A stretch of 64,000 bases of DNA, taken from positions 88,202-152,201 of the forward strand of contig JABLXA010000007.1 in assembly GCA_013178415.1 (NCBI GenBank), given 5' to 3'. The notes beneath the pieces were generated by a model that had not been told where the DNA came from, ran no database searches, and saw only the letters and a list, made by a program, of their open reading frames with translations. How positions within the stretch are numbered: the stretch's first letter is position 1; every line of letters starts with the position of its first letter. Source of the DNA: Bacillota bacterium. Lineage in GTDB: Bacteria; Bacillota; SHA-98; Ch115. A program made the translations under genes and the position numbers. Positions 1-64,000 of the stretch are shown here, one piece after another.

Positions 1-2
1 TC

Positions 3-800
3 AGGTTTCCCATCGGATACCAGTTGGCTTTTGTGACCGCATTCTTCGCGGGTGTCGCGGAAGCTTACTTTCTGAATAGTCTCAGGCCATTCTCCACTGA
101 CAAAGAAGAAGATCATCGGGATAGAGCCTATTGCAGGAGTAAGGGGATTCATCAGCGCCGGGGAATTATCATCTCGGTCGTCGAAGAATGGCACAGAGTG
201 CGTTCTAACCAGCCTTATTTTCGGTTTCTTCTGGCAACCTTATATTTCCATTTTGCATGGATGGGCGCCTGGCCCCTCTTTACAATCTATCGAGTGGAGT
301 ATCTTCATGCTGATAATGTCTGGATGAGCCTATCAGTGATGGCAGGATCCTTGGGATCGGTCGTGTTCTTTCGTTTGTGGTCTAGGTTTAGCAAACGGAG
401 GGGATATAAAGCCGCCCTCTCATGGAGTGCGGCAGGGCTGGCACTGACAGTAGTGATATGGATCTTCGTGAAAGACCTTTGGCTTGCGACTTTTCTGGAT
501 TTTTGGGGCGGAGCGGTAACTGCGGGTATCAATCTTGGCCTGCTAAATCGCCTTCTGGAAGTGGCTTCCAAAGAGCATCATACTACAGACGTGGCTTATT
601 ATAATATAACTGTCCAGCTTGCAGCGACAGTCGCACCGGTGCTTTGGACCGCTGGTTATGACAGGTGGGGCTGGGTAGTATCTATGGGAATCACGGCGGT
701 AGCGCGTGCGCTCGCAGCAGTGGGATACTGGTTTGCGGGCATGGCAGAGCCACGCCCTTCATCAATTGCATATACAGTGAAGAAAGAGGAATCAAGCTAA
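3..800 (+). CDS. MFS-type transporter, C-terminal part (gene enters from the left)
   Basis: The reading frame is open to the first base of the window (codons from base 3), so the 5' end of this gene lies outside. About 266 codons are present. Hydrophobic segments alternate with basic loops, for example the membrane segment ending FHFAWMGAWPLFTIYR and the following SRFSKRRGYKAAL loop, the usual pattern of the second half of a 12-helix major facilitator superfamily permease. An inner-membrane transport role follows from the family; the substrate cannot be read from this part. The next gene starts 3 nt after the stop, so the two were probably co-transcribed. The long hydrophilic stretch at about residues 25-60 is the expected central loop between the two six-helix halves. 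Confidence 0.75.
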   Translation, partial: RFPIGYQLAFVTAFFAGVAEAYFLNSLRPFSTDKEEDHRDRAYCRSKGIHQRRGIIISVVEEWHRVRSNQPYFRFLLATLYFHFAWMGAWPLFTIYRVEYLHADNVWMSLSVMAGSLGSVVFFRLWSRFSKRRGYKAALSWSAAGLALTVVIWIFVKDLWLATFLDFWGGAVTAGINLGLLNRLLEVASKEHHTTDVAYYNITVQLAATVAPVLWTAGYDRWGWVVSMGITAVARALAAVGYWFAGMAEPRPSSIAYTVKKEESS

Positions 801-802
801 CC

Positions 803-1414
803 ATGGGCCAGGCGAGGAAAGAGTACTGGGAGCTCACGGTCATTGATTCTGTGGTCGAGAATGCCAAAGGACTGACATCTTCGGTCGCGGGAGACATCGA
901 TGGTGATGGCAGGGTGGAGGTGGTTGTCGGAGGGGTCGGAGTATTGTTCTGGTACCGTCCGAAAACCCTGGAGGAGGGGACCATAGACACCGATGTCACT
1001 ATCTATGTAGGTATGGCCTTACAAGATCTGGATGTGGATGGCCATCCAGGACTGGTTGTGGGATACACGACCGAAGGCTCAGTCTTGGTCTGGTACAAAC
1101 CTGAAAGAGGCGACTGGCAGCTCCACTGTATCGGGGAAAGCGCCGGGGATTGGCCACATGGGACGCTGATCGCGCCGGTCTTACCCGGTGGTGGACTGGC
1201 CCCGATCGCCACTTATCATAGCGCCAACAGTGGGCAAGCAGACTACCCGGAGATTTTCGAGATCCCCGCCGACCCAGCGGCAGGTCCGTGGAAGAAGCGG
1301 ACCATCGCGCCGCTTATTTACAATGAAATGAGAAAAACCCCGTCCCGGGAATCGGGCGGGGTTCAGATGTTTGAGAGCCTTAAAGAGGCTCTCCAGAATT
1401 CCGAAATCCTATAA
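803..1414 (+). CDS. FG-GAP/VCBS-type repeat protein, 3'-truncated
   Basis: Starts with ATG two bases after the transporter stop. Residues about 25-100 contain beta-propeller style calcium-binding repeats, with VAGDIDGDGRVEVVVGG and LQDLDVDGHPGLVVGY matching the D-x-D-x-D-G loops of FG-GAP/VCBS repeats. These proteins are normally much longer and extracytoplasmic. Here homology-like sequence runs only to about base 1320. The last roughly 30 codons run through two hairpins (1337-1393) and look like non-coding DNA read by chance. I infer a gene truncated by an old rearrangement. No signal peptide is visible at this start, so the 5' end may be altered too. Function as a product is doubtful. Confidence 0.5.
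   Translation: MGQARKEYWELTVIDSVVENAKGLTSSVAGDIDGDGRVEVVVGGVGVLFWYRPKTLEEGTIDTDVTIYVGMALQDLDVDGHPGLVVGYTTEGSVLVWYKPERGDWQLHCIGESAGDWPHGTLIAPVLPGGGLAPIATYHSANSGQADYPEIFEIPADPAAGPWKKRTIAPLIYNEMRKTPSRESGGVQMFESLKEALQNSEIL
1336..1393. terminator. Two tandem stem-loops in the 3' end of the truncated FG-GAP gene
   Basis: The first hairpin pairs CCCCG and CCCG (1338-1347) with CGGG and CGGGG (1353-1361). Read on the minus strand it is followed by TTTTTC, so it would terminate leftward transcription. The second pairs GAGAGCCT (1373-1380) with AGGCTCTC (1386-1393) around a 5-nt loop. Both lie inside the apparent reading frame, supporting the view that the frame is not genuine coding sequence here. 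Confidence 0.55.
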
Positions 1415-1879
1415 TGGCGGTCATGGACCTTTCTTTTTACGCTGTCATGGCATTAGTTGGGAATGAAGAAGAAAAAGAAAAAGAAGATTATAAGGATGAT
1501 GATGATCCACCACCACCACCAACCATCAAACGTCGGACGTTCCGGCATTCAAATCCCTCCTTCCCGAGAAAGGTTCGGGCTCTCACCGGCTCTGTGTCTG
1601 ATATCCGGCAGCCGCTATATGATATGGGAAAACGAGGGGAAGTGTGACAAAATGCGGACAGGAAGGTCTCACAATCTGCCTGTAGAAGAATGTCGGTCCG
1701 CCTCCCCCTCCGTCTACGCGTGGCCATCATTGAGTGATCAAATGATCATTTTTATATTGCATTCTGGCCGACATTGCGCTATACTTATAGATACATTGAG
1801 AGATTGGATTGAAAGTGACGCGATATCGCCGGCTGGACTGTCTTTGATAGATGAGGCGCCGGTGATGCATAGGTTTCGT
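1415..1879. other. Intergenic stretch before the tRNA; low-complexity, no convincing gene
   Basis: Contains purine-rich and CCA-rich simple sequence (about 1457-1525) that opens frames in several phases without family resemblance or ribosome sites. A TGATCA-AA-TGATCA double palindrome lies at 1733-1746, and the tRNA promoter follows. I see no protein gene. Confidence 0.6.
1757..1785 (+). promoter_or_regulatory. Probable sigma-70 promoter of the tRNA-Arg gene
   Basis: TTGCAT at 1757-1762 and TATACT at 1780-1785 are separated by exactly 17 nt. The tRNA starts about 90 nt further on in the same direction. Confidence 0.55.
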
Positions 1880-1955
1880 GGGCCTGTAGCTCAGTGGATA
1901 GAGCAGCGGTTTCCTAAACCGTTGGTCGGAGGTTCGACTCCTCTCAGGCCCACCA
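1880..1955 (+). tRNA. tRNA-Arg (anticodon CCT), CCA encoded
   Basis: A full cloverleaf can be folded. The acceptor arm pairs GGGCCTG with CAGGCCC, followed by discriminator A and genomic CCA. The D-arm stem is GCTC/GAGC. The anticodon arm pairs GCGGT with ACCGT around loop TTCCTAA, giving anticodon CCT, which reads AGG codons. The T-arm pairs GGAGG with CCTCT (one G-T pair) around TTCGACT. The 3' 45 bases are repeated at 18102-18146, so this gene is the integration target of the element to its right and was kept whole by the attL sequence. Confidence 0.95.
1911..1955 (+). repeat. attL: 45-bp direct repeat (tRNA-Arg 3' end)
   Basis: Bases 1911-1955 are identical to 18102-18146. The repeat covers the anticodon loop, T-arm and acceptor 3' strand with CCA, which is typical for tyrosine-recombinase islands. 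Bases just outside differ at both ends (T versus A before, A versus G after). Confidence 0.95.
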
Positions 1956-1973
1956 AAAAAGATCAGGAATCAC

Positions 1974-2000
1974 AAGGGGTTTCGACCCCTTACTTTTTTT
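1974..2000 (+). terminator. Rho-independent terminator just inside attL
   Basis: AAGGGGT (1974-1980), a TTCG tetraloop and ACCCCTT (1985-1991) are followed by ACTTTTTTT. It probably ends the tRNA transcript, so the element brings its own terminator for the gene it enters. Confidence 0.85.
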
Positions 2001-2023
2001 GTAAGATACCTCGAAAAGGCCTT

Positions 2024-2043
2024 TTGGGGATAATTTGGGGATA
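2024..2043 (+). repeat. Left pair of TTGGGGATA repeats (putative integrase arm sites)
   Basis: TTGGGGATA occurs at 2024-2032 and 2035-2043, an 11-bp spacing. The same pair with the same spacing occurs near the other end (17965-17984). Direct repeats flanking an att core on both sides are the usual form of lambda-type integrase arm sites. That role is inferred. Confidence 0.6.
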
Positions 2044-2105
2044 GTTTTTCTAAAATGGTTCCCTGCAAAACCGAAAGAACCATCATGAAACTAGAAGGGC
2101 AGGTT

Positions 2106-3347
2106 TCAGGCCTGCCCTTGCTTCTGTAGTCCTGTGTGCTTGGTGAAGAGGCTGTCGAGCTTTGCGGCGGCTGCTTGGTCTACGCTTCTTAAGGCATGGG
2201 CGTAAATATCGGCGGTGGTGCTAATGTTAGAGTGCCCCAGGCGTCTACTTACATTCTTTAAGGGGACTCCTTCTGCTATTAGCAGGGTGCCCGAAGTGTG
2301 GCGAAGATTCTTGAATGCGATATGAGGCAACCCATGGCGTTTTAAGAACTTAGAAAACCAATTACTGATAGTATCAGGGAACATCGGCCGGCCGTCCCAC
2401 GTAGTAAATATGCGGTTAGACTCTTGCCACAAGTCCCCTACTTTTAAGCGCTCCTCTGCTTGCTGCGCTTTATACTGCTTGAGTAGAGCTATTACTGAGG
2501 GTGGAATCGCTATAGCCCTGCTAGAGGTTTCCGTTTTGGGCTCCTTTGTGAAGACCCCCCGCCCTGGTAGATACTGACTGGCCTGGTGAATATCTATGGT
2601 GCTATTTTCAAAATCTACATCCTGCCATTCCAGACCCATTAGCTCTCCCCTTCTGGCTCCTGTAGCAAGGGCAAGAACGACCATGACCTTGTATTTTAGG
2701 GGCTCCGTATCAAGGGCAGCAAGCATTCGCGCGGTCTGCTCTTCGTCATAACACGGTGCCTGCGTCTTCTTGACTTTTGGCGGCTTAACCTTACTGGCCG
2801 GGTTGGAGGGGATCACCTCCCAGTCTACGGCATCCTGAAGTATAGCCGAAATCAGGCGGTGATGATGAAGGATGGTCCTTTCTGATAACCCTCCAGGTTT
2901 GCCGTCTTCCCGAACGCCGTCTTCCTGGAGATTCTTGTAGAATTCCAACAGGTGCATGGGCTTTAGCTTCTCTATGGGAATATGCCCCATAGCGGGCAGT
3001 ATCCGAGAATCGAGCATTTCCTTGTATCGGAACAGCGTCTTTGGCGCGAGGTTAGTTTCCCCATAGTCCCGTATCCAACGTTCCATAAAATCTTTGAACG
3101 TTAGCTTTGACGGCGCGATGTAGAGGCCCTTCTCTACTTCCAATGAAAATTCAGCCAAGAGCTTGTCTGCTTCCTTCCTAGCCTTGCAGCGTGTTAGCTT
3201 GTCGCAGCCTCTGCAGGACTTTTCCAGGCAGGGAGTGTCTACGCTAACCGTTTTTGTCTTCTTCTCCTGCTTGCCGTCCGGCCCCATACCGCAGGAGACT
3301 ATCAGGCGCCATGAATTCTTACCCCTCTTTTCAAGACTCCCTAGCAT
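2106..3347 (-). CDS. int: Tyrosine recombinase / integrase
   Basis: 413 residues from the ATG at 3347, preferred over upstream starts because GGGGAG lies 5-6 nt before it; it overlaps the upstream gene by 17 bp. An N-terminal arm-binding region contains a four-cysteine patch (CLEKSCRGCDKLTRC, about residues 40-54). A SAM-like core-binding domain covers about residues 80-180, and the catalytic domain follows. Catalytic positions visible are R232 (TGARRGEL), K346 and R349 (FKNLRHT, with Lys where many relatives have the first His), H372 (RRLGHSNIST) and nucleophile Y382 (ADIYAHAL). It cuts and rejoins DNA at the tRNA-Arg att site for integration and, with the excisionase-like protein, excision. 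The frame is intact and the att repeats are perfect, so the enzyme is probably functional. Confidence 0.95.
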   Translation of the reverse strand: MLGSLEKRGKNSWRLIVSCGMGPDGKQEKKTKTVSVDTPCLEKSCRGCDKLTRCKARKEADKLLAEFSLEVEKGLYIAPSKLTFKDFMERWIRDYGETNLAPKTLFRYKEMLDSRILPAMGHIPIEKLKPMHLLEFYKNLQEDGVREDGKPGGLSERTILHHHRLISAILQDAVDWEVIPSNPASKVKPPKVKKTQAPCYDEEQTARMLAALDTEPLKYKVMVVLALATGARRGELMGLEWQDVDFENSTIDIHQASQYLPGRGVFTKEPKTETSSRAIAIPPSVIALLKQYKAQQAEERLKVGDLWQESNRIFTTWDGRPMFPDTISNWFSKFLKRHGLPHIAFKNLRHTSGTLLIAEGVPLKNVSRRLGHSNISTTADIYAHALRSVDQAAAAKLDSLFTKHTGLQKQGQA

Positions 3348-4398
3348 TAGATGTCTCCCCTTTCTTCTTTCCCGAAGGCCTGCGCGGATATTCCCTGCCT
3401 GTGATGCGTTGCCATGCGGCGCGGGCATCCCGCGAGAAAACCCGCCAATCTGAGTAAATCCACTCCGGGAATTTTCTGTTCCATATGGCCATTAACTCCC
3501 TCCAGGCGATGCCTGGATTTTCAGCAAGGAAGATGGACAATGATAAATGCTTTTCTGTCATGGGCCTGTCCCATCCGTCAAAGACATCCCTTCTAACTCT
3601 TACATACAGCTTGGCTACCTCCTGAGACGAAAGCCGCGGGTCTAACTCAAGAGTGACCCTCGCCGGTCCTATTGACGAGAAATGCAGGGTGCCTCTAGCT
3701 TTTGGGAGCGCCGGGACAACATCACAAAGAACAAATGCGACCGCCTGAGCTTCCTGCCATAAGGGAGCTATTCCCTGGAGACATGAAGCAAGATCTTTAA
3801 GGCGTCGCAATGGCCCGAAATGCGGGACAGGGACCTTATTTACCCATTTGTCTGTCCCCGGATATTCGAGGATGTCGACACTCCATTCAATCGGCCATGC
3901 TGCCTTTGCTTTCTCTGGCAGGGATAATATGCTCTGAAGGCAGCTAAAATCTCTTGAATTTTTGGGTTCTACATTCGCGGGAAGGGCGACCTTCACCCAG
4001 CGGGCCCCGCCCTGCTTTTGCGCTAATTGTTGTTTGACCCAGGTGTCAATCTCCTCGAGCTGGAGGAGTCTACCCTGTAATATCTCTTGACGAAAGGAAA
4101 TGACTTCTGGGAGCCGAGAGGCTTCAATGGCCCAAATCTGAGCCAGGGTGTCCAATCGCCTGTCAGGTGGTATCTCTTTTCGTTCCTCCTTCCTTTGGGC
4201 GTGCGCTGTGAGAGAGAAATGCGAATCGTAATGACGATATCTCTCTATAAGGTCCTCGAACTCAAACTCTCCGACGATAAATCCCTGAATAAGATCATCA
4301 TCCAATAAGGCCTGCCATATATCGTCTCTCACCTGGTGGCCAATGGCCGCGGCGAGCTTGCGGCGGATTTGTTCTTCTGTCAGTCTTTTTTGTGGCAT
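3331..4398 (-). CDS. Hypothetical protein co-transcribed with integrase
   Basis: About 355 residues from the ATG at 4398 (GGTGAT lies 5 nt upstream; a GTG at 4407 is possible). The product is soluble, charged, helix-rich at the N terminus (LTEEQIRRKLAAAIGHQVRDDIWQ region), and more beta-like in the middle. I recognise no family and see no transmembrane segment or signal peptide. It lies directly upstream of int with a 17-bp overlap and shares the leftward promoter at 4417-4445, so it is probably made together with the integrase. Possible roles are help with integration, control of lysogeny or a cargo function such as interference with competing phages. None of these is shown by the sequence. 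Confidence 0.7.
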   Translation of the reverse strand: MPQKRLTEEQIRRKLAAAIGHQVRDDIWQALLDDDLIQGFIVGEFEFEDLIERYRHYDSHFSLTAHAQRKEERKEIPPDRRLDTLAQIWAIEASRLPEVISFRQEILQGRLLQLEEIDTWVKQQLAQKQGGARWVKVALPANVEPKNSRDFSCLQSILSLPEKAKAAWPIEWSVDILEYPGTDKWVNKVPVPHFGPLRRLKDLASCLQGIAPLWQEAQAVAFVLCDVVPALPKARGTLHFSSIGPARVTLELDPRLSSQEVAKLYVRVRRDVFDGWDRPMTEKHLSLSIFLAENPGIAWRELMAIWNRKFPEWIYSDWRVFSRDARAAWQRITGREYPRRPSGKKKGETSNARES

Positions 4399-4416
4399 TA
4401 AAATCACCCAATTACA

Positions 4417-4445
4417 ATGATACTTTATAATTAAACCAGAGTCAA
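4417..4445 (-). promoter_or_regulatory. Leftward promoter of the integrase operon
   Basis: On the minus strand TTGACT (4445-4440) and TATCAT (4422-4417) are 17 nt apart, and the first ATG of the leftward operon (4398) follows within 20 nt. The site lies in the gap before the divergent XRE gene, so that repressor could act here. Confidence 0.65.
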
Positions 4446-4460
4446 GAGGGGGTGCAAAAA

Positions 4461-4661
4461 ATGCTGCGGCTAAGAGAAGAACGGCTAAAGCGCGGATGGA
4501 GTCTAACGCAATTGACCATGCGTACGGCTATTGATACTGCTGCGCTATCGAAGATCGAACGGGGAAGGTGGCCCTGCGGTCCCGCCTGGCGACGGAGAAT
4601 CGCTGAGGCTTTCGGGATGGCCGAGGAGGAACTTTTCAAGCTGGTGGGTGAGGAGAAATGA
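4461..4661 (+). CDS. XRE-family HTH regulator
   Basis: A 66-residue protein consisting only of a Cro/cI-like helix-turn-helix domain (LTQLTMRTAIDTAALSKIERG is the HTH core). The ATG at 4461 is 8-9 nt after AGAGGGGG; a GTG at 4452 is too close to that site. It is divergent from the integrase operon and first in the rightward operon, the place of the lysogeny or excision switch in phages and satellites. It probably binds the intergenic region 4399-4460. At this size it lacks a separate dimerisation or cleavage domain. The ImmA/IrrE-type peptidase at the other end of the element may be its functional partner, by analogy with ICEBs1. Confidence 0.85.
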   Translation: MLRLREERLKRGWSLTQLTMRTAIDTAALSKIERGRWPCGPAWRRRIAEAFGMAEEELFKLVGEEK

Positions 4662-4876
4662 CGAGCACAATTAAACCGCCAGAAGCGGCGGAATTCCTGG
4701 GGATAAGCTACTGGAAACTGCTAGAGCTTGCGAAGGCAGGAAAGGTGCCCCATATCCGACTTCCAGGCCGGATCCTTTTCCGCCGAGAGAGTCTAGAGCG
4801 CTGGCTTGAAGAGCAAGAGCAGGCGAGCGTGCAGCGAGAATCGGCCCCTGTGGGAAAAATCAGGCAGCTAAGATAG
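4658..4876 (+). CDS. Excisionase-family winged-helix DNA-binding protein
   Basis: 72 residues. The start overlaps the XRE stop (ATGA). Residues 5-55 form the MerR-like HTH_17/excisionase domain (PPEAAEFLGISYWKLLELAKAGKVPHIRL then RILFRRESLERWLEE, quoted in pieces). Small proteins of this kind bend DNA at att sites and direct integrase to excise. Coupling to the XRE gene and position opposite int support an Xis role, though some members instead activate transcription. A short GC-rich stem-loop (4881-4895) separates it from the primase gene. Confidence 0.8.
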   Translation: MTSTIKPPEAAEFLGISYWKLLELAKAGKVPHIRLPGRILFRRESLERWLEEQEQASVQRESAPVGKIRQLR

Positions 4877-4913
4877 AAGACCCGGCGCGAACCGGGCCCC
4901 GAGCGGAAGGCAG

Positions 4914-7508
4914 GTGAAGCACTTGTCTGAATCAATTGTAGAACAAAAGGCGATAGAAGACAAAGTAGCGCAGATCAAGCGAGCGCTGGATATTCTCTTC
5001 GAGCCGGGGGATGTTGTAGAGTTGCGCTGTCTCAATACCCACAAGGGCACGATTTCAGGATACTTCAATGACTTTAACAAGCTGGCGAAGGAGGCCGCGA
5101 AATTAAGCGGGAAAGTGCCTGCAGTATATGTGACTCTAAACCCGGTAAACCCGGACCTGCTGGCGAGGAGCGCAAACAAAGTAAAAGTATATGCACGCGA
5201 GACGACCGCAGACCGAGACATCATCGCCCGGCGCTGGCTGCCTTTGGACTTCGACCCGGTGAGGCCAGCTGGCATATCAAGCACTGATGCTGAACACGAA
5301 GCAGCCCTTACCCGTGCGCGAGAGGTGCGGGAATGGCTGCGCGGCCAAGGCTGGCCAGAGCCTATTCTCGCCGATAGTGGGAACGGCGCGCATCTCTTAT
5401 ATCGCATAGACCTCCCTAATGACGAGGCCGCGATGCGACTCGTCAAGAACTGCATTGACGCTCTGGCATTCAAGTTTACTGATGATGCAGTGACCGTAGA
5501 CCAAAAGCCATTCAATGCGGCGCGCATATGGAAACTCTATGGGACCCTCTGCTGCAAGGGCGACAGTCTGCCGGAGAGACCTCACCGGATGGCGGCTGTC
5601 CTGGAGACCCCGGAGAAGCTGGGGCTTGCATCAAAGGAACTGCTGGCCAAACTGGCAAAAATGCTGCCCGAGGAGCCGAAGCCGGAACAAAATCAGTATC
5701 GGACGGGGTATAAGCCCTTCGACCTGCAAAGCTGGATCCGCGAGCACGGACTGAGCGTGACGAAAGAAAAGCCTTGGAACGGCGGGACTGTCTACGAGTT
5801 GGGGGAGTGCCCGTTTAACCCTGATCATAGGCGGACGGCGCATATCATTCAATCGGCGAGCGGTGCCCTGGCATTTGGGTGCTTTCATAATAGCTGCGCG
5901 GGCAAGGACTGGCACGCACTAAGAGATCTACTGGAGCCGGGCTGGAAAGAGAAGAAATCGCGGGCGCGTAGTAGCAATAAAGCCCCAGATGCGGCGCAGG
6001 GGGATATTGCGGGGGACTTCATTCACGAAACTGACTTGGGGAATGCGCGGCGACTTGTGAGGCTACACGGCAAAGACCTGCGATACTGCCATCCATGGAA
6101 AAAATGGCTCACATGGGACGGGCGGCGGTGGAAAATTGATGATACCGCTGAGGTTGCGCGGCGGGCGCGGGATACAGTGAGAAGCATCTATATAGAAGCG
6201 CGTAATGCAGATACGAAAGAACGTGCGGCGGCGCTGGCGAAATTCGCCATACAGTGTGAAGCAAGCTACAAAATCAGCGCGATGATCGAGCTTGCCAAGA
6301 GCGAGCCGGGGATCCCAATTCTGCATGAGGAAATGGATCGTGACCCTTGGCTTCTGAATGTCAAGAATGGGACCATCGACCTCCGAACGGGTGAACTGAG
6401 ACCTCATAGACGCGAAGATTTCATAACCAAGCTGGCGCCTGTCGAATATGACCCGAAAGCAGAGTGCCCCCGATGGATGCAATTCTTGCATGAGATTATG
6501 GACGGAAATAAGAACCTGGTGGAGTTTTTACAACGTGCGGCGGGGTTTAGTCTGACGGGCGATGTTTCAGAGCATGTGTTATTCATCCTTTACGGGACAG
6601 GCCGGAACGGGAAGAGCACATTCCTGAATACCCTGCTGGCGGCCCTGGGCGACTATGCGAGAACGACTTTGCCTGACATATTGATAAAAAAGAATAATGA
6701 GCAGCATCCGACAGAGCTTGCCGACCTCTTTGGACTGCGAATGGCCATCGTGAATGAAAGCGAGGATGGCGCGCGGCTAGCGGAATCACGCGTCAAATAT
6801 CTAACCGGCGCTGACAGGATAAGCGCGCGACGAATGCGTGAGGATTCTTGGGAATTTAAGCCGACTCACAAGCTATGGATGGCTACAAACTATAAGCCAG
6901 CAATACGGGGTATGGACCCGGCCATATGGAACCGCCTTAAACTTATCCCATTCACTGTATCCTTTGCTGGACGCGAGGATAGGCAATTGCCGAAGAAATT
7001 GCAGGAGGAGTTGCCGGGTATCTTGCGCTGGTGTGTTGAGGGATGCCTAGCATGGCAGCGCGGCGGGCTAGGAGTACCCGAAGAAGTCAAGACGGCGACA
7101 GATAGTTATAAGGAAGAAAATGACGTGTTGGCGGCGTTTATCGGTGATTGCTGCATCGTGAATCCTCTGGCCAAAGTTAAATCGAGCGAGCTCTATCAAG
7201 CATACCTCGGATGGTGCGGGGAAAATGGAGAAAGACCTTTGAGCCAAAAAATCTTAGGGCAACGACTAGCGGAGCGTGGATTCGCAAGCCATAAGAGAAG
7301 TGTTTTGTTCTGGTTAGGTATTGGTTTGAAAAGTAACCGCGAAGAGGAAAAAAATGGTGGGAGGGAGGGGAGTGAGAACTGGTTTAACTCTAAGGGGCAG
7401 TCTCGCGTACGCAATTATACCGAAAATCACTCCCCACACTCCCCACACTCCCCACACTCTCCAAATGGAGTAAAGGATGATTCTGAACGGGAGGAAGGAA
7501 GCGTATGA
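4914..7508 (+). CDS. Primase-helicase replication protein (AEP/D5-type)
   Basis: 864 residues from GTG 4914 (GGAAGG just upstream). The N-terminal part (to about residue 230) resembles archaeo-eukaryotic-type primase/PrimPol domains: WLPLDFDPVRP gives the acidic metal site and ADSGNGAHLLYRIDLP the conserved histidine strand. A zinc-ribbon-like segment (CPFNPDH...CFHNSC) follows at about 290-330. The C-terminal half has a D5_N/P4-like region and an SF3 helicase with Walker A GTGRNGKS near residue 560. It would prime and unwind the element's own origin, giving autonomous replication after excision as in SaPIs and P4. The C-terminal tail contains a tandem HSP tripeptide run encoded by repeated CACTCCCCA (about 7430-7460). 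It overlaps the next gene by ATGA. Confidence 0.9.
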   Translation: MKHLSESIVEQKAIEDKVAQIKRALDILFEPGDVVELRCLNTHKGTISGYFNDFNKLAKEAAKLSGKVPAVYVTLNPVNPDLLARSANKVKVYARETTADRDIIARRWLPLDFDPVRPAGISSTDAEHEAALTRAREVREWLRGQGWPEPILADSGNGAHLLYRIDLPNDEAAMRLVKNCIDALAFKFTDDAVTVDQKPFNAARIWKLYGTLCCKGDSLPERPHRMAAVLETPEKLGLASKELLAKLAKMLPEEPKPEQNQYRTGYKPFDLQSWIREHGLSVTKEKPWNGGTVYELGECPFNPDHRRTAHIIQSASGALAFGCFHNSCAGKDWHALRDLLEPGWKEKKSRARSSNKAPDAAQGDIAGDFIHETDLGNARRLVRLHGKDLRYCHPWKKWLTWDGRRWKIDDTAEVARRARDTVRSIYIEARNADTKERAAALAKFAIQCEASYKISAMIELAKSEPGIPILHEEMDRDPWLLNVKNGTIDLRTGELRPHRREDFITKLAPVEYDPKAECPRWMQFLHEIMDGNKNLVEFLQRAAGFSLTGDVSEHVLFILYGTGRNGKSTFLNTLLAALGDYARTTLPDILIKKNNEQHPTELADLFGLRMAIVNESEDGARLAESRVKYLTGADRISARRMREDSWEFKPTHKLWMATNYKPAIRGMDPAIWNRLKLIPFTVSFAGREDRQLPKKLQEELPGILRWCVEGCLAWQRGGLGVPEEVKTATDSYKEENDVLAAFIGDCCIVNPLAKVKSSELYQAYLGWCGENGERPLSQKILGQRLAERGFASHKRSVLFWLGIGLKSNREEEKNGGREGSENWFNSKGQSRVRNYTENHSPHSPHSPHSPNGVKDDSEREEGSV

Positions 7509-7819
7509 GATCAGACGTCCTTCTGAGGAGGCTGCAATCGCTGGACATAGAACTGACCCCCTGTGGTGATGAACTCCATTTCAATGCGCCAAAGGGGGCC
7601 CTCACTCCAGAATTGCTGCAAGAGATGAAGACGCATAAGCAGGAACTCTTAGCCATGCTGCGCTATGGGATACCTACGGCGCGTCTCTACCCCTACCTGG
7701 GGAAGGCAGTGAAGGTTCCTTCCGGGGAGGGGATCCTGTGGCAAGTATTTGCGGATCGTGTTGGGGTTGTTATAGGCGGTAAGGTGAGGTTTTACAAGCA
7801 AGAGGAGATAAATCAATGA
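7505..7819 (+). CDS. Small protein with TubC-N-like domain
   Basis: 104 residues; the ATG overlaps the primase stop (ATGA). Residues 4-52 (LLRRLQSLDIELTPCGDELHF then ...LTPELLQEMKTHKQELLAMLR) match the TubC N-terminal docking fold seen in NRPS/PKS enzymes and, as stand-alone proteins, beside phage and plasmid replication genes. The remaining 50 residues are beta-rich. By position it may be a replication accessory or protein-interaction adaptor. Its function is not known. Confidence 0.65.
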   Translation: MRSDVLLRRLQSLDIELTPCGDELHFNAPKGALTPELLQEMKTHKQELLAMLRYGIPTARLYPYLGKAVKVPSGEGILWQVFADRVGVVIGGKVRFYKQEEINQ

Positions 7820-8208
7820 GGGGGAGCTTTAAGATGGACGGCGAGAAGATCTTTCGTGACCCGGTAATTGGATTTATGGTTACAGAAATAAGGCGTAAGG
7901 ACGTTCGTGAGGGCGCATTTGTAACGGTGCAGCCAATTTCCATGAATTATGAGGGGTTAGCAAACGATGAGGAACTTGAACTTGCAGGCGCAGATCAATT
8001 GCATGAACCAGAACGGGTTATCGGCATAATCCCGGCTGCTCCTGGGATTTATCAGGTGTGGGGCGTGATAGACGGCGCGGGCAAATGCGAAGTATTGGGC
8101 TATGAATTCCCCGGCATAGAGCCCCCGGACTGGGAAGAGTTGCGGCAGAACAGGGAGGCGAAGAGACATGGCAATAACACAAAAGTTGATGGACGCGCCT
8201 GCGTATAA
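7816..8208 (+). CDS. Hypothetical early protein of the satellite
   Basis: 130 residues; ATGA overlap with the gene before and about 40 bp overlap with the gene after. Acidic, no recognised motif, no membrane segment. The tight packing and uninterrupted frame argue for a real gene. Function unknown. Confidence 0.6.
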   Translation: MRGSFKMDGEKIFRDPVIGFMVTEIRRKDVREGAFVTVQPISMNYEGLANDEELELAGADQLHEPERVIGIIPAAPGIYQVWGVIDGAGKCEVLGYEFPGIEPPDWEELRQNREAKRHGNNTKVDGRACV

Positions 8209-8440
8209 GCGGGCCCGTGGGGCAATTAGACAGACGCATCATGTAGAGGAGCCGTCAAGCGGCAAGCATCCCGCCTGGTGCAATGAGTGCGCCTGGCGGA
8301 CGCACAATGTTGGTGGCTGTGCGGTGTTCAATGACTGTCGGGACCCCTGGCTGGAGAATGGAGTCTGTGAAGCATGGGCGGACGAGGAGATGAGGCAGGA
8401 AATTGAGCAAGCTATCGCCGACTATGAAGCAAGCCATTGA
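8168..8440 (+). CDS. Small cysteine-rich (zinc-finger-like) protein
   Basis: 90 residues from an ATG preceded by GGAGG. The centre has WCNECAWRTHNVGGCAVFNDC and a later C in NGVCEAW, five cysteines with one histidine, which suggests a bound zinc ion. Such small Cys-rich proteins are common between replication and packaging modules of Gram-positive phages, where they are usually uncharacterised. It overlaps both neighbours. Confidence 0.6.
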   Translation: MAITQKLMDAPAYKRARGAIRQTHHVEEPSSGKHPAWCNECAWRTHNVGGCAVFNDCRDPWLENGVCEAWADEEMRQEIEQAIADYEASH

Positions 8441-8792
8441 ACGAATCTTTACAAGATATCGGCTGAACCAGGCGAGGGCGGCGCTGCTAATGTCCCGGCT
8501 GGAGCGCACAGGCGGGAGCATCATCCTCAGAATCCCCAAAGGTGAGAGTAAGTATGAGGACGGACTTGCAGACCTTGCGGACATAAGCCGGGAGCTGGAC
8601 GCATACGAGGCGGTATTCATGGCGCTGAACCGGATCGAGAGGATATTCGTCCGATTGAGGTATGACGAAGGGTTTTCCATAGCTGGAGTGGCGCGGGAGT
8701 TGGGGATAAGCGAACGGAGCGTATACAGGCTGAGGGATCAGGTATTTGGCAAAGCGGCGGCAGTATTGGGATGGCAGGAAAATGTCAGTTGA
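8403..8792 (+). CDS. Sigma-70 region-4-like late regulator (ArpU/RinA-type role)
   Basis: 129 residues from a TTG after AGGAAA, or 122 from the ATG at 8424. The C-terminal third, VRLRYDEGFSIAGVARELGI then SERSVYRLRDQV, is a helix-turn-helix of the sigma region 4 type. The N terminus is helical. Proteins of this shape just upstream of the HNH-terminase genes in Firmicute phages activate transcription of the packaging and head genes. A similar role for the operon starting at 8882 is inferred from position. Confidence 0.7.
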   Translation: MSKLSPTMKQAIERIFTRYRLNQARAALLMSRLERTGGSIILRIPKGESKYEDGLADLADISRELDAYEAVFMALNRIERIFVRLRYDEGFSIAGVARELGISERSVYRLRDQVFGKAAAVLGWQENVS

Positions 8793-8842
8793 TTTAGCGA
8801 AAACCCTATGATACGGTTAAGATGGAAAATTAAGCTATGGGG

Positions 8843-8860
8843 GCCCGTCGAAAGGCGGGC
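8843..8860 (+). terminator. Stem-loop before the HNH gene
   Basis: GCCCG (8843-8847) and CGGGC (8856-8860) flank an 8-nt loop and are followed by TCTTTC. The stem is short and the U-run broken, so it may be a weak terminator or attenuator between early and late genes. Confidence 0.4.
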
Positions 8861-8881
8861 TCTTTCATTTGGGGTGATACC

Positions 8882-9232
8882 ATGCCGATGAAGCCATTAG
8901 GCCCTTGCCGGTATCCTGGGTGCCCTAATTTGCAGATACCTGGCGGGCATGGCTACTGTGAAGAGCATGTCAGGGAATACCGGCGCGAGGATGCAAGACG
9001 CAGGGGAAGCGCAAGGCAACGAGGCTACACCAGGCGCTATGAGAAAGCACGAATGTGGGCCCTCAAACGGCAGCCCCTATGCGTGCTGTGCAAGGCTGAA
9101 GGCCGGCTGACTGCGGCGACTGTCACTCACCATATCAAGCCATTGGCAGAAGGTGGGAGCAATAGCGCAGATAACCTTCTTCCCTTATGTGAGGCCTGCC
9201 ATGAACGCATGCACTCTAAGGAGGGGGGATAA
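8882..9232 (+). CDS. HNH endonuclease (packaging-associated)
   Basis: 116 residues from ATG 8882, chosen because GGGGTGA lies upstream and the product begins at the conserved first cysteine motif (CRYPGCPNL). The C-terminal half is the HNH nuclease: C-x2-C (LCVLCKAEG), HH of VTHHIKPL, N of SADNLLPLC and a second C-x2-CH pair (CEACHERMH). In HK97-type cos phages an HNH protein encoded immediately before terS works with terminase to cut cos. The same order here implies cos-type packaging of the satellite genome. Confidence 0.9.
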   Translation: MPMKPLGPCRYPGCPNLQIPGGHGYCEEHVREYRREDARRRGSARQRGYTRRYEKARMWALKRQPLCVLCKAEGRLTAATVTHHIKPLAEGGSNSADNLLPLCEACHERMHSKEGG

Positions 9233-9348
9233 GCTGTCGTCCCTTCTAGATGGCCATTTTTTCTAGACCCATCCCCTGGGGACCGGGTGCGGGGCCTTTT
9301 CTGAACGAGTGCAGTTAAAATCTGGTTTTTGCGGAGGGAGGATATGCC
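9233..9348 (+). other. Non-coding gap between HNH and small terminase; candidate cos region
   Basis: This 116-bp gap interrupts an otherwise overlapping operon. It holds short GC-rich palindromic words (for example CCCCTGGGG near 9282) and ends in a strong GGAGGGAGG ribosome site for terS. The cos site of cos-type phages is usually near this point. That is position-based inference only. Confidence 0.35.
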
Positions 9349-9813
9349 ATGAGCAGGCGGAAACCGACGGCCCTAAAGGTGCTGGAAGGCAACCCTGGGC
9401 GGCGTCCCTTGCCAAAAGGGGAGCCGAAGCCAAAGCCGGTGGCTCCTGGATGCCCTGACTGGCTGCCAACAGCAGCTGTGCGATATTGGAATGAGCTTGC
9501 GCCAAAGCTGGAGAAATTGGGTTTGCTTACCGAGATAGACGGCCAAGGCCTTGCAGACTACTGCTTATGCCTGGCCAGGCTGGAGGCAGCGGAAAAGGAT
9601 GTCGAAGCCCGAGGTCTGCTGGTGCCTGGCGACAGGGGATTAGTCAAGAACCCGGCATGTCAGCTGGCGCGAGAATATCGGGCAGCGGCGCAGAAGTGGG
9701 CGGCGAGATTCGGACTAGATCCTGCATCCCGAGCCGGGCTGGACCTCGCCAAAGAAAATGCCGAAGACGAGCTGGAAGAATTCCTGAAGGCAGGCAGAGA
9801 TAGTGGCGTTTAG
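9349..9813 (+). CDS. terS: Terminase small subunit, P27 family
   Basis: 154 residues. The N-terminal signature KPTALKVLEGNPGRRPLP is diagnostic of the phage P27-type small terminase. The central helical part contains the DNA-recognition region and the C-terminal acidic helix is used for oligomer and large-subunit contact. It selects the element's own DNA at the packaging site. Having a separate terS is a key feature of satellites that package themselves. It overlaps terL by 11 bp. Confidence 0.92.
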   Translation: MSRRKPTALKVLEGNPGRRPLPKGEPKPKPVAPGCPDWLPTAAVRYWNELAPKLEKLGLLTEIDGQGLADYCLCLARLEAAEKDVEARGLLVPGDRGLVKNPACQLAREYRAAAQKWAARFGLDPASRAGLDLAKENAEDELEEFLKAGRDSGV

Positions 9814-11341
9814 TGAGGCGCGGGCGGCCCATGCCGTGAGGTTTATAAATCTCCTCAAGCATACCAAGGGCAAATGGGCTGGCCGGCCATTCGACCTTCG
9901 GCCATGGCAGGAGAAGGTCATTCGCGACGTCTTTGGCACTTTGAGGCCTGACGGGACGCGGCGATACCGGACGACATATATAGAGATACCCCGCAAGAAC
10001 GGGAAAACGAGCCTGGCTGCGGCTATAGCGCTGTATATGCTTGTGGCCGATGGTGAGAAGGGCGCGGAGATATATTCGGCGGCGTGTGACAGGGATCAGG
10101 CGGCGTTGACATTCGACATAGCGCGGGAGATGGTGCTGCAGGCGCCGGCGTTAAAGAAGATCCTGAAGGTGGTGGATTCGCAGAAGCGGATAGTTTACCC
10201 GGCCATGGGGAGCTTTTACCGGGTGATAGCGGCTGACGCGGACTCCTCGCATGGTTTTAACGCACATGCCATTATAGCGGATGAATTGCATGCCTGGCCG
10301 AACCGCAGGCTGTGGGACGTGCTGACGACTTCGACAGGGGCCCGGACGCAGCCCCTGATATTCACGATAACTACGGCGGGGTATGACCGAAACAGCATTT
10401 GCTATGAGCAGCACGACTACGCAAAGAAGATCCTTGACGGCGTGATAGAGGACCCTAGCTTCTATGCCGTGATTTACGCGGCTGATGAGGGCGATGACTG
10501 GGAGAGCGAAGAAACCTGGCGCAAGGCGAACCCGGCCCTGGGCGACTTTCGGAGCCTGGAGGAGATGCGCGAGCTATACCGGCGGGCGAAGGAGCAGCCA
10601 GGTTTGCAGAACACGTTCCGCAGGCTATATCTCAATCAATGGACTTCGCAGGAGACACGGTGGCTAGATATGGCGGCATGGGACGCATGCGGGGGCCCCG
10701 TGGAGGCCGAGAAGCTGAAAGGCCGGGACTGTTACGCCGGCATCGACTTATCGACTACCACAGACTTAACGGCTGTGGTGTTGGCCTTCCCGATGGAGGA
10801 TGGGACGGTGCGGGTGATACCGCACTTCTTTATTCCTGGGGATACGGCGCAGAAGAAGGAAGAACGCGATCGCGTGCCATATTTGACATGGGCAAAACAG
10901 GGATATGTACACATGACCCCTGGGAATTGCATTGATTATTCGTATGTCGAGGCGAAGATCAAGGAATTGGCCAAGGAATACAGCGTGGTGGAATGGGCAT
11001 ATGACCGCTGGAATGCTGACATGTTGATCCAGCGGCTGCAGGAGGATGGCGCCAAAATGATACCGGTAGGGATGGGTTACGCAAGCCTTAGTGCTCCGAC
11101 GAAACACTTGGAGGCCCTGATTATGAACCGGCAGCTGGTGCATGGCGGGCATCCTGTGCTGAGGTGGTGCGCTGACAATGTGATGGTGGAGCAGGACCCG
11201 GCGGGCAATATCAAACCGTCGAAGGCCAAAAGCACACAAAGGATTGATGGGATCATGGCTTTAGTGCTGGCTATAAGCCGTCTGATGTTGAGGCCGCAGA
11301 AGCGCAACCCTTACGAAGAAAGGGGCGTGATCGTGTTGTGA
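9803..11341 (+). CDS. terL: Terminase large subunit (HK97-type)
   Basis: 512 residues from GTG 9803. ATPase half: Walker A PRKNGKTS at about residues 61-68 and Walker B AIIADELHAW near 150-160, followed by the coupling motif TITTAGYDRNS. Nuclease half: acidic residues in YAGIDLSTTTDLTAV (about 310), YDRWNAD (about 395) and DGIMALVLAISR near the end, the RNase H-like metal site. It pumps DNA into the prohead and cuts the concatemer. The length is normal for the family and no key residue is missing, so packaging is probably functional. Confidence 0.95.
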   Translation: MAFSEARAAHAVRFINLLKHTKGKWAGRPFDLRPWQEKVIRDVFGTLRPDGTRRYRTTYIEIPRKNGKTSLAAAIALYMLVADGEKGAEIYSAACDRDQAALTFDIAREMVLQAPALKKILKVVDSQKRIVYPAMGSFYRVIAADADSSHGFNAHAIIADELHAWPNRRLWDVLTTSTGARTQPLIFTITTAGYDRNSICYEQHDYAKKILDGVIEDPSFYAVIYAADEGDDWESEETWRKANPALGDFRSLEEMRELYRRAKEQPGLQNTFRRLYLNQWTSQETRWLDMAAWDACGGPVEAEKLKGRDCYAGIDLSTTTDLTAVVLAFPMEDGTVRVIPHFFIPGDTAQKKEERDRVPYLTWAKQGYVHMTPGNCIDYSYVEAKIKELAKEYSVVEWAYDRWNADMLIQRLQEDGAKMIPVGMGYASLSAPTKHLEALIMNRQLVHGGHPVLRWCADNVMVEQDPAGNIKPSKAKSTQRIDGIMALVLAISRLMLRPQKRNPYEERGVIVL

Positions 11342-11658
11342 GACATTTATTCAATAACACATTCACCCAGAAGCGATTCACGACCTACTACAACGAGTTT
11401 AACGAGCCTATAAGCGAATGGGTGACCATAGGGACCATCCAGGGGCGGCTGAGGATAGCAAATATGCAGGATCGTTTTGTGGCGGCATCCCTGAACGTAA
11501 CGCTGGAGTATATCTTCTACTGCGGCCCGGAGGTGGACATACGCCAGGGCGACAGGATCGAGCTGGGAGACACCAAGGTAGAAATCCTGGCGGTAAAAGA
11601 CCCGAGTTTTGCACGACACCATCTTGAATGCGAGGGCAAGACCGATACGCGGCCATAA
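11338..11658 (+). CDS. Head-tail joining / head-closure protein
   Basis: 106 residues from GTG 11338 overlapping the terL stop. The sequence MRHLFNNTFTQKRF...YNEFNEPISEW, followed by beta strands ending DRIELGDTKVEILAVKDP, matches the Phage_H_T_join fold (SPP1 gp16-like), a small beta-barrel ring that plugs the portal complex after packaging. In ordinary phages it lies after the capsid gene. Here it sits between terL and portal, an unusual order. Confidence 0.8.
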   Translation: MRHLFNNTFTQKRFTTYYNEFNEPISEWVTIGTIQGRLRIANMQDRFVAASLNVTLEYIFYCGPEVDIRQGDRIELGDTKVEILAVKDPSFARHHLECEGKTDTRP

Positions 11659-11667
11659 GGGGGCGGT

Positions 11668-13578
11668 ATGATGAGCTTTTGGAGAAGGCTATTCGGCAAA
11701 GAGGAAAAACGAGCGTTCGGACTAAGGGACCCCGACGGCTGGGTGCCTCTTATGGGCTGGGGCACAAATGCCGGCATAACGGTAACCCCTGAGACAGCGC
11801 TGACACATCCGGCTGTCCTGGGCGCTGTGCGGCTAGTGGCGGAGCTTACGGCGTCCCTGCCCCTGGTAGTCTATGAGCGAACAGACAGCGGACGCAGGCG
11901 GGCTGAGGATCATCCAATATACGCATTGATGCACGAGGTCCCTAATCCGTTAATGACGCCTTTCACATTCAAGGAAACGGTTGCTACCAGCTTACTTCTA
12001 TATGGCAATGCTTATGTGCTGGTGCAGTGGGGCGATACCGGTATACCAGTGGCGTTGTGGCCATTACACCCATCAAAGGTGCAGGTGGAAATGCCGGCAG
12101 GGGGCCCTATCATCTACCAGGTGACTGGCGCTAACGGGCAGCGGACCCCATACAGCCCTGACGACATTCTGCACGTGCCCTTGCTAGCGCTGGACGGGAT
12201 CATAGGCCGGTCTCCCGTGCAGTTGGCGCGGGAAGCAATAGGCGCGGCGCTGGCTGCCGAAGAACATGCTTCGGGCTACTTCGCGAACGCGGCAAGGCCT
12301 TCTGGGGTGCTAAAGACTGCCGGCATCCTCACCCCCGAGGCTGCCAAGAGGCTGCGGGAGAGCTGGCAGGCTGCTTATGGACACGGCAAGGCCGGGACCG
12401 CGGTGTTGGAGGACGGGATCGAGTTTCAGCCAATAAGCGGGAACGCGCAAGAATCGCAGCTAATCGAATCCCGGCAATTCGCTATGAGGACCATAGCGGC
12501 GGCTTTAAGGATCCCTCCGCACATGCTGGACCCGACGGCGAGGGGCACTTACGCGAATGTCGAGACGCAAAGCCTGGAATTCCTGACGTTTAGCTTGCAG
12601 CCATTCCTGACGCGGATCGAAGAGGCCTTCACATTGAAGTTGTTCCTGCCAGGAGAACGGAACCGTTACTTTGTGGAATTCCTGACGGACGGGCTGTTAA
12701 GGACTGATACGCGAACACGGTACATGGCTTACCAGATAGCCATTCAGAGTGGATTCATGACCGCAAATGAGGCAAGGCAGAAGGAGAACCTACCACCATT
12801 GCCGGAACCCCCGCAGAATAACCCAGTGCGGGCTATAGGGGTCCTTGAGACGCGAGCCGATAAGAAGCAGATAATCCTGGCGAGACATAAGCCGCAGATC
12901 GAGGCGATAGCGCGTCGGGTGATAGCCAGGGAGCGGGAAGACATACTGGCCATAGTGGGAAAAGCACTTGGACGGCGGGATATAGGGCAGGCTGAGACCG
13001 CAATAGCTGAGTATTACAAGCAGTCTGGCTGGATAGGGAATGAGTTTACTCCTGCATTCCGGGAGCTTGCCGCAGAGAGCAATAAAGAGGCCGCCAGTGA
13101 AGTCAATGCTTCGGCATGGAAAGATGATGAGTTAGATAATTACATCAAAGGCCATGCTGAGGCATATGCGGCTAAGCACGCCGGAATAAGCCTGGCGACA
13201 ATTCAGCCGGCGCTTCGGCTAGGGGCTGAGGCTGCCATATTGGAGGCCCTGGAGAGCATCCTATCTGACATGGAAGCTACGCGGCCCGGCAAGATCGCGG
13301 CGCTGGAGGTTGCCAATATCGGCAATGATGCAGCGCTGGAGACCTACCGAAAGGCTGGTATTACAAGGATAACCTGGCAGGCCAATGCCAGCGCGTGCGA
13401 ATTCTGCAAGAGGCTGAGCGGAAAGACGGTAGGCATAGGTGAACCTTTCGTGAATGTGGGCGAATCCATCCCTGGCCCGGCGGGGGACATGAGCAGGAAG
13501 CTGACGGCAAGGCAGCCAAGGATAAGACCGCCGATTCATCTTGGCTGTGAATGCACTTTAATTCCAGTTAGGGACTAG
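11668..13578 (+). CDS. Portal protein fused to a MuF-like minor head domain
   Basis: 636 residues; ribosome site GGGGGCGG before the ATG. Residues 1-400 are an HK97-family portal (ALTHPAVLGAVRLVAELTAS, LLLYGNAYVLV, RIPPHMLDP, YANVETQSLEFL). Residues about 440-636 are a Mu protein F-type domain ending in WQANASACEFCKRL and IHLGCECTLIPV, with the paired cysteines and histidine of that fold. Portal and MuF are usually separate adjacent genes, so this is a fusion that delivers the minor head protein at the portal vertex. The portal dodecamer is the DNA entry pore and terminase docking site. Confidence 0.92.
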   Translation: MMSFWRRLFGKEEKRAFGLRDPDGWVPLMGWGTNAGITVTPETALTHPAVLGAVRLVAELTASLPLVVYERTDSGRRRAEDHPIYALMHEVPNPLMTPFTFKETVATSLLLYGNAYVLVQWGDTGIPVALWPLHPSKVQVEMPAGGPIIYQVTGANGQRTPYSPDDILHVPLLALDGIIGRSPVQLAREAIGAALAAEEHASGYFANAARPSGVLKTAGILTPEAAKRLRESWQAAYGHGKAGTAVLEDGIEFQPISGNAQESQLIESRQFAMRTIAAALRIPPHMLDPTARGTYANVETQSLEFLTFSLQPFLTRIEEAFTLKLFLPGERNRYFVEFLTDGLLRTDTRTRYMAYQIAIQSGFMTANEARQKENLPPLPEPPQNNPVRAIGVLETRADKKQIILARHKPQIEAIARRVIAREREDILAIVGKALGRRDIGQAETAIAEYYKQSGWIGNEFTPAFRELAAESNKEAASEVNASAWKDDELDNYIKGHAEAYAAKHAGISLATIQPALRLGAEAAILEALESILSDMEATRPGKIAALEVANIGNDAALETYRKAGITRITWQANASACEFCKRLSGKTVGIGEPFVNVGESIPGPAGDMSRKLTARQPRIRPPIHLGCECTLIPVRD

Positions 13579-13588
13579 GAGGGAGAGC

Positions 13589-15259
13589 ATGAAGAGACGG
13601 CTCTTGGAGACCAGGGGCAGCGAACCGGAGGAGCTGGAGCTGCGGAACTTTGAGATGCGGCTGGCCGGCGATGATAATCAACCCGTGCTGACCGGCTATG
13701 CTGCGGTATTCAACCAAGATAGCACGGGATTGTTCTTCTCTGAGCGTATCAGGCCAGGCGCATTCAAGCGGAGCCTCGAAGCGAAGCAGGATGTCCTGGC
13801 GCTGGTAGACCACGACCGAGCAAAAGTGATAGGCCGGGTGAGCAATGGGACCCTATCCCTGCGCGAGGATGATAAAGGCCTTCTGGTGGAAATACGGCCA
13901 AACATGGAGACCACCTTTGGCCGTGACGTAGTGGCCAATGTCAAACGGCGGGACATTACGAACATGTCGTTCGGCTTTATCGCCAAAAAGGACGCATGGA
14001 CCCCAGACAAGACCGGCAAGAATGTCGCCCGTGAGATCATCGAGGCCGATCTGCGGGAAGTATCCATAGTTAGTATGCCGGCATACGCCGGAACATCTAT
14101 ACAGAAACGTGAGGAGGAATTGGACATGACGAAGAAAGAGCGGGAACTCCGCCAGAAGCTGGCGGGACTGAAGGAGCGGCATAGTGCCATACTGGGAAAG
14201 GACAATCTGACCGATGAGGAGCGCGCGGAGCAGCTATCCCTGGCCAAGGAGATCCGGAGCATAGAGGCGCAGATCGCGGAGATAGCGAAGGAGGCCCCTG
14301 CTGAGGCCCCTGCGGCTGCCCCTGTTGCTGTGGTCCCTGCGCCTGCTTCTGATGAGCAGCGGGCATTTAACGTGTATCTTCGTACGGGTGAGACGCGGGC
14401 CCTGAACGTCGGGACGGATGCTGGCGGCGGCGTGTTGGCCCCCCAGGGATTCATAGCTGAGGTGCTCCGTGCCAGACAGGAAACGGCTGTTATGCGGCGC
14501 GTGGCCCGTGTCATTGGCCCGGTAAATTCGGCGCAGGTGGAGATACCGCGGAGCCTTACCGGTGTTACCGCGACCTGGCTTGCCGAGAATGCGGCTATCG
14601 TGCCTGGAGATCCTAGCTTCGACAAGCTGACCTTCACGCTTCACAAGATGGGGGCCCTGACCCAAGTTAGCAATGAGCTCCTGGCCGACAGCGGAATAAA
14701 TGTGGAGGCCCTGCTTTCGCAGTTATTCGGCGAGGCCTTAGCGAAACTGGAGGATGCAGCGTTTTTCAATGGCAATGTCGCAGGACAGCCAAAGGGAATC
14801 CTGCAGGATGCCAACATTCAGACCGTAGCGGCTGCAGCTGGTGCAGCGGTGAGTGTGGACGACATACTGAACCTCTATGATGCAGTGCCCCCGCAATATC
14901 AGGGGACCGCTGTATGGGTGATGAATCCTGCTACTATGAGTCTACTTCGCAAGCTGAAGGATACTGCTGGTAGACTGATGCTGACCTCCGACTTGACCGG
15001 TCCGGCGCCAATAACCCTGCTTGGCAGGCCGGTATACCTGAGCTCCAACATGCCGGCGGTGGCGCTCAATGCGAAGAGCATCCTCTTCGGGGACCTTCGC
15101 GACGCCTATATAATCGTGGACCATGCGAATCTAGGCGTGCAGCGGAGCGCAGACCGGTACTTCGAGGCTGACCAGGTGGCATTCCGGGTGATAGCCCGTG
15201 TAGACGGCCAGGTGGCGCTGCCGGAAGCTGTGCGCATCCTCAAACAACCTGCGGCGTAA
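13589..15259 (+). CDS. Prohead protease fused to HK97-fold major capsid protein
   Basis: 556 residues. Residues 15-170 form a HK97-family (U35) prohead protease with likely catalytic H75 (LVDHDRAKV), S127 (TNMSFGF) and an acidic partner near E157 (REVSIVSMPAY). Residues 180-240 are a coiled-coil scaffold (delta) segment followed by an Ala/Pro-rich linker. Residues 265-556 are the HK97 capsid fold (GGGVLAPQGF, ATWLAENAAI, NGNVAGQPKGIL, RVDGQVALPEAVR). The protease presumably frees itself and trims the delta domain during maturation. An internal ribosome site and ATG at residue 180 would also give separate capsid subunits. Confidence 0.93.
   Translation: MKRRLLETRGSEPEELELRNFEMRLAGDDNQPVLTGYAAVFNQDSTGLFFSERIRPGAFKRSLEAKQDVLALVDHDRAKVIGRVSNGTLSLREDDKGLLVEIRPNMETTFGRDVVANVKRRDITNMSFGFIAKKDAWTPDKTGKNVAREIIEADLREVSIVSMPAYAGTSIQKREEELDMTKKERELRQKLAGLKERHSAILGKDNLTDEERAEQLSLAKEIRSIEAQIAEIAKEAPAEAPAAAPVAVVPAPASDEQRAFNVYLRTGETRALNVGTDAGGGVLAPQGFIAEVLRARQETAVMRRVARVIGPVNSAQVEIPRSLTGVTATWLAENAAIVPGDPSFDKLTFTLHKMGALTQVSNELLADSGINVEALLSQLFGEALAKLEDAAFFNGNVAGQPKGILQDANIQTVAAAAGAAVSVDDILNLYDAVPPQYQGTAVWVMNPATMSLLRKLKDTAGRLMLTSDLTGPAPITLLGRPVYLSSNMPAVALNAKSILFGDLRDAYIIVDHANLGVQRSADRYFEADQVAFRVIARVDGQVALPEAVRILKQPAA
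14111..14128 (+). promoter_or_regulatory. Internal ribosome-binding site and start within the protease-capsid gene
   Basis: GAGGAGG at 14111-14117 lies 8 nt before an in-frame ATG (14126), exactly at the boundary between the protease domain and the delta/capsid part. Translation from here would give a 377-residue capsid protein without protease, allowing many more capsid than protease copies. Confidence 0.65.
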
Positions 15260-15277
15260 CCCGGGCGCCGTGGTTAA

Positions 15278-15299
15278 AGGGCGGGAGAACCCCCGCCCT
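15278..15299 (+). terminator. Strong stem-loop after the capsid gene
   Basis: AGGGCGGG (15278-15285) pairs with CCCGCCCT (15292-15299) around AGAACC. It is followed by AGTTTCAC rather than a full U-run, so it may stabilise the capsid mRNA or partly terminate, lowering connector expression. Confidence 0.55.
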
Positions 15300-15326
15300 A
15301 GTTTCACATAAAGGGGGCGCTGGAAT

Positions 15327-15863
15327 ATGTATGAGCTGGTTTCCAACAGCGAGGCATTGACCTACCTGCAGCTACCGGCGACGGTAGATCTAACACAGTT
15401 GATCACCAACATATCTGCCCGGATCGAAACTTATACAGGCCGGTGGTTTATAACCCGGCCCGTGGTGGATGTCCTTGACTCCGGCGGCGGGGGCATGCTG
15501 TTCCTGAGCCGGTATCCCGTGCAGGGGACCCCTACGGTGACGGACTTAACCGCGAATACGCAGGTGACAGACTTCCTGACATACAGCGGCAGCGGGATGC
15601 TGTATCGCGAGGGGGGCTGGGAGGCCGGCAGGCAGCGGTATCGGATAGAGTATCAGGCCGGTATATGCGCTGATGTGGCCACAGTGCCCGCGGATGTGAA
15701 GCAGGCGGCGCTGGAGTGGATCAAGGCCCGCTATGACCGGCGGGACCCGGCAATAAGGCGAGAGCAGTTAGGCGATTACTCCTATAGTGCTGATGAGCCG
15801 GACGGTATCCCCCCTGGCGTCAAGGCGGCGCTGTCCTTATGGTGTGTGCCGAGGGGGCATTGA
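15327..15863 (+). CDS. Head-tail connector (HK97 gp6-like)
   Basis: 178 residues. The N-terminal helices (SNSEALTYLQLPATVDLTQL then ISARIETYTGRWF) and the C-terminal VPADVKQAALEWIKARYDRR match the gp6/YqbG-type adaptor that binds beneath the portal. It would form the interface on which a tail docks. It is the last virion gene of the element: what follows are regulators, not tail genes. The satellite would therefore build a closed, tail-ready head and need tails from another phage. Confidence 0.8.
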   Translation: MYELVSNSEALTYLQLPATVDLTQLITNISARIETYTGRWFITRPVVDVLDSGGGGMLFLSRYPVQGTPTVTDLTANTQVTDFLTYSGSGMLYREGGWEAGRQRYRIEYQAGICADVATVPADVKQAALEWIKARYDRRDPAIRREQLGDYSYSADEPDGIPPGVKAALSLWCVPRGH

Positions 15864-15864
15864 T

Positions 15865-16746
15865 ATGCTCTCTGAACAACAAAAGGCGCTTATCTTGAAC
15901 CATCTGGGGTTAGCAAGGTTTATGGCCCGAAAATTCCGGAATAACGAATATCTGAGTTACGATGACCTGCTTGGAATAGCTAATCTTGCCTTGGTGCGTG
16001 CAGCGGCGGCATTTCCGGAATCCGATGCCTGCAGAAGTGGCGTCCCTTTCAAGACTTTTGCCGCAAAGTATATGAGGATTGCGCTGCTGACAGCCCTTCG
16101 TGAGTCATTGCCGGTGCATGTGCCACAGGAGGCGAACCTACGGGCAGGCATTTTCAACCAGGCGGAGGCGGCGCGGATTGCGCGGGGGGACGACCGCATG
16201 AGTGATGCGGAGCTTGCCGCGACCCTGGGCTGGACGGAGGATCAGGCGCGAAGAATACGGCGCCTGGTGCCTGCGCTGCACGCTGGTATGTCTTTGGATG
16301 TGCCGGTTGAAGGCCCTGATGGTGACGAGGAACCTTTTGGTAATTTCTTTGAAGATCCTGAAGAAGACGTGGAGGCGGAGGTTTTGGACAGGCTAGCCCG
16401 CGAAGAAGAGCTTGAACGCCTGCGAGGGATCATTGCCGGGCTGCCGCATTCGATGAAATTGGCCATATCACTGCGTTTCGGTCTGCATACTCCCAAATGT
16501 GAGCGAATCACCATAGCGGAGGTGCTGAGCGTCTTTATCGGCATGGGCTGTGTTACATGCACGGCGTTAAAGAGGGTGAGGGAACATGCGGGCGTCGCGG
16601 GTGCAGGAGAGAGCAGAGGATATTCTTTGGACGATTGTTATGCTCGAAAGGGCGCTGCGGCAAAGGCGAAAGAGCGCCGGGGCGCGGACCTCTGGCGGCG
16701 TATTGCAAGCGGGGAAGAGGAAATCCCGATTTTATGCGAGCAGTGA
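15865..16746 (+). CDS. Sigma-70-family factor encoded by the satellite
   Basis: About 293 residues from the ATG at 15865, just after the connector stop (GAGGGGG upstream). Region 2 is visible in YLSYDDLLGIANLALVRAAA and FKTFAAKYMRIALLTAL, a region 3-like helical segment in MSDAELAATLGWTEDQARRI, an acidic linker, then region 4 from LPHSMKLAISLRFGL to ALKRVREHAGV. The C-terminal 60 residues are not typical. It could direct RNA polymerase to late element promoters or to helper genes. Its place after the structural genes is unusual. The last 161 nt overlap the next gene in another frame. Confidence 0.75.
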   Translation: MLSEQQKALILNHLGLARFMARKFRNNEYLSYDDLLGIANLALVRAAAAFPESDACRSGVPFKTFAAKYMRIALLTALRESLPVHVPQEANLRAGIFNQAEAARIARGDDRMSDAELAATLGWTEDQARRIRRLVPALHAGMSLDVPVEGPDGDEEPFGNFFEDPEEDVEAEVLDRLAREEELERLRGIIAGLPHSMKLAISLRFGLHTPKCERITIAEVLSVFIGMGCVTCTALKRVREHAGVAGAGESRGYSLDDCYARKGAAAKAKERRGADLWRRIASGEEEIPILCEQ

Positions 16747-17005
16747 GCAAGAACGGTATGTTATAGCGAATGAGCGGGACTTTAGGAAGGCTAAGGCGTT
16801 GATGGATATTCTCCGGCCAATTGAGCTAACCTGGCTGGAGGCAGTAGTGTTGCTCCATTATTATTTTCGCAACCTGACCTTAGAGGATACCGCGACTGCG
16901 GCAGGGGCGCATATTTTTGAGATCATGAAGGCCCGCGACTCATTGCTTACCAAGGTAGCTAGAGCGGCAGGCTATATAGGCGAAGATCAGGCGCTGAATC
17001 AATAG
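16586..17005 (+). CDS. Small regulator, sigma region-4-like C terminus
   Basis: 139 residues, ATG after GAGGGAAC; the first 161 nt overlap the sigma-factor gene. The C-terminal half (IELTWLEAVVLLHYYFRNLT then LEDTATAAGAHIFEIMKARD) resembles a region 4 helix-turn-helix. The basic N-terminal third is shared with overlap sequence and less convincing, so the true start could be further in. It ends just before a strong terminator, making it the last gene of the long rightward operon. Function inferred as transcription control. Confidence 0.6.
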   Translation: MRASRVQERAEDILWTIVMLERALRQRRKSAGARTSGGVLQAGKRKSRFYASSEQERYVIANERDFRKAKALMDILRPIELTWLEAVVLLHYYFRNLTLEDTATAAGAHIFEIMKARDSLLTKVARAAGYIGEDQALNQ

Positions 17006-17010
17006 CGCAT

Positions 17011-17047
17011 AGCCCGCTGGGGACTCTACATCCCCTGCGGGCTTTTT
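17011..17047 (+). terminator. Rho-independent terminator ending the late operon
   Basis: AGCCCGC (17011-17017) pairs with GCGGGCT (17037-17043), with an inner GGGG/CCCC stem, followed by TTTTTG. One of the best terminators in the window. Confidence 0.9.
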
Positions 17048-17048
17048 G

Positions 17049-17118
17049 TTGACTTCTCATACTAGTATGCTATACTGATACTAGTAATCTTACTGCTATT
17101 AGTGCAGAATACTAGTAT
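17049..17118 (+). promoter_or_regulatory. Promoter with three ATACTAGTAT operator palindromes
   Basis: TTGACT (17049-17054) and TATACT (17071-17076), 16 nt apart, form a promoter. ATACTAGTAT occurs at 17059-17068 (inside the spacer) and 17109-17118, and the near copy ATACTAGTAA at 17078-17087. All precede the ribbon-helix-helix gene at 17131, whose protein class binds short palindromes of this kind. Autorepression is inferred. Confidence 0.75.
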
Positions 17119-17130
17119 GGAGGCGCAACC

Positions 17131-17427
17131 ATGAAGAAGCGGGTAATGCTTTATCTCACCGATGATGACTCCCGCAGGTTATCCTCTCTGGCGAAAAAAG
17201 CGGGCATGTCTATGAATGCCCTGGTGGTATCCCTTCTATGGCAGGCCGATATGCCAAGACGAAAGGCAGGAGAAGCCCTGGAATATGTCTGCAAGCGGTG
17301 CGGACGAAAGATCTTGGCTGATGTCGCCGATGTGATGCCTCCCGATGAATGCCCTTACCCTGCGTGTGGCGGCGTGCTGGCTCCCACAGGACGGGGACTT
17401 ACCCTCATAGTAGGGCGTATCGAATAG
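17131..17427 (+). CDS. Ribbon-helix-helix regulator with zinc-ribbon tail
   Basis: 98 residues, GGAGG before the ATG. Residues 1-45 (MKKRVMLYLTDDDSRRLSSL then AKKAGMSMNALVVSLL) have the beta-strand and two helices of a CopG/Arc RHH DNA-binding domain. Residues 50-80 carry two Cys pairs (YVCKRCGRKI and DECPYPACGG), a small zinc ribbon. The three ATACTAGTAT sites directly upstream are probably its operators. It heads a two-gene operon with the ImmA/IrrE peptidase gene and is separate from the late operon, so it is probably expressed in the integrated state. Confidence 0.75.
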   Translation: MKKRVMLYLTDDDSRRLSSLAKKAGMSMNALVVSLLWQADMPRRKAGEALEYVCKRCGRKILADVADVMPPDECPYPACGGVLAPTGRGLTLIVGRIE

Positions 17428-17443
17428 AAAGGGGAATGGGAGA

Positions 17444-17833
17444 ATGGAATACAGGCGCAGGAATGCCAGGGAACTATATCGGTGCTTTCTTGACTTAGCG
17501 AAGGCCCGAGGTATCAGAGTGGTATTATATTCTCTGCCGAGCCCCATAGATGGGTTTTATCTGGGTGACAGAAATAGATGGCCAAATGGGTTAATAGTGC
17601 TGGAAAAGAAATTGAAGATTCGAGAGCGGGTATGGGTGCTTGCCCATGAGCTCGGACATTATTTCATGGACAAAGTGCTAAATATCGAAATTGGCAATAT
17701 TTTTCTAAAGAGCGTGACTGACGAGGATAAGAAGCGGCGGGTTCAGATAGAGGCTGAGGCTGATGATTTTGCGCGGTGGCTTATTACTGTTTATGGGGGC
17801 GATGAGGCCTACTTCCCTCCAAAAAGGTCCTAA
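17444..17833 (+). CDS. ImmA/IrrE-family metallopeptidase
   Basis: 129 residues. The zinc motif HELGH is in VLAHELGHYF, and the third ligand glutamate lies in QIEAEADDFARWL, both typical of ImmA/IrrE (DUF955). In ICEBs1 and phi105-type elements ImmA cleaves a cI-like repressor to start induction. The only XRE protein here is encoded at the other end of the element, and the adjacent gene is an RHH protein, so the substrate could be either. No HTH domain is fused to it. Confidence 0.85.
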   Translation: MEYRRRNARELYRCFLDLAKARGIRVVLYSLPSPIDGFYLGDRNRWPNGLIVLEKKLKIRERVWVLAHELGHYFMDKVLNIEIGNIFLKSVTDEDKKRRVQIEAEADDFARWLITVYGGDEAYFPPKRS

Positions 17834-17860
17834 GGCGGGTGGATTTCGAGGCGATACGAA

Positions 17861-17890
17861 GAGGCCCCGGCAAACGCCGGGGCCTTCTTT
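17861..17890 (+). terminator. Rho-independent terminator at the right end of the satellite
   Basis: GGCCCCGGC (17863-17871) pairs with GCCGGGGCC (17876-17884) around AAAC, extended by AAG/CTT type ends and followed by TTCTTTT. It closes the RHH-ImmA operon. Confidence 0.9.
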
Positions 17891-17964
17891 TGCGTTTGGG
17901 ATCCGGATTCTCCGCTACGCTGTTTTCATTTTCATCTACGGTTATGGCGACCGCAGGTATGGCA

Positions 17965-17984
17965 TTGGGGATAAATTGGGGATA
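17965..17984 (+). repeat. Right pair of TTGGGGATA repeats (putative integrase arm sites)
   Basis: TTGGGGATA at 17965-17973 and 17976-17984, same sequence, orientation and 11-bp spacing as the pair at 2024-2043. The surrounding non-coding 17890-18101 holds no gene. Confidence 0.6.
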
Positions 17985-18101
17985 GTCTATTCAAAACTAC
18001 CCCCAAAAACGACCTATGGAAACCTATGGCAGAGAGAAAAAATCTGGCAATACCAAGCATTTCAGCATGATAACCAATGGAACAAAACGGTAGGTTTCGC
18101 A

Positions 18102-18146
18102 TTCCTAAACCGTTGGTCGGAGGTTCGACTCCTCTCAGGCCCACCA
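18102..18146 (+). repeat. attR: 45-bp direct repeat of the tRNA-Arg 3' end
   Basis: Identical to 1911-1955. The sequence before it lacks a tRNA 5' half, so only the left copy is a working tRNA. Confidence 0.95.
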
Positions 18147-18194
18147 GTATTTCCAAGGGTCCCAGGGCTCAAAGGACTACAGCAAAAGAGATTA

Positions 18195-18515
18195 CTATAG
18201 CAAAACATAAAAGGCCTCGGCACTCGCTGGGGTCTTTCTGTATCGCCTCGAAGTCCACCAGGTGGTTGGCGGAGGCTTTACCGAAATCGGCAAGATGCCC
18301 AAGTCGGTAGAATCCTTCAACACGTCGGCTACCGTCTGTTGCTGCACCGCACTTTTGCCATTGAGGAGCAAAACTTCAACCAACTTCACGGGGACATCCT
18401 CCGCCTCAGCTATTTGCTCCGGGGTGCGACCACGGGAGGATTGGTCGAGTACCGCTTTTTTCAGATTTGAAATTTCCGGTCCTTTTTCGCTGACCCGTCG
18501 CTGATCCCAACTCAC
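18195..18515 (-). CDS. Doubtful small HTH-like protein, possibly a remnant
   Basis: An open frame of 106 codons. The central part (NLKKAVLDQSSRGRTPEQI then AEAEDVPVKLVEVLLLNG) reads like a helix-turn-helix, while the last 30 codons run into a terminator-like region (18213-18237) and look non-coding. It lies between attR and a second tRNA-end-like scar, so it may be the residue of an earlier integrated element. No family recognised. Confidence 0.3.
   Translation of the reverse strand: MSWDQRRVSEKGPEISNLKKAVLDQSSRGRTPEQIAEAEDVPVKLVEVLLLNGKSAVQQQTVADVLKDSTDLGILPISVKPPPTTWWTSRRYRKTPASAEAFYVLL
18213..18237 (+). terminator. Terminator-like hairpin downstream of attR
   Basis: GGCCTCGGC (18213-18221) and GCTGGGGTC (18226-18234) pair with several G-T pairs and are followed by TTTCT. 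This is probably the original downstream terminator of the tRNA locus. Confidence 0.5.
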
Positions 18516-18600
18516 TTGACTGACTATCGCCTCCTGCGTCCGCCCCAGCAGGAGCAGCCACCAGGACGCACCAGAATGTCCTACAATGGCCGTCAGGACA

Positions 18601-18757
18601 TCCGGAATTTATCATTCTGAGTGCGGGGGTTCGAGTCCCTCCGGGCGCGTCAGTATTCTCAAGGGCTCCGGGCTCTATAGAGCTATCACAAAACGCAGTT
18701 TGACAGCAAAATGACAGCAAAACATGAAAAGAGGCCCGGCACATGCTGGGCCTCCAT
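18601..18757 (+). other. Second tRNA-3'-end-like scar with terminator
   Basis: Around 18620-18650 a T-arm-like sequence (GGGGG, TTCGAGT, CCCTC) is followed by an acceptor-like strand. The flank CAGTATT..CAAGGG..CC.GGGCTC (18651 onward) repeats the flank after attR (18145 onward), and a hairpin with GAGGCCCGGC (18731-18740) and GCTGGGCCTC (18745-18754) follows. I read this as an older att scar next to the current one. Confidence 0.45.
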
Positions 18758-18862
18758 AATATCAATTCCCATCCTCCTATGACGTGGGGTTTCATAAAAC
18801 CTTCTCTAAGGGCTTTCTCCTCAGTTTCATAAGTCTCCCTCTTATTTCAATTCGCGGCTGAA

Positions 18863-19051
18863 CGTTACGAGACCGGGAGTATGGCTATCACGAGCAACCT
18901 GGACTTCTCCCGGTGAGAGGAGGTGTCTGGCGATGCCGCATCGACGACGGCTTTATTAGACTGGCACACGCATCGTGCACATATCCTGGTCTTCAAGGGG
19001 GAATCATATCGGTTTCGTGAGAGCCAGCGACGAGCCCAGGGGAACGGTTGA
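18863..19051 (+). pseudogene. IS21-family istB, C-terminal remnant
   Basis: The frame reads RYETGSMAITSNLDFSR, then a TGA where IstB has Trp, then GDAASTTALLDWHTHRAHI and LVFKGESYRFRESQRR up to a natural stop. These are the sensor region and C-terminal helices of the IstB ATPase that assists IS21 transposition. The N-terminal ATPase part is missing. The AT-rich sequence after it (19052-19110) would be the IS end. Confidence 0.75.
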
Positions 19052-19897
19052 AATCGGAATATTCACCTGTCAGGGTGGTCAATTTTTTCGTTATCGCGGT
19101 GGTTAACTTTCTAATTGATAAAAGCAACGGGTGGCAGCGGAAAGCCTGGCCTTTCGACCGGATACAAAAAAGGGGAAGGAGTCGCCGAAGAACGGTGCCC
19201 CTTCTCCCTAGACCCCTTCCACTTCATACGGACGCTATTGTCCCCAGTATTAAGTGAGAACCATTTTCTTCTCCATTATCGGCAGTTATTCCGGTATCCT
19301 CGCTGACATTTTGTACCGGAATCGACACCTGACTACGGATGCGCTGGCGGGAGAATACGGGGCGACTCATAGCTGTCAACTCCGCGGCCATTTGCCGTGC
19401 ATTACCACATCCGTGTGTCTCATTCCTTCACCACCGTTACAGCGCCAGCCACCTCTGCGCCCTAATACCCTTCAAGTCTCTTACTTCCCTTTCGTCCCCA
19501 TTGATAGATTATCTACCGGTCGTTGCAGTAAAGTTTCAGCTTCTCTTGTGCAGGATTTTGACAACGTCAAGGAGATAAAGAGGGCCATAGCAGCTCAGGG
19601 AGTAGTATGCTCTTGTCAAGGAAGATAATGGAAAATAGCAGAAATAAGCAGGGGGAAGCATGCGTTTTCATGGCGAGAGAGGGGCTCTGATCATGGAGGG
19701 TGAAAAACTGTAATATCCAACCAGGGTATTATTGTAAACACGATTCTTCCATCGGGGAAGGCACGAGTTGTAACAGGGGTTCCCGAGCATATCCCTAAGG
19801 GGCCTTCGGCGCACATGTGCCACATGTGACCGCAGGATGTCCCTACGCCTTTCCTAATTGCCGCAAGATCTACCTTCGGAACGAATGAACTGAGTTG
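19052..19897. other. 846 bp without a recognisable gene
   Basis: Short open frames on both strands show no family resemblance and no consistent ribosome sites. A purine-rich GGGGAAGGAG pairs loosely with CCCCTTCTCC (about 19168-19210), and the start is the probable IS21 end. The region is probably insertion-sequence debris. Confidence 0.5.
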
Positions 19898-20903
19898 CTA
19901 ACGGATTCTCCACGCTTCATCCAGCATGGCCAAATAGTTCCCGGGCGGGACAAAGTGGGCAATGCTATTACCCGAACCGAAAGCATATCCCCCTTCATTC
20001 CCCATCTCATTCATTAGAACGCGTGTATAATGTCTTATCTCCAGTTCGTTGCTCCGACAGAGCCTGTCCACATCAAAGCCCCCCAGGATAGCTATTCTAT
20101 TGCCATACTGTCTCTTGGCCTCTGTTACAGGTAAGATAGTATCTTGGTAGGAATGTTTAGCATCTATGCCGACATTTTCTATAATATCATCCATTATAGC
20201 GGCAAGATTCCCACAAGAATGCAGTATGCATGGCTTACCTGCATCATGGGCAATCTGTGCCAACCGCTTGTGCCAGGGAAGAACGAATCTCCTCAGGCTT
20301 TCAGGACTAATCAGGGTTTGAGTATTGAAGCCCATATCATCACTTATGACTACAGCACCCACCTGCTCTATATCGGCCATGCCCTTATACATAGCCTCAT
20401 AGAGGGCCCCCAAGCGGTCGAATATTGCCTCCACAAGTATCGGATCATCGAATATCAGATAGCAAAGCTGCTGATAGCCAACCAATTTTTGAGCGGTCTC
20501 AAAGATCCCTCCTATTTGCCCTATAATCTTCATGCCATCAGGGAGGATTGGTATTACCGTTTCGAACTCAGAATAGTCTATGGACGTAATAGCAGGCCAT
20601 GAGTAACTCTCGAAGCTCCGCCAATCCTTGATGGGATACTCACTCCTTGTATCTATCAGACTTCCTTTCACCATATCCAAACGTGGCCAAGCTGGCACAT
20701 AGTCATAACCGGCCTTATAGTAGAACTTTACCGTCGAAGCGCGATCCGGGAATTTCTCCCCGGTGACTGCCTCCATGATTTCCAAACAGTTCGTAGAAAG
20801 GTATTCTGTCGGGCCTTCCGTGGCGCCTGAGGACCTTTAGCAGGCGGTCAAAGTTCGGATTAGGCTTAATTACTGTATCCTCCAAGATTTTCAGCTCTGA
20901 CAT
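19898..20903 (-). pseudogene. Uroporphyrinogen decarboxylase-family protein, frameshifted
   Basis: The start at 20903 gives [19 protein letters not shown] and LLKVLRRHGRPDRIPFYELF, the usual N terminus. The frame then shifts by one base near 20785 and continues EIMEAVTGEKFPDRAS to the stop at 19898. This fits one extra base or a loss of about 8. The rest is intact: LHSCGN (zinc HxC of cobamide-dependent methyltransferases), ISDDMGFN and a C-terminal GSGNSIAHFVPPGNYLAM. The family includes MtaA/CmuA-type methyltransferases as well as HemE. Absence of haem genes suggests the former. It may be a true pseudogene or a sequencing error. Confidence 0.8.
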
Positions 20904-20959
20904 ATTCGACTACCCCCATATTGTCTATGAAAGCCGTTCGGAAGGTCACGACTACTTTC

Positions 20960-21605
20960 GATATTTTAACCCTGTCATTCCTCTCCTCCTGGTTTAGCTC
21001 GATACACCCCCGGTTACCGTAATTAGATACAGGGCCATTGAAATCAATCGACATGTGCCACAATTCCCCGGAACCACCAATGGCGCCTCGTACAAGCTGT
21101 CCCCTGTTGTTACTCCTCCGCCGACCCCCCGGTTCCTATAGTAAAGCACACGATATCACTACAACCTCGTCCAGCCCCGAAGGCGTGCTCCCCTAAGGCT
21201 GCGGCATTGGCATCGTTCTCTGTGCATATTGCAGGTGGCTCCTTCCCTCATTACCCGGGCATCTCTTTGAGGACCTTTTCCAGATCTGCAAGTCTATCTG
21301 GTGGACCCTTTCAAGACAATCGAGGACCAGATCGGAATGCTTACCCCCTGCCATCCGGGTAGATTCGGAGTCGCGAAGATCATCGTTCCGTTCCTAAGGC
21401 CCACCTGACTCGCACTTGCTATTCCTTTAGCGGAGATGTTTGGCTGTTAATCCAAAAGCTTTCTTAGGCTCAATGCAAGATTTGTGGATATGTTCTTGAG
21501 CCCCCGGCTGCGTCGGTGCCAGCCTATGCTCTGGCTAGGGCCCGTCCGTTAGGGGCAATAAAGCCTGCCCCTATTCTGGTTCCGCCAGTATCCACCGCCT
21601 ATAAT
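20960..21605 (-). pseudogene. ROK-family kinase (NanK-like), degraded
   Basis: Scattered in three frames are the family's landmarks in order: AVDTGGTRIGAGFIAPNGRA (phosphate-binding DTGGT), [40 protein letters not shown] and, near the end, [20 protein letters not shown], where two of the zinc cysteines are replaced by Ser and Tyr. Several frameshifts and stops make it non-functional. Together with the NanE fragment on its 5' side it shows that the locus once handled N-acetylmannosamine or a related amino sugar. Confidence 0.8.
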
Positions 21606-21638
21606 GCATTTCTCGTTATGTTTATCATGAAGTTTTAT

Positions 21639-21775
21639 CTATAGCTCAACCGCCTGCGCAAATCGCCTTATGATATTTTGGGGGCGCATTATGGCTCCGC
21701 CACCTATCACCCCGTAAGCACCCAGATTTATCGCTCTTTGAGGTGAAGCGGCATGGATTCCATCTGGGTGTAGCC
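21639..21775 (-). pseudogene. N-acylmannosamine-6-phosphate 2-epimerase (NanE), C-terminal fragment
   Basis: The minus strand reads GIHAASPQRAINLGAYGV then IGGGAIMRPQNIIRRFAQAV and stops at TAG 21639. This is the last strand-helix units of the NanE TIM barrel (usual GGAITRPQEI motif). Nothing of the first three quarters of the gene remains; it abuts the stop of the gene at 21776. Confidence 0.75.
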
Positions 21776-23242
21776 CTACACGAGCTTGTAAGCGTCATGT
21801 GTTGCTGCTACCTTCTCCAAGAGCTCTCCTGAAAGGGCATATGGATTCCACATGGCTTCGGCCAGGAGGGCGACCGGTAGCCACATCTTCTCCTCCCAGA
21901 CTCCATCCTCCACAAGGCCAAGTACGGTGCTTCGGGCTGGTTTCGCTTCCGCGATCGCTCTTATTGTTTCAAGCACACATCTAAAGTTTTTGCGCCATCC
22001 CACTTCAACATATCTCCAGCGGGGCATCTTCTCCTCTGCCCGCCTAGCTATGAATTCGGGATCATCTTCGCCGAGGATAAATTGCCCAGGCTGATGCTCG
22101 AAATTCGCCCAATCGAGGTTTGTCATACCCTTTATCACTATCCCTACTTTTTCCTTTTCGCCTCTAAGACGGGCAACACGCGACGTGTAGTCTACCGCAG
22201 ATTCATAACCCTCGATGACATTGGGTTCGTAGGAGTACGGAAAGACAGGTCCTGGAGTTCCTATATTTTCCCACACCAGGTCTATCCGCTCATCTATCGC
22301 CCCAAGCTTGACGTAATTCTCCCTTATAGATGTGGCATGTACACCGAACTGCACCAAGATGTCTGGGTACTTTCGGAATAGCTCCCGGCCTATATGGTTC
22401 ACCCAGTCGGCCGCAAGCTCTGCTATTGGCCTTGATCCGATGGTCATATCATCTGTCTCGGTAAATATTTGAAAATAGATACCATCACAGCGGGTGTCAC
22501 GAACCTCCGTCTCATATTTTTCCATAACGCGAGCTGTCCACTTTTCGAGCTCCTCTGATTTCGTTGGATCAACTTCCTCTCCCCACGACCATGAGTAACC
22601 CCATATAACCTTTATACCTCTTTCATGAGCATATTCGATGATCTGCCGGGCATTGAGGGGAACAAAGTCATTCCAGATCACAACCATGTTCATCTTCCAG
22701 TGGCTCAGGTGATCTAGATATCGTTTATAATCATAGATCACGTGTCCCCAGGTCCAGAGCCCACGGTGTTTGATGATAGGGGCTCCCTCCAGGCTGACCT
22801 TATCGAATTTATCAATGAATGGCTGGCGCAAAGGGACCCCGCAGGAGCTCAGCACAGCAAATCTGTCGTAGATATAATGCTCGAAATCCCTGACGGCATA
22901 AAGGACGCCGTTTTCATCGGAGCCTGTTAAGATTACCAGTTGTCTATCAGTCCTGTCTGGGTTCTCTGTTATGCGTACGGAGAAAGCCTCGGTTTTCGCT
23001 TCTTTGGTGCTGACTATCCCAGCATCCTGAAATCGCCGCACCAGCGGATTGGTGTCCCTGGTTCCTAGAATAACGAGGTTGTGCTGCATAACCTCATCAG
23101 TCACGCAACGGCCGTCTACAACCCTGACTAGATAGGGTAGGCTCTTTTGGACAAGCTGATTCACTTCTCTCAACGCATATCCCTCGACCCCTTCGGAGCT
23201 CCCGTAAATAACCACCCAGTCCTGTGTATGATCTCTATTCAT
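21776..23242 (-). CDS. Glycoside hydrolase-like protein (GH67-N / GH20-like)
   Basis: 488 residues from ATG 23242 (AGGGAGGAA upstream), preferred to a longer frame reaching 23428 that overlaps the upstream gene. The N-terminal domain (WVVIYGSSEGVEGYALREVN ... LVILGTRDTNPLV) resembles the alpha-glucuronidase N-terminal domain. It is followed by a TIM-barrel-like part (KHRGLWTWGHVIYDYKRYLD, HWKMNMVVIWNDF, GIYFQIFTETDD). The acidic pair in FTETDD is a plausible catalytic site. No signal peptide, so it is cytoplasmic and would act on imported oligosaccharides. The exact family and substrate are uncertain. Confidence 0.7.
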   Translation of the reverse strand: MNRDHTQDWVVIYGSSEGVEGYALREVNQLVQKSLPYLVRVVDGRCVTDEVMQHNLVILGTRDTNPLVRRFQDAGIVSTKEAKTEAFSVRITENPDRTDRQLVILTGSDENGVLYAVRDFEHYIYDRFAVLSSCGVPLRQPFIDKFDKVSLEGAPIIKHRGLWTWGHVIYDYKRYLDHLSHWKMNMVVIWNDFVPLNARQIIEYAHERGIKVIWGYSWSWGEEVDPTKSEELEKWTARVMEKYETEVRDTRCDGIYFQIFTETDDMTIGSRPIAELAADWVNHIGRELFRKYPDILVQFGVHATSIRENYVKLGAIDERIDLVWENIGTPGPVFPYSYEPNVIEGYESAVDYTSRVARLRGEKEKVGIVIKGMTNLDWANFEHQPGQFILGEDDPEFIARRAEEKMPRWRYVEVGWRKNFRCVLETIRAIAEAKPARSTVLGLVEDGVWEEKMWLPVALLAEAMWNPYALSGELLEKVAATHDAYKLV

Positions 23243-23268
23243 TCGCTGTTCCTCCCTAGGAATCTTTG

Positions 23269-24180
23269 TTATTCGCTGTCTAACTTGACATCCGCTGAAC
23301 TGAGAGCTGTGGCGAATGCTTCTATAATGGGACCTACGACCCAGCCTGGCCAGATCTGCTCCCCCTCCTTGTATGTGGGATCTGATACTGCCATTTCGCG
23401 GGAACTCAGCGCATATTCTCCCCACCACCCTCCGGCGGGAGGCTGCACTTGAGCTAGCCAGGTTGCATTACGGGTAAATGATTCCGTGAATACTTTGTCA
23501 CCCAGAAGAAGGCAAAGTGAGAGGAGAGCCTGGGTAGCAGGCGCCTCTGAATAGAGCATATAAACAATGCTTCCGTCGTCCTGGTGTCTGAGGACGAACT
23601 TGGCGGAATTTTGTGCCGCGTTAAAATACCTCCCGTCCCGGGTAACAAGATGCAGCTTGAACAGGGCGCTCGTAGCGGCTCCGATCATGTCAAGCTCTAT
23701 CGCCTTCATCCATTCTCCATGAGGGCTGCTTTTCCGTCTATACCAGGAACCATCCTCGAGCTGCTCGCTCACCAGCCAATTTCCCGGTGAAACGGCCCTA
23801 TCAAGTAACTTCTAGGCTCCCAGGAGTTCATAAGCTTTCAAGAGTCCAGAGATAAAGTCGGCTTTTACGTCAATGAATATCAAATCTGAATCCTGGTTGA
23901 ACAAGTAGACCGCACGATCTTCATCGAATTCGAATCTTAGAAGCTTTTCCATACTCTCAAACCACTGGAGTTCCTGCAGGGGTTGTATAAACCTCTCCTC
24001 GCCTGTGAGTCTGTAGGTGGCAATCAGGCCAAGGACCACGTCAGCCTGGTTATCAGCGCGCAATGTGGGCATAAAATCCTTGAGGCCCTGGCTGTAGATA
24101 CGGATGTTCCCGCTATCATCCATAGAGTTGAACAGCCACTGAGCTGCCTTAAGAAGACATTCCCTCATGAAATTACCCAT
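23269..24180 (-). pseudogene. Alpha-helical barrel glycosidase-like protein with internal TAG
   Basis: The 304-codon frame is continuous except for one TAG at 23812-23814. Before it the sequence reads AYELLGA, after it KLLDRAVSPGNWLVSEQLED in the same frame, so a single base change explains the break. Repeated helical hairpins with aromatic and Gly-rich turns (LATYRLTGEERF-like, TRDGRYFNAAQNSAKFVL, PPAGGWWGEYALSSREM) suggest an alpha/alpha toroid glycosidase or epimerase. The start overlaps the upstream stop (ATGGGTAA) with AGGAGG before it. It would be inactive unless TAG is read through. Confidence 0.7.
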
Positions 24181-24487
24181 TTTCCCCTACCTCCTTTATG
24201 CAGAAGGTTACTGTCTCACCAGGCGTGTAGGGGGCACTTGGATCCAAACACTGCACATAGCCGCTTGAGGCATTCGGATGGGCAAGCCCGAGTTCATGCG
24301 GCCTTACACCACTGCTGAGGGCCACAACCCAGGGCATAACGGAGCCCAAGGAGTGAACGCATATATTCTTCCTCGCAGAGGCTTCTATCCTGTATCCATC
24401 CCGAAGGATAAACCTGTCACCAACCGAATAGACCGGGCATTTCCCCTTAACTGATATCACTTCGACCATAAGGTCCTTCAGTCCCAT
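24173..24487 (-). CDS. TIGR04076 family protein
   Basis: 104 residues from ATG 24487 (GGAGG about 10 nt upstream); a longer frame from 24550 lacks a good site. The pattern VEVISVKGKCPVYSVGD, CVHSLGSVMPWVVAL and YVQCLDPSAPYTPGETVTF is that of the TIGR04076 family, small proteins with conserved cysteines found beside catabolic or redox genes, role unknown. It lies between the solute-binding gene and the glycosidase gene and overlaps the latter by 8 bp. Confidence 0.8.
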   Translation of the reverse strand: MGLKDLMVEVISVKGKCPVYSVGDRFILRDGYRIEASARKNICVHSLGSVMPWVVALSSGVRPHELGLAHPNASSGYVQCLDPSAPYTPGETVTFCIKEVGENG

Positions 24488-24562
24488 GTCTAAAGGCCTC
24501 CTCCCTTTTGGCGCTTCGCGAACCGAGAGTGAAATTGTAGACCATTCCATGGCCTATAGGAA

Positions 24563-24599
24563 ACATGCTGTGGCTGGCCAGTTGGCAACCACAGCATGT
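24563..24599. terminator. Perfect 11-bp stem-loop downstream of the solute-binding protein gene
   Basis: ACATGCTGTGG (24563-24573) is complementary to CCACAGCATGT (24589-24599) with a 15-nt loop. Leftward it is followed by TTTCC only, so it may cap or partly terminate the abundant binding-protein mRNA rather than end it fully. Confidence 0.55.
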
Positions 24600-24648
24600 C
24601 ATAGCCACCCTGAGAACCTCGCTCCCGTCTACTTGGCTCCCCTATCAG

Positions 24649-26535
24649 CTATTTCGCGCCCTTTATGAAATACTGTTCGGGACACGTATAGCCGGGGCTT
24701 CCCAGTATGGATGTATCCCACCTTGCTACTTCCGGGACGTTCCTGAAGTTATCTTTAACTACGCCAATTACTGGCCACTCTCCGACAGCGCCTATTATGG
24801 GAATGTTCTTCACGTAGAAACCTACCAGCTTGTCTATCAGGGTCTGCCTTTCTTTCTTATCAATTGTAACGCTGATCTTTTCGTATAGCTCCGTGAGTTC
24901 TTTTATCTCCTTGGGAGGCTCTTCTCCACCCTTTCCTTTCATCGCATACCACGCCCCCCACAGGGGAGCCCAGGCACAGGACTGGCTCATGGGGATCCAA
25001 GTATCTGGTGTAAGCAAGGGGTTTGTGAGTCCTACTCCTATACCCCAGTAGCTTATATCTTGTTCCCCGGCCTGCTGGCGAGTGGTGTAAAGGGACCTCT
25101 CCTCTGTCTTTACCAGGGCCTTTATGCCTATCTTCTCCCAGTAGTTCTTCACAAGCTCGCACTCATCCACTATGTCGGAATACCCGGGGTTCTCAAGGGT
25201 GATCGTCAATGTCTTGCCGTCAGGACGCAGCCTGAATCCATCTTTCCCTCTTTTGTCAAGCCCCATCTCATCCAGAAGTTTGTTGGCCCGCTCGGGGTCA
25301 TACCTGGCATAGCTCTTCTCCCACTCTTCGGAGTAGAGGGGGCTACCATTAAACGGGGATGCCTGCCGCGGTTCACCTAAGCCCATATAGAGAAGTTCAT
25401 TCATCTCCTCCCTGTTTATTGCCAGGGACAGAGCCTGTCTGAACCGCGGATCTTGGACGATCTTCCTCATTGTAAGGTCCTTATTGTTGAGATTTACCAT
25501 AAATCCAAGAGTGGACCCGGTCTTCCATCTCAGCACCCTGTAGCCAGCCTTTTTGCTCTCCTGTATAAAGAGGGGATAATTCTTGATAAGCATGTGCCGC
25601 AGCTGCATATCAACTTCCCCAGCTATGGCCTTCATATTGGCAACCTCAGTGTTCTCAACTAGGTCGAATACAACACGGTCGATATATGGCAGTTGGTTGC
25701 CCTTAGGATCTACCTTCCAATAGTAGGGGTTACGCTCTACTATCATTCTCGTGCCGCGGCCTGGGGGTACAGTGACTTTCCAGGCGTTGATCACAGGGAG
25801 CTCTGGATTAGTCCCGCGGGTTGCCTTATCGGTGAAGAGCTGATACCAATCCTCAAAACCTGCTTCCTTTACCATCTTGTCAAGCTTTTCTTTGGATGTG
25901 TACTTCGGGTGAAACTGCATCAGATAGTGCTTTGGGGCGAAGGGGGTTTGCATGGACAGATAGTCTAGGATAAGAGCATGGGGTTTTGCGAAGGAGAACG
26001 ATACGGTATAATTGTCGATTTTTTTAACCTTCCCGAGAGCGTTATCTATCATAAGCCAGGTAGGCTTGGATGGAGTAAGATCGTTATTGAGGATTATGTC
26101 CTCATACCAGAAGAGGATATCATCAGCTGTGAAGGGCTTCCCATCGGACCACTTCATATCCTTACGGAGTTCCACGATCAGCGTCTTACCATCGTTTGAG
26201 AATTTCCATCCCTTTGCTACATTGGGTTCGATCTGGGATGGATCCTTTCGGTTTCGTCTGAAGAGCGGATCGTAGGTAATGGTGTAGAAGTTCATAAGAT
26301 CTGACGGCCCCAGGTAGACTCTGTGCCAGGTGCCTCCATACTCGCCTATCTCTTCGACTGGCTCGACCACCAGCGGTTCCTGGGGCAATCTCTGCGCTAC
26401 AGGAGGTAGCTTGCCAGATTGAACCAGGCTTTTGAGCATCGGTGCATCATTATAGCTTCCCGCTCCATAGGCCAACGCGACACTGGAGAAAATTAGCAAT
26501 ATTAGCAGAACCGCAACCAGATTCAAACGTCTCAT
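24649..26535 (-). CDS. Extracellular solute-binding protein, family 5 (peptide/oligosaccharide ABC importer)
   Basis: 628 residues with a clear signal peptide (MRRLNLVAVLLILLIFSSVALA). SBP_bac_5 landmarks include WSDGKPFTADDILFWYEDI, VERNPYYWKVDP, FRQALSLAINREEMNEL and the late YWGIGVGLTNPLLTPDTW. It is the ligand-binding part of a Dpp/Opp-like importer. No permease or ATPase gene follows, so it is either an orphan using another system or a relic of an importer lost from this decaying locus. The long hinge insert is typical for members that bind oligosaccharides. Confidence 0.88.
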   Translation of the reverse strand: MRRLNLVAVLLILLIFSSVALAYGAGSYNDAPMLKSLVQSGKLPPVAQRLPQEPLVVEPVEEIGEYGGTWHRVYLGPSDLMNFYTITYDPLFRRNRKDPSQIEPNVAKGWKFSNDGKTLIVELRKDMKWSDGKPFTADDILFWYEDIILNNDLTPSKPTWLMIDNALGKVKKIDNYTVSFSFAKPHALILDYLSMQTPFAPKHYLMQFHPKYTSKEKLDKMVKEAGFEDWYQLFTDKATRGTNPELPVINAWKVTVPPGRGTRMIVERNPYYWKVDPKGNQLPYIDRVVFDLVENTEVANMKAIAGEVDMQLRHMLIKNYPLFIQESKKAGYRVLRWKTGSTLGFMVNLNNKDLTMRKIVQDPRFRQALSLAINREEMNELLYMGLGEPRQASPFNGSPLYSEEWEKSYARYDPERANKLLDEMGLDKRGKDGFRLRPDGKTLTITLENPGYSDIVDECELVKNYWEKIGIKALVKTEERSLYTTRQQAGEQDISYWGIGVGLTNPLLTPDTWIPMSQSCAWAPLWGAWYAMKGKGGEEPPKEIKELTELYEKISVTIDKKERQTLIDKLVGFYVKNIPIIGAVGEWPVIGVVKDNFRNVPEVARWDTSILGSPGYTCPEQYFIKGAK

Positions 26536-26708
26536 TATCGTTCCCTACCTTTCCTAAATATGCTCGTAGGCCCCCAAGCGTTCAAATCTTCAAGTTCTCC
26601 CAATGTCGACTCTCAAACCGATAGTCCCAATACAAATCATCAGTATCTACCGGCTCTATCACCTCCTTGCAGGCGAACATGGATGGCATCTATAGACCCC
26701 GCCATGAT

Positions 26709-27590
26709 TTAGTAGAGCTTATCAGATACCGCTTCAGCTGTTGCCTTCACAGTAGAGACTGCCCTTTCATGATTTGCCATCATGACCCCAATAAATAGGA
26801 TGTCCATAACATGGAGCTGGGCAATTTTGGATTTGAGATTCCCGCTCTGGAGTGGCGCTTCTCGTGTGGCAGTGATCAGTCTTATATCAGACACTCTGGT
26901 TATGGGGGACTTAGCAGCGCTAGTGATACAGATAATTGTTGCTCCGCGCTTCTTTGCCACTTCCAGGGAGTGTATGACGTCTATGGTGCTACCAGTCTGA
27001 GAGAACCCTACTGCTACATCTCCGTGCTCAAGCGTGGCAGCAGCCATGGCCTGTAGGTGGGAGTCATTATAGGCATCGCATAAGATTCCAATTCGGAGAA
27101 ATTTATACTTGGCGTCTTCTGCCGTGAAACCCGAAGCACCTACACCGTAGAAATGCACCCTACGAGCACGGACTATAGCGTCAACCGCTTTCCTAAGCTC
27201 ATCAATGCTCAGGAGTTCAGCTGTTTGAGAGATAACCTCCATATTAGCCCTAGTGGTTTTCTGGACCATGGTAAGAAGAGAATCCTCGGGGGTAATATCG
27301 CCCTGGGGGCCAGCGTCCCCCAGGGAAGAGATATCCCTGGATGCCACGAGCTTGAACTCGTGATACCCCTTAAAACCGATGGAACGACAAAATCTGATAA
27401 CTGTAGACTCCCCTACCTCGCAGATATCTGCGAGTTCCGTAATGGATTGGTAGATAATCTCCGGCAGGTGATCCACCACATAGGAAGCTACCTTTTGTTC
27501 GGCAGGCGACAATGAAGAGTATGCACTCTTTATAAAGGGAATGATACTCTTTGCATTAGAGACATCTGGTATGTAGGTATTCTGCCCCAT
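26709..27590 (-). CDS. RpiR/MurR-family transcriptional regulator
   Basis: 293 residues. An N-terminal HTH_6 (YSSLSPAEQKVASYVVDH, ITELADICEVGESTVIRFCR, SIGFKGYHEFK) is followed by a SIS domain (RARRVHFYGVGASGFTAEDA, GFSQTGSTIDVIHSLEVAKK) that senses phosphosugars. Such regulators control sialic-acid, N-acetylmannosamine or MurNAc catabolism, in agreement with the NanE and ROK remnants downstream. First gene of the leftward locus, separated from the binding-protein gene by 173 bp, so it may have its own transcript. Confidence 0.9.
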   Translation of the reverse strand: MGQNTYIPDVSNAKSIIPFIKSAYSSLSPAEQKVASYVVDHLPEIIYQSITELADICEVGESTVIRFCRSIGFKGYHEFKLVASRDISSLGDAGPQGDITPEDSLLTMVQKTTRANMEVISQTAELLSIDELRKAVDAIVRARRVHFYGVGASGFTAEDAKYKFLRIGILCDAYNDSHLQAMAAATLEHGDVAVGFSQTGSTIDVIHSLEVAKKRGATIICITSAAKSPITRVSDIRLITATREAPLQSGNLKSKIAQLHVMDILFIGVMMANHERAVSTVKATAEAVSDKLY

Positions 27591-27647
27591 ATGTCTCTCC
27601 CGGTGTAAATCTACATTATATCCATCGCCAATGAAGCTTTACTTCAT

Positions 27648-27663
27648 GTTATAACATATGTTA
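27648..27663. promoter_or_regulatory. Palindrome upstream of the RpiR-type gene
   Basis: TAACATATGTTA (27652-27663) is a perfect 12-bp palindrome, overlapped by GTTATAAC (27648-27655), about 60 bp before the regulator's ATG. A likely operator for autoregulation. The rest of 27664-27879 holds no gene. Confidence 0.5.
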
Positions 27664-27879
27664 AATGGATTTCAAGCAGGATGAGGTAACGCCATTCACC
27701 CCGAAAGTCGATAGAGGGGAAGGAAAGGGCAGCTAAGGGTAAAATCAGGGTAATTTCTTTAAATAGCTCTACTTGGCTACTCAATGCAATGATTAGAAAT
27801 TCTTCGAGTTGAAGACCCTGGTCTATGCGGAATCCGATCGTGATTCTCGGGGAAGCATGATACAGTTCAGCCATGGCAC

Positions 27880-29419
27880 AGGGTACATGCAGTTTTTGTG
27901 CTAATAAGAGCAGGAAAAGGAGGTGAGATATTTCGAGTGTAGGGACGCAAACGAGATGGTATACTCCTCGAAAAGGCCTGTAGCTGGTCATTTGAGAGGG
28001 GTTTATATGATGAGGAAACGTGAAAATGTCATCCAGGAAGTAGCTGCTGTAGCGGAGAGGCTATTACGTAAGATAGCGGCGCAGAAGCGCACGGTGGATC
28101 TGCATGACATAGAGATGACCGTGAGAGAAGCCAGTTCAGCGATTGACAGACTTTTGCTCAAGGGCGCAGTTGATGAAGTGGGCACCGGATATAGTGGGAG
28201 CAAGATTCGTTGCGAGTGCGGGGGTAAGCTCAAGTTTGTGGGCAATCGCCCTTTCGTAGTGACGACCCTAAGCGGGGAGGTGAGAATTGAGCGAGCGTAT
28301 TATCACTGCGACCGTTGTGGGGCTTCGAAGGTGCCCATTGGTGAACAACTGAAGCTCTCGGGAAGTCATTTTAGCGAGGGAGTCATAAACAATCTCAGTT
28401 ACTGCTGCGCAGAGCTGCCGTTTGAGCCGGCATCGGAGCTTATGGGCCGACTTACGGGGATATACGTATCCCCAAAGGAGGCACAAATTCTCTCAGAGAG
28501 CATCGGCAAGGAGACGGGCGAGGAGCTTGATGAGCAGGCGGAGGTTGCGATGAAGGATGGGCTTGATACGGATGCAAGGCCCGAAAGGCTCTATATGGCG
28601 ATAGATGGTGTCATGATAAATGAGCAGGATGGTTGGCACGAAGCGAAAACGGCAGCGATTTATGATGCGAAAGAGCAAATTAATGCTGATGGCAGTAAGG
28701 AAGATGTTGCGAACGAGATAACTTACGTTGCCCGTGGGGGAAGCCCGGACGAACTCATAGGTTATATTTCGGTCGAGGCACAGAGACGTGGTGTGGAATA
28801 TGCCAAAGAGCTGATAGTCCTTGGTGATGGAGCGGCATGGATTTGGAACATGGTTAGAAGCTACTTTCCGGGAGCGATCCAGATCATAGATTGGTATCAC
28901 GCATCGGAGCATGTATGGAGATTAGGCCGGGTTCTCTGGGATGGGGATGAGGAACGGTGCAAGTGCTGGGTAGAAGAACAGCTTGAGGTTCTAAAGGACG
29001 TCAGGGTTGAGGATCTCATAACCAAACTCGCTGGCATAGTTGGTTTATCAGACGAAGCTGCGTCCGAGCGTGACAAGCTTATGAAGTATTTACAAGACAA
29101 TCGAGACCGGATGAGATATGACGAATACCGGGCCAAGGGGTATCACATCGGTAGCGGCGTAGTGGAGAGTGCGTGCAAGCATGTTGTACAAATGAGGCAC
29201 AAGAGGTCGGGGATGCGTTGGAGCGCTTCAGGGGCGCAGGAAGTGCTAAACCTCAGGGTTTTCCTCCTGAACGGCAGGTGGGATGACTTCTGGCGAAGAA
29301 GGAGGCAAGAAGGGGTTTCAGATAGCCATATGCTAGCAGGCTCTACAAAAGCAGCCTGACATGCCACTATGGTGGAAAGGTTGGAAGTGCCTGTGTGCCA
29401 CAATCGCTACATGCACCCC
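27880..29419 (+). mobile_element. ISKra4-family insertion sequence
   Basis: About 1.54 kb with one intact transposase gene. Imperfect ends can be matched: GGGTACATG..AG..TTTGTG at 27881-27900 against the reverse complement of 29397-29419. I could not see a target-site duplication, so the ends are approximate. Confidence 0.7.
28007..29359 (+). CDS. ISKra4-family transposase
   Basis: About 450 residues from the ATG at 28007 (GAGAGGGG upstream). The N terminus is helical. A zinc-knuckle-like CECGGKLKF..YHCDRCGA (about residues 70-110) is followed by the DDE core: LYMAIDGVMINEQ, IVLGDGAAWIWNMV and the terminal GSGVVESACKHVVQMRHKRS with a downstream MRWS motif, characteristic of ISKra4. Frame complete with no key residue missing, so the element may still move. 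Confidence 0.9.
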   Translation: MMRKRENVIQEVAAVAERLLRKIAAQKRTVDLHDIEMTVREASSAIDRLLLKGAVDEVGTGYSGSKIRCECGGKLKFVGNRPFVVTTLSGEVRIERAYYHCDRCGASKVPIGEQLKLSGSHFSEGVINNLSYCCAELPFEPASELMGRLTGIYVSPKEAQILSESIGKETGEELDEQAEVAMKDGLDTDARPERLYMAIDGVMINEQDGWHEAKTAAIYDAKEQINADGSKEDVANEITYVARGGSPDELIGYISVEAQRRGVEYAKELIVLGDGAAWIWNMVRSYFPGAIQIIDWYHASEHVWRLGRVLWDGDEERCKCWVEEQLEVLKDVRVEDLITKLAGIVGLSDEAASERDKLMKYLQDNRDRMRYDEYRAKGYHIGSGVVESACKHVVQMRHKRSGMRWSASGAQEVLNLRVFLLNGRWDDFWRRRRQEGVSDSHMLAGSTKAA

Positions 29420-29469
29420 TTAATCCCCGCAGACTTATGATATAGTGGAGTCGACTTGGAACCAGGATC

Positions 29470-30258
29470 CGTCATGACCTGGAGCGTCAGGCTCGCTTCT
29501 TTAAGGACGTTCAACGCGGTCCACGCGCAGCCCCCAAACGAGACCCGGTTCGGGAATTGGTGGTAGCCCTGCGCAAGCAAAATCTTTCCGTTTGCAGATG
29601 TGCATGAGCTGGACCTTTCTCCCCGGAAATTCCGAACGGCCTTTGCCGGCTTGTTCCTGTTCGTGCCGCTGTTGTGCGAGGTCAATCTCCAAGAAGTGGT
29701 CGAGTCCGCTTCCCTGCCTGGAAGTCAGATGATCCCGGCCGAACACGCTGTCCGTACGCTCTTGGCATTAAAGCTCTTGGGCAAAGAACGAACCAGCCAT
29801 GTGATGGAAATGGTCTTCGACCCCGGCATCGCTTTGTTTGCTGGCCTGAATGTTGTTCCGAAGCGTTCTTTCCTCTCTAGTTACAGCGCCAGGGTAGACC
29901 CACATGCTAACCTTCTCCTGATGAGCAAGCGGATGCGATAAACTTCTTTCATTTGGACGCACTATCGTCAATGGTAGGACCAAAAGTGGATTTTGACCTG
30001 CAACTCACGCTCATGGTCAGTTCCCTCTACCGGATTATGGCCCAAAAGATTGGACGGGAGTACAGGCGGGCCACAGCGAAAACCCTTTTCCGAAAGCTGT
30101 TTGATGTCACAGGTCAGGTGAACATAACGGAGTCTATGATTACTGTAGAGCTTGCAAGGCGAGCTCATAACCCATTACTGGTTGCTGCTGGCCTTGTTCC
30201 TCAGACAATTAAGGTCCCCTGGCTTGATGACAAGATCCTGCATATCAAATTGGTTTGA
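29470..30258 (+). pseudogene. Transposase remnant (frameshifted, middle deleted)
   Basis: Three pieces in different frames belong together: DLERQARFFKDVQRGPRAAP and VRELVVALRKQNLSV near 29480-29590, then HELDLSPRKFRTAFAGLFLF to KRSFLSSYSARVDP (29600-29920), then FDLQLTLMVSSLYRIMAQKI to the stop at 30258. Shifts occur near 29592 and 29940, and the catalytic middle region appears to be missing. The family is one of the large clostridial DDE transposases; I cannot name it with confidence. Confidence 0.65.
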
Positions 30259-30477
30259 ACTGGTTGGCAGTCTGTTTTGCATATAATGGCAGATGTTAGC
30301 CCAATTAAATTACCGTGGAAATCGAGGCTAGGGCAAAATATCCCAGCCAACCATTCAGGTATTGATTTGTCCTCCGGATACTGTTAGACGGCAAATTGTT
30401 CTAGCACCGCAAAGTCAGATTAAATTGGTATGAAATTCGCGGATGTTTGTGGTCAGACTCATCTTCTACGGTTGATT

Positions 30478-30748
30478 TCGCGCAGCGCCCATAAAGATGC
30501 TGAGGAAAACACCGAGGATGGCGGAATGCTCCCCCAGGAATCTGATTATCGTCTCCCTCGGGACATCCTCCCACCCACACGTCGAGCAATCCAAGCAGAA
30601 GAAAGATCGGAGGAATCACGCTCAGCATCTCCGCGAAGTTGAAATATGTATTACTGAATATCTTTCGCCCTGTGGCGGGATGTAGGATGAGTATTGCGAC
30701 ATCGATCTGTACCAAGCCGGCCCACGTCCTATCTTCATGGGTCACCAT
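30478..30748 (-). pseudogene. ArsP/DUF318-type permease, N-terminal fragment
   Basis: The minus strand reads FNFAEMLSVIPPIFLLLGLL then DVWV, and after a frameshift VPRETIIRFLGEHSAILGV and FLSIFMGAA, the first two membrane segments of PF03773 permeases. It ends there. These permeases export organoarsenicals or metalloids, matching the arsR and arsC genes that follow. The region 30259-30477 around its broken end has no gene. Confidence 0.7.
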
Positions 30749-30856
30749 ATTGCCGTGGGAGCGTAAACGTTATAGAATATAATCGGATAGAGATATGTTT
30801 ATATATTGGTTGTGCCAGGATCTTCTGGCACCCGGTAAACAGCGGTCCGAGGTCAA

Positions 30857-31291
30857 ATGGGGATTACTTCCCGGCTCCCGGAGACGGGGTATCAGAAAGC
30901 TAAAGGGGTGATAATCATAGGATCTATTGAACAAGTCGTTCGAGCCTTGCAAGCTCTGGGGCAAGATATGAGGCTTAAGATCCTCAAAGTATTGGCAGCC
31001 GATAGTCACTGCGTATGTGAGCTTGAGAACATCTTTGGGGTCAGCCAGCCTGCCATATCTCACCACCTTGGCGTTCTTAAAGATGCTGGCCTCGTGGAAA
31101 GTATGCGGGAAGGCCAGTGGATATTCTACAAGATAAACAGGGCGGGCATTGAGAACGTCCTGCGCCTGCTGAGCAACTTCCTCCTGGACTCGGATATGGA
31201 CCAATTTCCGGAAATAGCCGAGATAATGAGCAGGGTTGAAGAAATCAAAAAAAATCCCCGTGCTGTATGCAGACGGACTTCAAGGGGTTGA
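30857..31291 (+). CDS. arsR: ArsR-family metalloregulator
   Basis: 144 residues from the ATG at 30857, or 127 from a GTG at 30908; the core begins [20 protein letters not shown]. The winged HTH has the alpha-3 cysteine motif [11 protein letters not shown], the arsenite-binding site, then [20 protein letters not shown] as recognition helix. It represses the ars genes until As(III) or Sb(III) binds. It overlaps the region before arsC and probably forms an operon with it. An AT-rich stretch with a TATAAT-like box (30775-30810) is upstream. Confidence 0.9.
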
Positions 31292-31320
31292 CTGCTGTGA
31301 CCGGGACGGAGGGATGCGGT

Positions 31321-31737
31321 ATGAAGAGGAAGATCATGTTTCTATGTACTGGTAATTCCTGTAGAAGCCAGATGGCTGAGGGGTTTGCCAGGGCACTGTT
31401 CGGGGATAGTTGGGAGGTTTATAGCGCAGGGATCGAGCCTGCCGGCGTCAACCCCAGGGCTATTGAGGTTATGCGCGAGGTAGGGATTGACATCTCGATG
31501 CAGACCTCGGACCCCATCGAATCCAGGCTTCTTAGGGAGATGGACCTGGTGGTGACCCTCTGCGGCGATGCTGAAGAGAGGTGTCCAGTAACACCACCAT
31601 CTGTAAGTCGCATTCACTGGCCGCTGCCAGACCCGGCCAGAGCAAAGGGTTCAGAAGAGGAAATCATGGCTGAGTTTCGCAAGGTGAGGGACGACATAAA
31701 AAGGCGAGTTGAGGACCTTCTTAGAGGACTCCCATAA
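31321..31737 (+). CDS. arsC: Arsenate reductase, low-molecular-weight phosphatase type
   Basis: 138 residues from ATG 31321 (GGAGGGATG upstream). The phosphatase loop CTGNSCRS, with CX5R catalytic cysteine and arginine, is at the N terminus. [12 protein letters not shown] supplies the two redox cysteines of the thioredoxin-coupled ArsC cascade, and WPLPDPARA contains the general acid Asp. It reduces arsenate to arsenite for export. The matching exporter gene (acr3) downstream is broken here. Confidence 0.92.
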
Positions 31738-31800
31738 GATGATTATTATGCGACCCAGGGGACGGAAGGAATCCAGGACGAGGAGTGACCAAAGGTGATG

Positions 31801-31840
31801 CAAAATGCAAAATGCATAATGCATAATGCATAATGCATAC
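31801..31840 (+). repeat. Tandem 7-bp repeat (TAATGCA-type)
   Basis: Six consecutive units, two of AAATGCA-type followed by four of TAATGCA-type, in the gap between arsC and acr3. Each unit contains the ATGCAT half-palindrome. Function unknown; such repeats spread by slippage. Confidence 0.6.
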
Positions 31841-31939
31841 ATGATCCGTTCCCCAAGGATCAAGACACTCGCGCATCCTACCCGCCTCAGATTGTGAATC
31901 TACTACTGAATAGGCCTTGAATTGATTGGAGGGAAAGGA

Positions 31940-32610
31940 ATGTCCGAACAGACTGTCACGCGGCTTTCTCTTTTGGATCGTCTTCTGACTCTGTGGATCT
32001 TTCTGGCTATCGCGGCGGGAGTGGCGCCTGGAAGCCTGTTTCTCCAACTCCCGGACCCCCTCAACCGCCTTTCGTTTGGGACGACATCGTTACCATTGCC
32101 ATCGGCCTGATAGTGATGATGTATCCCCCTCTGGCCAAGGTGCGGTACAATGAGTTATGGAAGGTCTTCCGGAACGGTAGGGTGCTGGCGCTCTCCCTCG
32201 TCCAGAATTGGCTAATCGGCCCCATACTTATGTTTCTGCTGGCCGTTACTTTTCTCTGGGGATATCAGCAATATATGATCGGCCTTATCCTGATAGGGCT
32301 TGCGCGGTGTATCGCAATGGTCATCGTCTGGGACAGCCTGGCCCATGGCGACGCCGAGTATGCTGCGGCGCTTGTGGCTTTCAACTCCATCTTCCAGGTG
32401 CTTTTCTACTCCGTTTACTGCTATATTTTTATCACAGTTCTTCCAAGGTGGTTGGGCCTGGGCGGTATGGCGGTCCGCGTCTCCATCGCCGAAATCGCCC
32501 GCACTGTGGTCATTCACCTTGGCATCCCGTTTGTTGCCGGATTCCTCACTCGAGCCATCCTTGCGCCGTCCAAGGGGCAGGAACGGAGAGGTATTCCTGG
32601 AGACTCTTTT
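31940..32610 (+). pseudogene. acr3: ACR3-type arsenite exporter, frameshifted and 3'-truncated
   Basis: ATG 31940 follows GGAGGGAAAGG. The first 50 codons ([20 protein letters not shown]) run in frame until about 32090. There one base is lost and the conserved [29 protein letters not shown] and [16 protein letters not shown] continue in the next frame. The protein ends near [13 protein letters not shown], about two thirds of the normal 10-helix length. The conserved cysteine of ACR3 in the LARCIAM motif is present. The break at 32605-32610 is shared with the serpin gene on the other strand. Confidence 0.85.
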
Positions 32611-33848
32611 GAACGTGGATCAGCCAGCCTCCCCATGAACAAGATGGTCCCTGAACGGAGATCGCGAATCATGAAAATGAATGGTCGGTCCGCGCGGAAA
32701 ACAGGCGGTTTATCCAGCATGATCGATTTGGTTCCCACTGCAACAGCTGTGGCGGCAGCTGCTTCGGTGCCTTCCTCATTGACTTCGACAAATGATTGAT
32801 GGATTACCTTGCTTATGAATATACCTTGGCGAGATGTGGTCATGCCGGAGAAATCAGCTGTATTCTCATCGAACGCATCTATCATCCCCAGGTCTTGCAG
32901 TGTTTCGTTCAATATGAACCTCTCCTCCAGCTTGAACCTCGGCAGGAAGACCTCAACTTCTCTCCTCGAGAGTTGGGAAAGCCAAGATCGCATGTTCTCA
33001 GGATCCAGTATGCCCTCAAGCTTTGCCAGTTCATATTCAGGTTTCGGAAGTAAGATGACCATTGACAGATCTCCGTCCGTGTACGGCATCTCCAGGAGCT
33101 GAATCCGGTTGTTTTCCGCATAGTTGAATTCCGCGGCCTTGTGCATCGTGGGGACGTCTACTGTCTCTTCTGGCGCGATATGGAACGGCATAAGCCTAGT
33201 GGCCTCGGGCTCGAATGGTCGTTCCCATTGCCCTTTGAAATAAATCGCATTGGTCAGAACAAGTCGCGTAAGTCTGGTGAGATCACCAGGTTTGATCAAA
33301 TCCTTTATTTTGTCATTGGTCTTTGATTCCACCCACTTATTGATCGACCGCCTGGTTTGCTCGCGGTTTTCGTCATCCGTGTAGTCAACCTCCTTGAAGC
33401 CTGCCCCATGGTATTTGTTAGTTATATCTAGGAACTCTTGGCGAAACTCGTAGCCAATCTGCCCCCATAGCGCATTGGCTACAGAAAGGCAATAACTTTT
33501 TCCAGGAGCATTGAACATTTCCGTAAGATCCGAAAAAGCGGGATGGAGTCTCTCCGGAGCCAGATCTAAATGCAGTACATCAGCCATCTGCTCAGCGGTT
33601 TCCCCACGCGCGCCCGCATATGTCATAGCCAGTGCGGATGAAATGCTATATGGTGAGAAGAAGAGGTTGCCCTCGTTCTTTGCCAGTTGCTTATAGAGAT
33701 CGATGGCGAAGGTATTATTTCCAACAACGATAGAATCGATATCTGCCTTATCTATGGCGGACACTCTGATGCCAAGACCAGAAAATACCGCGGCTAGGGC
33801 GCACACTAGCAGCAGGGTACCTCCCAAAATCAAGGATCGCCTTTTCAT
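32514..33848 (-). CDS. Secreted serpin (serine protease inhibitor) with extended C terminus
   Basis: 444 residues: signal peptide ([20 protein letters not shown]), then a complete serpin fold: [35 protein letters not shown], and hinge [17 protein letters not shown] with small residues typical of inhibitory serpins. A reactive loop [15 protein letters not shown] and breach strand [19 protein letters not shown] end follow. The normal end is near LADPRS (about 32610). Another 31 codons read antisense through the truncated acr3 gene, so the original stop has been lost at the junction. Thermophilic clostridia use serpins to protect secreted enzymes or cellulosomes. Confidence 0.88.
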
Positions 33849-34158
33849 CTTTTTACAACCTCGCTTTCAACCTTTTGCCATAGATCGAAGGGCTGTATAA
33901 ACCTCCTTCCTCATACTAGGCCCAATCGATCATGGCGATGGCTTCGCCGTCATTCAAGATGGCTGCTGGTTCCCTGTTTTTGGACATGTGGCGCTCTCTC
34001 CACCTTTAACACCCTAATAGACTATTCGCATTTCCTTGTGTTTTCCCTACCGAGGGAATTCTCCTTTCCCAGGTATATTTTGGTTCTATGGATAGAAAGG
34101 AGCATGAGAAACATATGTATTCCATTCTCTTCCAACAGCATTCGCCCTCATATTCGAA
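33849..34158. other. 310-bp gap, no gene seen
   Basis: Lies between the starts of the serpin gene and the end of the exporter operon, both leftward. It must hold the serpin promoter; I see no clean -35/-10 pair and no hairpin of note. Confidence 0.5.
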
Positions 34159-35952
34159 TCACCTTGCCATATCGAGCTGCGCCCGATACAGCCTATGATA
34201 GGCTCCCTTAGCCTTCAGTAGCTCTGAATGTGTGCCGCGCTCGATGATTCTGCCTGAATCGATGACAAGTATTTGGTCTGCATTGAGTATCGTAGAAAGA
34301 CGATGCGCAATCACAATGGACGTTCGCCCGCGCATGAGTGCCGCCACGGCTGCCTGGACCTTCCTTTCCGTCATTGTATCAACATGGGCCGTGGCCTCGT
34401 CAAGTATAAGGATACGAGTGTCTGCGATGAGCGCTCGAGCGAAGGATAGGAGTTGCCTTTGGCCGGAAGAGAGATTTGCACCCCTTTCAGTTAGAACCAT
34501 ATCCAGGCCGGACTCCTTTTCCCTAAATAACTCCTCTAATCCCACTGCAGATAACGCATTCCACATCATATCCTCTGTCGCCTCGGGATTGCCGAAGGCT
34601 AGATTTTGCCTTATGGTTCCCGAGAAGAGGAATGGGTCCTGGAGAACTAGTCCTATGAGTTTTCGGTAAGCACCTAGCTCCATTTGAGAAATATCTGCCC
34701 CATCCAGGAGTATCCTTCCTTTCTGCGGCGCGTAGAACCTCAATACAAGGTTGATAATGGATGTCTTGCCGGAGCCTGTATGTCCGACCAATGCCACGGT
34801 CTGCCCGGGCTTTACATTGAAGTTTATATCTTCAAGCACCCAGTCAGGAGCATCTGTGTTTGGATCATTATCATAGGCGAACCATACATGGTCGAATTCC
34901 AAATTCCCGGAAACCTTCGATGGCACCGGGATGGGATCACCTTGGGGACGCTCTGGCTTCGTGTCCAGGATTCTTTCTATCCGCACGGCTCCCGCCATGG
35001 CCCTCTGAATTATCCTGTATGCTTGAGAGAGCCCCCGGAGTGGACCGAAGCAGGTCCCTTGATAACCTAGAAATGCCACCAATGTGCCGGCAGTCGTGGT
35101 TCCCTGGAGAACCCACCGCCCTCCGAACCAAATGGTGAGCGCTGTGCTGGTTATCCACGCGAAGTCAACTATGGGCCAGAAGAAAGCGAATATGGAGGTC
35201 GCGCGGATTCCGGCTTGAAGCAGGCCGTCATTTGCCTTTGCGAATTTATCTCCAAACCGTTTCTGCGCTCTGAAGGCCTGAATGACTTTCATGCCGGAAA
35301 TTCCCTCTTGGGATGTAGCGTTTACCACTGAGGCCTGTTCGCGTACATTGTCTTCAGCCTTATCTATCTTGCTGCTCAAAAAAGTCATGGCAAAGATAAC
35401 AGGAATCAGCGTAAACACTGTGATAACTGTAAGCCTCCAGTCAAGCCAGATCATGAGGGCCAGATAGCCTGCTAGGGTCAATGTATCCATCACCATGCCT
35501 ACAATCGCGCTACTTACGAGATCAGATAATGCGTCCACGTCACTGGTGAGCCTAGTCACAACCTTGCCCACTGGGATGCCGTCAAAGTATGATACCGGTA
35601 TTCTCTGCAGGTGTTCAAAAAGGTCTTGACGCACACGAAAAATGGTATCCTGACCCACCTTGGCCATGAATCTTACCCTCAGGGCTATAAATAGGTTCAT
35701 CAAGGCAAGGATCGCAAGGGCCAATAGCCCCAGTTTCCAGAGTCCTACGAGATCTCCTCTGGCTATATGCATATCTATGGCAATCCGACTCAGGTAGGGC
35801 ATGATTATAGAACCAGCTGAGCTTGCCATCATGAACAGCAACGCTGCGGCCAGTCTACCGGTGTGAGGCGCTAAGTATGGCAGAAATCTCAGAAGACTTC
35901 TCCAGTTCCTTCCTGTAGCTTCTACTGGGTTGTCTGATATACTGCTTGACAC
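34159..35952 (-). CDS. ABC exporter half, canonical ATPase site (heterodimer subunit B)
   Basis: 597 residues. An N-terminal six-helix type IV exporter domain (about 20-320) is followed by an ATPase with Walker A GHTGSGKTS, Q-loop LVLQDPFLFSG, signature LSSGQRQLLSFARAL, Walker B ILILDEATAHVD with catalytic Glu, and H-loop IVIAHRLSTI. The neighbour has an altered Walker B, so the pair resembles TM287/288 or BmrCD heterodimers that export drugs or lipids. The first 31 bp overlap the upstream subunit gene. Confidence 0.93.
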   Translation of the reverse strand: MSSSISDNPVEATGRNWRSLLRFLPYLAPHTGRLAAALLFMMASSAGSIIMPYLSRIAIDMHIARGDLVGLWKLGLLALAILALMNLFIALRVRFMAKVGQDTIFRVRQDLFEHLQRIPVSYFDGIPVGKVVTRLTSDVDALSDLVSSAIVGMVMDTLTLAGYLALMIWLDWRLTVITVFTLIPVIFAMTFLSSKIDKAEDNVREQASVVNATSQEGISGMKVIQAFRAQKRFGDKFAKANDGLLQAGIRATSIFAFFWPIVDFAWITSTALTIWFGGRWVLQGTTTAGTLVAFLGYQGTCFGPLRGLSQAYRIIQRAMAGAVRIERILDTKPERPQGDPIPVPSKVSGNLEFDHVWFAYDNDPNTDAPDWVLEDINFNVKPGQTVALVGHTGSGKTSIINLVLRFYAPQKGRILLDGADISQMELGAYRKLIGLVLQDPFLFSGTIRQNLAFGNPEATEDMMWNALSAVGLEELFREKESGLDMVLTERGANLSSGQRQLLSFARALIADTRILILDEATAHVDTMTERKVQAAVAALMRGRTSIVIAHRLSTILNADQILVIDSGRIIERGTHSELLKAKGAYHRLYRAQLDMAR

Positions 35953-37727
35953 AGCGCATCACCTCCGCGGCTTAGTGCCTCGTCATGCCATTGCTTTGCA
36001 TCCCCCATCTGGACGTCATAGAGGGCCTTGTAGGCGCCCCCAAGGGCCAAGAGTTCATCATGTGTACCTCTTTCGACGACCATCCCGCCATCCATAAGGA
36101 GAATTTCATCAGCCATCATGGCAGAGCTTACTCTTTGAGTGACGATGACGACCGTCCGTCCCTTGAATAACTCATTGAGCGCCCGGCGTAAAGTGGCCTC
36201 GGTTTTCATATCTAGGCTTGCCGAGGAATCATCGAGTATTATGATAGGCGGGTCTACAAGGAGGGCGCGAGCGATAGCAATGCGCTGCTGCTCTCCCCCA
36301 GAGAGCCCAAGCCCCCTCTCACCGATGATAGTCTCATACCCGAGCGGGAAGGCGGAAATAAAATCATGAGCTTGTGCTACCCTTGCTGCCTGCTCAATCA
36401 GAGATTGTGGAGCATCAGGCTTGCCGATGGCTATATTCTCCCGCACAGTATCAGAGAAGAGGAAATTGTCCTGGAATACAAATCCGATGTTGCGACGCAG
36501 CGTTTCAAGGGACCATTCCCTTACATCCACTCCATCAATGGTTACTCTCCCTGCAGTGGCGTCATAAAACCGCGGTATAAGGTTTGCAACAGTGGTCTTA
36601 CCTGAGCCTGTAGGGCCGAGAAGGGCGACTGTGCGGCCCGGAGGCACATCGAGGTTGAAATCAAGGATGGCTGCCTCATCACTATCTTGATAGTTGAAAC
36701 CAACCTTCTCAAATCTTATGTGACCCGCGATCCGATCTGGCATAAAAGGTTTGTCAGGCTCGGGCATCGAATCTGGCTCCCCCAGGACTTTGTAGATTCT
36801 TGCAGCTCCAGCGGATGCGCGCTGGACAAGCTCGGCCAGCCACCCGATTTGCCTTATTGGCCAGATTATCATCCCTGCGAACGAGGTGAAAGCCACGAGC
36901 GTCCCAAGGCTCATCTGGTGGTTTATCACTTTCATCCCGCCGGCTATGAGCGCGATGAGCCCTGTGGCTGCGCCCAGAAAGTCGAGGGTAGGGTGGGTGA
37001 GGGAATTAAGTCTTACGACATCCAGGTTCGCCTGATAGACCTTGGCGTTTTCCCTGCCGAATCTTTCTCCTTCTTCATATTCACGAGAAAATGCCTTCAC
37101 AACTCTGATACCTGAGATATTCTCTTGCGCAGCAGAGTGCAGGCGACCAGAGTATTCTTGAACCTTTCGATATATGGGACCAATGCGGGCGCCATAATAC
37201 ATGGTCACGATGAATATCAAGGGGCATAGACTGAGGACAGCTATAGATAGGATAAGATCAAGGCGTAGCATCGCTATCAGCATTCCGACAGTCTGGATCA
37301 TATTTACCACAATAATAAGAACCACAAAACCCGTGCCATCCCGGACGGCATCAACATCCCTAGTCAATATGGACATGAGGTCTCCGGTTCTGTTCCTGTC
37401 GAAGAAAGGAAATGGCAAATAGAGGAGTTTCTGAAATATGAGAGATCTCAGGTCTCGACCTATGTAATTTCCGGTGTTCTCCTGAAAATAGATCTCAGTA
37501 TAGATTCCGACAGCCCGAATGAAGGCAAGGGCCACAAGCCAGAACCCAATTCGAGTAAGAGTGCCCATAGCTTGATCTGCGCCCTTCCCGATCACGTCAA
37601 AAGCTGACTTCATCAGCATAGGCACCACTATGATCGTTCCCCCGTCTATGATCATTCCGGTAAGAGCCGCAAAACGCCGCCACCAGTGACGTGGGCCAAG
37701 CCAGAATGCTTTCCAAAGGTACCGCAT
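35922..37727 (-). CDS. ABC exporter half, degenerate ATPase site (heterodimer subunit A)
   Basis: 601 residues from the second ATG (37727), 8 nt after GGGAGG; the ATG at 37733 is too close to it. Six membrane helices precede an ATPase domain with Walker A GPTGSGKTT, signature LSGGEQQRIAIARAL and Walker B IIILDDSSASLD, in which Asp replaces the catalytic Glu, as in the non-catalytic site of heterodimeric exporters. It is translationally coupled to the partner. The leader region 37734-37880 lies behind a leftward terminator. Confidence 0.93.
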   Translation of the reverse strand: MRYLWKAFWLGPRHWWRRFAALTGMIIDGGTIIVVPMLMKSAFDVIGKGADQAMGTLTRIGFWLVALAFIRAVGIYTEIYFQENTGNYIGRDLRSLIFQKLLYLPFPFFDRNRTGDLMSILTRDVDAVRDGTGFVVLIIVVNMIQTVGMLIAMLRLDLILSIAVLSLCPLIFIVTMYYGARIGPIYRKVQEYSGRLHSAAQENISGIRVVKAFSREYEEGERFGRENAKVYQANLDVVRLNSLTHPTLDFLGAATGLIALIAGGMKVINHQMSLGTLVAFTSFAGMIIWPIRQIGWLAELVQRASAGAARIYKVLGEPDSMPEPDKPFMPDRIAGHIRFEKVGFNYQDSDEAAILDFNLDVPPGRTVALLGPTGSGKTTVANLIPRFYDATAGRVTIDGVDVREWSLETLRRNIGFVFQDNFLFSDTVRENIAIGKPDAPQSLIEQAARVAQAHDFISAFPLGYETIIGERGLGLSGGEQQRIAIARALLVDPPIIILDDSSASLDMKTEATLRRALNELFKGRTVVIVTQRVSSAMMADEILLMDGGMVVERGTHDELLALGGAYKALYDVQMGDAKQWHDEALSRGGDALCQAVYQTTQ

Positions 37728-37880
37728 AAGCATGCCTCCCTATGCTATAGATCGCCATGTCCGGGATCGGAAGGTAACATCGCCATACAGCCGCGCAGTT
37801 GCCAGATGACCGCATATGGTCATGTCCTGTTTTGAATTCGGGTTTGGGGTAACCCATATATTCGCATGAAATCAGGCACA

Positions 37881-37911
37881 CAAAAATGCGGGTGGCATAT
37901 ACCACCCGCAT
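37881..37911 (-). terminator. Leftward rho-independent terminator upstream of the exporter operon
   Basis: ATGCGGGTGG (37886-37895) pairs perfectly with CCACCCGCAT (37902-37911). On the minus strand the stem is followed by TTTTTG (37886-37881). It lies about 150 bp before the exporter start, so it either ends a gene now lost or acts as an attenuator in the exporter leader. Confidence 0.75.
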
Positions 37912-38262
37912 CGAGATCGCTGGCATGTTCCCCGAAGAGTTATTTCGGGTCTATAAGGAACTTTCGCGGAGCAGATGGCATGCCTGGCCTTCTTCTGCTG
38001 AGATCAGACGCGGGACTATCCGACGCCCTTCTAAATGTAGTGGGGCTAAAGCGCATCGGATTTGCCAGCTGATGAACCATCTGCATCATCCAAACGCTCC
38101 TTTATTCGGCAAGATTACCGATTTTTATAAGAAGCAGCAATTTGATTCTACTATGCCAGATAATCCTCGTCAATAGTTTTTGCGGGTCGCAACAGGAGGG
38201 ATTGACATGTTCATTAAACGTTCATGGGATCCGAAGGTGAAAAATCCCAAAATACATAAGCA
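37912..38262. other. Gap between exporter and IS element; contains a truncated gene start
   Basis: At 38207 an ATG preceded by AGGAGGGATTGAC starts MFIKRSWDPKVKNPKIHK and then runs straight into the IS end at 38263. It may be the start of another transposase or an unrelated gene interrupted by the insertion. Otherwise no gene seen. Confidence 0.4.
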
Positions 38263-38504
38263 ACCCGAGTTTGACAACCCGTTTGGAATAATCCCTGCTA
38301 GATCGGCATTTTTCGACTAAAACCCCATCTTTTGTGGTCGAATCAATGAGCCAAGCCTCCCTAGTGTTCCACATCCAATTCTAACATCCATAACCCCCTG
38401 GACTTAAAAAACTTTTTGATGGATCTCCAAATATTTACTTGTACCTTTTAAACCCCAGTGATATCCTTGATAGTAGTCGAATTCATAAGGGGGTCTCCAG
38501 GATC

Positions 38505-40340
38505 ATGTTCCTCAAGAAACCGTCAATAGAACTCCAGATGGAGGCTACAGGAATTACTACACCCTCGTCAGGTCTGTCAGGGTTGACGGCATCCCAAGGC
38601 ATGAGACCTTGATCTACTTCGGAGCACTGTCCGACGCAGAAGCTCAGGGTATACAAAATGCCATAAACACCCCCAAGAACCCTGACATCTCATTCGTCGG
38701 CGTGACCAAGTTCGGCGCGTCCACGCACTATCAATTCCTGGAACTGTGGTTGCTTCATTGGGTGTACATGTCCTGGGGACTCCATCAACTCCTTGGCAGG
38801 ATCAAATATGCTGAACTCCTGATCCTCAACAGGGCTGTCGATCCAACCAGCAAGATCGGCGTCTTCGAGTGGGCGCCCAAAACTGCTTGCCCGGCATTTC
38901 TTGGCGTTCCTAGTTCAGCTGATGTGGATTTTGAGAAATATCGGGACCTTGACCGGCTATCCAAAAAACAGGATGAGATAATGACATACCTGTATCATGC
39001 CCTGGAAAGCAGAGGGCTTTGCAATGATTCCACCTTTCTCTACGACATGACGGCAACATTCATGGAAGGCGCCAAGTGCCTGATAGCAGGGTATGGACAT
39101 TCTCCCGGCGGGAAGGCCGGGCACAAGCAGATAAAGATAGCGCTCGCCGTCACAAGGGATGGATATCCATTTTACTGGGAGGTGTTAAATGGCAAAACCG
39201 GCGAAAAGACCACGATTAAACACATGGTTCTTCAGCTCAAGAAGCTTTTCGGGATCAAAAGCTGCACCTTTGTCTTCGACAGGGGAATGGTGTCGGAAGG
39301 GGATTTCAAGATAATTGAATCAGCAGGGTGCACATATCTTGGCGCCATTGTATCCGATACTTTGAGGTCAGAGCAGTTCCTAGGGCTTGCCCAGCTTGCG
39401 AATATAGACCTCGACAGGTGCAGAAAATTGGCCTTTGACCTCGCAGAGGCTGAAGATTTGACGAAAGTGAACATTCCAGAGGAACTGGATGGGTTCAGCA
39501 TTCATGAGAAGGCGAGGGTATTCTATAGGACATACAAGAGGTGCAAGACCCGGTATATAGTCATTTTTAACCCAGAGCTTTGCGTCACGAGGAAAGAGAA
39601 CAGGAACCAGCGGATTGAAAAGGCGAAGGCGGAGATAAGGGAGTTGAATAGCGAGCTATCGGAGGCCGCAAAGGATAGAAAGCTCGGACCCGTTGAAACC
39701 AAGGTCAAGGATATTTTTTAAGCAATTTGGAACTAAAGGGCGTGTATGAGGCGGTGATTGATAACGTTACGATACAGAGGTCTCCAAGCCCTGATAAGGG
39801 ATCGAAGTCCATAAGCTCCTTCAGGGTTGAGCTCGCAGTGAACCAAGAGAAACTTTCTCTCATCGAGGCTTATGATGGACTTTACTGCCTATACACGGAT
39901 TTGTCGGAAGAAATTCTATTGTAGAACAGGCAATCGAGGTATACCGCAAGAAAGCCACAATAGAAGATGTGTTTAGGACCATTGGGTCAGATGTCAAGCT
40001 TCGCCCCGTATGGGTGAGAACAGAGGATCGGGTAAAGGGGCATGTGACGGTATGTGTTCTGGCGTATCTTCTTCTTAACTCGTTAGAACACCGGGTGAAA
40101 GGGTATCCCACCAAGTATCAGACATCAGACTCGATAATTGAGAAGCTGTCGAGGTGTACAATAGACGAGTATCAGTTCCCTGGGATAGAGAGGCCAATAA
40201 GGACGATGACCAAACCCACGTGTGATCAGATAGAGCTGTTTGAAGCCTTGGGGCTGAAGGATATTCTGCTGCCCCGCCACATAGATCCGATATTGAAGAG
40301 CGAAAGCTTCATAAACATAGATCCTCCGGCTGAGAACTAA
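38505..40340 (+). pseudogene. IS1634-family transposase, several frameshifts
   Basis: The start MFLKK at 38505 shifts frame after about 6 codons. Then NRTPDGGYRNYYTLVRSVRV and RHETLIYFGALSDAEAQGI run on to the long open part ending at 39721. The DDE core is partly visible: DSTFLYDMTATFMEG, VFDRGMVSEGDF and YIVIFNPEL. Two more shifts (about 39722 and 39915) lead to IDEYQFPGIERPI and the final stop 40340. With at least three shifts it cannot be active. Confidence 0.85.
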
Positions 40341-40423
40341 TAATATCTGGATGGATGCTCGACGGCGATGAAGTCGTACTCGTGGATCAGCCGGGCTGAG
40401 AACTAATAATATCTGGATGGATG
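40328..40423 (+). repeat. Two 30-bp direct repeats spaced 36 bp
   Basis: GGCTGAGAACTAATAATATC and the following 10 bases occur at 40328-40357 and 40394-40423. The first copy spans the transposase stop codon, and similarity extends a few bases to its left (GATC..CCGG), so this looks like a tandem duplication of a 66-bp unit at the IS end rather than CRISPR. Confidence 0.6.
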
Positions 40424-40518
40424 AGGTGTAGTCAAAGGTTATTAAGGGCCGGTTTGGAAAATCCCATACCACAGGCATTTTTTCGCGCCATATTGTCAAA
40501 CTCGGGTAGCTATGAGTC

Positions 40519-40619
40519 GCTCATATCGATCATCGTTATTCTTTAGATGACAAGACCGGTTGCTTGAGGAGAGCGTGCTGCAGCCTGCTCATATCGATCA
40601 TCGTTATTCTTTAGATGAC
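40519..40619 (+). repeat. Two 33-bp direct repeats spaced 35 bp
   Basis: GCTCATATCGATCATCGTTA and the following 13 bases occur at 40519-40551 and 40587-40619, identical. Repeat and spacer lengths are CRISPR-like, but there are only two copies and the sequence is unlike the main repeat. Confidence 0.55.
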
Positions 40620-40817
40620 CCAAGCCCTACGGCAGCCCCCCCTTAATCCTCGCGATCACTTTGTCGTCGACCCCCGGTAGCGCATTTTTCCCGGGGGGTC
40701 GACGACAGAAGGAAAATCGTCAGGAGCGTCGAATTTACTGTGAGAAAGGGCAGATAGGCATGTCACGCATATGTGACGCCGACCAGCCCTGCTACAGAAA
40801 AATCCCTGCTAAAACAG
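40620..40817 (+). promoter_or_regulatory. Probable CRISPR leader with a large hairpin
   Basis: This 198-bp non-coding stretch lies on the 5' side of the first repeat. The repeat ends ATGGAAAC, the usual 8-nt crRNA tag, so transcription is rightward and the leader belongs here. GTCGTCGACCCCC (40663-40675) pairs with GGGGGTCGACGAC (40694-40706). The last repeat copies at the right side end in damage, consistent with leader on the left. Confidence 0.6.
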
Positions 40818-43755
40818 GTTTTTAGTCTACCTATGAGGGATGGAAACAAAGTAGTCAAGGAGCAGGCACGGGCCATTATCGAGTTTTTAGTCTACCTATG
40901 AGGGATGGAAACATATTCCACCAGCCACGAGCGGCCTTGGGAGCACCAGTTTTTAGTCTACCTATGAGGGATGGAAACATAGCCCAACCAACAGAAATAA
41001 CATAAGTAAATTCCGTTTTTAGTCTACCTATGAGGGATGGAAACTAACCTTTTCGCAGCCCCTCAAGAAATCGCTGCGAGTTTTTAGTCTACCTATGAGG
41101 GATGGAAACCTCTTCTTGCCCATCGTCAGTCCTCCCCGCCAGTGGGTTTTTAGTCTACCTATGAGGGATGGAAACCACGATATGGGCAGGAGGACATGGA
41201 AGCATGTCCTAAGTTTTTAGTCTACCTATGAGGGATGGAAACATCCTCACGCAGGTGCCATGGGATGTGTTCGAGGGGTTTTTAGTCTACCTATGAGGGA
41301 TGGAAACGCGCATGATCTCCACAGATATGGGGAGCCATTTCCAGTTTTTAGTCTACCTATGAGGGATGGAAACCCCTCGACTGCGTAAAGATCTTCGGCT
41401 CCCTGTCAGGTTTTTAGTCTACCTATGAGGGATGGAAACCCAGGAATATTAGAAGTGCGCTTAGATGGAGGGATAGTTTTTAGTCTACCTATGAGGGATG
41501 GAAACCATGTCACCTCATTAGTCGCTTGAAATATGTAACCAGTTTTTAGTCTACCTATGAGGGATGGAAACTCGTCTCTGGGTATTCATGAGATTCCTGT
41601 CCCTGTCGTTTTTAGTCTACCTATGAGGGATGGAAACCTGGCCTTCAATCTAAACTGGAAAAAATTAGAATATGTTTTTAGTCTACCTATGAGGGATGGA
41701 AACTTCTAATTAACGGTGCTCGTCGCCCATCCTTATAAGTTTTTAGTCTACCTATGAGGGATGGAAACTGGTTTCCGAAGGACGATGCAACCCTGAGCGA
41801 GAAAGTTTTTAGTCTACCTATGAGGGATGGAAACAGATTTTGATTTTATATGTATTACCACAGCGCCGACGTTTTTAGTCTACCTATGAGGGATGGAAAC
41901 CGATTCGAGTGAAGTCCACTTTGGCTCGCCTCCGTTCGTTTTTAGTCTACCTATGAGGGATGGAAACCGATTCGAGTGAAGTCCACTTTGGCTCGCCTCC
42001 GTTCGTTTTTAGTCTACCTATGAGGGATGGAAACCGACATGCTCAACGTCGAGGAATTCCTGTAAACACCGGTTTTTAGTCTACCTATGAGGGATGGAAA
42101 CTGCCTCATGCGAGAAGGTTGACGTGAGAATCAGTCGTTTTTAGTCTACCTATGAGGGATGGAAACCTCGCCAATCTCTCGATGTCCCGCGCCACCCTGT
42201 GCGTTTTTAGTCTACCTATGAGGGATGGAAACAGCAGATCAGCCCGCTCTTTCTGGGCAGTTTCAGCGTTTTTAGTCTACCTATGAGGGATGGAAACAGT
42301 CTTCACCGCAGGAGCACCACCAGGACCGGGCACTGTTTTTAGTCTACCTATGAGGGATGGAAACCTTGTTCCAGCAGGACGGGTCCGCCACAGCCGTGAG
42401 TTTTTAGTCTACCTATGAGGGATGGAAACTCCCACCGTGAATGCCTCTTCCGGTGTCGCAGGATACTGTTTTTAGTCTACCTATGAGGGATGGAAACCCG
42501 GAGGATGCCATCACAGATCAGGATCTCCTGTTGAGTTTTTAGTCTACCTATGAGGGATGGAAACCCGGCTCAGCTCATGTTTTGTTTGTCCGCAAAGGTG
42601 TTTTTAGTCTACCTATGAGGGATGGAAACTGATGCTCGCAGACAAGCTCATGGATCTTGCCTGCGGGTTTTTAGTCTACCTATGAGGGATGGAAACATAG
42701 AACATGCGCCCCGCTGGGGGCAATGCCCGGATGTTTTTAGTCTACCTATGAGGGATGGAAACGACGGTGATATGTGCGGGGCTGGATTATGATTTCAAGT
42801 TTTTAGTCTACCTATGAGGGATGGAAACGAGTGTAGAGCTGGAGGCGATGATGGAGGCTGCCGAGGTTTTTAGTCTACCTATGAGGGATGGAAACGAAAA
42901 TTAAAGGGAGGGGAAAAGAATGAGAAAGGGGTTTTTAGTCTACCTATGAGGGATGGAAACCTCCAGGATATGGAAAAGGTGAAAAGGGAAGAATCGTTTT
43001 TAGTCTACCTATGAGGGATGGAAACTCAGGAGCAGATGTGCAACCTCACCAGTGGGGCGGGTTTTTAGTCTACCTATGAGGGATGGAAACGACGATAGGA
43101 GATGCAAAGAGATTTCCTTCATTCGGTTTTTAGTCTACCTATGAGGGATGGAAACCCGTCCGTCGTCTTAATGCTGGTAAGGTGGACTGCGTTTTTAGTC
43201 TACCTATGAGGGATGGAAACACCTCCGTCATAAAGAAATCTTTTGTGTGCCGTTTCGTTTTTAGTCTACCTATGAGGGATGGAAACTTGTTTCGGAGTTC
43301 AGATAGCGTATAATCCATTGTTTCGTTTTTAGTCTACCTATGAGGGATGGAAACCTTCCTGTAACCGGGCGTTTATGTCACCTATATGGAGTTTTTAGTC
43401 TACCTATGAGGGATGGAAACATTTCGGGACGGTCGCACATCCGCAACGAGTATTCAAGTTTTTAGTCTACCTATGAGGGATGGAAACATCTGAATGAACC
43501 GGAACTCTCGTAGAATCAAAGTATGTTTTTAGTCTACCTATGAGGGATGGAAACCCGGCCGGTTGGTCGTGGCGCTGGTGCAATATGCGGGTTTTTAGTC
43601 TACCTATGAGGGATGGAAACTAGGATAATACACTCTGCTTTGAACCAGGCTGTGGCCTGTTTTTAGTCTACCTATGAGGGATGGAAACTTTGACAATTTA
43701 TACAATCAGACGTATTGCCTGATCTGTTTTTAGTCTACCTATGAGGGATGGAAAC
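40818..43755 (+). CRISPR. CRISPR array, first segment: 45 repeats, 44 spacers
   Basis: A 30-bp repeat, GTTTTTAGTCTACC..TATGAGGGATGGAAAC, occurs 45 times without visible mismatch, with spacers of about 34-38 nt (period 65-67). The sequence is of the GTTTTTAGnCTACCTATnAGG..GAAAC class linked to type I-B or III systems in thermophilic clostridia. Two adjacent spacers (41901-41937 and 41968-42004) are identical. No cas gene is in the window. The segment is followed by an IS110 insertion and resumes at 45563. Confidence 0.98.
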
Positions 43756-43860
43756 ATCGAAAAATACACTTACGCCACCTATCTCAATGTTTTAAAGTTA
43801 GCTCTCTCGATCTCGCCTTCTCTCCATTTTTCAATAGATTAAACCGGCGTAGTAGTCGGG

Positions 43861-43966
43861 GCTGTGGATATGTGGGCAACGCGTAGCGTTGTCCAAGCAG
43901 CTGTGGACCCTGTGGGTAACCCCAAAGGGGTTATCCATAAGTCCACAGCTGCGCCATATCCACAGC
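43861..43966. ncRNA. Near-perfect three-way-junction palindrome in the IS110 non-coding end
   Basis: Outer stem GCTGTGGATATG (43861-43872) with CATATCCACAGC (43955-43966). Hairpin one: CAACGC-GTA-GCGTTG (43877-43891). Hairpin two: GCAGCTGTGGAC (43897-43908) with GTCCACAGCTGC (43941-43952), enclosing TGGGTAACCCC-AAA-GGGGTTATCCA (43913-43937). G-T pairs occur among the matches. It could be RNA, a DNA cruciform or a protein-binding cluster; several arms resemble DnaA boxes (ATATCCACA, TTATCCATA). RNA status is a guess. Confidence 0.4.
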
Positions 43967-44178
43967 CTTCCTTATTTCCTCAAATTCAACGCCTTGGGAG
44001 GATCCCCAGCCCATATCTACCCTCGACTTACCCTATCATGCCTCACTGGCTCATGGCCTTACAGTCCTTCGTTCTGCCTTCTGAGGGCGGGTGGGGCCTG
44101 CTTTACTCCGGTACAGGGTCGTTGCCCTAATGGTAGTAAACAGCTTCCCCCACCCAAGACGTTAAACCTTTTTCTCTT

Positions 44179-45453
44179 CTAGGCGGCCTTAAGTTGTGCC
44201 TCTCGATAGTGACCTAAAACCTTGGATGGATCATATAACTCTTTTGCTGTAGCCAGCTTGAACATTACTCGTAGGAGCTTGAGTCCTACTGCTATCAATG
44301 CTTCCTTCTTTTTCAGCGGATTTTGCCTGCGCGTCAGAAAATAATGATAAAGCGCCCTAAATGCGCTGTTTTTGGCTACTAGAACTAACGCCGCTTGATA
44401 CAGAAGACACCTAAGTCCCGATCTTCCTCGCTTGGTAATGATAGTGTTACCTTGCCGTTTCCCTGAACTGTTTTCCATGAGACTCAACCCCGCTAAATTC
44501 CTAACCTGCCTCCAGTTTTTATACTTAGTCGGATCCCCAATCTCCCCCAGGAATCCTGCTGCCGTCACTACTCCAACCCCTGGAATGCTCAAAAGATATC
44601 TTGATAACCCTGCATCCTCCAGCGCCTCCGCCATCTTTGCCTCTGTAATCTCAAGCTCCCCCTCATAAAACCGGACCTCTCTAAGACAGCTCTTAAGACG
44701 GATCCGAGCAGCATCTAGCCCGTCTGGAACTCCAACTGAGCTCTCTGCAGCCGACATCAGACTCTCGGCTCTCTTAAGGCCTACTCGGTGGTTTGAAGCC
44801 TCTTTGAGTCGCTCTCCAAGCCATTCCAGCGAATGAGAGACTATATCCTTGGGAAACGGAATATTCTCAAGAACCCAGCTCGCTGCTTTGCCCAAAAGGT
44901 TCTTGAAAACCGTATCAAACTCAGGGAAAAACTCATCTAGAACCGCTCTCAGATTGTTTAACGCCGCATTCAGCTTCCCCTTCTGTTGACGCCGTGTTAC
45001 GGCCAGTTCCCGTAGCTCTGCATAAATCCCCTTGGGCAACATGCAATGCATGAACTTGCCCTGCAACACGAGATCAGCGATTATCCCGGTATCTTTACGG
45101 TCACTCTTGCTTGGACTATTATCCAGGTCTTCTTTGTGGCGTTTCACAAGCATGGGATTTACGATGACTACTGTATAACCTCGTTCTCGTAGCCACCATG
45201 CTAGAGGCTTCCAGTAGTGCCCGGTGGGCTCCATCCCTACTATGACTCGCTCTACGCCTGCCTTTTTCTGGATCTGAAGCAGTTTACCCTCTAGACGAAT
45301 GAAGCCGTCTATGTTATTCTGGAAACCGAAGGGTTTCTCTACGTCTATACCGTAAGAGTCGATTATCCTGGCAAAATGCTTTTTCTTTGCGACGTCCACT
45401 CCTGCAATCAAGGTGTTGGACCGCACTAATTGAATCTTTGCAGTTTTGTCCAT
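44179..45453 (-). CDS. IS110-family transposase (DEDD recombinase)
   Basis: 424 residues from ATG 45453 (AGGAGG 11 nt upstream); a longer frame from 45522 is possible. N-terminal RuvC-like DEDD domain: IAGVDVAKKKHFARI, GMEPTGHYWKPL, and SPSKSDRKDTGIIADL with the last acidic pair. C-terminal Tnp_20 domain: LLSIPGVGVVTAAGFLGEIG and SLMENSSGKRQGNTIITKRG with the catalytic serine region, then GRSGLRCLLYQAAL. These enzymes move DNA with a bridge RNA encoded in a non-coding end of the IS. The frame is intact. Confidence 0.93.
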   Translation of the reverse strand: MDKTAKIQLVRSNTLIAGVDVAKKKHFARIIDSYGIDVEKPFGFQNNIDGFIRLEGKLLQIQKKAGVERVIVGMEPTGHYWKPLAWWLRERGYTVVIVNPMLVKRHKEDLDNSPSKSDRKDTGIIADLVLQGKFMHCMLPKGIYAELRELAVTRRQQKGKLNAALNNLRAVLDEFFPEFDTVFKNLLGKAASWVLENIPFPKDIVSHSLEWLGERLKEASNHRVGLKRAESLMSAAESSVGVPDGLDAARIRLKSCLREVRFYEGELEITEAKMAEALEDAGLSRYLLSIPGVGVVTAAGFLGEIGDPTKYKNWRQVRNLAGLSLMENSSGKRQGNTIITKRGRSGLRCLLYQAALVLVAKNSAFRALYHYFLTRRQNPLKKKEALIAVGLKLLRVMFKLATAKELYDPSKVLGHYREAQLKAA

Positions 45454-45562
45454 CAGCTTCGGGGACCTCCTGTCTTTTTGGGGTTTTGTTAATGTTATAC
45501 CAGGAGGCTCCCCTTTTATCAATTCTTATCCGATTTCATTACAGGACTGCTCCGGTAATGCC

Positions 45563-47247
45563 GTTTTTAGTCTACCTATGAGGGATGGAAACCGGGGAAA
45601 GAATAAGGACATCCAACAGACTTCCAAAGGTTTTTAGTCTACCTATGAGGGATGGAAACTCGCCCGCGCCACCTCGCTGGCCGGGTGCCGGGATTGCGTT
45701 TTTAGTCTACCTATGAGGGATGGAAACGAGCAATCTCTGACCATTTCCCTGGATAGTGCTTCGTTTTTAGTCTACCTATGAGGGATGGAAACAAACCCCA
45801 CTCCTTGCCACTGTTGACTGCGACAATAAGAGGGGGGCGTATGAGGCGTTTTTAGTCTACCTATGAGGGATGGAAACAAACCCCACTCCTTGCCACCGAC
45901 CAACGGCAACCAGGTTTTTAGTCTACCTATGAGGGATGGAAACACGATTCAAAAGATATCTAGCGCGGGCCTTGCGCCCGTTTTTAGTCTACCTATGAGG
46001 GATGGAAACTCGCCAAAGACATTCACGTTTTTACCCTGGGTATCCGTTTTTAGTCTACCTATGAGGGATGGAAACTATCAGATGGGGCAACCCACCCAAA
46101 AGCGGACGCTCGTTTTTAGTCTACCTATGAGGGATGGAAACATCACATCTATGGTCATCTGCACTGGTCCTGGCAGCGTTTTTAGTCTACCTATGAGGGA
46201 TGGAAACAGTATATTTTGCATGGCTATGCTTCTTTTGTAGGTCGTTTTTAGTCTACCTATGAGGGATGGAAACTCGTTTCAAGATCCTTACCGGCCTTCT
46301 CGGCCTCGGCGTTTTTAGTCTACCTATGAGGGATGGAAACCTGGAGACCACCACCAGCCCCGTCGGCGTTGTGGGGTTTTTAGTCTACCTATGAGGGATG
46401 GAAACACACGGGATGCACTTGAGCGAGAACTCGCTGAGCTGGGTTTTTAGTCTACCTATGAGGGATGGAAACTATGGAATACCCTTGTTGACCTAAAAAT
46501 AGTTGAAGGTTTTTAGTCTACCTATGAGGGATGGAAACAGATAAATCCTGGCCACTTGCCCCTGATATGGCGTGAGGTTTTTAGTCTACCTATGAGGGAT
46601 GGAAACTGGGCCTCCCCCGAAGGTTCATTGGCCTGCCGTGTGTTTTTAGTCTACCTATGAGGGATGGAAACCCCAACAGGTTTCTGCCATGATGATCTCT
46701 CCTTTCGGTTTTTAGTCTACCTATGAGGGATGGAAACCCTGGCATGAAACGTCCTCGCGCATCCCTGTCGCCGTTTTTAGTCTACCTATGAGGGATGGAA
46801 ACATCCATCCGTCGATCTCTTTCCAGCGCATAGGGATGAGTTTTTAGTCTACCTATGAGGGATGGAAACGTCTCTTATTGCAGCTTTGGTTACTGCTATT
46901 GCCAGTTTTTAGTCTACCTATGAGGGATGGAAACTGCCTCTCGATTGAGATAGTTGGCAATGTGTTTTAAGGTTTTTAGTCTACCTATGAGGGATGGAAA
47001 CTACCCCCGTGAGCGAAGGCTGTGCCAACTGCTATGCGGTTTTTAGTCTACCTATGAGGGATGGAAACAACAGACCCATCGAACTAAGGGCCACCTTGAG
47101 TGTCGTTTTTAGTCTATCTATGAGGGATGGAAACTGTCACCGCCCCCATAGTGGCCGTGGGCGCAGCGGGTTTTTAGTCTACCTATGAGGGATGGAAACA
47201 AGATACAAACGAGCTGAAGAGCATCGTCCGTGAGGTTTTTAATCTAC
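45563..47247 (+). CRISPR. CRISPR array, second segment: 25 repeats plus a truncated one
   Basis: Same repeat and orientation as the first segment, 25 full copies. The copy at 47105 has one change (CTAC to CTAT). The last, 47235-47247, keeps only 13 bases (GTTTTTAATCTAC, one change) before an IS end begins. One spacer is 55 nt (45793-45847) and shares its first 19 nt with the next spacer (45878-45913). The spacer at 47002-47038 translates to TPVSEGCANCYA, the signature of phage Gp37/Gp68-type proteins. Confidence 0.97.
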
Positions 47248-48125
47248 GAGGATTTTCGGAAACTCCTGGGATAGGTTGGATGGGGTATGGTGTTTGAGGT
47301 TTGATTCCCGGTTTTAGCACCGAGTGGTAGAAACGCCCTTGTAAAAGGATACATCCTAAGGCGAGATCAGGTTATGGAGTACATATTAGACAGGGACGGA
47401 GTTTGATGGCAGCGGGATGAGGCTGTTTTGAGCAATAGCAGGCCAGGGGTATGGAGAGGTTGGGGTAGCTTAAGACACCCTAGCAATTATGGCCCGCACG
47501 ATACCTGGTGATGCCCGGGTTAGCTGTACTTTTAGGTGAATGTCAATGCCAGCCAGGATGATCTTCATAAAGAGGTGATACCGCCTTCTCAACTTTGGAC
47601 TTTCACCCAGGTAGAAGTTCTCTATGAGGTTATTTACCTGTTCGGATTGGTGGCGGAGGCTGTAAGTCTTCTTCCAGATGGGAGAAGATCTTGGGGGATA
47701 GGAGTGTATCCTCAAATCCCAAATGGGTTTAGTGTGTATAACCCTCCCAAATGGGCTTTTCGAGCAGGGTCCATGAGAGCAAGTGATCATTTGAAACCCT
47801 GTATGTTCAAGTGTGCCGGGAGGCGGGGTTTGGGGCAGAGGTTGTGGGGAAGGAGATATGAGTTCATGGCGAGTAGGCACATAAGACAGTCGTTGGTGTG
47901 TGCCCCCTGAAGGGCGAAGGATACAGGGAGAGGGCCTGAGTCTGTGACAGCGATAATGGTATACAGGTTGTAACCGAAGACATAGGTGTCGTTGTGGAAA
48001 TCCCAGCCAAACCTTGCGTCAGGGGCAGAGAATCGCCTTGGACAGTCACAGTGACTAATTCCCTTGCTTTTACAGTCACAGTCTTTGATGCCATGTTGGG
48101 AAGCACCGGAGTCTATGAGTGTCCC

Positions 48126-49552
48126 GTCGCCAGGGTCAAGTCCGAATCTGTGTGAAATTCTCCTCTGGTAGCTATCGCCTCCCACTCTACTGTTCTAGGC
48201 TGCTTCTGAGTGCATCTCTCCTTCTCTTTTCTCATCTCCCTTCCTTGAAAGCCCTTGCCTCCATGCCCAATACTCCGTCATGTCAAGATACTTATGCCCC
48301 GTCGTCCACTCCTCATCAATCTCCATAACCACTGCCCCAATCAGCCTCTGCGCTGCCTCCTCGTTGGGGAAGATGCCCACCACCCTCTCCCGCCGACGTA
48401 CCTCCCGGTTTAGCCGCTCAATGCCATTTGTGGTGCGTAATCGCCTCCTAATTGACTCCGGCAATGCCATTACTCCCATCGCATCTTCAAACCCAGCTTC
48501 AAGCCTCTCTATTGCCCTGGGTGCCTGCGCTCCAAATTCCTGTGCCACCTCATCCTTAAGTCGCCTGGCTGTCTCAATATCCGGAGCGTCGAATATATAC
48601 CTTAGCCGAGAATGTAGCCTCTTCTGCAAAGCCTTAGGACAGACCTCCAGGATATTGCGCATAAAGTGCGTCTGACACCTCTGCCACGTTGCCCCCTGGA
48701 AATGACTCATAATCGCCTTCACTAGCCCTTTGTGTTCGTCTGAGACTACCATGTCAACACCTCTTAACCCCCGCGCCTTCAGCCGGCCAAAAAACTCTGA
48801 CCAACTTGCCTCAGACTCGCTATCCCCTATCATCAACCCCAGAATCTCCCGATACCCCTCCCGGTTAATCCCAGCCGCAAGAAGCACGCTTTGCACTCGC
48901 ACCCGCCCCCCTTTACGCACCTTTATCACAAGGGCGTCCACCACGACAAAGGGGTATTCTCGATCGCTCAAGTCCCGTTCGTTCCATTCCCTCACCACAG
49001 GATCAAGACGCTTGCATAGGTCAGAAACGGTTGACCTGGACAACTCAGTACCACAAAGCTCTTCAACAACGCTCCTTACCTTGCGGGTTGATACACCATT
49101 GATGACCATCTCCATCAAGGCCAGAATAAGCGCCTGCTCACTCCGCTGATATCGCTCGAAGAGGTCTGTTGAGAACTTACCAGCTCTTGTACGTGGAACC
49201 TCCAGGGTCAGCCTTCCAATACGTGTTGTAAGGGATCTCTCCCGGTGGCCGTTGCGGTACCCCTGACGTTCGTCTGTGCGCTCATAAGGTCCAGCCTTGA
49301 GTTGCTCGGTAACCTGAGCCTCGAGGACTTGGTTTACAACCTGCTCTACAAGCCTCGCGAGTGCATCATCGCGAACAAACAGCTGTTGCAAAACCTCTCC
49401 GTCTACTGTAACCTGATACTGGGCCATCTCTTACTCCTCCTGGTGATGTTTCTATTTCAATTATTCATCTACCAGAGGAGGGGTAGCCCTTCCTTCTTCT
49501 AGGGCCCCTTCTACTCCTTTTTACACCATTATACGGACGCTACTGTCGCCAG
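48126..49552 (-). mobile_element. IS256-family element with 8-bp target duplication GTCGCCAG
   Basis: GTCGCCAG at 48126-48133 and 49545-49552 flanks a 1411-bp element (48134-49544). Its ends share an imperfect inverted repeat around GTCCG..AT..TGTG.AAA. Eight-bp duplications are the rule for IS256. An intact duplication and intact gene suggest a recent insertion. Confidence 0.9.
48195..49427 (-). CDS. IS256-family (mutator-type) transposase
   Basis: 410 residues. Visible motifs: YERTDERQGYRNGHRERSLT, the first catalytic Asp in EYPFVVVDALVIKVR, the second in VDMVVSDEHKGLVKAI, the C/D-x2-H block QRCQTHFMRNIL and catalytic Glu in RTTNGIERLNREVRRR. Length and all catalytic residues are normal, and the ribosome site GGAGGAGTAAG precedes the ATG. 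Probably active. Confidence 0.95.
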   Translation of the reverse strand: MAQYQVTVDGEVLQQLFVRDDALARLVEQVVNQVLEAQVTEQLKAGPYERTDERQGYRNGHRERSLTTRIGRLTLEVPRTRAGKFSTDLFERYQRSEQALILALMEMVINGVSTRKVRSVVEELCGTELSRSTVSDLCKRLDPVVREWNERDLSDREYPFVVVDALVIKVRKGGRVRVQSVLLAAGINREGYREILGLMIGDSESEASWSEFFGRLKARGLRGVDMVVSDEHKGLVKAIMSHFQGATWQRCQTHFMRNILEVCPKALQKRLHSRLRYIFDAPDIETARRLKDEVAQEFGAQAPRAIERLEAGFEDAMGVMALPESIRRRLRTTNGIERLNREVRRRERVVGIFPNEEAAQRLIGAVVMEIDEEWTTGHKYLDMTEYWAWRQGLSRKGDEKREGEMHSEAA

Positions 49553-50425
49553 AGAGGAGAGTTTTGTTGTCCTGAGGAGATTTGAGCAAGCCCATCATTT
49601 CGGACTTTGCCACAATACACCTATAAAAGATCTGGTTGAGGATAGATGAGTCCGGATCAAGAGGGAAGGAGTTATCCATGACTGCATAGGCCAGGGTCTC
49701 GCTGATAGGCTCATCTGCTTTGGAGATGGGGCCATCGACGAATGATTTGGTTTCCCTGTTTTTGAGGGATTTGCGTTGATTCTTTCTCATGGCGAAGCGT
49801 TTTTTATCCTCACCCCACAGGCGGTACATGAAGTCATAGAATGTGCCGACCCCTGGGGTATCCTCAGGGTCAAAGCCTGAGATCGTGGCAAGGACAGGAG
49901 AAGACTTAAGGAGAGAGACGAGCTTGGTTATGCTCTGTATCCCGAGTGAGACCCCACAGAGGAGGGCTCGTAACATGGCTAAAGGGTCTTTTGAAGGTCT
50001 TCCGGTGTGGGAGTATAGCGGAGTGACGATATCGATGGCCCGGTCGAGGTCAAGGGAATAGACTTTATCGATAAGTTCTGTGAGGGTGGTGATTTGTTTA
50101 TGGAAAGTGGGGAATAATACAGATAGCCTTTCATAGAGCCAGGCTTGGAATTCCCTAACACTTCTAGGTTTTCTGAGCACCTTCCATCTGACCTTCTTTC
50201 TTGGTGTTTATGATGGACAGATGGAGTACGAAGTAACAAGGGAGTTGTCACCAAAGCAGGCTTATGGAAGGCCGAACCATTTTTCTGACAAGGTTTTGAT
50301 GGGAGGTTGGAAATAGAGGAAACTCAAGGTGGGTGGGAAATGCCTTCAACTACGCCGGCCAATCCAGTATCCGCCGATGACTGGAGTTTCCGAAAATCCT
50401 CTTCAGGTAAGGAGGAGTGACTAAT

Positions 50426-50811
50426 ATGCAGACCCATGAGCTTGAAAGGAAACTCAAACGGCTGAGGCTTGGCCGAATGCTCGACACGCTGGAGCTGCGC
50501 CTTATGCAGGCGCAGCAGGGTCAAAGTCGCACATAGCGCAAGCCCTCGGTCATATCGCATGCCAGAGGGGATACAGCGTCCTTTACCGGAAGGCGTCGAA
50601 GCTCCTTACTCCAAAGGATTGGTATGCCCTGTTTCCCAACCCTGTCCTTGCTGAGGGGTCCCTCGACAGGCTCATCAATAGTTCCCACCATGTCTTCATG
50701 ATGGGCAAGAGCTACCGCCCGCTTCGTCGTCCCGATCGGGATCATGTGGGACCCCAGTCGACTCAGACCGAATTCCCAGCTGACCAGGAGGAGGTGAGAG
50801 GTGGATCTTGA
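50426..50811 (+). pseudogene. IS21-family istB remnant (internal deletions)
   Basis: ATG 50426 begins MQTHELERKLKRLRLGRMLD, the IstB N-terminal helix. After about 36 codons the frame shifts and reads HIAQALGHIACQRGYSVLYR then KASKLL, then jumps to the C-terminal LDRLINSSHHVFMMGKSYRP, ending at TGA 50811. The P-loop and Walker B region are missing. It belongs with the IS21 end at 50830-50910. Confidence 0.8.
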
Positions 50812-50824
50812 ATTAGTTATTTGC

Positions 50825-50910
50825 GCCATCGGATGTGGGAATTTCATAAGTGCAGGGTGGGGGAATTTCATGGTCGACCCCTGGGGGAATTTCTTGATTG
50901 GTGACAAAAA
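50825..50910 (+). repeat. Right end of an IS21-type element (repeated GGGAATTTC units)
   Basis: Three units of GTGGGAATTTCAT / GGGGGAATTTCAT type (about 50834, 50858, 50883) followed by GGTGACA, whose complement TGTCACC is a normal IS21 terminus. Multiple terminal repeats are transposase-binding sites in IS21. The next gene's ATG starts 3-4 nt beyond it. Confidence 0.65.
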
Positions 50911-52875
50911 ATGGTTCTTGAAAGGGGTGACCCCAGATTGCCAGAAGTAAAAATCTGCCAGATTGGCGATCACCGGACTATTTCATTTGCTTCTGAGGAA
51001 CTTGCCAGGTACCTTAAGGATATGACTGGCGAAAAGGTGCAAGTAAAATGTCAGGAGGCTTATGATCCCCCGGATCGTGATGCTTTGTGGGTGGGTACGG
51101 TAGATTCCTTTCCCGGTATTCTGATACCTACCGTCAAAGACTCTAGATTCGATGATGCCATTTACATAAAGGTTGAGGGAGGGAAGGGGATTATTTCCGG
51201 CGTGAACCCCCGGAGCGTCCTTCTTGCCGTGTATCGCTATCTTACGCAGCTTGGTTGTCGGTGGGTTCGCCCAGGAAAAGATGGCGAATTCATACCGAGA
51301 GTAAATCTCATTGCCGCATCGATGGAGGTGTCCGAGGCGGCATCCTATCGTCATCGTGGTATTTGTATCGAGGGCGCTGTGAGCTATCAGCATGTTAGGG
51401 ATATGATTGAGTGGGCCCCAAAGGTAGGGTTTAATGGATATTTCATTCAGTTTAGGGAAGGATATACTTTCTTTGACCGATGGTACTCACATAAGGGCAA
51501 TCCTTTTAGGGAACCAGAGGATTTTTCGGCTGAAAAGGCCAGGGAACTTGTGGCTATGCTGGCAGATGAGATAAAGAGACGTGATCTTCTCTATCATGCA
51601 GTAGGTCATGGCTGGACTTGTGAGCCTCTTGGGTTGCCCGGGTTGGGGTGGGATTATCCTCCACCAGCAGAATTGCCCCCTAGTGTCACTCAGTACCTTG
51701 CTCTCATAAACGGTGAACGCAAACTCTGGCAGGGAATTCCCCTGAATACCAACCTTTGTTACTCGAATTCGGAGGTGCGGCATCTCATTATCCAGGAGAT
51801 ATCCGACTATCTCCAGAAACATCCAGAAATAGATGTCCTCCATTTCTGGTTGGCTGACGGTTCAAACAACCAGTGCGAATGTGAAGAGTGCAGGAAAGCT
51901 CGACCTTCGGATTTCTACGTTCGGATGCTGAACGAACTGGATGAACTCCTCACGGCAGAGAACATTAATACCAGGATTGTCTTTCTCATCTATGTAGACC
52001 TCCTCTGGCCGCCTGAATCCGAGTATATTAAGAATCCAGACCGTTTCATCCTGATGTTTGCTCCAATAACCCGCACATATAGTAGACCATTCACTCCCGA
52101 GGCCTCACTGCCCGCGCTGCCTCCCTATGAGAGAAATCACCTGTCATTCCCCCGTAATGTGGAAGAGAACGTGGCTTTTTTGCGTGCCTGGCAGGGGATC
52201 TTCCAGGGGGATAGCTTCGATTTCGATTATCACTACATGTGGGATCACTATAATGATCCAGGTTACATCCAGATAGCCAGAGTATTGCATAGTGATATTC
52301 GTCATTTAGGGGATATAGGTCTGAATGGGTATATGAGCTGCCAAACCCAGCGTGCCTTTTTCCCAACGGGGCTTGGCATGGTAGTGATGGGTTGGAGCCT
52401 TTGGAATAAGGAACTTGATTTCAAGGAAATAGCCAAGGACTACTTCAGGGCTGCCTTTGGACCAGATTGGCACGAGTGCTATGAATATCTTAAGCGCCTT
52501 TCCGAGCTTTTTGATCCAGTATATCTCAGAGGTGAGAAGCCAGAGACAAACCAGGAGGCGGCGGAATCTCTCAGTAAAATACCTGAGGTTATTGAGGAAT
52601 TTAGACCGATTATCGAAAAGAATGCGAACTTGACGAACAGGTGCCAGGCGGCCTCGTGGAATTATCTGAGACATCATGCTGATATCTGTAGGTACCTGGC
52701 CGGAGCCTTGGAAGCCCGTGCGCGCGGGAGCTGGGATACAGCTTTTCAGTGGTGGGAAAGGCTCAAGGCCATGGCATGGGAACGCGAGGACGCTCTCAAT
52801 CAGGTGTTGGATGTATGGCTTTTCATCCGAACATTAGAACCAAAATTCAGGGGGGAGCCCAAGATACCCAGTTAG
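50911..52875 (+). CDS. DUF4838 / alpha-glucuronidase-N-like glycan-active protein
   Basis: 654 residues. N-terminal domain (FASEELARYLKDMTGEKVQV then DALWVGTVDSFPGI) resembles the GH67-type N-terminal fold. A TIM-barrel-like DUF4838 core follows, with RHRGICIEGAVSYQHVRDMI, LHFWLADGSNNQCECEECRK (the hallmark double cysteine pair) and IVFLIYVDLLWPP. A helical C-terminal part ends the protein. No signal peptide. The ATG lies directly against an IS21 end, so its native promoter and possibly a few N-terminal residues have been replaced. A glycoside hydrolase role is likely but unproven. Confidence 0.8.
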   Translation: MVLERGDPRLPEVKICQIGDHRTISFASEELARYLKDMTGEKVQVKCQEAYDPPDRDALWVGTVDSFPGILIPTVKDSRFDDAIYIKVEGGKGIISGVNPRSVLLAVYRYLTQLGCRWVRPGKDGEFIPRVNLIAASMEVSEAASYRHRGICIEGAVSYQHVRDMIEWAPKVGFNGYFIQFREGYTFFDRWYSHKGNPFREPEDFSAEKARELVAMLADEIKRRDLLYHAVGHGWTCEPLGLPGLGWDYPPPAELPPSVTQYLALINGERKLWQGIPLNTNLCYSNSEVRHLIIQEISDYLQKHPEIDVLHFWLADGSNNQCECEECRKARPSDFYVRMLNELDELLTAENINTRIVFLIYVDLLWPPESEYIKNPDRFILMFAPITRTYSRPFTPEASLPALPPYERNHLSFPRNVEENVAFLRAWQGIFQGDSFDFDYHYMWDHYNDPGYIQIARVLHSDIRHLGDIGLNGYMSCQTQRAFFPTGLGMVVMGWSLWNKELDFKEIAKDYFRAAFGPDWHECYEYLKRLSELFDPVYLRGEKPETNQEAAESLSKIPEVIEEFRPIIEKNANLTNRCQAASWNYLRHHADICRYLAGALEARARGSWDTAFQWWERLKAMAWEREDALNQVLDVWLFIRTLEPKFRGEPKIPS

Positions 52876-52920
52876 GTGGATATCTGGCTCTGAGATCGAG
52901 CTAGCCCCCCAATTCGGAGA

Positions 52921-53058
52921 TTATGCAATAAAGGATTCCGCACTCGCGGTATTGCACACGAATGCTTCATGAAAGGCCTTAGGTGCCATATATCGGACGC
53001 TTTCGTACCTCCGGCGTTTGTTGTAGCACTCCAACGACCGGTAGATGATGTCTCGTGA
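52921..53058 (-). pseudogene. IS3/IS481-type transposase, C-terminal scrap
   Basis: Minus strand reads SRDIIYRSLECYNKRRRYES then VRYMAPKAFHEAF to a stop at 52921, the conserved end of the rve integrase core (Y-N-x-R-R-x-H/Y-S-L-x-Y-x-P-x-x-F). About 45 codons remain. Confidence 0.7.
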
Positions 53059-53115
53059 CGGGGGAATGCATGTATGTAGCATTTCCCCAGTTTTCGGTCT
53101 ACATCGGCCTATCTC

Positions 53116-53442
53116 CTAACGCCTGTCAGGATTTGGCGTCTTCACTACAAGGACGCTAAATGTCTCCTTATCCCCGGCAGTAAGGCCGTGGGGGATATCC
53201 TTGGGGCTCAATATGATGTCCCCCGCAGAGACCTCTGTTTCCTCCTCACCGATGATGACTTTGCCGCTTCCAGAACGAATGTAGAAGAAAACATCTACTG
53301 GCGTTACATGGGATGGCAACGCCTGCCCTGGGTCCAAGACAACATTTGTTATTACTACATCATCGGAAGAATGGACTTTTCGGACTTTCGGTCCTCTTGG
53401 GGATTTGGTCATTGGCAGCTCATCGACTTTGATAATTTGCAT
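53116..53442 (-). CDS. Cupin-domain protein
   Basis: 108 residues. Single cupin: VVLDPGQALPSHVTPVDVFF contains the first motif (one His then VDVFFYI in place of the usual HxH), SGKVIIGEEETEVSAGDIIL is the central strand pair and SPKDIPHGLTAGDKETF the second motif with His. It probably binds a metal loosely. It lies downstream of the hemerythrin and Rrf2 genes in the same direction, 89 bp away, so a stress-related role is possible. Function unknown. Confidence 0.8.
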   Translation of the reverse strand: MQIIKVDELPMTKSPRGPKVRKVHSSDDVVITNVVLDPGQALPSHVTPVDVFFYIRSGSGKVIIGEEETEVSAGDIILSPKDIPHGLTAGDKETFSVLVVKTPNPDRR

Positions 53443-53531
53443 CTTTATCCCTCCTGGTCATTTTAAATGAGATTGAGATATCGTTAGAGTTTCGCGCGAC
53501 GCGGAGAGAACCTCACGAGTCGCCATCCGCC

Positions 53532-54302
53532 TCAGCACGCATGCTCCATATGGTTGGCAGGGATGCCCGGCGTAAAGCAGCAATAGCCAATCTCGTCACA
53601 TTTCCTGGCTATCTCAGCCCATTTCCTTGGATCTTCAATCGACCTGTAGGCTGCAGGGTAAAGAATTGTATTCTCCTTGAAAATATGGTCTCGCAAATGG
53701 AATACAATGAACGATGAGAGTTCCTGGAGCTTGCGGCTGAAGTCGCCGTAGTCTATAAGATCCACATGGGTTACAAGGTTCAGGAGTTCCTCCTTCTTTG
53801 GTCTCATTTCCTCATGTTCCAATCTCATTATCCTGGTAGGCCCGGTGATGCCTAATTCTTCTAGTGCAGGGAACAGCGCATCTTCCTCTCGCCTATGGTG
53901 CTTCTCCGTTTCAACCAGATGAAGCGCGATTTCACTTATCAACTTCAGATCACCTTCTGAGATTGCGGAGTAGGACCCCTTTTCCACGATTCTCCTGGTG
54001 GCAACCTCTAAGGAATCGAGGAACCCGAGGATTAGCTCATGCTCTGAAATCAAGGTATGCAAAGGGTGGCCAACCCTGAGCATCGCTTTCAGGTCCTGCA
54101 CATCTTTTTCGAGAAGTCTGAGATGTACGTCGCAGAGGCGTCTGAGTTCTTGGGGTTCGACTCCATTTTCAAGGAGTTCCTGCTCGGCGAGCGATAGCTC
54201 CATGGGATCGATTCCGGCAAGCAACTTCCTGGCTTCATCGTCCGAAACCTTGCCCTCATTGATATCCTGTAATGCCTTAGCCAATTGACTAATTTTTGAC
54301 AT
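53532..54302 (-). CDS. DUF438 / hemerythrin-domain protein
   Basis: 256 residues. N-terminal DUF438 part (SQLAKALQDINEGKVSDDEA, PMELSLAEQELLENGV, LRRLCDVHLRLLEKDV) contains the conserved CDVH. From about residue 80 an HHE hemerythrin domain gives the di-iron ligands: HPLHTLISEHELI, ETEKHHRREEDALFPALEE, LEHEEMRPKKEEL and FHLRDHIFKENTILYP. It binds a di-iron centre for O2, NO or iron-sulfur repair (YtfE/ScdA-like). It overlaps the Rrf2 gene by 14 bp, which suggests control by nitrosative or iron stress. Confidence 0.92.
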   Translation of the reverse strand: MSKISQLAKALQDINEGKVSDDEARKLLAGIDPMELSLAEQELLENGVEPQELRRLCDVHLRLLEKDVQDLKAMLRVGHPLHTLISEHELILGFLDSLEVATRRIVEKGSYSAISEGDLKLISEIALHLVETEKHHRREEDALFPALEELGITGPTRIMRLEHEEMRPKKEELLNLVTHVDLIDYGDFSRKLQELSSFIVFHLRDHIFKENTILYPAAYRSIEDPRKWAEIARKCDEIGYCCFTPGIPANHMEHAC

Positions 54303-54750
54303 TTTTCATACCTCCTTTGACTGTCTTCTGATTCTCGACCAATTCACTCAAAGTCGTATCCTTCAACACCTTGTTGATTTCCTGTTGAGTCTTCTCCCAT
54401 ACCGGAAGCAGCGGACAGCTCTCTTTCAGGGAACATGCATATTTCTTTTCAACACATGGCTTAATCAGAAGAGGCTCTCCTGCTGCCGTCACCACATCAT
54501 ATATGCTGATACTATCAGGATCCACTGCAAGCCTGACCCCTCCTCCCGCTCCCCGCATGGAAGTGACCCACCCTTGCCGGGTCAGGAGGGCCATTAATTG
54601 CGGCATATATTTAGGTGGGATACTCTGCCGTTCCGCAATATCTTTGGAGAGCATGTAACCTTTTGATTCATTTTGAATTAGGTCCATTAAGATGCGAAGC
54701 AGGTATTCCACCTTATTTGTGATCACCTTGACTACCACCGCCTTCCTCAT
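54289..54750 (-). CDS. Rrf2-family regulator with Fe-S cysteines
   Basis: 153 residues from ATG 54750, but the promoter would leave a leader of only about 10 nt, so a GTG at 54726 (VITNKVEYLLRILMDL) is also possible. Winged helix: SKDIAERQSIPPKYMPQLMA and LTRQGWVTSMRGAGGGVRLA. Three cysteines in CVEKKYACSLKESCPL match the [2Fe-2S] ligands of IscR/NsrR-type proteins. It probably senses NO or Fe-S state and represses its own operon with the hemerythrin gene via the inverted repeat at 54752-54766. Confidence 0.92.
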   Translation of the reverse strand: MRKAVVVKVITNKVEYLLRILMDLIQNESKGYMLSKDIAERQSIPPKYMPQLMALLTRQGWVTSMRGAGGGVRLAVDPDSISIYDVVTAAGEPLLIKPCVEKKYACSLKESCPLLPVWEKTQQEINKVLKDTTLSELVENQKTVKGGMKNVKN

Positions 54751-54751
54751 A

Positions 54752-54797
54752 ACTTAGTTTCTAAGTAATATTATTCCCATCATCATTATTTTGTCAA
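54752..54797 (-). promoter_or_regulatory. Rrf2 operon promoter with inverted-repeat operator
   Basis: On the minus strand TTGACA (54797-54792), 18-nt spacer, TAATAT (54773-54768), then the inverted repeat ACTTAG-AAA-CTAAGT (54766-54752) covering the probable start of transcription, where a bound Rrf2 dimer would block initiation. Confidence 0.75.
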
Positions 54798-54950
54798 TAG
54801 TCTTTTGCAGACTTATAGAGGAAAAATCGACTTTCAAGGCGAATATGCTTACAGAAAACCGAGGACGAAAGCCCCGGAATTCGATCAGGAAAGGGTTTCA
54901 ATGGGATCCGATCTTCGTCGGCGACTTGATGTGGAAGGGAAGGTGTGCAT

Positions 54951-56021
54951 ATGCAAGAAAAGATCATAACTGGCCGGGAAAGAGTGAAGGCGGCCCTGGA
55001 ACATCGGGAACTAGATAGGGTTCCCATTCATGATAGTCCCTGGGCGGCCACCATCTCTAGATGGCACAGAGAGGGACTTCCTGAGGAAATCTCGGTCTCA
55101 GAGTATTTTGACTATGAGATAACAGGTTTCGGACCGGACCTTTCGCCAAGATTTCCTGTTAAGATTTTGGAGAGAAATAGCACCTACATTGTGGAAACCA
55201 CCCCATACGGTGGCGTGCGCAAAAACTTCCGCGACTACTCAACGACCCCGGAGATAGTAGATTGGCCCATTAAATCCAAAGAGGATTGGTATAGGATCAA
55301 GGACAGGCTCCAGCCGGATATAACGAGGGTGGACTGGGTAAGCTGTCTCGCGGGATTCCAGAGAGCCCGCGAGGACGGGAAATTCATCACCTATAATGCG
55401 GCCATGGGTTATGACCTTTTCCAGAGCTACCTGAAAACTGAGCAGTTGCTCATGGCCATGTTGGATGATCCTGACTGGGTAATGGACATGTTCAAAACTC
55501 ATGCCAATCTGCTTGTTGAGATGGCCAAGATCATGATGGATCATGGGTTTGAGTTTGATGGAGCATTTCTGTTCAACGACATGGGGTATAGGAACGGGCT
55601 CCTCTTTTCACCGAAGACATATCAGAAGCTTCTGCTAGAGACAGATGCCATGGTCTGTGAGTTCTTCCACCAACATAACATGCCAGTCATCCTGCATTCC
55701 TGCGGTAATGTGAAAGAGCTTATCCCCTACCTAATACAAGCGGGATTTGACTGCCTCCAACCGCTAGAGGTGAAGGCAGGGATGGATCTTCTCGAGTTGA
55801 AGCCCAAGTTTGGCGATAAGATGGCCTTCATGGGCGGAATCGATGTCCGAAAGATGACCGATGCTGCGGCAATAGAGGAGGAAATTAGCAAGAAATTCGA
55901 GGTGGCCAAGAAAGGAGGAGGATACATCTACCATAGTGACCATTCGATACCAAAGAACGTGAGTTTCGAGCAGTATAATCATGTGATAGAATTGGTGAGG
56001 AAGTACGGCAGTTATTCCTAA
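54951..56021 (+). CDS. Uroporphyrinogen decarboxylase-family protein (methyltransferase-like)
   Basis: 356 residues from ATG 54951 (GAAGGGAAGG upstream; a GTG two codons earlier is less well placed). Family landmarks: TGRERVKAALEHRELDRVPI, GAFLFNDMGYRNGLLFSP, VILHSCGNVKELIPYLIQAG with zinc-binding HxC, and the terminal GGGYIYHSDHSIPKNVSFEQ. The arginine-rich HemE substrate motif is not apparent and no haem gene is near, so a corrinoid or thiol methyl-transfer role, as in MtaA/CmuA relatives, is more likely. It starts a rightward locus with an MFS transporter 35 bp downstream. Confidence 0.85.
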   Translation: MQEKIITGRERVKAALEHRELDRVPIHDSPWAATISRWHREGLPEEISVSEYFDYEITGFGPDLSPRFPVKILERNSTYIVETTPYGGVRKNFRDYSTTPEIVDWPIKSKEDWYRIKDRLQPDITRVDWVSCLAGFQRAREDGKFITYNAAMGYDLFQSYLKTEQLLMAMLDDPDWVMDMFKTHANLLVEMAKIMMDHGFEFDGAFLFNDMGYRNGLLFSPKTYQKLLLETDAMVCEFFHQHNMPVILHSCGNVKELIPYLIQAGFDCLQPLEVKAGMDLLELKPKFGDKMAFMGGIDVRKMTDAAAIEEEISKKFEVAKKGGGYIYHSDHSIPKNVSFEQYNHVIELVRKYGSYS

Positions 56022-56056
56022 TTCATCGGATGCCGGATGTAGCAGGAGTTTTTCGA

Positions 56057-57214
56057 ATGAATCGCTCTCTAATCGCGTCAGGATATCTTGGCTTTGTCAC
56101 TATCGGGGTGGCAAGCTCTATTATTGCGCCTACCCTTCCTTATATCATTGATACCTATCATATCAATTTCGCCCAAGCCGGGAGCATTTTCTCATTCCAG
56201 TTCATGGGGAAGGTGCTTGCCGTGCTTAGTATAGGTTTGCTTGCAGACATCTTCGGCAAGAAGTCTGTCATCATATTTGGAGCTCTAGCCATGGCTGCCG
56301 GGCTCTTTGCCTTTAGCATTGCCCATGTGTGGGGCGCAGCCTTACTTTTGATTCTTCTCTTCGGGTTCGGGCACGGAAGCATAGATCTGGGATTTAATGC
56401 GGTATTTGCCGATGCGGCGCGTGAAAAGCGCGGAGGCGCTCTGAGTCTCCTGCACGTGTTCTTTGGGATAGGGGCTTTAGCGGCGCCTCTTATTGCTGGC
56501 TTTATCATGGGGAAAGGTGCGAAGTGGCCGCCGGTCTATTGGGTACCATCGATTCTGGCTATAATGCTTATGGCCTCTGTGTTGCCCCAGAAGTTTCCAG
56601 TGCCGGAAGCTGAACGCCCGAGGCTCTCCGACCTTCGCTTTGTGACTTCAGAGCCTAGGTTCCTGATTTTGCTCCTTATCATGTTCTTCTATGGAGCTAC
56701 GGAAATAGGCATATCGGGCTGGATTCCGGCTTATCTGACCAAGACGATGAGGTCTGAGCCTCACATGGCCTCGCTGGCACTTTCCCTTTTCTGGGCCGCT
56801 CTCACATCGGGCAGGCTCCTCGTCGCGATGGTCATTGATAGGCTGGGGTGCGAGCGAGTCTTAAAGATCCTTGGAACCACAAGTCTCGGAATGTCCCTCC
56901 TGTCCATCATGGCACCCAATGGCGGCCTCGCAGCCTTTAGTTTCGTCATTCTTGGCTTTGGCCTTTCCGGCATATTCCCGACCATAATCGCCCTTGGGAC
57001 CGGGCTTTCACGAGGGTATTCCGGGACAGCGAGCGGAGCTCTGATCGCGGCCTCTTCCTTGGGCGGCGTGGCCTTTCCATGGCTCATGGGACTTGCGGCA
57101 GACGCCTTCGGCCTACGCGCCGGCCTCGGAATGGCTTGCCTTGCGGCTGGTGGTCTCGCCATTGGTTCGCATGCCTTTGCGAACAGACATACAAAAGAGC
57201 ATTCTGTAAGGTAG
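56057..57214 (+). CDS. MFS transporter (FucP/fosmidomycin-resistance-like architecture)
   Basis: 385 residues from ATG 56057, chosen because AGGAG lies 8 nt upstream; the ATG at 56030 has no site. Twelve hydrophobic segments are visible. The loop LADIFGKKSVIIFGALAMAA carries the MFS motif A-like G-x3-D-x2-G-K/R-K, and LFGFGHGSIDLGFNAVFADA resembles sugar-type members. It follows the URO-D gene closely and probably imports the compound that the enzyme acts on. Substrate not determinable. Confidence 0.88.
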   Translation: MNRSLIASGYLGFVTIGVASSIIAPTLPYIIDTYHINFAQAGSIFSFQFMGKVLAVLSIGLLADIFGKKSVIIFGALAMAAGLFAFSIAHVWGAALLLILLFGFGHGSIDLGFNAVFADAAREKRGGALSLLHVFFGIGALAAPLIAGFIMGKGAKWPPVYWVPSILAIMLMASVLPQKFPVPEAERPRLSDLRFVTSEPRFLILLLIMFFYGATEIGISGWIPAYLTKTMRSEPHMASLALSLFWAALTSGRLLVAMVIDRLGCERVLKILGTTSLGMSLLSIMAPNGGLAAFSFVILGFGLSGIFPTIIALGTGLSRGYSGTASGALIAASSLGGVAFPWLMGLAADAFGLRAGLGMACLAAGGLAIGSHAFANRHTKEHSVR

Positions 57215-57645
57215 ATGGAAGAAAAACGCTCTCAATCAATAGAGGAATTTTTGAGGATGTGTCGTATAATAATGTTGTGTGATGTAATTTTGGAACTAGG
57301 TTTCCGAAGACAAGTTATTGCATCATGGGGTTATGCTTATTGATCTATAAGATGTTGTTTTCTCTGCTTTTGAAGCGTAGATCTATCTTCGATACGTTAA
57401 ACGTTTATCCAACTATCTACCTTATTCCCTCTATCATTGTTAACCCTGGCTTTGATCGGGTTTGCTGGGATCCTTATCCTGGCAATTAAAATGGATACAG
57501 GTGCGCAACAGGGGGTGACACTGGAGAGATCTAATCATTCATAAGGCCCTAATGAGCGAGCGAAGTCGGTTGGTGTCCAATTGTGGCAGTTGTGGAGATT
57601 ATCTTTTTGCCTGAGGTACGAATTCAAAAAGGAGGCTCATCAAGT
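57215..57645 (+). promoter_or_regulatory. Regulatory gap before the sugar ABC operon, with LacI-type operator
   Basis: TAAACGTTTA (57398-57407) within TTAAACGTTTAT is a perfect palindrome of the LacI/GalR operator class (central CG). No LacI-family gene lies in the window. AT-rich sequence around 57246-57290 may hold promoter elements. I see no protein gene in these 431 bp. Confidence 0.55.
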
Positions 57646-58929
57646 ATGAGTATGAGGAAACAGAGTATTGCCGTGGGGCTCATCCTTATCTTGACTCTCT
57701 TGTGTTTTGCCGGTAGTGCCATGGCTAAGAAGGTCACAATAACCTACTGGACCGGGTGGGGTGGGTCTGAATTAGAGGATCTGAAAAAGATAATCGACGA
57801 GTTCAACAAGTCAAACCCGAGGGTGCAGGTTGAGACCACGACGATTTTTGGTGCATATGAGAAACTGCTCACGGCTATAGCGGGAGGACGGGCTCCTGAC
57901 GTCGTCTCGGCAGTCTGGGCCTCGCAACTTGCGGCACTTGCCCACAATGGCGGGATTATGCCGCTTGATAAGTATGTAAGTAAATCGGATAAGGTCAAGG
58001 CAGGAGATTTCTTCCCGTCCCTCTGGAAATCATTCCATTATAATGGCAAGCTCTATGGTCTCGCTGCGACTACTAACACCAACTTCGTGGCATACAATAA
58101 GGCCATGTTCAAGGAAGTGGGACTTGATCCCGCCAAACCGCCTGAAATGTTGAATGAACTAGAGGCATATGCCAAGAAGCTCACCAAATGGGATACGCAA
58201 AAGAACATAACCCGGCTCGGTTATCTTCCCGCAGGCATCTGGAAATGGGCTCTGGTCTTCGGCGGCGATTGGTATGATGAAGACAAGAAACAGATAACTG
58301 CTGACAATCCCAAGAATGTGGAAGCTCTCAAATGGCTGGGCAAATATTGGGCTGAATATGGCGTTGACAGTCTCCAGAAGTTTACGGCCGGGTTTGGTAA
58401 CTATTGGAGCCCCAACAACCCCTTTATGGTTGGGAAGCTCGCTATGCAGGATTATGGCGAATGGCTCCAGCAGTTTGGGGAGAAATATAATCCCAAACTG
58501 GAATATGGTCTCTTTGCTACGCCTTATCCTGCCGGGGGAAGGAAGAACGTCACGACCTTCGGGGGTAGCATCTTCTGCATACCAGTCGGAAGCAAACATC
58601 CCGATGAAGCATGGGAATTCATCGAATGGATAACTGGCCCGTACGCGCAGAAGAAGATAGCAAAAGTGTTCACCAACATGCCTCCCAGAGTGGCTGTCGC
58701 CAAGGACCCAGAACTTCTGGCGGATGTACCCATCTTGAAGTTCGGGTTGAAACTCCTCGAGGGCCCCAACGCCTTCGGAGATATCCAGATCCCTGTCTGG
58801 GCGCAATATCAGGAAGAGATGGGGAGGGTTGAGGAGCAGGTGACACGCGGGCAGATGACTGCAGAGGCTGCTCTAAAGGAACTGCAGGCGAAGATGCAGA
58901 AGGAATTGGAGAAGACCCTCCGCAAGTAG
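57646..58929 (+). CDS. Sugar ABC importer, solute-binding protein (family 1)
   Basis: 427 residues from ATG 57646 (AAAGGAGG upstream). Signal peptide MRKQSIAVGLILILTLLCFA ending SAMA-K. SBP_bac_1 features: VTITYWTGWGGSELEDLKKI, AGGRAPDVVSAVWASQLAAL, GGSIFCIPVGSKHPDEAWEF and a helical C terminus. No lipobox cysteine follows the signal, so anchoring is by other means or it is free in the envelope. It feeds the two permeases encoded next. Family members bind mono- to oligosaccharides. Confidence 0.92.
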   Translation: MSMRKQSIAVGLILILTLLCFAGSAMAKKVTITYWTGWGGSELEDLKKIIDEFNKSNPRVQVETTTIFGAYEKLLTAIAGGRAPDVVSAVWASQLAALAHNGGIMPLDKYVSKSDKVKAGDFFPSLWKSFHYNGKLYGLAATTNTNFVAYNKAMFKEVGLDPAKPPEMLNELEAYAKKLTKWDTQKNITRLGYLPAGIWKWALVFGGDWYDEDKKQITADNPKNVEALKWLGKYWAEYGVDSLQKFTAGFGNYWSPNNPFMVGKLAMQDYGEWLQQFGEKYNPKLEYGLFATPYPAGGRKNVTTFGGSIFCIPVGSKHPDEAWEFIEWITGPYAQKKIAKVFTNMPPRVAVAKDPELLADVPILKFGLKLLEGPNAFGDIQIPVWAQYQEEMGRVEEQVTRGQMTAEAALKELQAKMQKELEKTLRK

Positions 58930-58940
58930 TTGAGTTCTTC

Positions 58941-58971
58941 GGGCCACTCGCCATTTCTGTGCGGGTGGCCC
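58941..58971 (+). terminator. Stem-loop between binding-protein and permease genes
   Basis: GGGCCACTCGC (58941-58951) pairs with GCGGGTGGCCC (58961-58971), one mismatch. No U-run follows, so it probably stabilises the upstream mRNA or reduces read-through, giving more binding protein than permease, as in mal operons. Confidence 0.65.
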
Positions 58972-59013
58972 AACCACCATTCGCAGTCCTTTCTATCGGA
59001 GGTGAAGTAGCAA

Positions 59014-59937
59014 ATGCTCGGTGGATTTCGCGGACAGAGGGCCAGAAACCTTGCAAATGGATTGCTTTTCATCAGCCCATGGATAATAGGATTTCTCATT
59101 TTCACCATCTATCCGATAGCGGCATCGTTTTACTATAGCTTTACAGAATTTAACATTTTGCAGCCTCCCGATTGGGTGGGTCTGGCAGGATATAAAGCTC
59201 TCGTTTTTGAGGACCCACTTTTCTGGATCTCCATCAAGAACACTCTTTTCATGCTAGTTTTCGGCCTGCCGCCATCGCTCTTATTGGCTTTGTTTCTTGC
59301 GGTCCTTCTAAATCAGAATGTGAAGGGCAAAGCATTCTTCCGCACGGTATTTTATTTGCCATCCATACTTCCAGCCGTCGCCACGGCAATGCTGTGGATG
59401 TGGATATTCAATCCCCAGTATGGGCTCATCAATGTACTGCTGAAAATCCTTTTCGGCATAGAAGGGCCAGGATGGCTTGTGGATGCCAGGTGGTCAAAAC
59501 CCGCCTTCGTTGTGATGGGGCTTTGGGGTGTTGGAGGTTCCATGGTGATATTCCTGGCTGGACTTCAGAGCATTCCCCAGCAGCTCTATGAGGCCGCTGA
59601 AATAGACGGCGCCAATGCGTGGAACCAATTCTGGAATATCACATTTCCAATGTTGAGTCCGACAGTGTTCTTTAACCTCATCATGGGGACTATAGGGATG
59701 TTCCAGTACTTTACAGCGCCCTATATCATGACTCGAGGTGTAGGGAGTAATGTGCCACCCGGGAGTCCACTCAATTCGACCTTATTCTATGCTCTTTATC
59801 TATTCCAGAACGCCTTCGCGTATTTCAAGATGGGCTATGCTTCCGCTATGGCATGGATTCTGTTCCTGCTAATAGTACTAGCTACGATTTTCATATTCAG
59901 GTCCTCTGCGCGATGGGTTTATTATGAGGGAAGATAG
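59014..59937 (+). CDS. Sugar ABC importer, permease (MalF/UgpA-type)
   Basis: 307 residues, ATG 8 nt after GGAGGTGA. Six membrane segments begin with NGLLFISPWIIGFLIFTIYP. The EAA loop YEAAEIDGANAWNQFWNITF, with its conserved Gly, contacts the ATPase. It overlaps the next permease frame by a few codons. No ATPase gene is in the window, so a shared MsmX/UgpC-type ATPase from elsewhere must energise it. Confidence 0.93.
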   Translation: MLGGFRGQRARNLANGLLFISPWIIGFLIFTIYPIAASFYYSFTEFNILQPPDWVGLAGYKALVFEDPLFWISIKNTLFMLVFGLPPSLLLALFLAVLLNQNVKGKAFFRTVFYLPSILPAVATAMLWMWIFNPQYGLINVLLKILFGIEGPGWLVDARWSKPAFVVMGLWGVGGSMVIFLAGLQSIPQQLYEAAEIDGANAWNQFWNITFPMLSPTVFFNLIMGTIGMFQYFTAPYIMTRGVGSNVPPGSPLNSTLFYALYLFQNAFAYFKMGYASAMAWILFLLIVLATIFIFRSSARWVYYEGR

Positions 59938-59950
59938 GAGGGGCAGATTG

Positions 59951-60814
59951 ATGGCAGTCTCAAAACAATCTAGACAATATCTGCGAGCGGCGAGATGGAT
60001 TCAGGAAAGAGGAATTGTCTACCTGGCTTTGATAGCCATGGGCATAATCTTTATATTGCCCTTCTTCTGGCTTGTCTCAACATCCCTCAAACCTGATGAC
60101 CAGCTCTTCAAATTTCCGCCTATATGGATTCCGAAGCCAATGATGTGGAGCAATTATCCAAGGGCCCTCACATATATTCCATTTTGGCTCTACCTCAAGA
60201 ATACACTGATAATCGCCATCCCATCAACGCTTGGGCTTTTGATATCGTCATCCGTCGTGGCCTATGGTTTCTCCAGGATAAAGTGGCCCGGGAGAGATGC
60301 CGTATTTTTCCTTGCGATCTGCACCATGATGCTTCCCTACCAGGTCACCATGATCCCTCTCTTCATCGTATTTCGCAACCTAGGCTGGGTAGGAACATTC
60401 AAACCCCTGATTATACCATCATTCTTCGGGGGCGCATTCTATATCTTCTTGCTCCGGCAGTTCTACATGACGCTTCCTATGGAACTTTCGGACGCCGCCA
60501 GGATCGACGGTTGCTCGGAATTCGGGATCTATAGTCGTATAATACTGCCGCTCTCCAAGCCCGCCCTTGCGACTGTCGGCCTTTTCAGCTTTATGGGCCA
60601 TTGGAATGACTTCCTTGCTCCTCTTATCTACCTCGAGGATGATACCAAGTATACACTGGCTTTGGGGTTACAGCAGTTTCAAAGGCAATTCGGAATGGAG
60701 TGGGGCATGCTAATGGCTATGTCTGTAGTGATATCCTTGCCCATCATAGTGCTTTTCTTCTTCACCCAGCGCACCTTCGTCCAAGGTATAGCGCTTACAG
60801 GCATGAAGGGGTAG
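59951..60814 (+). CDS. Sugar ABC importer, permease (MalG/UgpE-type)
   Basis: 287 residues from ATG 59951, which has AGGAGGGG upstream; an earlier start at 59924 overlaps the upstream gene. Segments: GIVYLALIAMGIIFILPFFW, the SLKP motif (VSTSLKPDDQLF), and EAA loop LSDAARIDGCSEFGIYSRII followed by LPLSKPALATVGLF. It ends TFVQGIALTGMKG, the usual C terminus of the MalG group. Pairs with the product of 59014-59937. Confidence 0.93.
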   Translation: MAVSKQSRQYLRAARWIQERGIVYLALIAMGIIFILPFFWLVSTSLKPDDQLFKFPPIWIPKPMMWSNYPRALTYIPFWLYLKNTLIIAIPSTLGLLISSSVVAYGFSRIKWPGRDAVFFLAICTMMLPYQVTMIPLFIVFRNLGWVGTFKPLIIPSFFGGAFYIFLLRQFYMTLPMELSDAARIDGCSEFGIYSRIILPLSKPALATVGLFSFMGHWNDFLAPLIYLEDDTKYTLALGLQQFQRQFGMEWGMLMAMSVVISLPIIVLFFFTQRTFVQGIALTGMKG

Positions 60815-60845
60815 ACTCTCTACTAAAGAGTAGCCAACATCATGT

Positions 60846-60863
60846 CGCCAATTCAAATTGGCG
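60846..60863. promoter_or_regulatory. Operator-like palindrome before the URO-D gene
   Basis: CGCCAATT (60846-60853), CA, AATTGGCG (60856-60863): perfect 8-bp arms. A TATAAT hexamer lies at 60887-60892, but no good -35 at 16-18 nt. It suggests that the next gene has a regulated promoter of its own despite being downstream of the permease genes. Confidence 0.5.
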
Positions 60864-60938
60864 GCAACCTTGCTGGCGGCGCAATGTATAATGATACCGG
60901 CATGGACTGGCGGTGTCGCAAAAAGGAGTGCAGCAAAA

Positions 60939-62045
60939 TTGGCAGCAGGTGAGATGACAGCAAAGGAAAGAGTCAAGAGAGCGATGGAGCTCAAGGTGCC
61001 GGACCGAGTTCCGGTATTCCCCGTTATAACTGCATACCACGCTTCCCGGGTGCTTGGAGTCAGATATAAGGAGATCGTTCTGAACCCTCTTCTGGCCTAT
61101 GATACCCTGAAGGCTGCGTGGGAGTTCTATGGATTTGATGGGTTTGAGGTGGGACTCGGTCCATCTTCGGATTGGAAAGAGAGAATGCGGGTTGAGCAGG
61201 ATGGAGGGGTGGAATACCTCGTAGATGTTGAGACTGGTAAGCGGGTGGCTCGCCTCCAGGAGGATGATGGCCCTATGCCGCTGGATACGGAGCCGCCGGT
61301 CAAATCTCCTGAAGACGTAAAAAAGATTGAGATTCCCGACCATAATGAACTGATAAAGCAGGGTAGGATCGAACCTGTGAAGAAGCTTATCGAAGAGATA
61401 GGTGATGGCGCATTCATAGCTGGAACGGCAGCCAGTCAATCTATGAATTTTCTGGTGAGCCAGCGTGGCTCAGATCAGGCCATGCTGGACTTGGTGGACA
61501 ATCCGGGTTTAGCGCACGCTATCATGGAGATCGGAACTGAAATCTCCATAGAGATTGGAAAAGCCTTGATCGCGGCTGGAGTGGATGGCATATATATCGG
61601 AGATGCCTGGGCTTCTTGCAGTATAATCTCTCCGAGACAGTATAAGGAGTTTTGCCTCCCTTATCACCGGAAGGCGACAGAGGCGTTTCATAAGTTGGGA
61701 GTAAAGGTCTATCTCCACATCTGCGGCAATTCGGATCCTATTCTGGAAATGATGGCGGACACGGGGGTGGATGCCATTGAGCCGCTTGACCCTCTCGGTG
61801 GAGTGAGCCTGGCCTCTGCCAAGCGCAGGGTCGGTAACCGCGTCTGCCTGAAAGGCGGGCTGAACACGATGACGCTCCTGCGGGGGACTCCGGAGGATGT
61901 GGAAAGGGAAGCGAAGAGATGCATTGATGATGCCGCCGCTGGCGGCGGGTTTCTCCTTGGGTCGGGAGATGATATACCTAGAGATACACCAAAGGAAAAC
62001 CTCATGGCCATGGTTGAGACAGCGCGGACGTATGGTAGATATTGA
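60939..62045 (+). CDS. Uroporphyrinogen decarboxylase-family protein (methyltransferase-like)
   Basis: 368 residues from TTG 60939, which is 10 nt after AAAGGAG; the first ATG is at 60954. Landmarks: TAKERVKRAMELKVPDRVPV, FDGFEVGLGPSSDWKERM, VYLHICGNSDPILEMMADTG with zinc HxC, GVDAIEPLDPLGGVSL and the terminal GGGFLLGSGDDIPRDTPKEN. In MtaA/CmuA enzymes a third zinc cysteine stands near this last motif; here it is Asp. It lies between the sugar importer and another family member, so an intermediate of a shared pathway is possible. Confidence 0.87.
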   Translation: MAAGEMTAKERVKRAMELKVPDRVPVFPVITAYHASRVLGVRYKEIVLNPLLAYDTLKAAWEFYGFDGFEVGLGPSSDWKERMRVEQDGGVEYLVDVETGKRVARLQEDDGPMPLDTEPPVKSPEDVKKIEIPDHNELIKQGRIEPVKKLIEEIGDGAFIAGTAASQSMNFLVSQRGSDQAMLDLVDNPGLAHAIMEIGTEISIEIGKALIAAGVDGIYIGDAWASCSIISPRQYKEFCLPYHRKATEAFHKLGVKVYLHICGNSDPILEMMADTGVDAIEPLDPLGGVSLASAKRRVGNRVCLKGGLNTMTLLRGTPEDVEREAKRCIDDAAAGGGFLLGSGDDIPRDTPKENLMAMVETARTYGRY

Positions 62046-62121
62046 CTTTAACTGCCCGTGTCATGTTTGCGCCATGTGAACCTCAGATATAACATGCGTT
62101 TCGCTGGGTCGAGGGGGAATC

Positions 62122-63288
62122 ATGATGATAACAGATTTTGCCACGCATAATGAGGAGGTAAGGCGGCTCTGGGAGGCATTCAATGCCGGGAGACCATACC
62201 GTGTACCTGTTGTCTTCAATTTTAGCAGAAGGTTTTGGCTGCTCACGCCCGAACTCAATACCGAAGGCTATTCATTCAAGGATTATTTTGAAAACCCTGA
62301 CATCATGATGAAAGTACAGCTTGAGGCAGCCAAGTGGATCCGCCTCAATGTCCCCCAAGATCAGGAGATGGGTTTACCAGAAGAAGCTTGGGGTGGAATC
62401 CATGTGGATTTTCAAAATAGCTATGAAGCCGCGTGGTTCGGATGCAAGATCGCTTATCCGGAAGGTGAGGTGCCAGATACCATCCCGCTTCTCCGAGATG
62501 ATAAGAAGAAATTGTTCAAGCTGGAAATCCCGGATCCTTTGAGAGGAAATCTGATGGGGCGGGTTTATGACTATTATCATTACTTTGAGGAGAAGCGCAA
62601 GGATTTTGAATTTGAAGGAAAGCCGGTCGGGCGCACCGGAGTGCCAACGGGCACAGACGGACCTTTTACAGCCGCATGCAATCTGAGGGGAGCTACGGAG
62701 GTATGTATTGACATTTATGAGGATCCGGAGTATGTCCATGCGCTAATGGAGTTTGTGACAGAGGGGATAATCGCGCGGATTAAGGCATGGATGGATTTCA
62801 TGGGCATAGAGTACCCGACCCAGAGTTGGGGATTTGCTGATGACAGTATTCAATTGCTTTCAGAGGATACTTATAAGGAGTTTGTTCTTCCTTACCACAG
62901 GCGTCTTATCGAGACATTTTCGCTAGGAGGACCAAATTCAATTCACCTCTGCGGCAGGGCCTCGCATCATTTCAAGACTCTCATGAAGGAACTGAATATC
63001 AAGAGTTTTGACACAGGATTTCCTACGGACCTGGGGGCGATGCGCAAGGAGTTGGGTCCGGATGTGCTCCTTAGGGGCAATATTCATCCAGAGCTTTTGA
63101 GGCTAGGACCTCCGGAGGCTATAAGGGAAGCTGTCCGTAAGCTCCTGAACTCTGGCGTGATGGAGGGCGGCAAGTTCATCCTGTGTGAGGGTAACAATGT
63201 CGCGCCCCGGACGCCTGTCGCCAATTTCGCCGCGATGTATGAGGCGGGGAAGGAATACGGAAGATATCCAGAGGGCGCGTCCGTTTGA
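62122..63288 (+). CDS. Uroporphyrinogen decarboxylase-family protein, divergent
   Basis: 388 residues; GAGGGGGAATC precedes the ATGs at 62122 and 62125. It shares the barrel order of the family: NEEVRRLWEAFNAGRPYRVP, WGFADDSIQLLSEDTYKEFV, SIHLCGRASHHFKTLMKELN (HxC zinc motif as HLCG) and GKFILCEGNNVAPRTPVANF near the end, here with a Cys that could be the third ligand. More diverged from the other members than they are from each other. Follows the preceding gene by 76 bp in the same direction, probably co-transcribed. Confidence 0.82.
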   Translation: MMITDFATHNEEVRRLWEAFNAGRPYRVPVVFNFSRRFWLLTPELNTEGYSFKDYFENPDIMMKVQLEAAKWIRLNVPQDQEMGLPEEAWGGIHVDFQNSYEAAWFGCKIAYPEGEVPDTIPLLRDDKKKLFKLEIPDPLRGNLMGRVYDYYHYFEEKRKDFEFEGKPVGRTGVPTGTDGPFTAACNLRGATEVCIDIYEDPEYVHALMEFVTEGIIARIKAWMDFMGIEYPTQSWGFADDSIQLLSEDTYKEFVLPYHRRLIETFSLGGPNSIHLCGRASHHFKTLMKELNIKSFDTGFPTDLGAMRKELGPDVLLRGNIHPELLRLGPPEAIREAVRKLLNSGVMEGGKFILCEGNNVAPRTPVANFAAMYEAGKEYGRYPEGASV

Positions 63289-63398
63289 TCCCATACTTGG
63301 GTATTCATGGCTGATAATTGTGTCCAGCGATGTTTTGCGATATGGCTGTTGGTACTCTTCACTAGATGGTATAATATAGTTGAAGGGAGCTGGATGCA

Positions 63399-63722
63399 AT
63401 GGTTGATGATGCAAGATCACGGTTTCCTGTCATTCTTGTGGATGGGGAGGATGGGTATATCATTGCAGAGTGCCCTGTACTGCCCGGGTGCATGAGTCAG
63501 GGAAAGACGCGGGAAGAGGCGCTTGAAAACATAAAGGAGGCCATTATTCTGAGTTTGGAAACCAGGAAGGCCCATAATATGCCGCTTCGAACTGAGATGA
63601 TCATGCGTGGCGCGCCTGGCAACCGCGTGGTAACATGGCTGCGCTATCTTTCAACTCTGCATTTGGCATCTATAGCTTCAGGGAAGGGTCTTGCGTCTGA
63701 ATTGCTGTTTCAATGTCTATAG
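63399..63722 (+). CDS. HicB-like antitoxin, orphan, altered C terminus
   Basis: 107 residues, GAAGGGAG upstream of the ATG. Residues 8-62 are a typical HicB fold: FPVILVDGEDGYIIAECPVL then PGCMSQGKTREEALENIKEA. After LETRKAHNMPLRTEM, where the family normally ends within about five residues, the frame runs on 40 residues without resemblance. No HicA gene (dsRBD-type toxin) is adjacent on either side. It is either a solitary HicB or one whose end has been replaced by nearby rearrangement. Confidence 0.75.
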   Translation: MVDDARSRFPVILVDGEDGYIIAECPVLPGCMSQGKTREEALENIKEAIILSLETRKAHNMPLRTEMIMRGAPGNRVVTWLRYLSTLHLASIASGKGLASELLFQCL

Positions 63723-64000
63723 CTATACAAGCCTGAACTCAGAATATACGGTGGCTAGGTTCTCGCCACCGGAGAGTAGAGCCTGGTAGGATTTTCGGCA
63801 CTTGAGAGCAGATGCTGCCGAAATTCCAGCCACCTCCAGGTCCAAACTGGCCAAAATCTCGCCACTCCAGGCTAATATATGCTACAAAATCCCTTATTAT
63901 GGATAATCATAACCTATAATCTTCCAATTTGAGGGCAAGGTGGCGAGAAATCTGCCGGCACGGACCAGAGGCCGACGAAATCTTGGCCACCTTTGAGAAA
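63723..64000. other. Repeat-rich non-coding region, probable end of an IS21-like element
   Basis: Short motifs recur in both orientations: GGTGGC..CTCGCCACC (63750-63772), AAATTCCAGCCACC, AAATCTCGCCACT and GGTGGCGAGAAATC, then AAATCTTGGCCACC at the right edge. Several subterminal copies of GCCAC plus AAATC-type units are the form of IS21-family ends. The transposase would lie beyond the window. No gene seen here. Confidence 0.45.

What the first reader, a model, noticed from the sequence alone, without database searches (positions are those of the whole stretch)
1911..18146. Tailless, capsid-encoding phage satellite in a Bacillota tRNA-Arg gene
Seen: perfect 45-bp att repeats and a complete early-to-head gene set (int, Xis-like, primase-helicase, HNH, terS, terL, portal, protease-capsid, head closure, connector) and no tail or lysis gene. 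The virion genes stop exactly at the tail interface. Known: capsid-forming PICIs make their own heads and borrow tails. Inference: this is such a satellite in an anaerobic Bacillota lineage, with its own sigma factors and an ImmA-type switch, a combination I do not know from described members.
Basis: partly seen in the sequence, partly recalled or inferred. Interest (0 to 1): 0.93.

Follow-up and report, generated by a model that had tools for sequence, protein, structure and literature searches.

The report
Tailless phage satellite with own heads
A 16-kb mobile element sitting in a bacterial arginine-tRNA gene carries phage head and DNA-packaging genes but no recognisable tail gene; diverged relatives are built the same way, so it is likely a lasting family of phage parasites that would spread by fitting their own heads onto tails borrowed from another phage.

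Summary
A 16,191-bp element lies between perfect 45-bp repeats at tRNA-Arg(CCT). It has integrase, excisionase-like, primase-helicase, HNH, TerS, TerL, head-closure, portal, fused protease-capsid and connector genes, and no detected tail or lysis gene. It is not a freshly deleted prophage. A second, diverged element (L113; integrase 52% identical, capsid of another clade) sits in the same tRNA-Arg(CCT), also tailless. A third (L098) closes into a tailless 13.3-kb circle. The portals of 16 family loci form one branch (SH-aLRT 100) apart from portals of tailed phages, and the head genes are under strong purifying selection. I also found a bipartite motif, TTTTTCT-N14-18-GACC, between HNH and terS in 11 of 13 family loci; before terL it occurs in 1 of 130 non-family loci that hold this region. 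I take it as a candidate packaging (cos) site. Neck genes vary across the family, and one relative (Desulfotomaculum copahuensis) carries a single tail gene, a tape measure. The host genome also holds a prophage with tail genes, a possible helper, but its neck proteins do not match. Best reading: a divergent capsid-forming satellite (cf-PICI type), a new variant of a known kind. Tail borrowing is inferred.

The parts
1880..1955 (+). tRNA-Arg(CCT), integration target, left intact
   Evidence: ARAGORN
1911..1955 (+). att repeat, left copy (3' end of the tRNA)
   Evidence: aligned with L113 att
18102..18146 (+). att repeat, right copy, 100% identical
2106..3428 (-). tyrosine integrase (likely start near 3347)
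   Evidence: PF00589 8e-28, phrog_1 2.7e-80; 52% identical to L113 integrase
3331..4407 (-). uncharacterised 358-aa protein; 12 relatives found, the three with names from Bacillota MAGs; related pieces at both ends of L098
   Evidence: no family; 13 proteins incl. itself; L098 pieces; no PDB fold match at E 0.001; no match in phage records
4452..4661 (+). Cro/CI-type HTH, repressor-like
   Evidence: HTH_31 2.6e-10, phrog_3
4658..4876 (+). AlpA/Xis-type excisionase-regulator
   Evidence: PF12728 47 bits over cut-off 27; phrog_66
4914..7508 (+). P4/D5-type primase-helicase
   Evidence: D5_N 4.8e-41; TIGR01613 326 bits
7505..7819 (+). small protein with TubC_N-like domain, unknown role
   Evidence: PF18563 5.7e-15
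8403..8792 (+). late-activator-like HTH with sigma region 4 similarity
   Evidence: PF08281 1e-7; phrog_36, phrog_248
8837..9232 (+). HNH endonuclease of the packaging type
   Evidence: PF01844, phrog_144 2.5e-33
9257..9284 (+). candidate cos element TTTTTTCT-N16-GACC between HNH and terS
9349..9813 (+). small terminase
   Evidence: PF05119 1.7e-21
9803..11341 (+). large terminase
   Evidence: PF20441/PF03354, phrog_9 5.6e-190
11338..11658 (+). head closure protein, placed before the portal gene
   Evidence: PF05521 3.5e-6, TIGR01563 over cut-off
11668..13578 (+). portal with C-terminal Mu-F-like extension
   Evidence: PF04860 8e-109, PF04233 7.5e-4 below its cut-off; alignment
13589..15259 (+). 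prohead protease (S78) fused to HK97-type major capsid
   Evidence: PF04586 1e-45, PF05065 3e-73
15327..15863 (+). head-tail connector, gp6-like; last virion gene
   Evidence: phrog_442 1.7e-25; 71% identical in L018
15865..16746 (+). sigma-70-type factor
   Evidence: phrog_351 8e-22; sequence 15840-15900
16586..17005 (+). small protein, weak sigma-factor similarity; homologue in L100
   Evidence: phrog_3512 0.007; L100 2.8e-9
17131..17427 (+). ribbon-helix-helix/zinc-ribbon-like small protein
   Evidence: weak matches only
17444..17833 (+). ImmA-type M78 peptidase
   Evidence: PF06114 30 bits over cut-off 22

Best explanation
The element is likely a capsid-forming phage satellite: it encodes integration, replication, DNA-packaging and head genes but no recognisable tail gene, and it would spread by joining its own DNA-filled heads to tails made by a helper phage. 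Shown by sequence: the att repeats, the gene set, a family of diverged elements built the same way, and selection keeping the head genes intact. Inferred steps: (1) a helper signal or DNA damage relieves the HTH/ImmA switch; (2) Int and Xis excise the circle, and the primase-helicase replicates it; (3) the late-activator-like HTH and the sigma factor turn on the head operon; (4) TerS, TerL and HNH cut and package at the satellite's own cos-like site between HNH and terS, into small HK97-type heads; (5) the head-closure and connector proteins present a neck to which the helper's tail attaches; (6) the helper's lysis genes release the particles.
For: Boundaries and content. Same tRNA and layout in the diverged L113 (94% identical 47-bp repeats 15,018 bp apart; int, xis, Prim-Pol, HNH, terS, terL, portal, capsid; longest ORF between capsid and right repeat 328 aa). 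Tailless circle L098. Portal clade, 16 of 16 family rows, SH-aLRT 100. Purifying selection, pS 0.71-0.81 against pN 0.17-0.35 in 12 of 12 gene comparisons. Control: of 78 non-family loci, 62 have 8 kb or more after the capsid match, and 58 of these 62 have a tail-sized same-strand ORF there (at least two of the 58, L052 and L080, are probably flanking genes). Cos-like motif in 11 of 13 family loci, and within 900 bp before terL in 1 of 130 non-family loci that hold the region. Possible helper in the same genome, with tail tube, 2124-aa tape measure, Dit and endolysin.
Against: No direct evidence of excision, particles or a helper. The only tail-bearing prophage found in the genome shares no detectable neck protein with the element, and the genome was searched with three phage families only (PF05065, PF10145, PF04865). 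L018 has one tail gene, and its left end is cut by the contig end, so further tail genes beyond it are not excluded; two tape-measure families found no other tape measure in its genome, so no helper there either. L098 has no integrase-sized unassigned ORF, and its homologue of the 358-aa gene is split. Three relatives show no neck gene, so the 'own neck' step is not a family rule. TerL does not follow the family: its tree needs 3 changes. Family members are rare: 2 of 398 genomes of the phylum sample. A looser motif pattern also matched once more in the host genome and once elsewhere in the D. copahuensis genome, about as often as its reversed control.
Confidence: 0.85

Rival explanations
1. 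A decaying prophage that lost its tail and lysis modules and is stranded in the tRNA gene.
For: The head genes are clearly phage-derived; a tailed relative keeps the order portal, protease, capsid, connector, closure and then further virion-like genes (L297). TerL is shared or exchanged with tailed phages (3 changes).
Against: The head genes are open and under purifying selection. Three separate elements with defined ends (window, L113, circular L098) are all tailless. The portals form one clade outside the tailed phages. Even L113, with a capsid of another clade, stays tailless.
Confidence: 0.08
2. An autonomous element that needs no helper tail: heads are released and enter cells by another route, or use a tail or tailocin encoded in the chromosome.
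For: Three relatives (L019, L100, L113) show no neck gene, so some members may make heads that never receive a normal tail. The best match to solved structures is 6tb9, capsid protein Rcc01687, which is the R. capsulatus gene transfer agent (recalled).
Against: The window keeps closure and connector genes, useful for joining a tail. It has integrase, excisionase-like and primase genes, unlike a gene transfer agent (recalled). A tailocin cluster was not systematically searched; Baseplate_J gave 0 matches in the genome.
Confidence: 0.04
3. A satellite that keeps its heads as decoys or for defence, with little transfer of its own.
For: Satellites often carry anti-phage functions (recalled). The 358-aa protein and the small genes after the sigma factor have no known role.
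Against: A complete packaging set with a conserved cos-like element is not needed for a decoy. No defence-system library was run here.
Confidence: 0.03

Closest known systems
Capsid-forming PICIs (cf-PICIs), Alqurainy et al. 2023 (paper not held; described in passages of PMC10690885, PMC10803314, PMC11389934)
   Same: Own capsid, protease, portal, connectors, TerS, TerL and HNH; integrase, AlpA/Xis-type regulator and primase; no tail; about 14 kb average against 16.2 kb here.
   Different: Protease fused to capsid, portal with Mu-F-like extension, head-closure gene placed before the portal, a sigma factor after the connector (whether published cf-PICIs share any of these was not checked), and relatives in a host group outside the main carriers listed in PMC10803314. 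Whether its capsid falls inside one of the three published cf-PICI capsid clades could not be tested.
cf-PISP satellite-plasmids of Vibrio (PMC13230959, passages)
   Same: Small circular, tailless elements with a head and packaging set; like relative L098, without an integrase.
   Different: They carry parA/repA; found in Vibrio only; the window element is integrated.
MulchRoom/MiniFlayer satellites of Streptomyces phages (PMC10690885, passages)
   Same: Own terminase, portal, capsid and adaptor; helper-type tail in MulchRoom.
   Different: No primase, direct terminal repeats, virulent helpers, no significant homology to cf-PICIs according to that paper.
PLE satellites with their own tape measure, and cf-PICIs with putative tape-measure genes (PMC12987554, passages); E. 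coli satellites with capsid and putative tape-measure genes (PMC10448857, passages)
   Same: Relative L018 carries one tail gene, a tape measure, next to its head genes.
   Different: PLEs are predicted to use the helper's capsid proteins (abstract of PMC10945586, listing); the E. coli satellites lack terminase and protease; the window element itself has no tape measure.
HK97-type cos packaging (PMC9410871, passages)
   Same: TerS, TerL and a packaging HNH; the candidate cos site lies between HNH and terS (the same place in HK97 is recalled).
   Different: The motif was seen before terL in only 1 of 130 non-family loci holding the region; HK97 itself was not scanned.

Membership tests
cf-PICI | Encodes its own capsid, head protease, portal and head-tail connectors | tested here: met
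cf-PICI | Encodes its own packaging: HNH, TerS, TerL | tested here: met
   cos-like element
cf-PICI | No tail and no lysis genes | tested here: met
   for the window; one relative (L018) has a tape measure
cf-PICI | Integrase, AlpA-type regulator (PF05930 or PF12728) and primase within att sites | tested here: met
   the two AlpA profiles are those of the PICMI search model in PMC10803314 (passage)
cf-PICI | Size near 14 kb | tested here: met
   16,191 bp; L113 15,018; L098 about 13,273
cf-PICI | Capsid inside a published cf-PICI capsid clade | not testable with these tools
   The published set is not held; the family rows in my capsid tree form one clade except L113
cf-PICI | Induced by a helper and mobilised in chimeric particles with helper tails | not testable with these tools
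   experiment needed
Ordinary (deleted) prophage | Close relatives with a tail module in the same place | tested here: not met
Gene transfer agent | Fixed chromosomal cluster without integrase or att sites (recalled) | tested here: not met

The most novel reading that the evidence does not exclude
This is a member of an old, separate lineage of head-making satellites in Bacillota, in which the border between self-made and borrowed virion parts slides: some members stop at the capsid, others add a neck, one adds its own tape measure, while a family-specific bipartite cos element keeps packaging private and a satellite-coded sigma factor drives late genes.
Probability: 0.4. Interest if true: 0.75.

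Novelty: new variant of a known kind. Interest (0 to 1): 0.6.

Why it matters
[quoted passage not shown] A diverged lineage in other Bacillota, found also as a circle in metagenome data, suggests the strategy is older or arose more often than those cases show. The natural variation in neck genes, from none detected to closure plus connector to a tape measure, could show which parts a satellite must supply to accept another phage's tail. The candidate cos element gives a simple DNA signature for finding further members.

Tried and rejected
Recent-deletion reading: rejected on the L113, L098, portal-tree and selection evidence. Helper with matching connector: profiles of six connectors and six head-closure proteins gave nothing better than E 0.19 in 60 kb around the same-genome prophage. 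The window's connector and sigma factor had no match in 50,697 phage records; the head-closure protein matched two records of one Streptomyces phage weakly. DNA-level search of 4.2 kb of the head module against phage records: no match. A scan of IMG/VR with the 358-aa protein confirmed no relative, and it had no family, no phage-record match and no PDB match at E 0.001 (its model has pTM 0.52). Host naming failed: no 16S match in the genome, and a host-protein search gave mixed taxa. The phylum is inferred: the genome behind L019 (Firmicutes bacterium UBA3572) matches the 'same phylum' row G380 by contig number and coordinates. TerL alone does not define the family: its tree of 102 rows needs 3 changes.

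Limits of the counts. The tail rule is an ORF-size rule: it counts L080 as tailed although its integrase follows small genes after the capsid, so that row is wrong; 26 of 83 portal rows had no label. Of the 16 family portal rows only six (window, L018, L019, L098, L100, L113) were called tailless; L018 with its tape measure is among them, and the others end too early or were not called. The motif was read from an alignment of 10 loci, so only L100, L114 and L116 were new in the 13-locus count (two of three hit), and near-copies exist (L101/L114/L117; L019/L118); distinct lineages with the motif are eight. Of 163 non-family loci scanned (5 forward, 6 reverse matches anywhere), 151 have a forward terL and 130 hold 700 bp before it, 59 of them with an HNH match within 1.5 kb. 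The trees are quick ones without bootstrap, and their output warns of long branches. The dS values are saturated in 9 of 12 comparisons.
Full report
WHAT IS THERE. The window holds a 16,191-bp element between perfect 45-bp repeats (1911-1955 and 18102-18146), the left one being the 3' part of an intact tRNA-Arg(CCT) gene. From left to right it has an integrase, an uncharacterised 358-aa protein, a repressor-like HTH, an AlpA/Xis-type regulator, a P4/D5-type primase-helicase, small proteins, a late-activator-like HTH, packaging HNH, TerS, TerL, head closure, portal, a fused protease-capsid, a connector, a sigma-70-type factor, small proteins and an ImmA-type peptidase. No tail or lysis family scored better than E 0.03 among the 20 ORFs given to PHROGs. 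G+C is higher over the head genes (up to 0.59) than in the host flanks (about 0.50). In the excised circle the ImmA gene would lie next to the integrase end, near the HTH, as in ICE-type ImmR/ImmA switches (recalled).

THE FAMILY. A protein search with the fused protease-capsid gave 93 proteins at E 1e-30 or better, the query included; 26 were aligned. With that alignment, L018 (Desulfotomaculum copahuensis, 59%) and L019 (Firmicutes bacterium UBA3572, 58%) were the only near full-length matches above 51% among 80 loci kept of 158 confirmed, and six of 14 IMG/VR loci belong to the family (L098-L102, L106). The portal alignment added L112-L118.

WHY IT IS NOT A DELETED PROPHAGE. First, L113 is a second integrated element: 47-bp repeats, 94% identical, 15,018 bp apart, the left one in tRNA-Arg(CCT), with integrase 52% identical to the window's and int, xis, Prim-Pol, HNH, terS, terL, portal and capsid in the same order. 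The largest ORF between capsid and right repeat is a 328-aa recombinase-like HTH protein. Its capsid belongs to another clade, so a capsid exchange left the tailless plan untouched. Second, L098 (13,293 bp) has a 20-bp identity between its ends and pieces of the 358-aa gene at both ends in one orientation; it carries head genes plus connector and closure, no tail gene found and no unassigned ORF over 155 aa. Third, L019 and L100 also run from capsid to a regulator and then to other small genes, within the contig held, without a tail. Fourth, in a portal tree of 83 rows all 16 family rows form one side of a branch with SH-aLRT 100. Fifth, synonymous sites are near saturation (pS 0.71-0.81) while pN is 0.17-0.35 in 12 of 12 comparisons. 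As a control, of the 78 non-family loci, 62 have at least 8 kb after the capsid match, and 58 of the 62 have a same-strand ORF of 480 aa or more there; at least two of these (L052, L080) are probably flanking genes, so 56 of 62 is the safer figure.

A CANDIDATE PACKAGING SITE. Between HNH and terS, diverged members share TTTTTCT, 14-18 bases, GACC. It is present 491-569 bp before terL in 11 of 13 family loci, absent in L018 (HNH and terS only 18 bp apart) and L116. Of 163 non-family loci, 5 have it forward and 6 reverse anywhere; of the 130 that hold 700 bp or more before a forward terL, one (L047) has it within 900 bp. In the window the form with 16 spacer bases occurs once, with 0.02 expected from shuffles. 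A stricter form matched six stretches in all of IMG/VR: three are family members (L098, L100 and L289, the contig of L101); the other three showed no match to the family's or the prophage's genes in the stretch held (2.0, 13.7 and 11.4 kb). Against this, a looser form also matched once more in the host genome and once elsewhere in the D. copahuensis genome, about as often as the reversed control, so the motif alone is not enough to find members in a whole genome. HK97 cos packaging uses TerS, TerL and HNH (PMC9410871, passages). Whether the site is cut is untested. The 60 kb around the same-genome prophage lack it.

THE NECK VARIES. Window and L018, and as far as they reach L112 and L116, have head closure before the portal; window and L018 also have a connector after the capsid. 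L098, L101 and L115 have connector and closure after the capsid. L019, L100 and L113 show neither with family profiles (nothing below E 0.2) or PHROGs (10 small ORFs of the three loci); a very diverged neck protein could be missed. L018 carries a 622-aa tape-measure protein between capsid and connector (PF20155 3.6e-27; phrog_9959 3.4e-84); the four best relatives in IMG/VR, 645-836 aa, sit among ORFs laid out like tail modules, so it looks complete. It is the only TMP_3 match in that genome, and PF10145 found none there. Putative tape-measure genes in cf-PICIs, and a PLE that builds chimeric tails with its own tape measure, are reported in PMC12987554 (passages).

POSSIBLE HELPER. The same genome has one PF05065 capsid (the element's own) and one PF10145 tape-measure match, in a prophage on contig 12 with portal, tail tube, 2124-aa tape measure, Dit, tail-tip-like and endolysin genes and a presumed capsid of a family of unknown function (phrog_3116). 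Its terminase was not scanned against a library. It could donate tails, but its neck proteins do not resemble the element's. Baseplate_J gave nothing. In the phylum sample 6 of 398 genomes had a portal at E 1e-110 or better: two are family (own and, by coordinates, the UBA3572 genome), three look tailed by gene layout (L297-L299), one contig (L300) starts at the portal and is too short to tell. In the class sample only the own genome of 17 matched.

COMPARISON WITH WHAT IS KNOWN. The gene set meets the sequence features of capsid-forming PICIs as described in papers I could read in passages (PMC10690885, PMC10803314, PMC11389934); the original paper was not held. PMC11389934 says cf-PICI capsids form three clades; I could not place this one among them. 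I saw no report of cf-PICI-type elements in this host group in the listings of searches, which cover open-licence PMC papers only. I therefore file it as a new variant of a known kind. Function (induction, packaging, tail borrowing) is inferred.

Noticed in passing
L046 and L052 (Lysinibacillus), 9953-11431: Island-like loci with an integrase and a fused protease-capsid of 493 aa but no terminase or portal match nearby (L052 also has an 861-aa ORF): perhaps satellites that supply only the head shell.
   Followed up: partly
L080 (Fructobacillus fructosus), 6436-13847: terS, terL, portal, protease, capsid-sized ORF, three small ORFs and then an integrase: looks like an unrelated tailless capsid-forming island.
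   Followed up: partly
L018, 9588-11453 (Desulfotomaculum copahuensis): A lone, apparently complete tape-measure gene between capsid and connector of a family member.
   Followed up: yes
window 3331-4407 (minus): Uncharacterised 358-aa protein family (13 proteins, the named ones from Bacillota MAGs) with no family match and no confident PDB fold match (model pTM 0.52).
   Followed up: yes
L098, ends of the contig: Circular member without an integrase-sized ORF and with a split homologue of the 358-aa gene; may be an episomal form like cf-PISP or carry an assembly error at the join.
   Followed up: partly
L113, 11145-13010: Protease-capsid of a different clade inside an otherwise typical family member: a head-shell swap between satellites and phages.
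   Followed up: partly
G000 contig 12, about 21-66 kb (L200-L202): Prophage with tail tube, Dit, endolysin and a 2124-aa tape measure in the window's own genome; its presumed capsid belongs to phrog_3116, of unknown function.
   Followed up: partly
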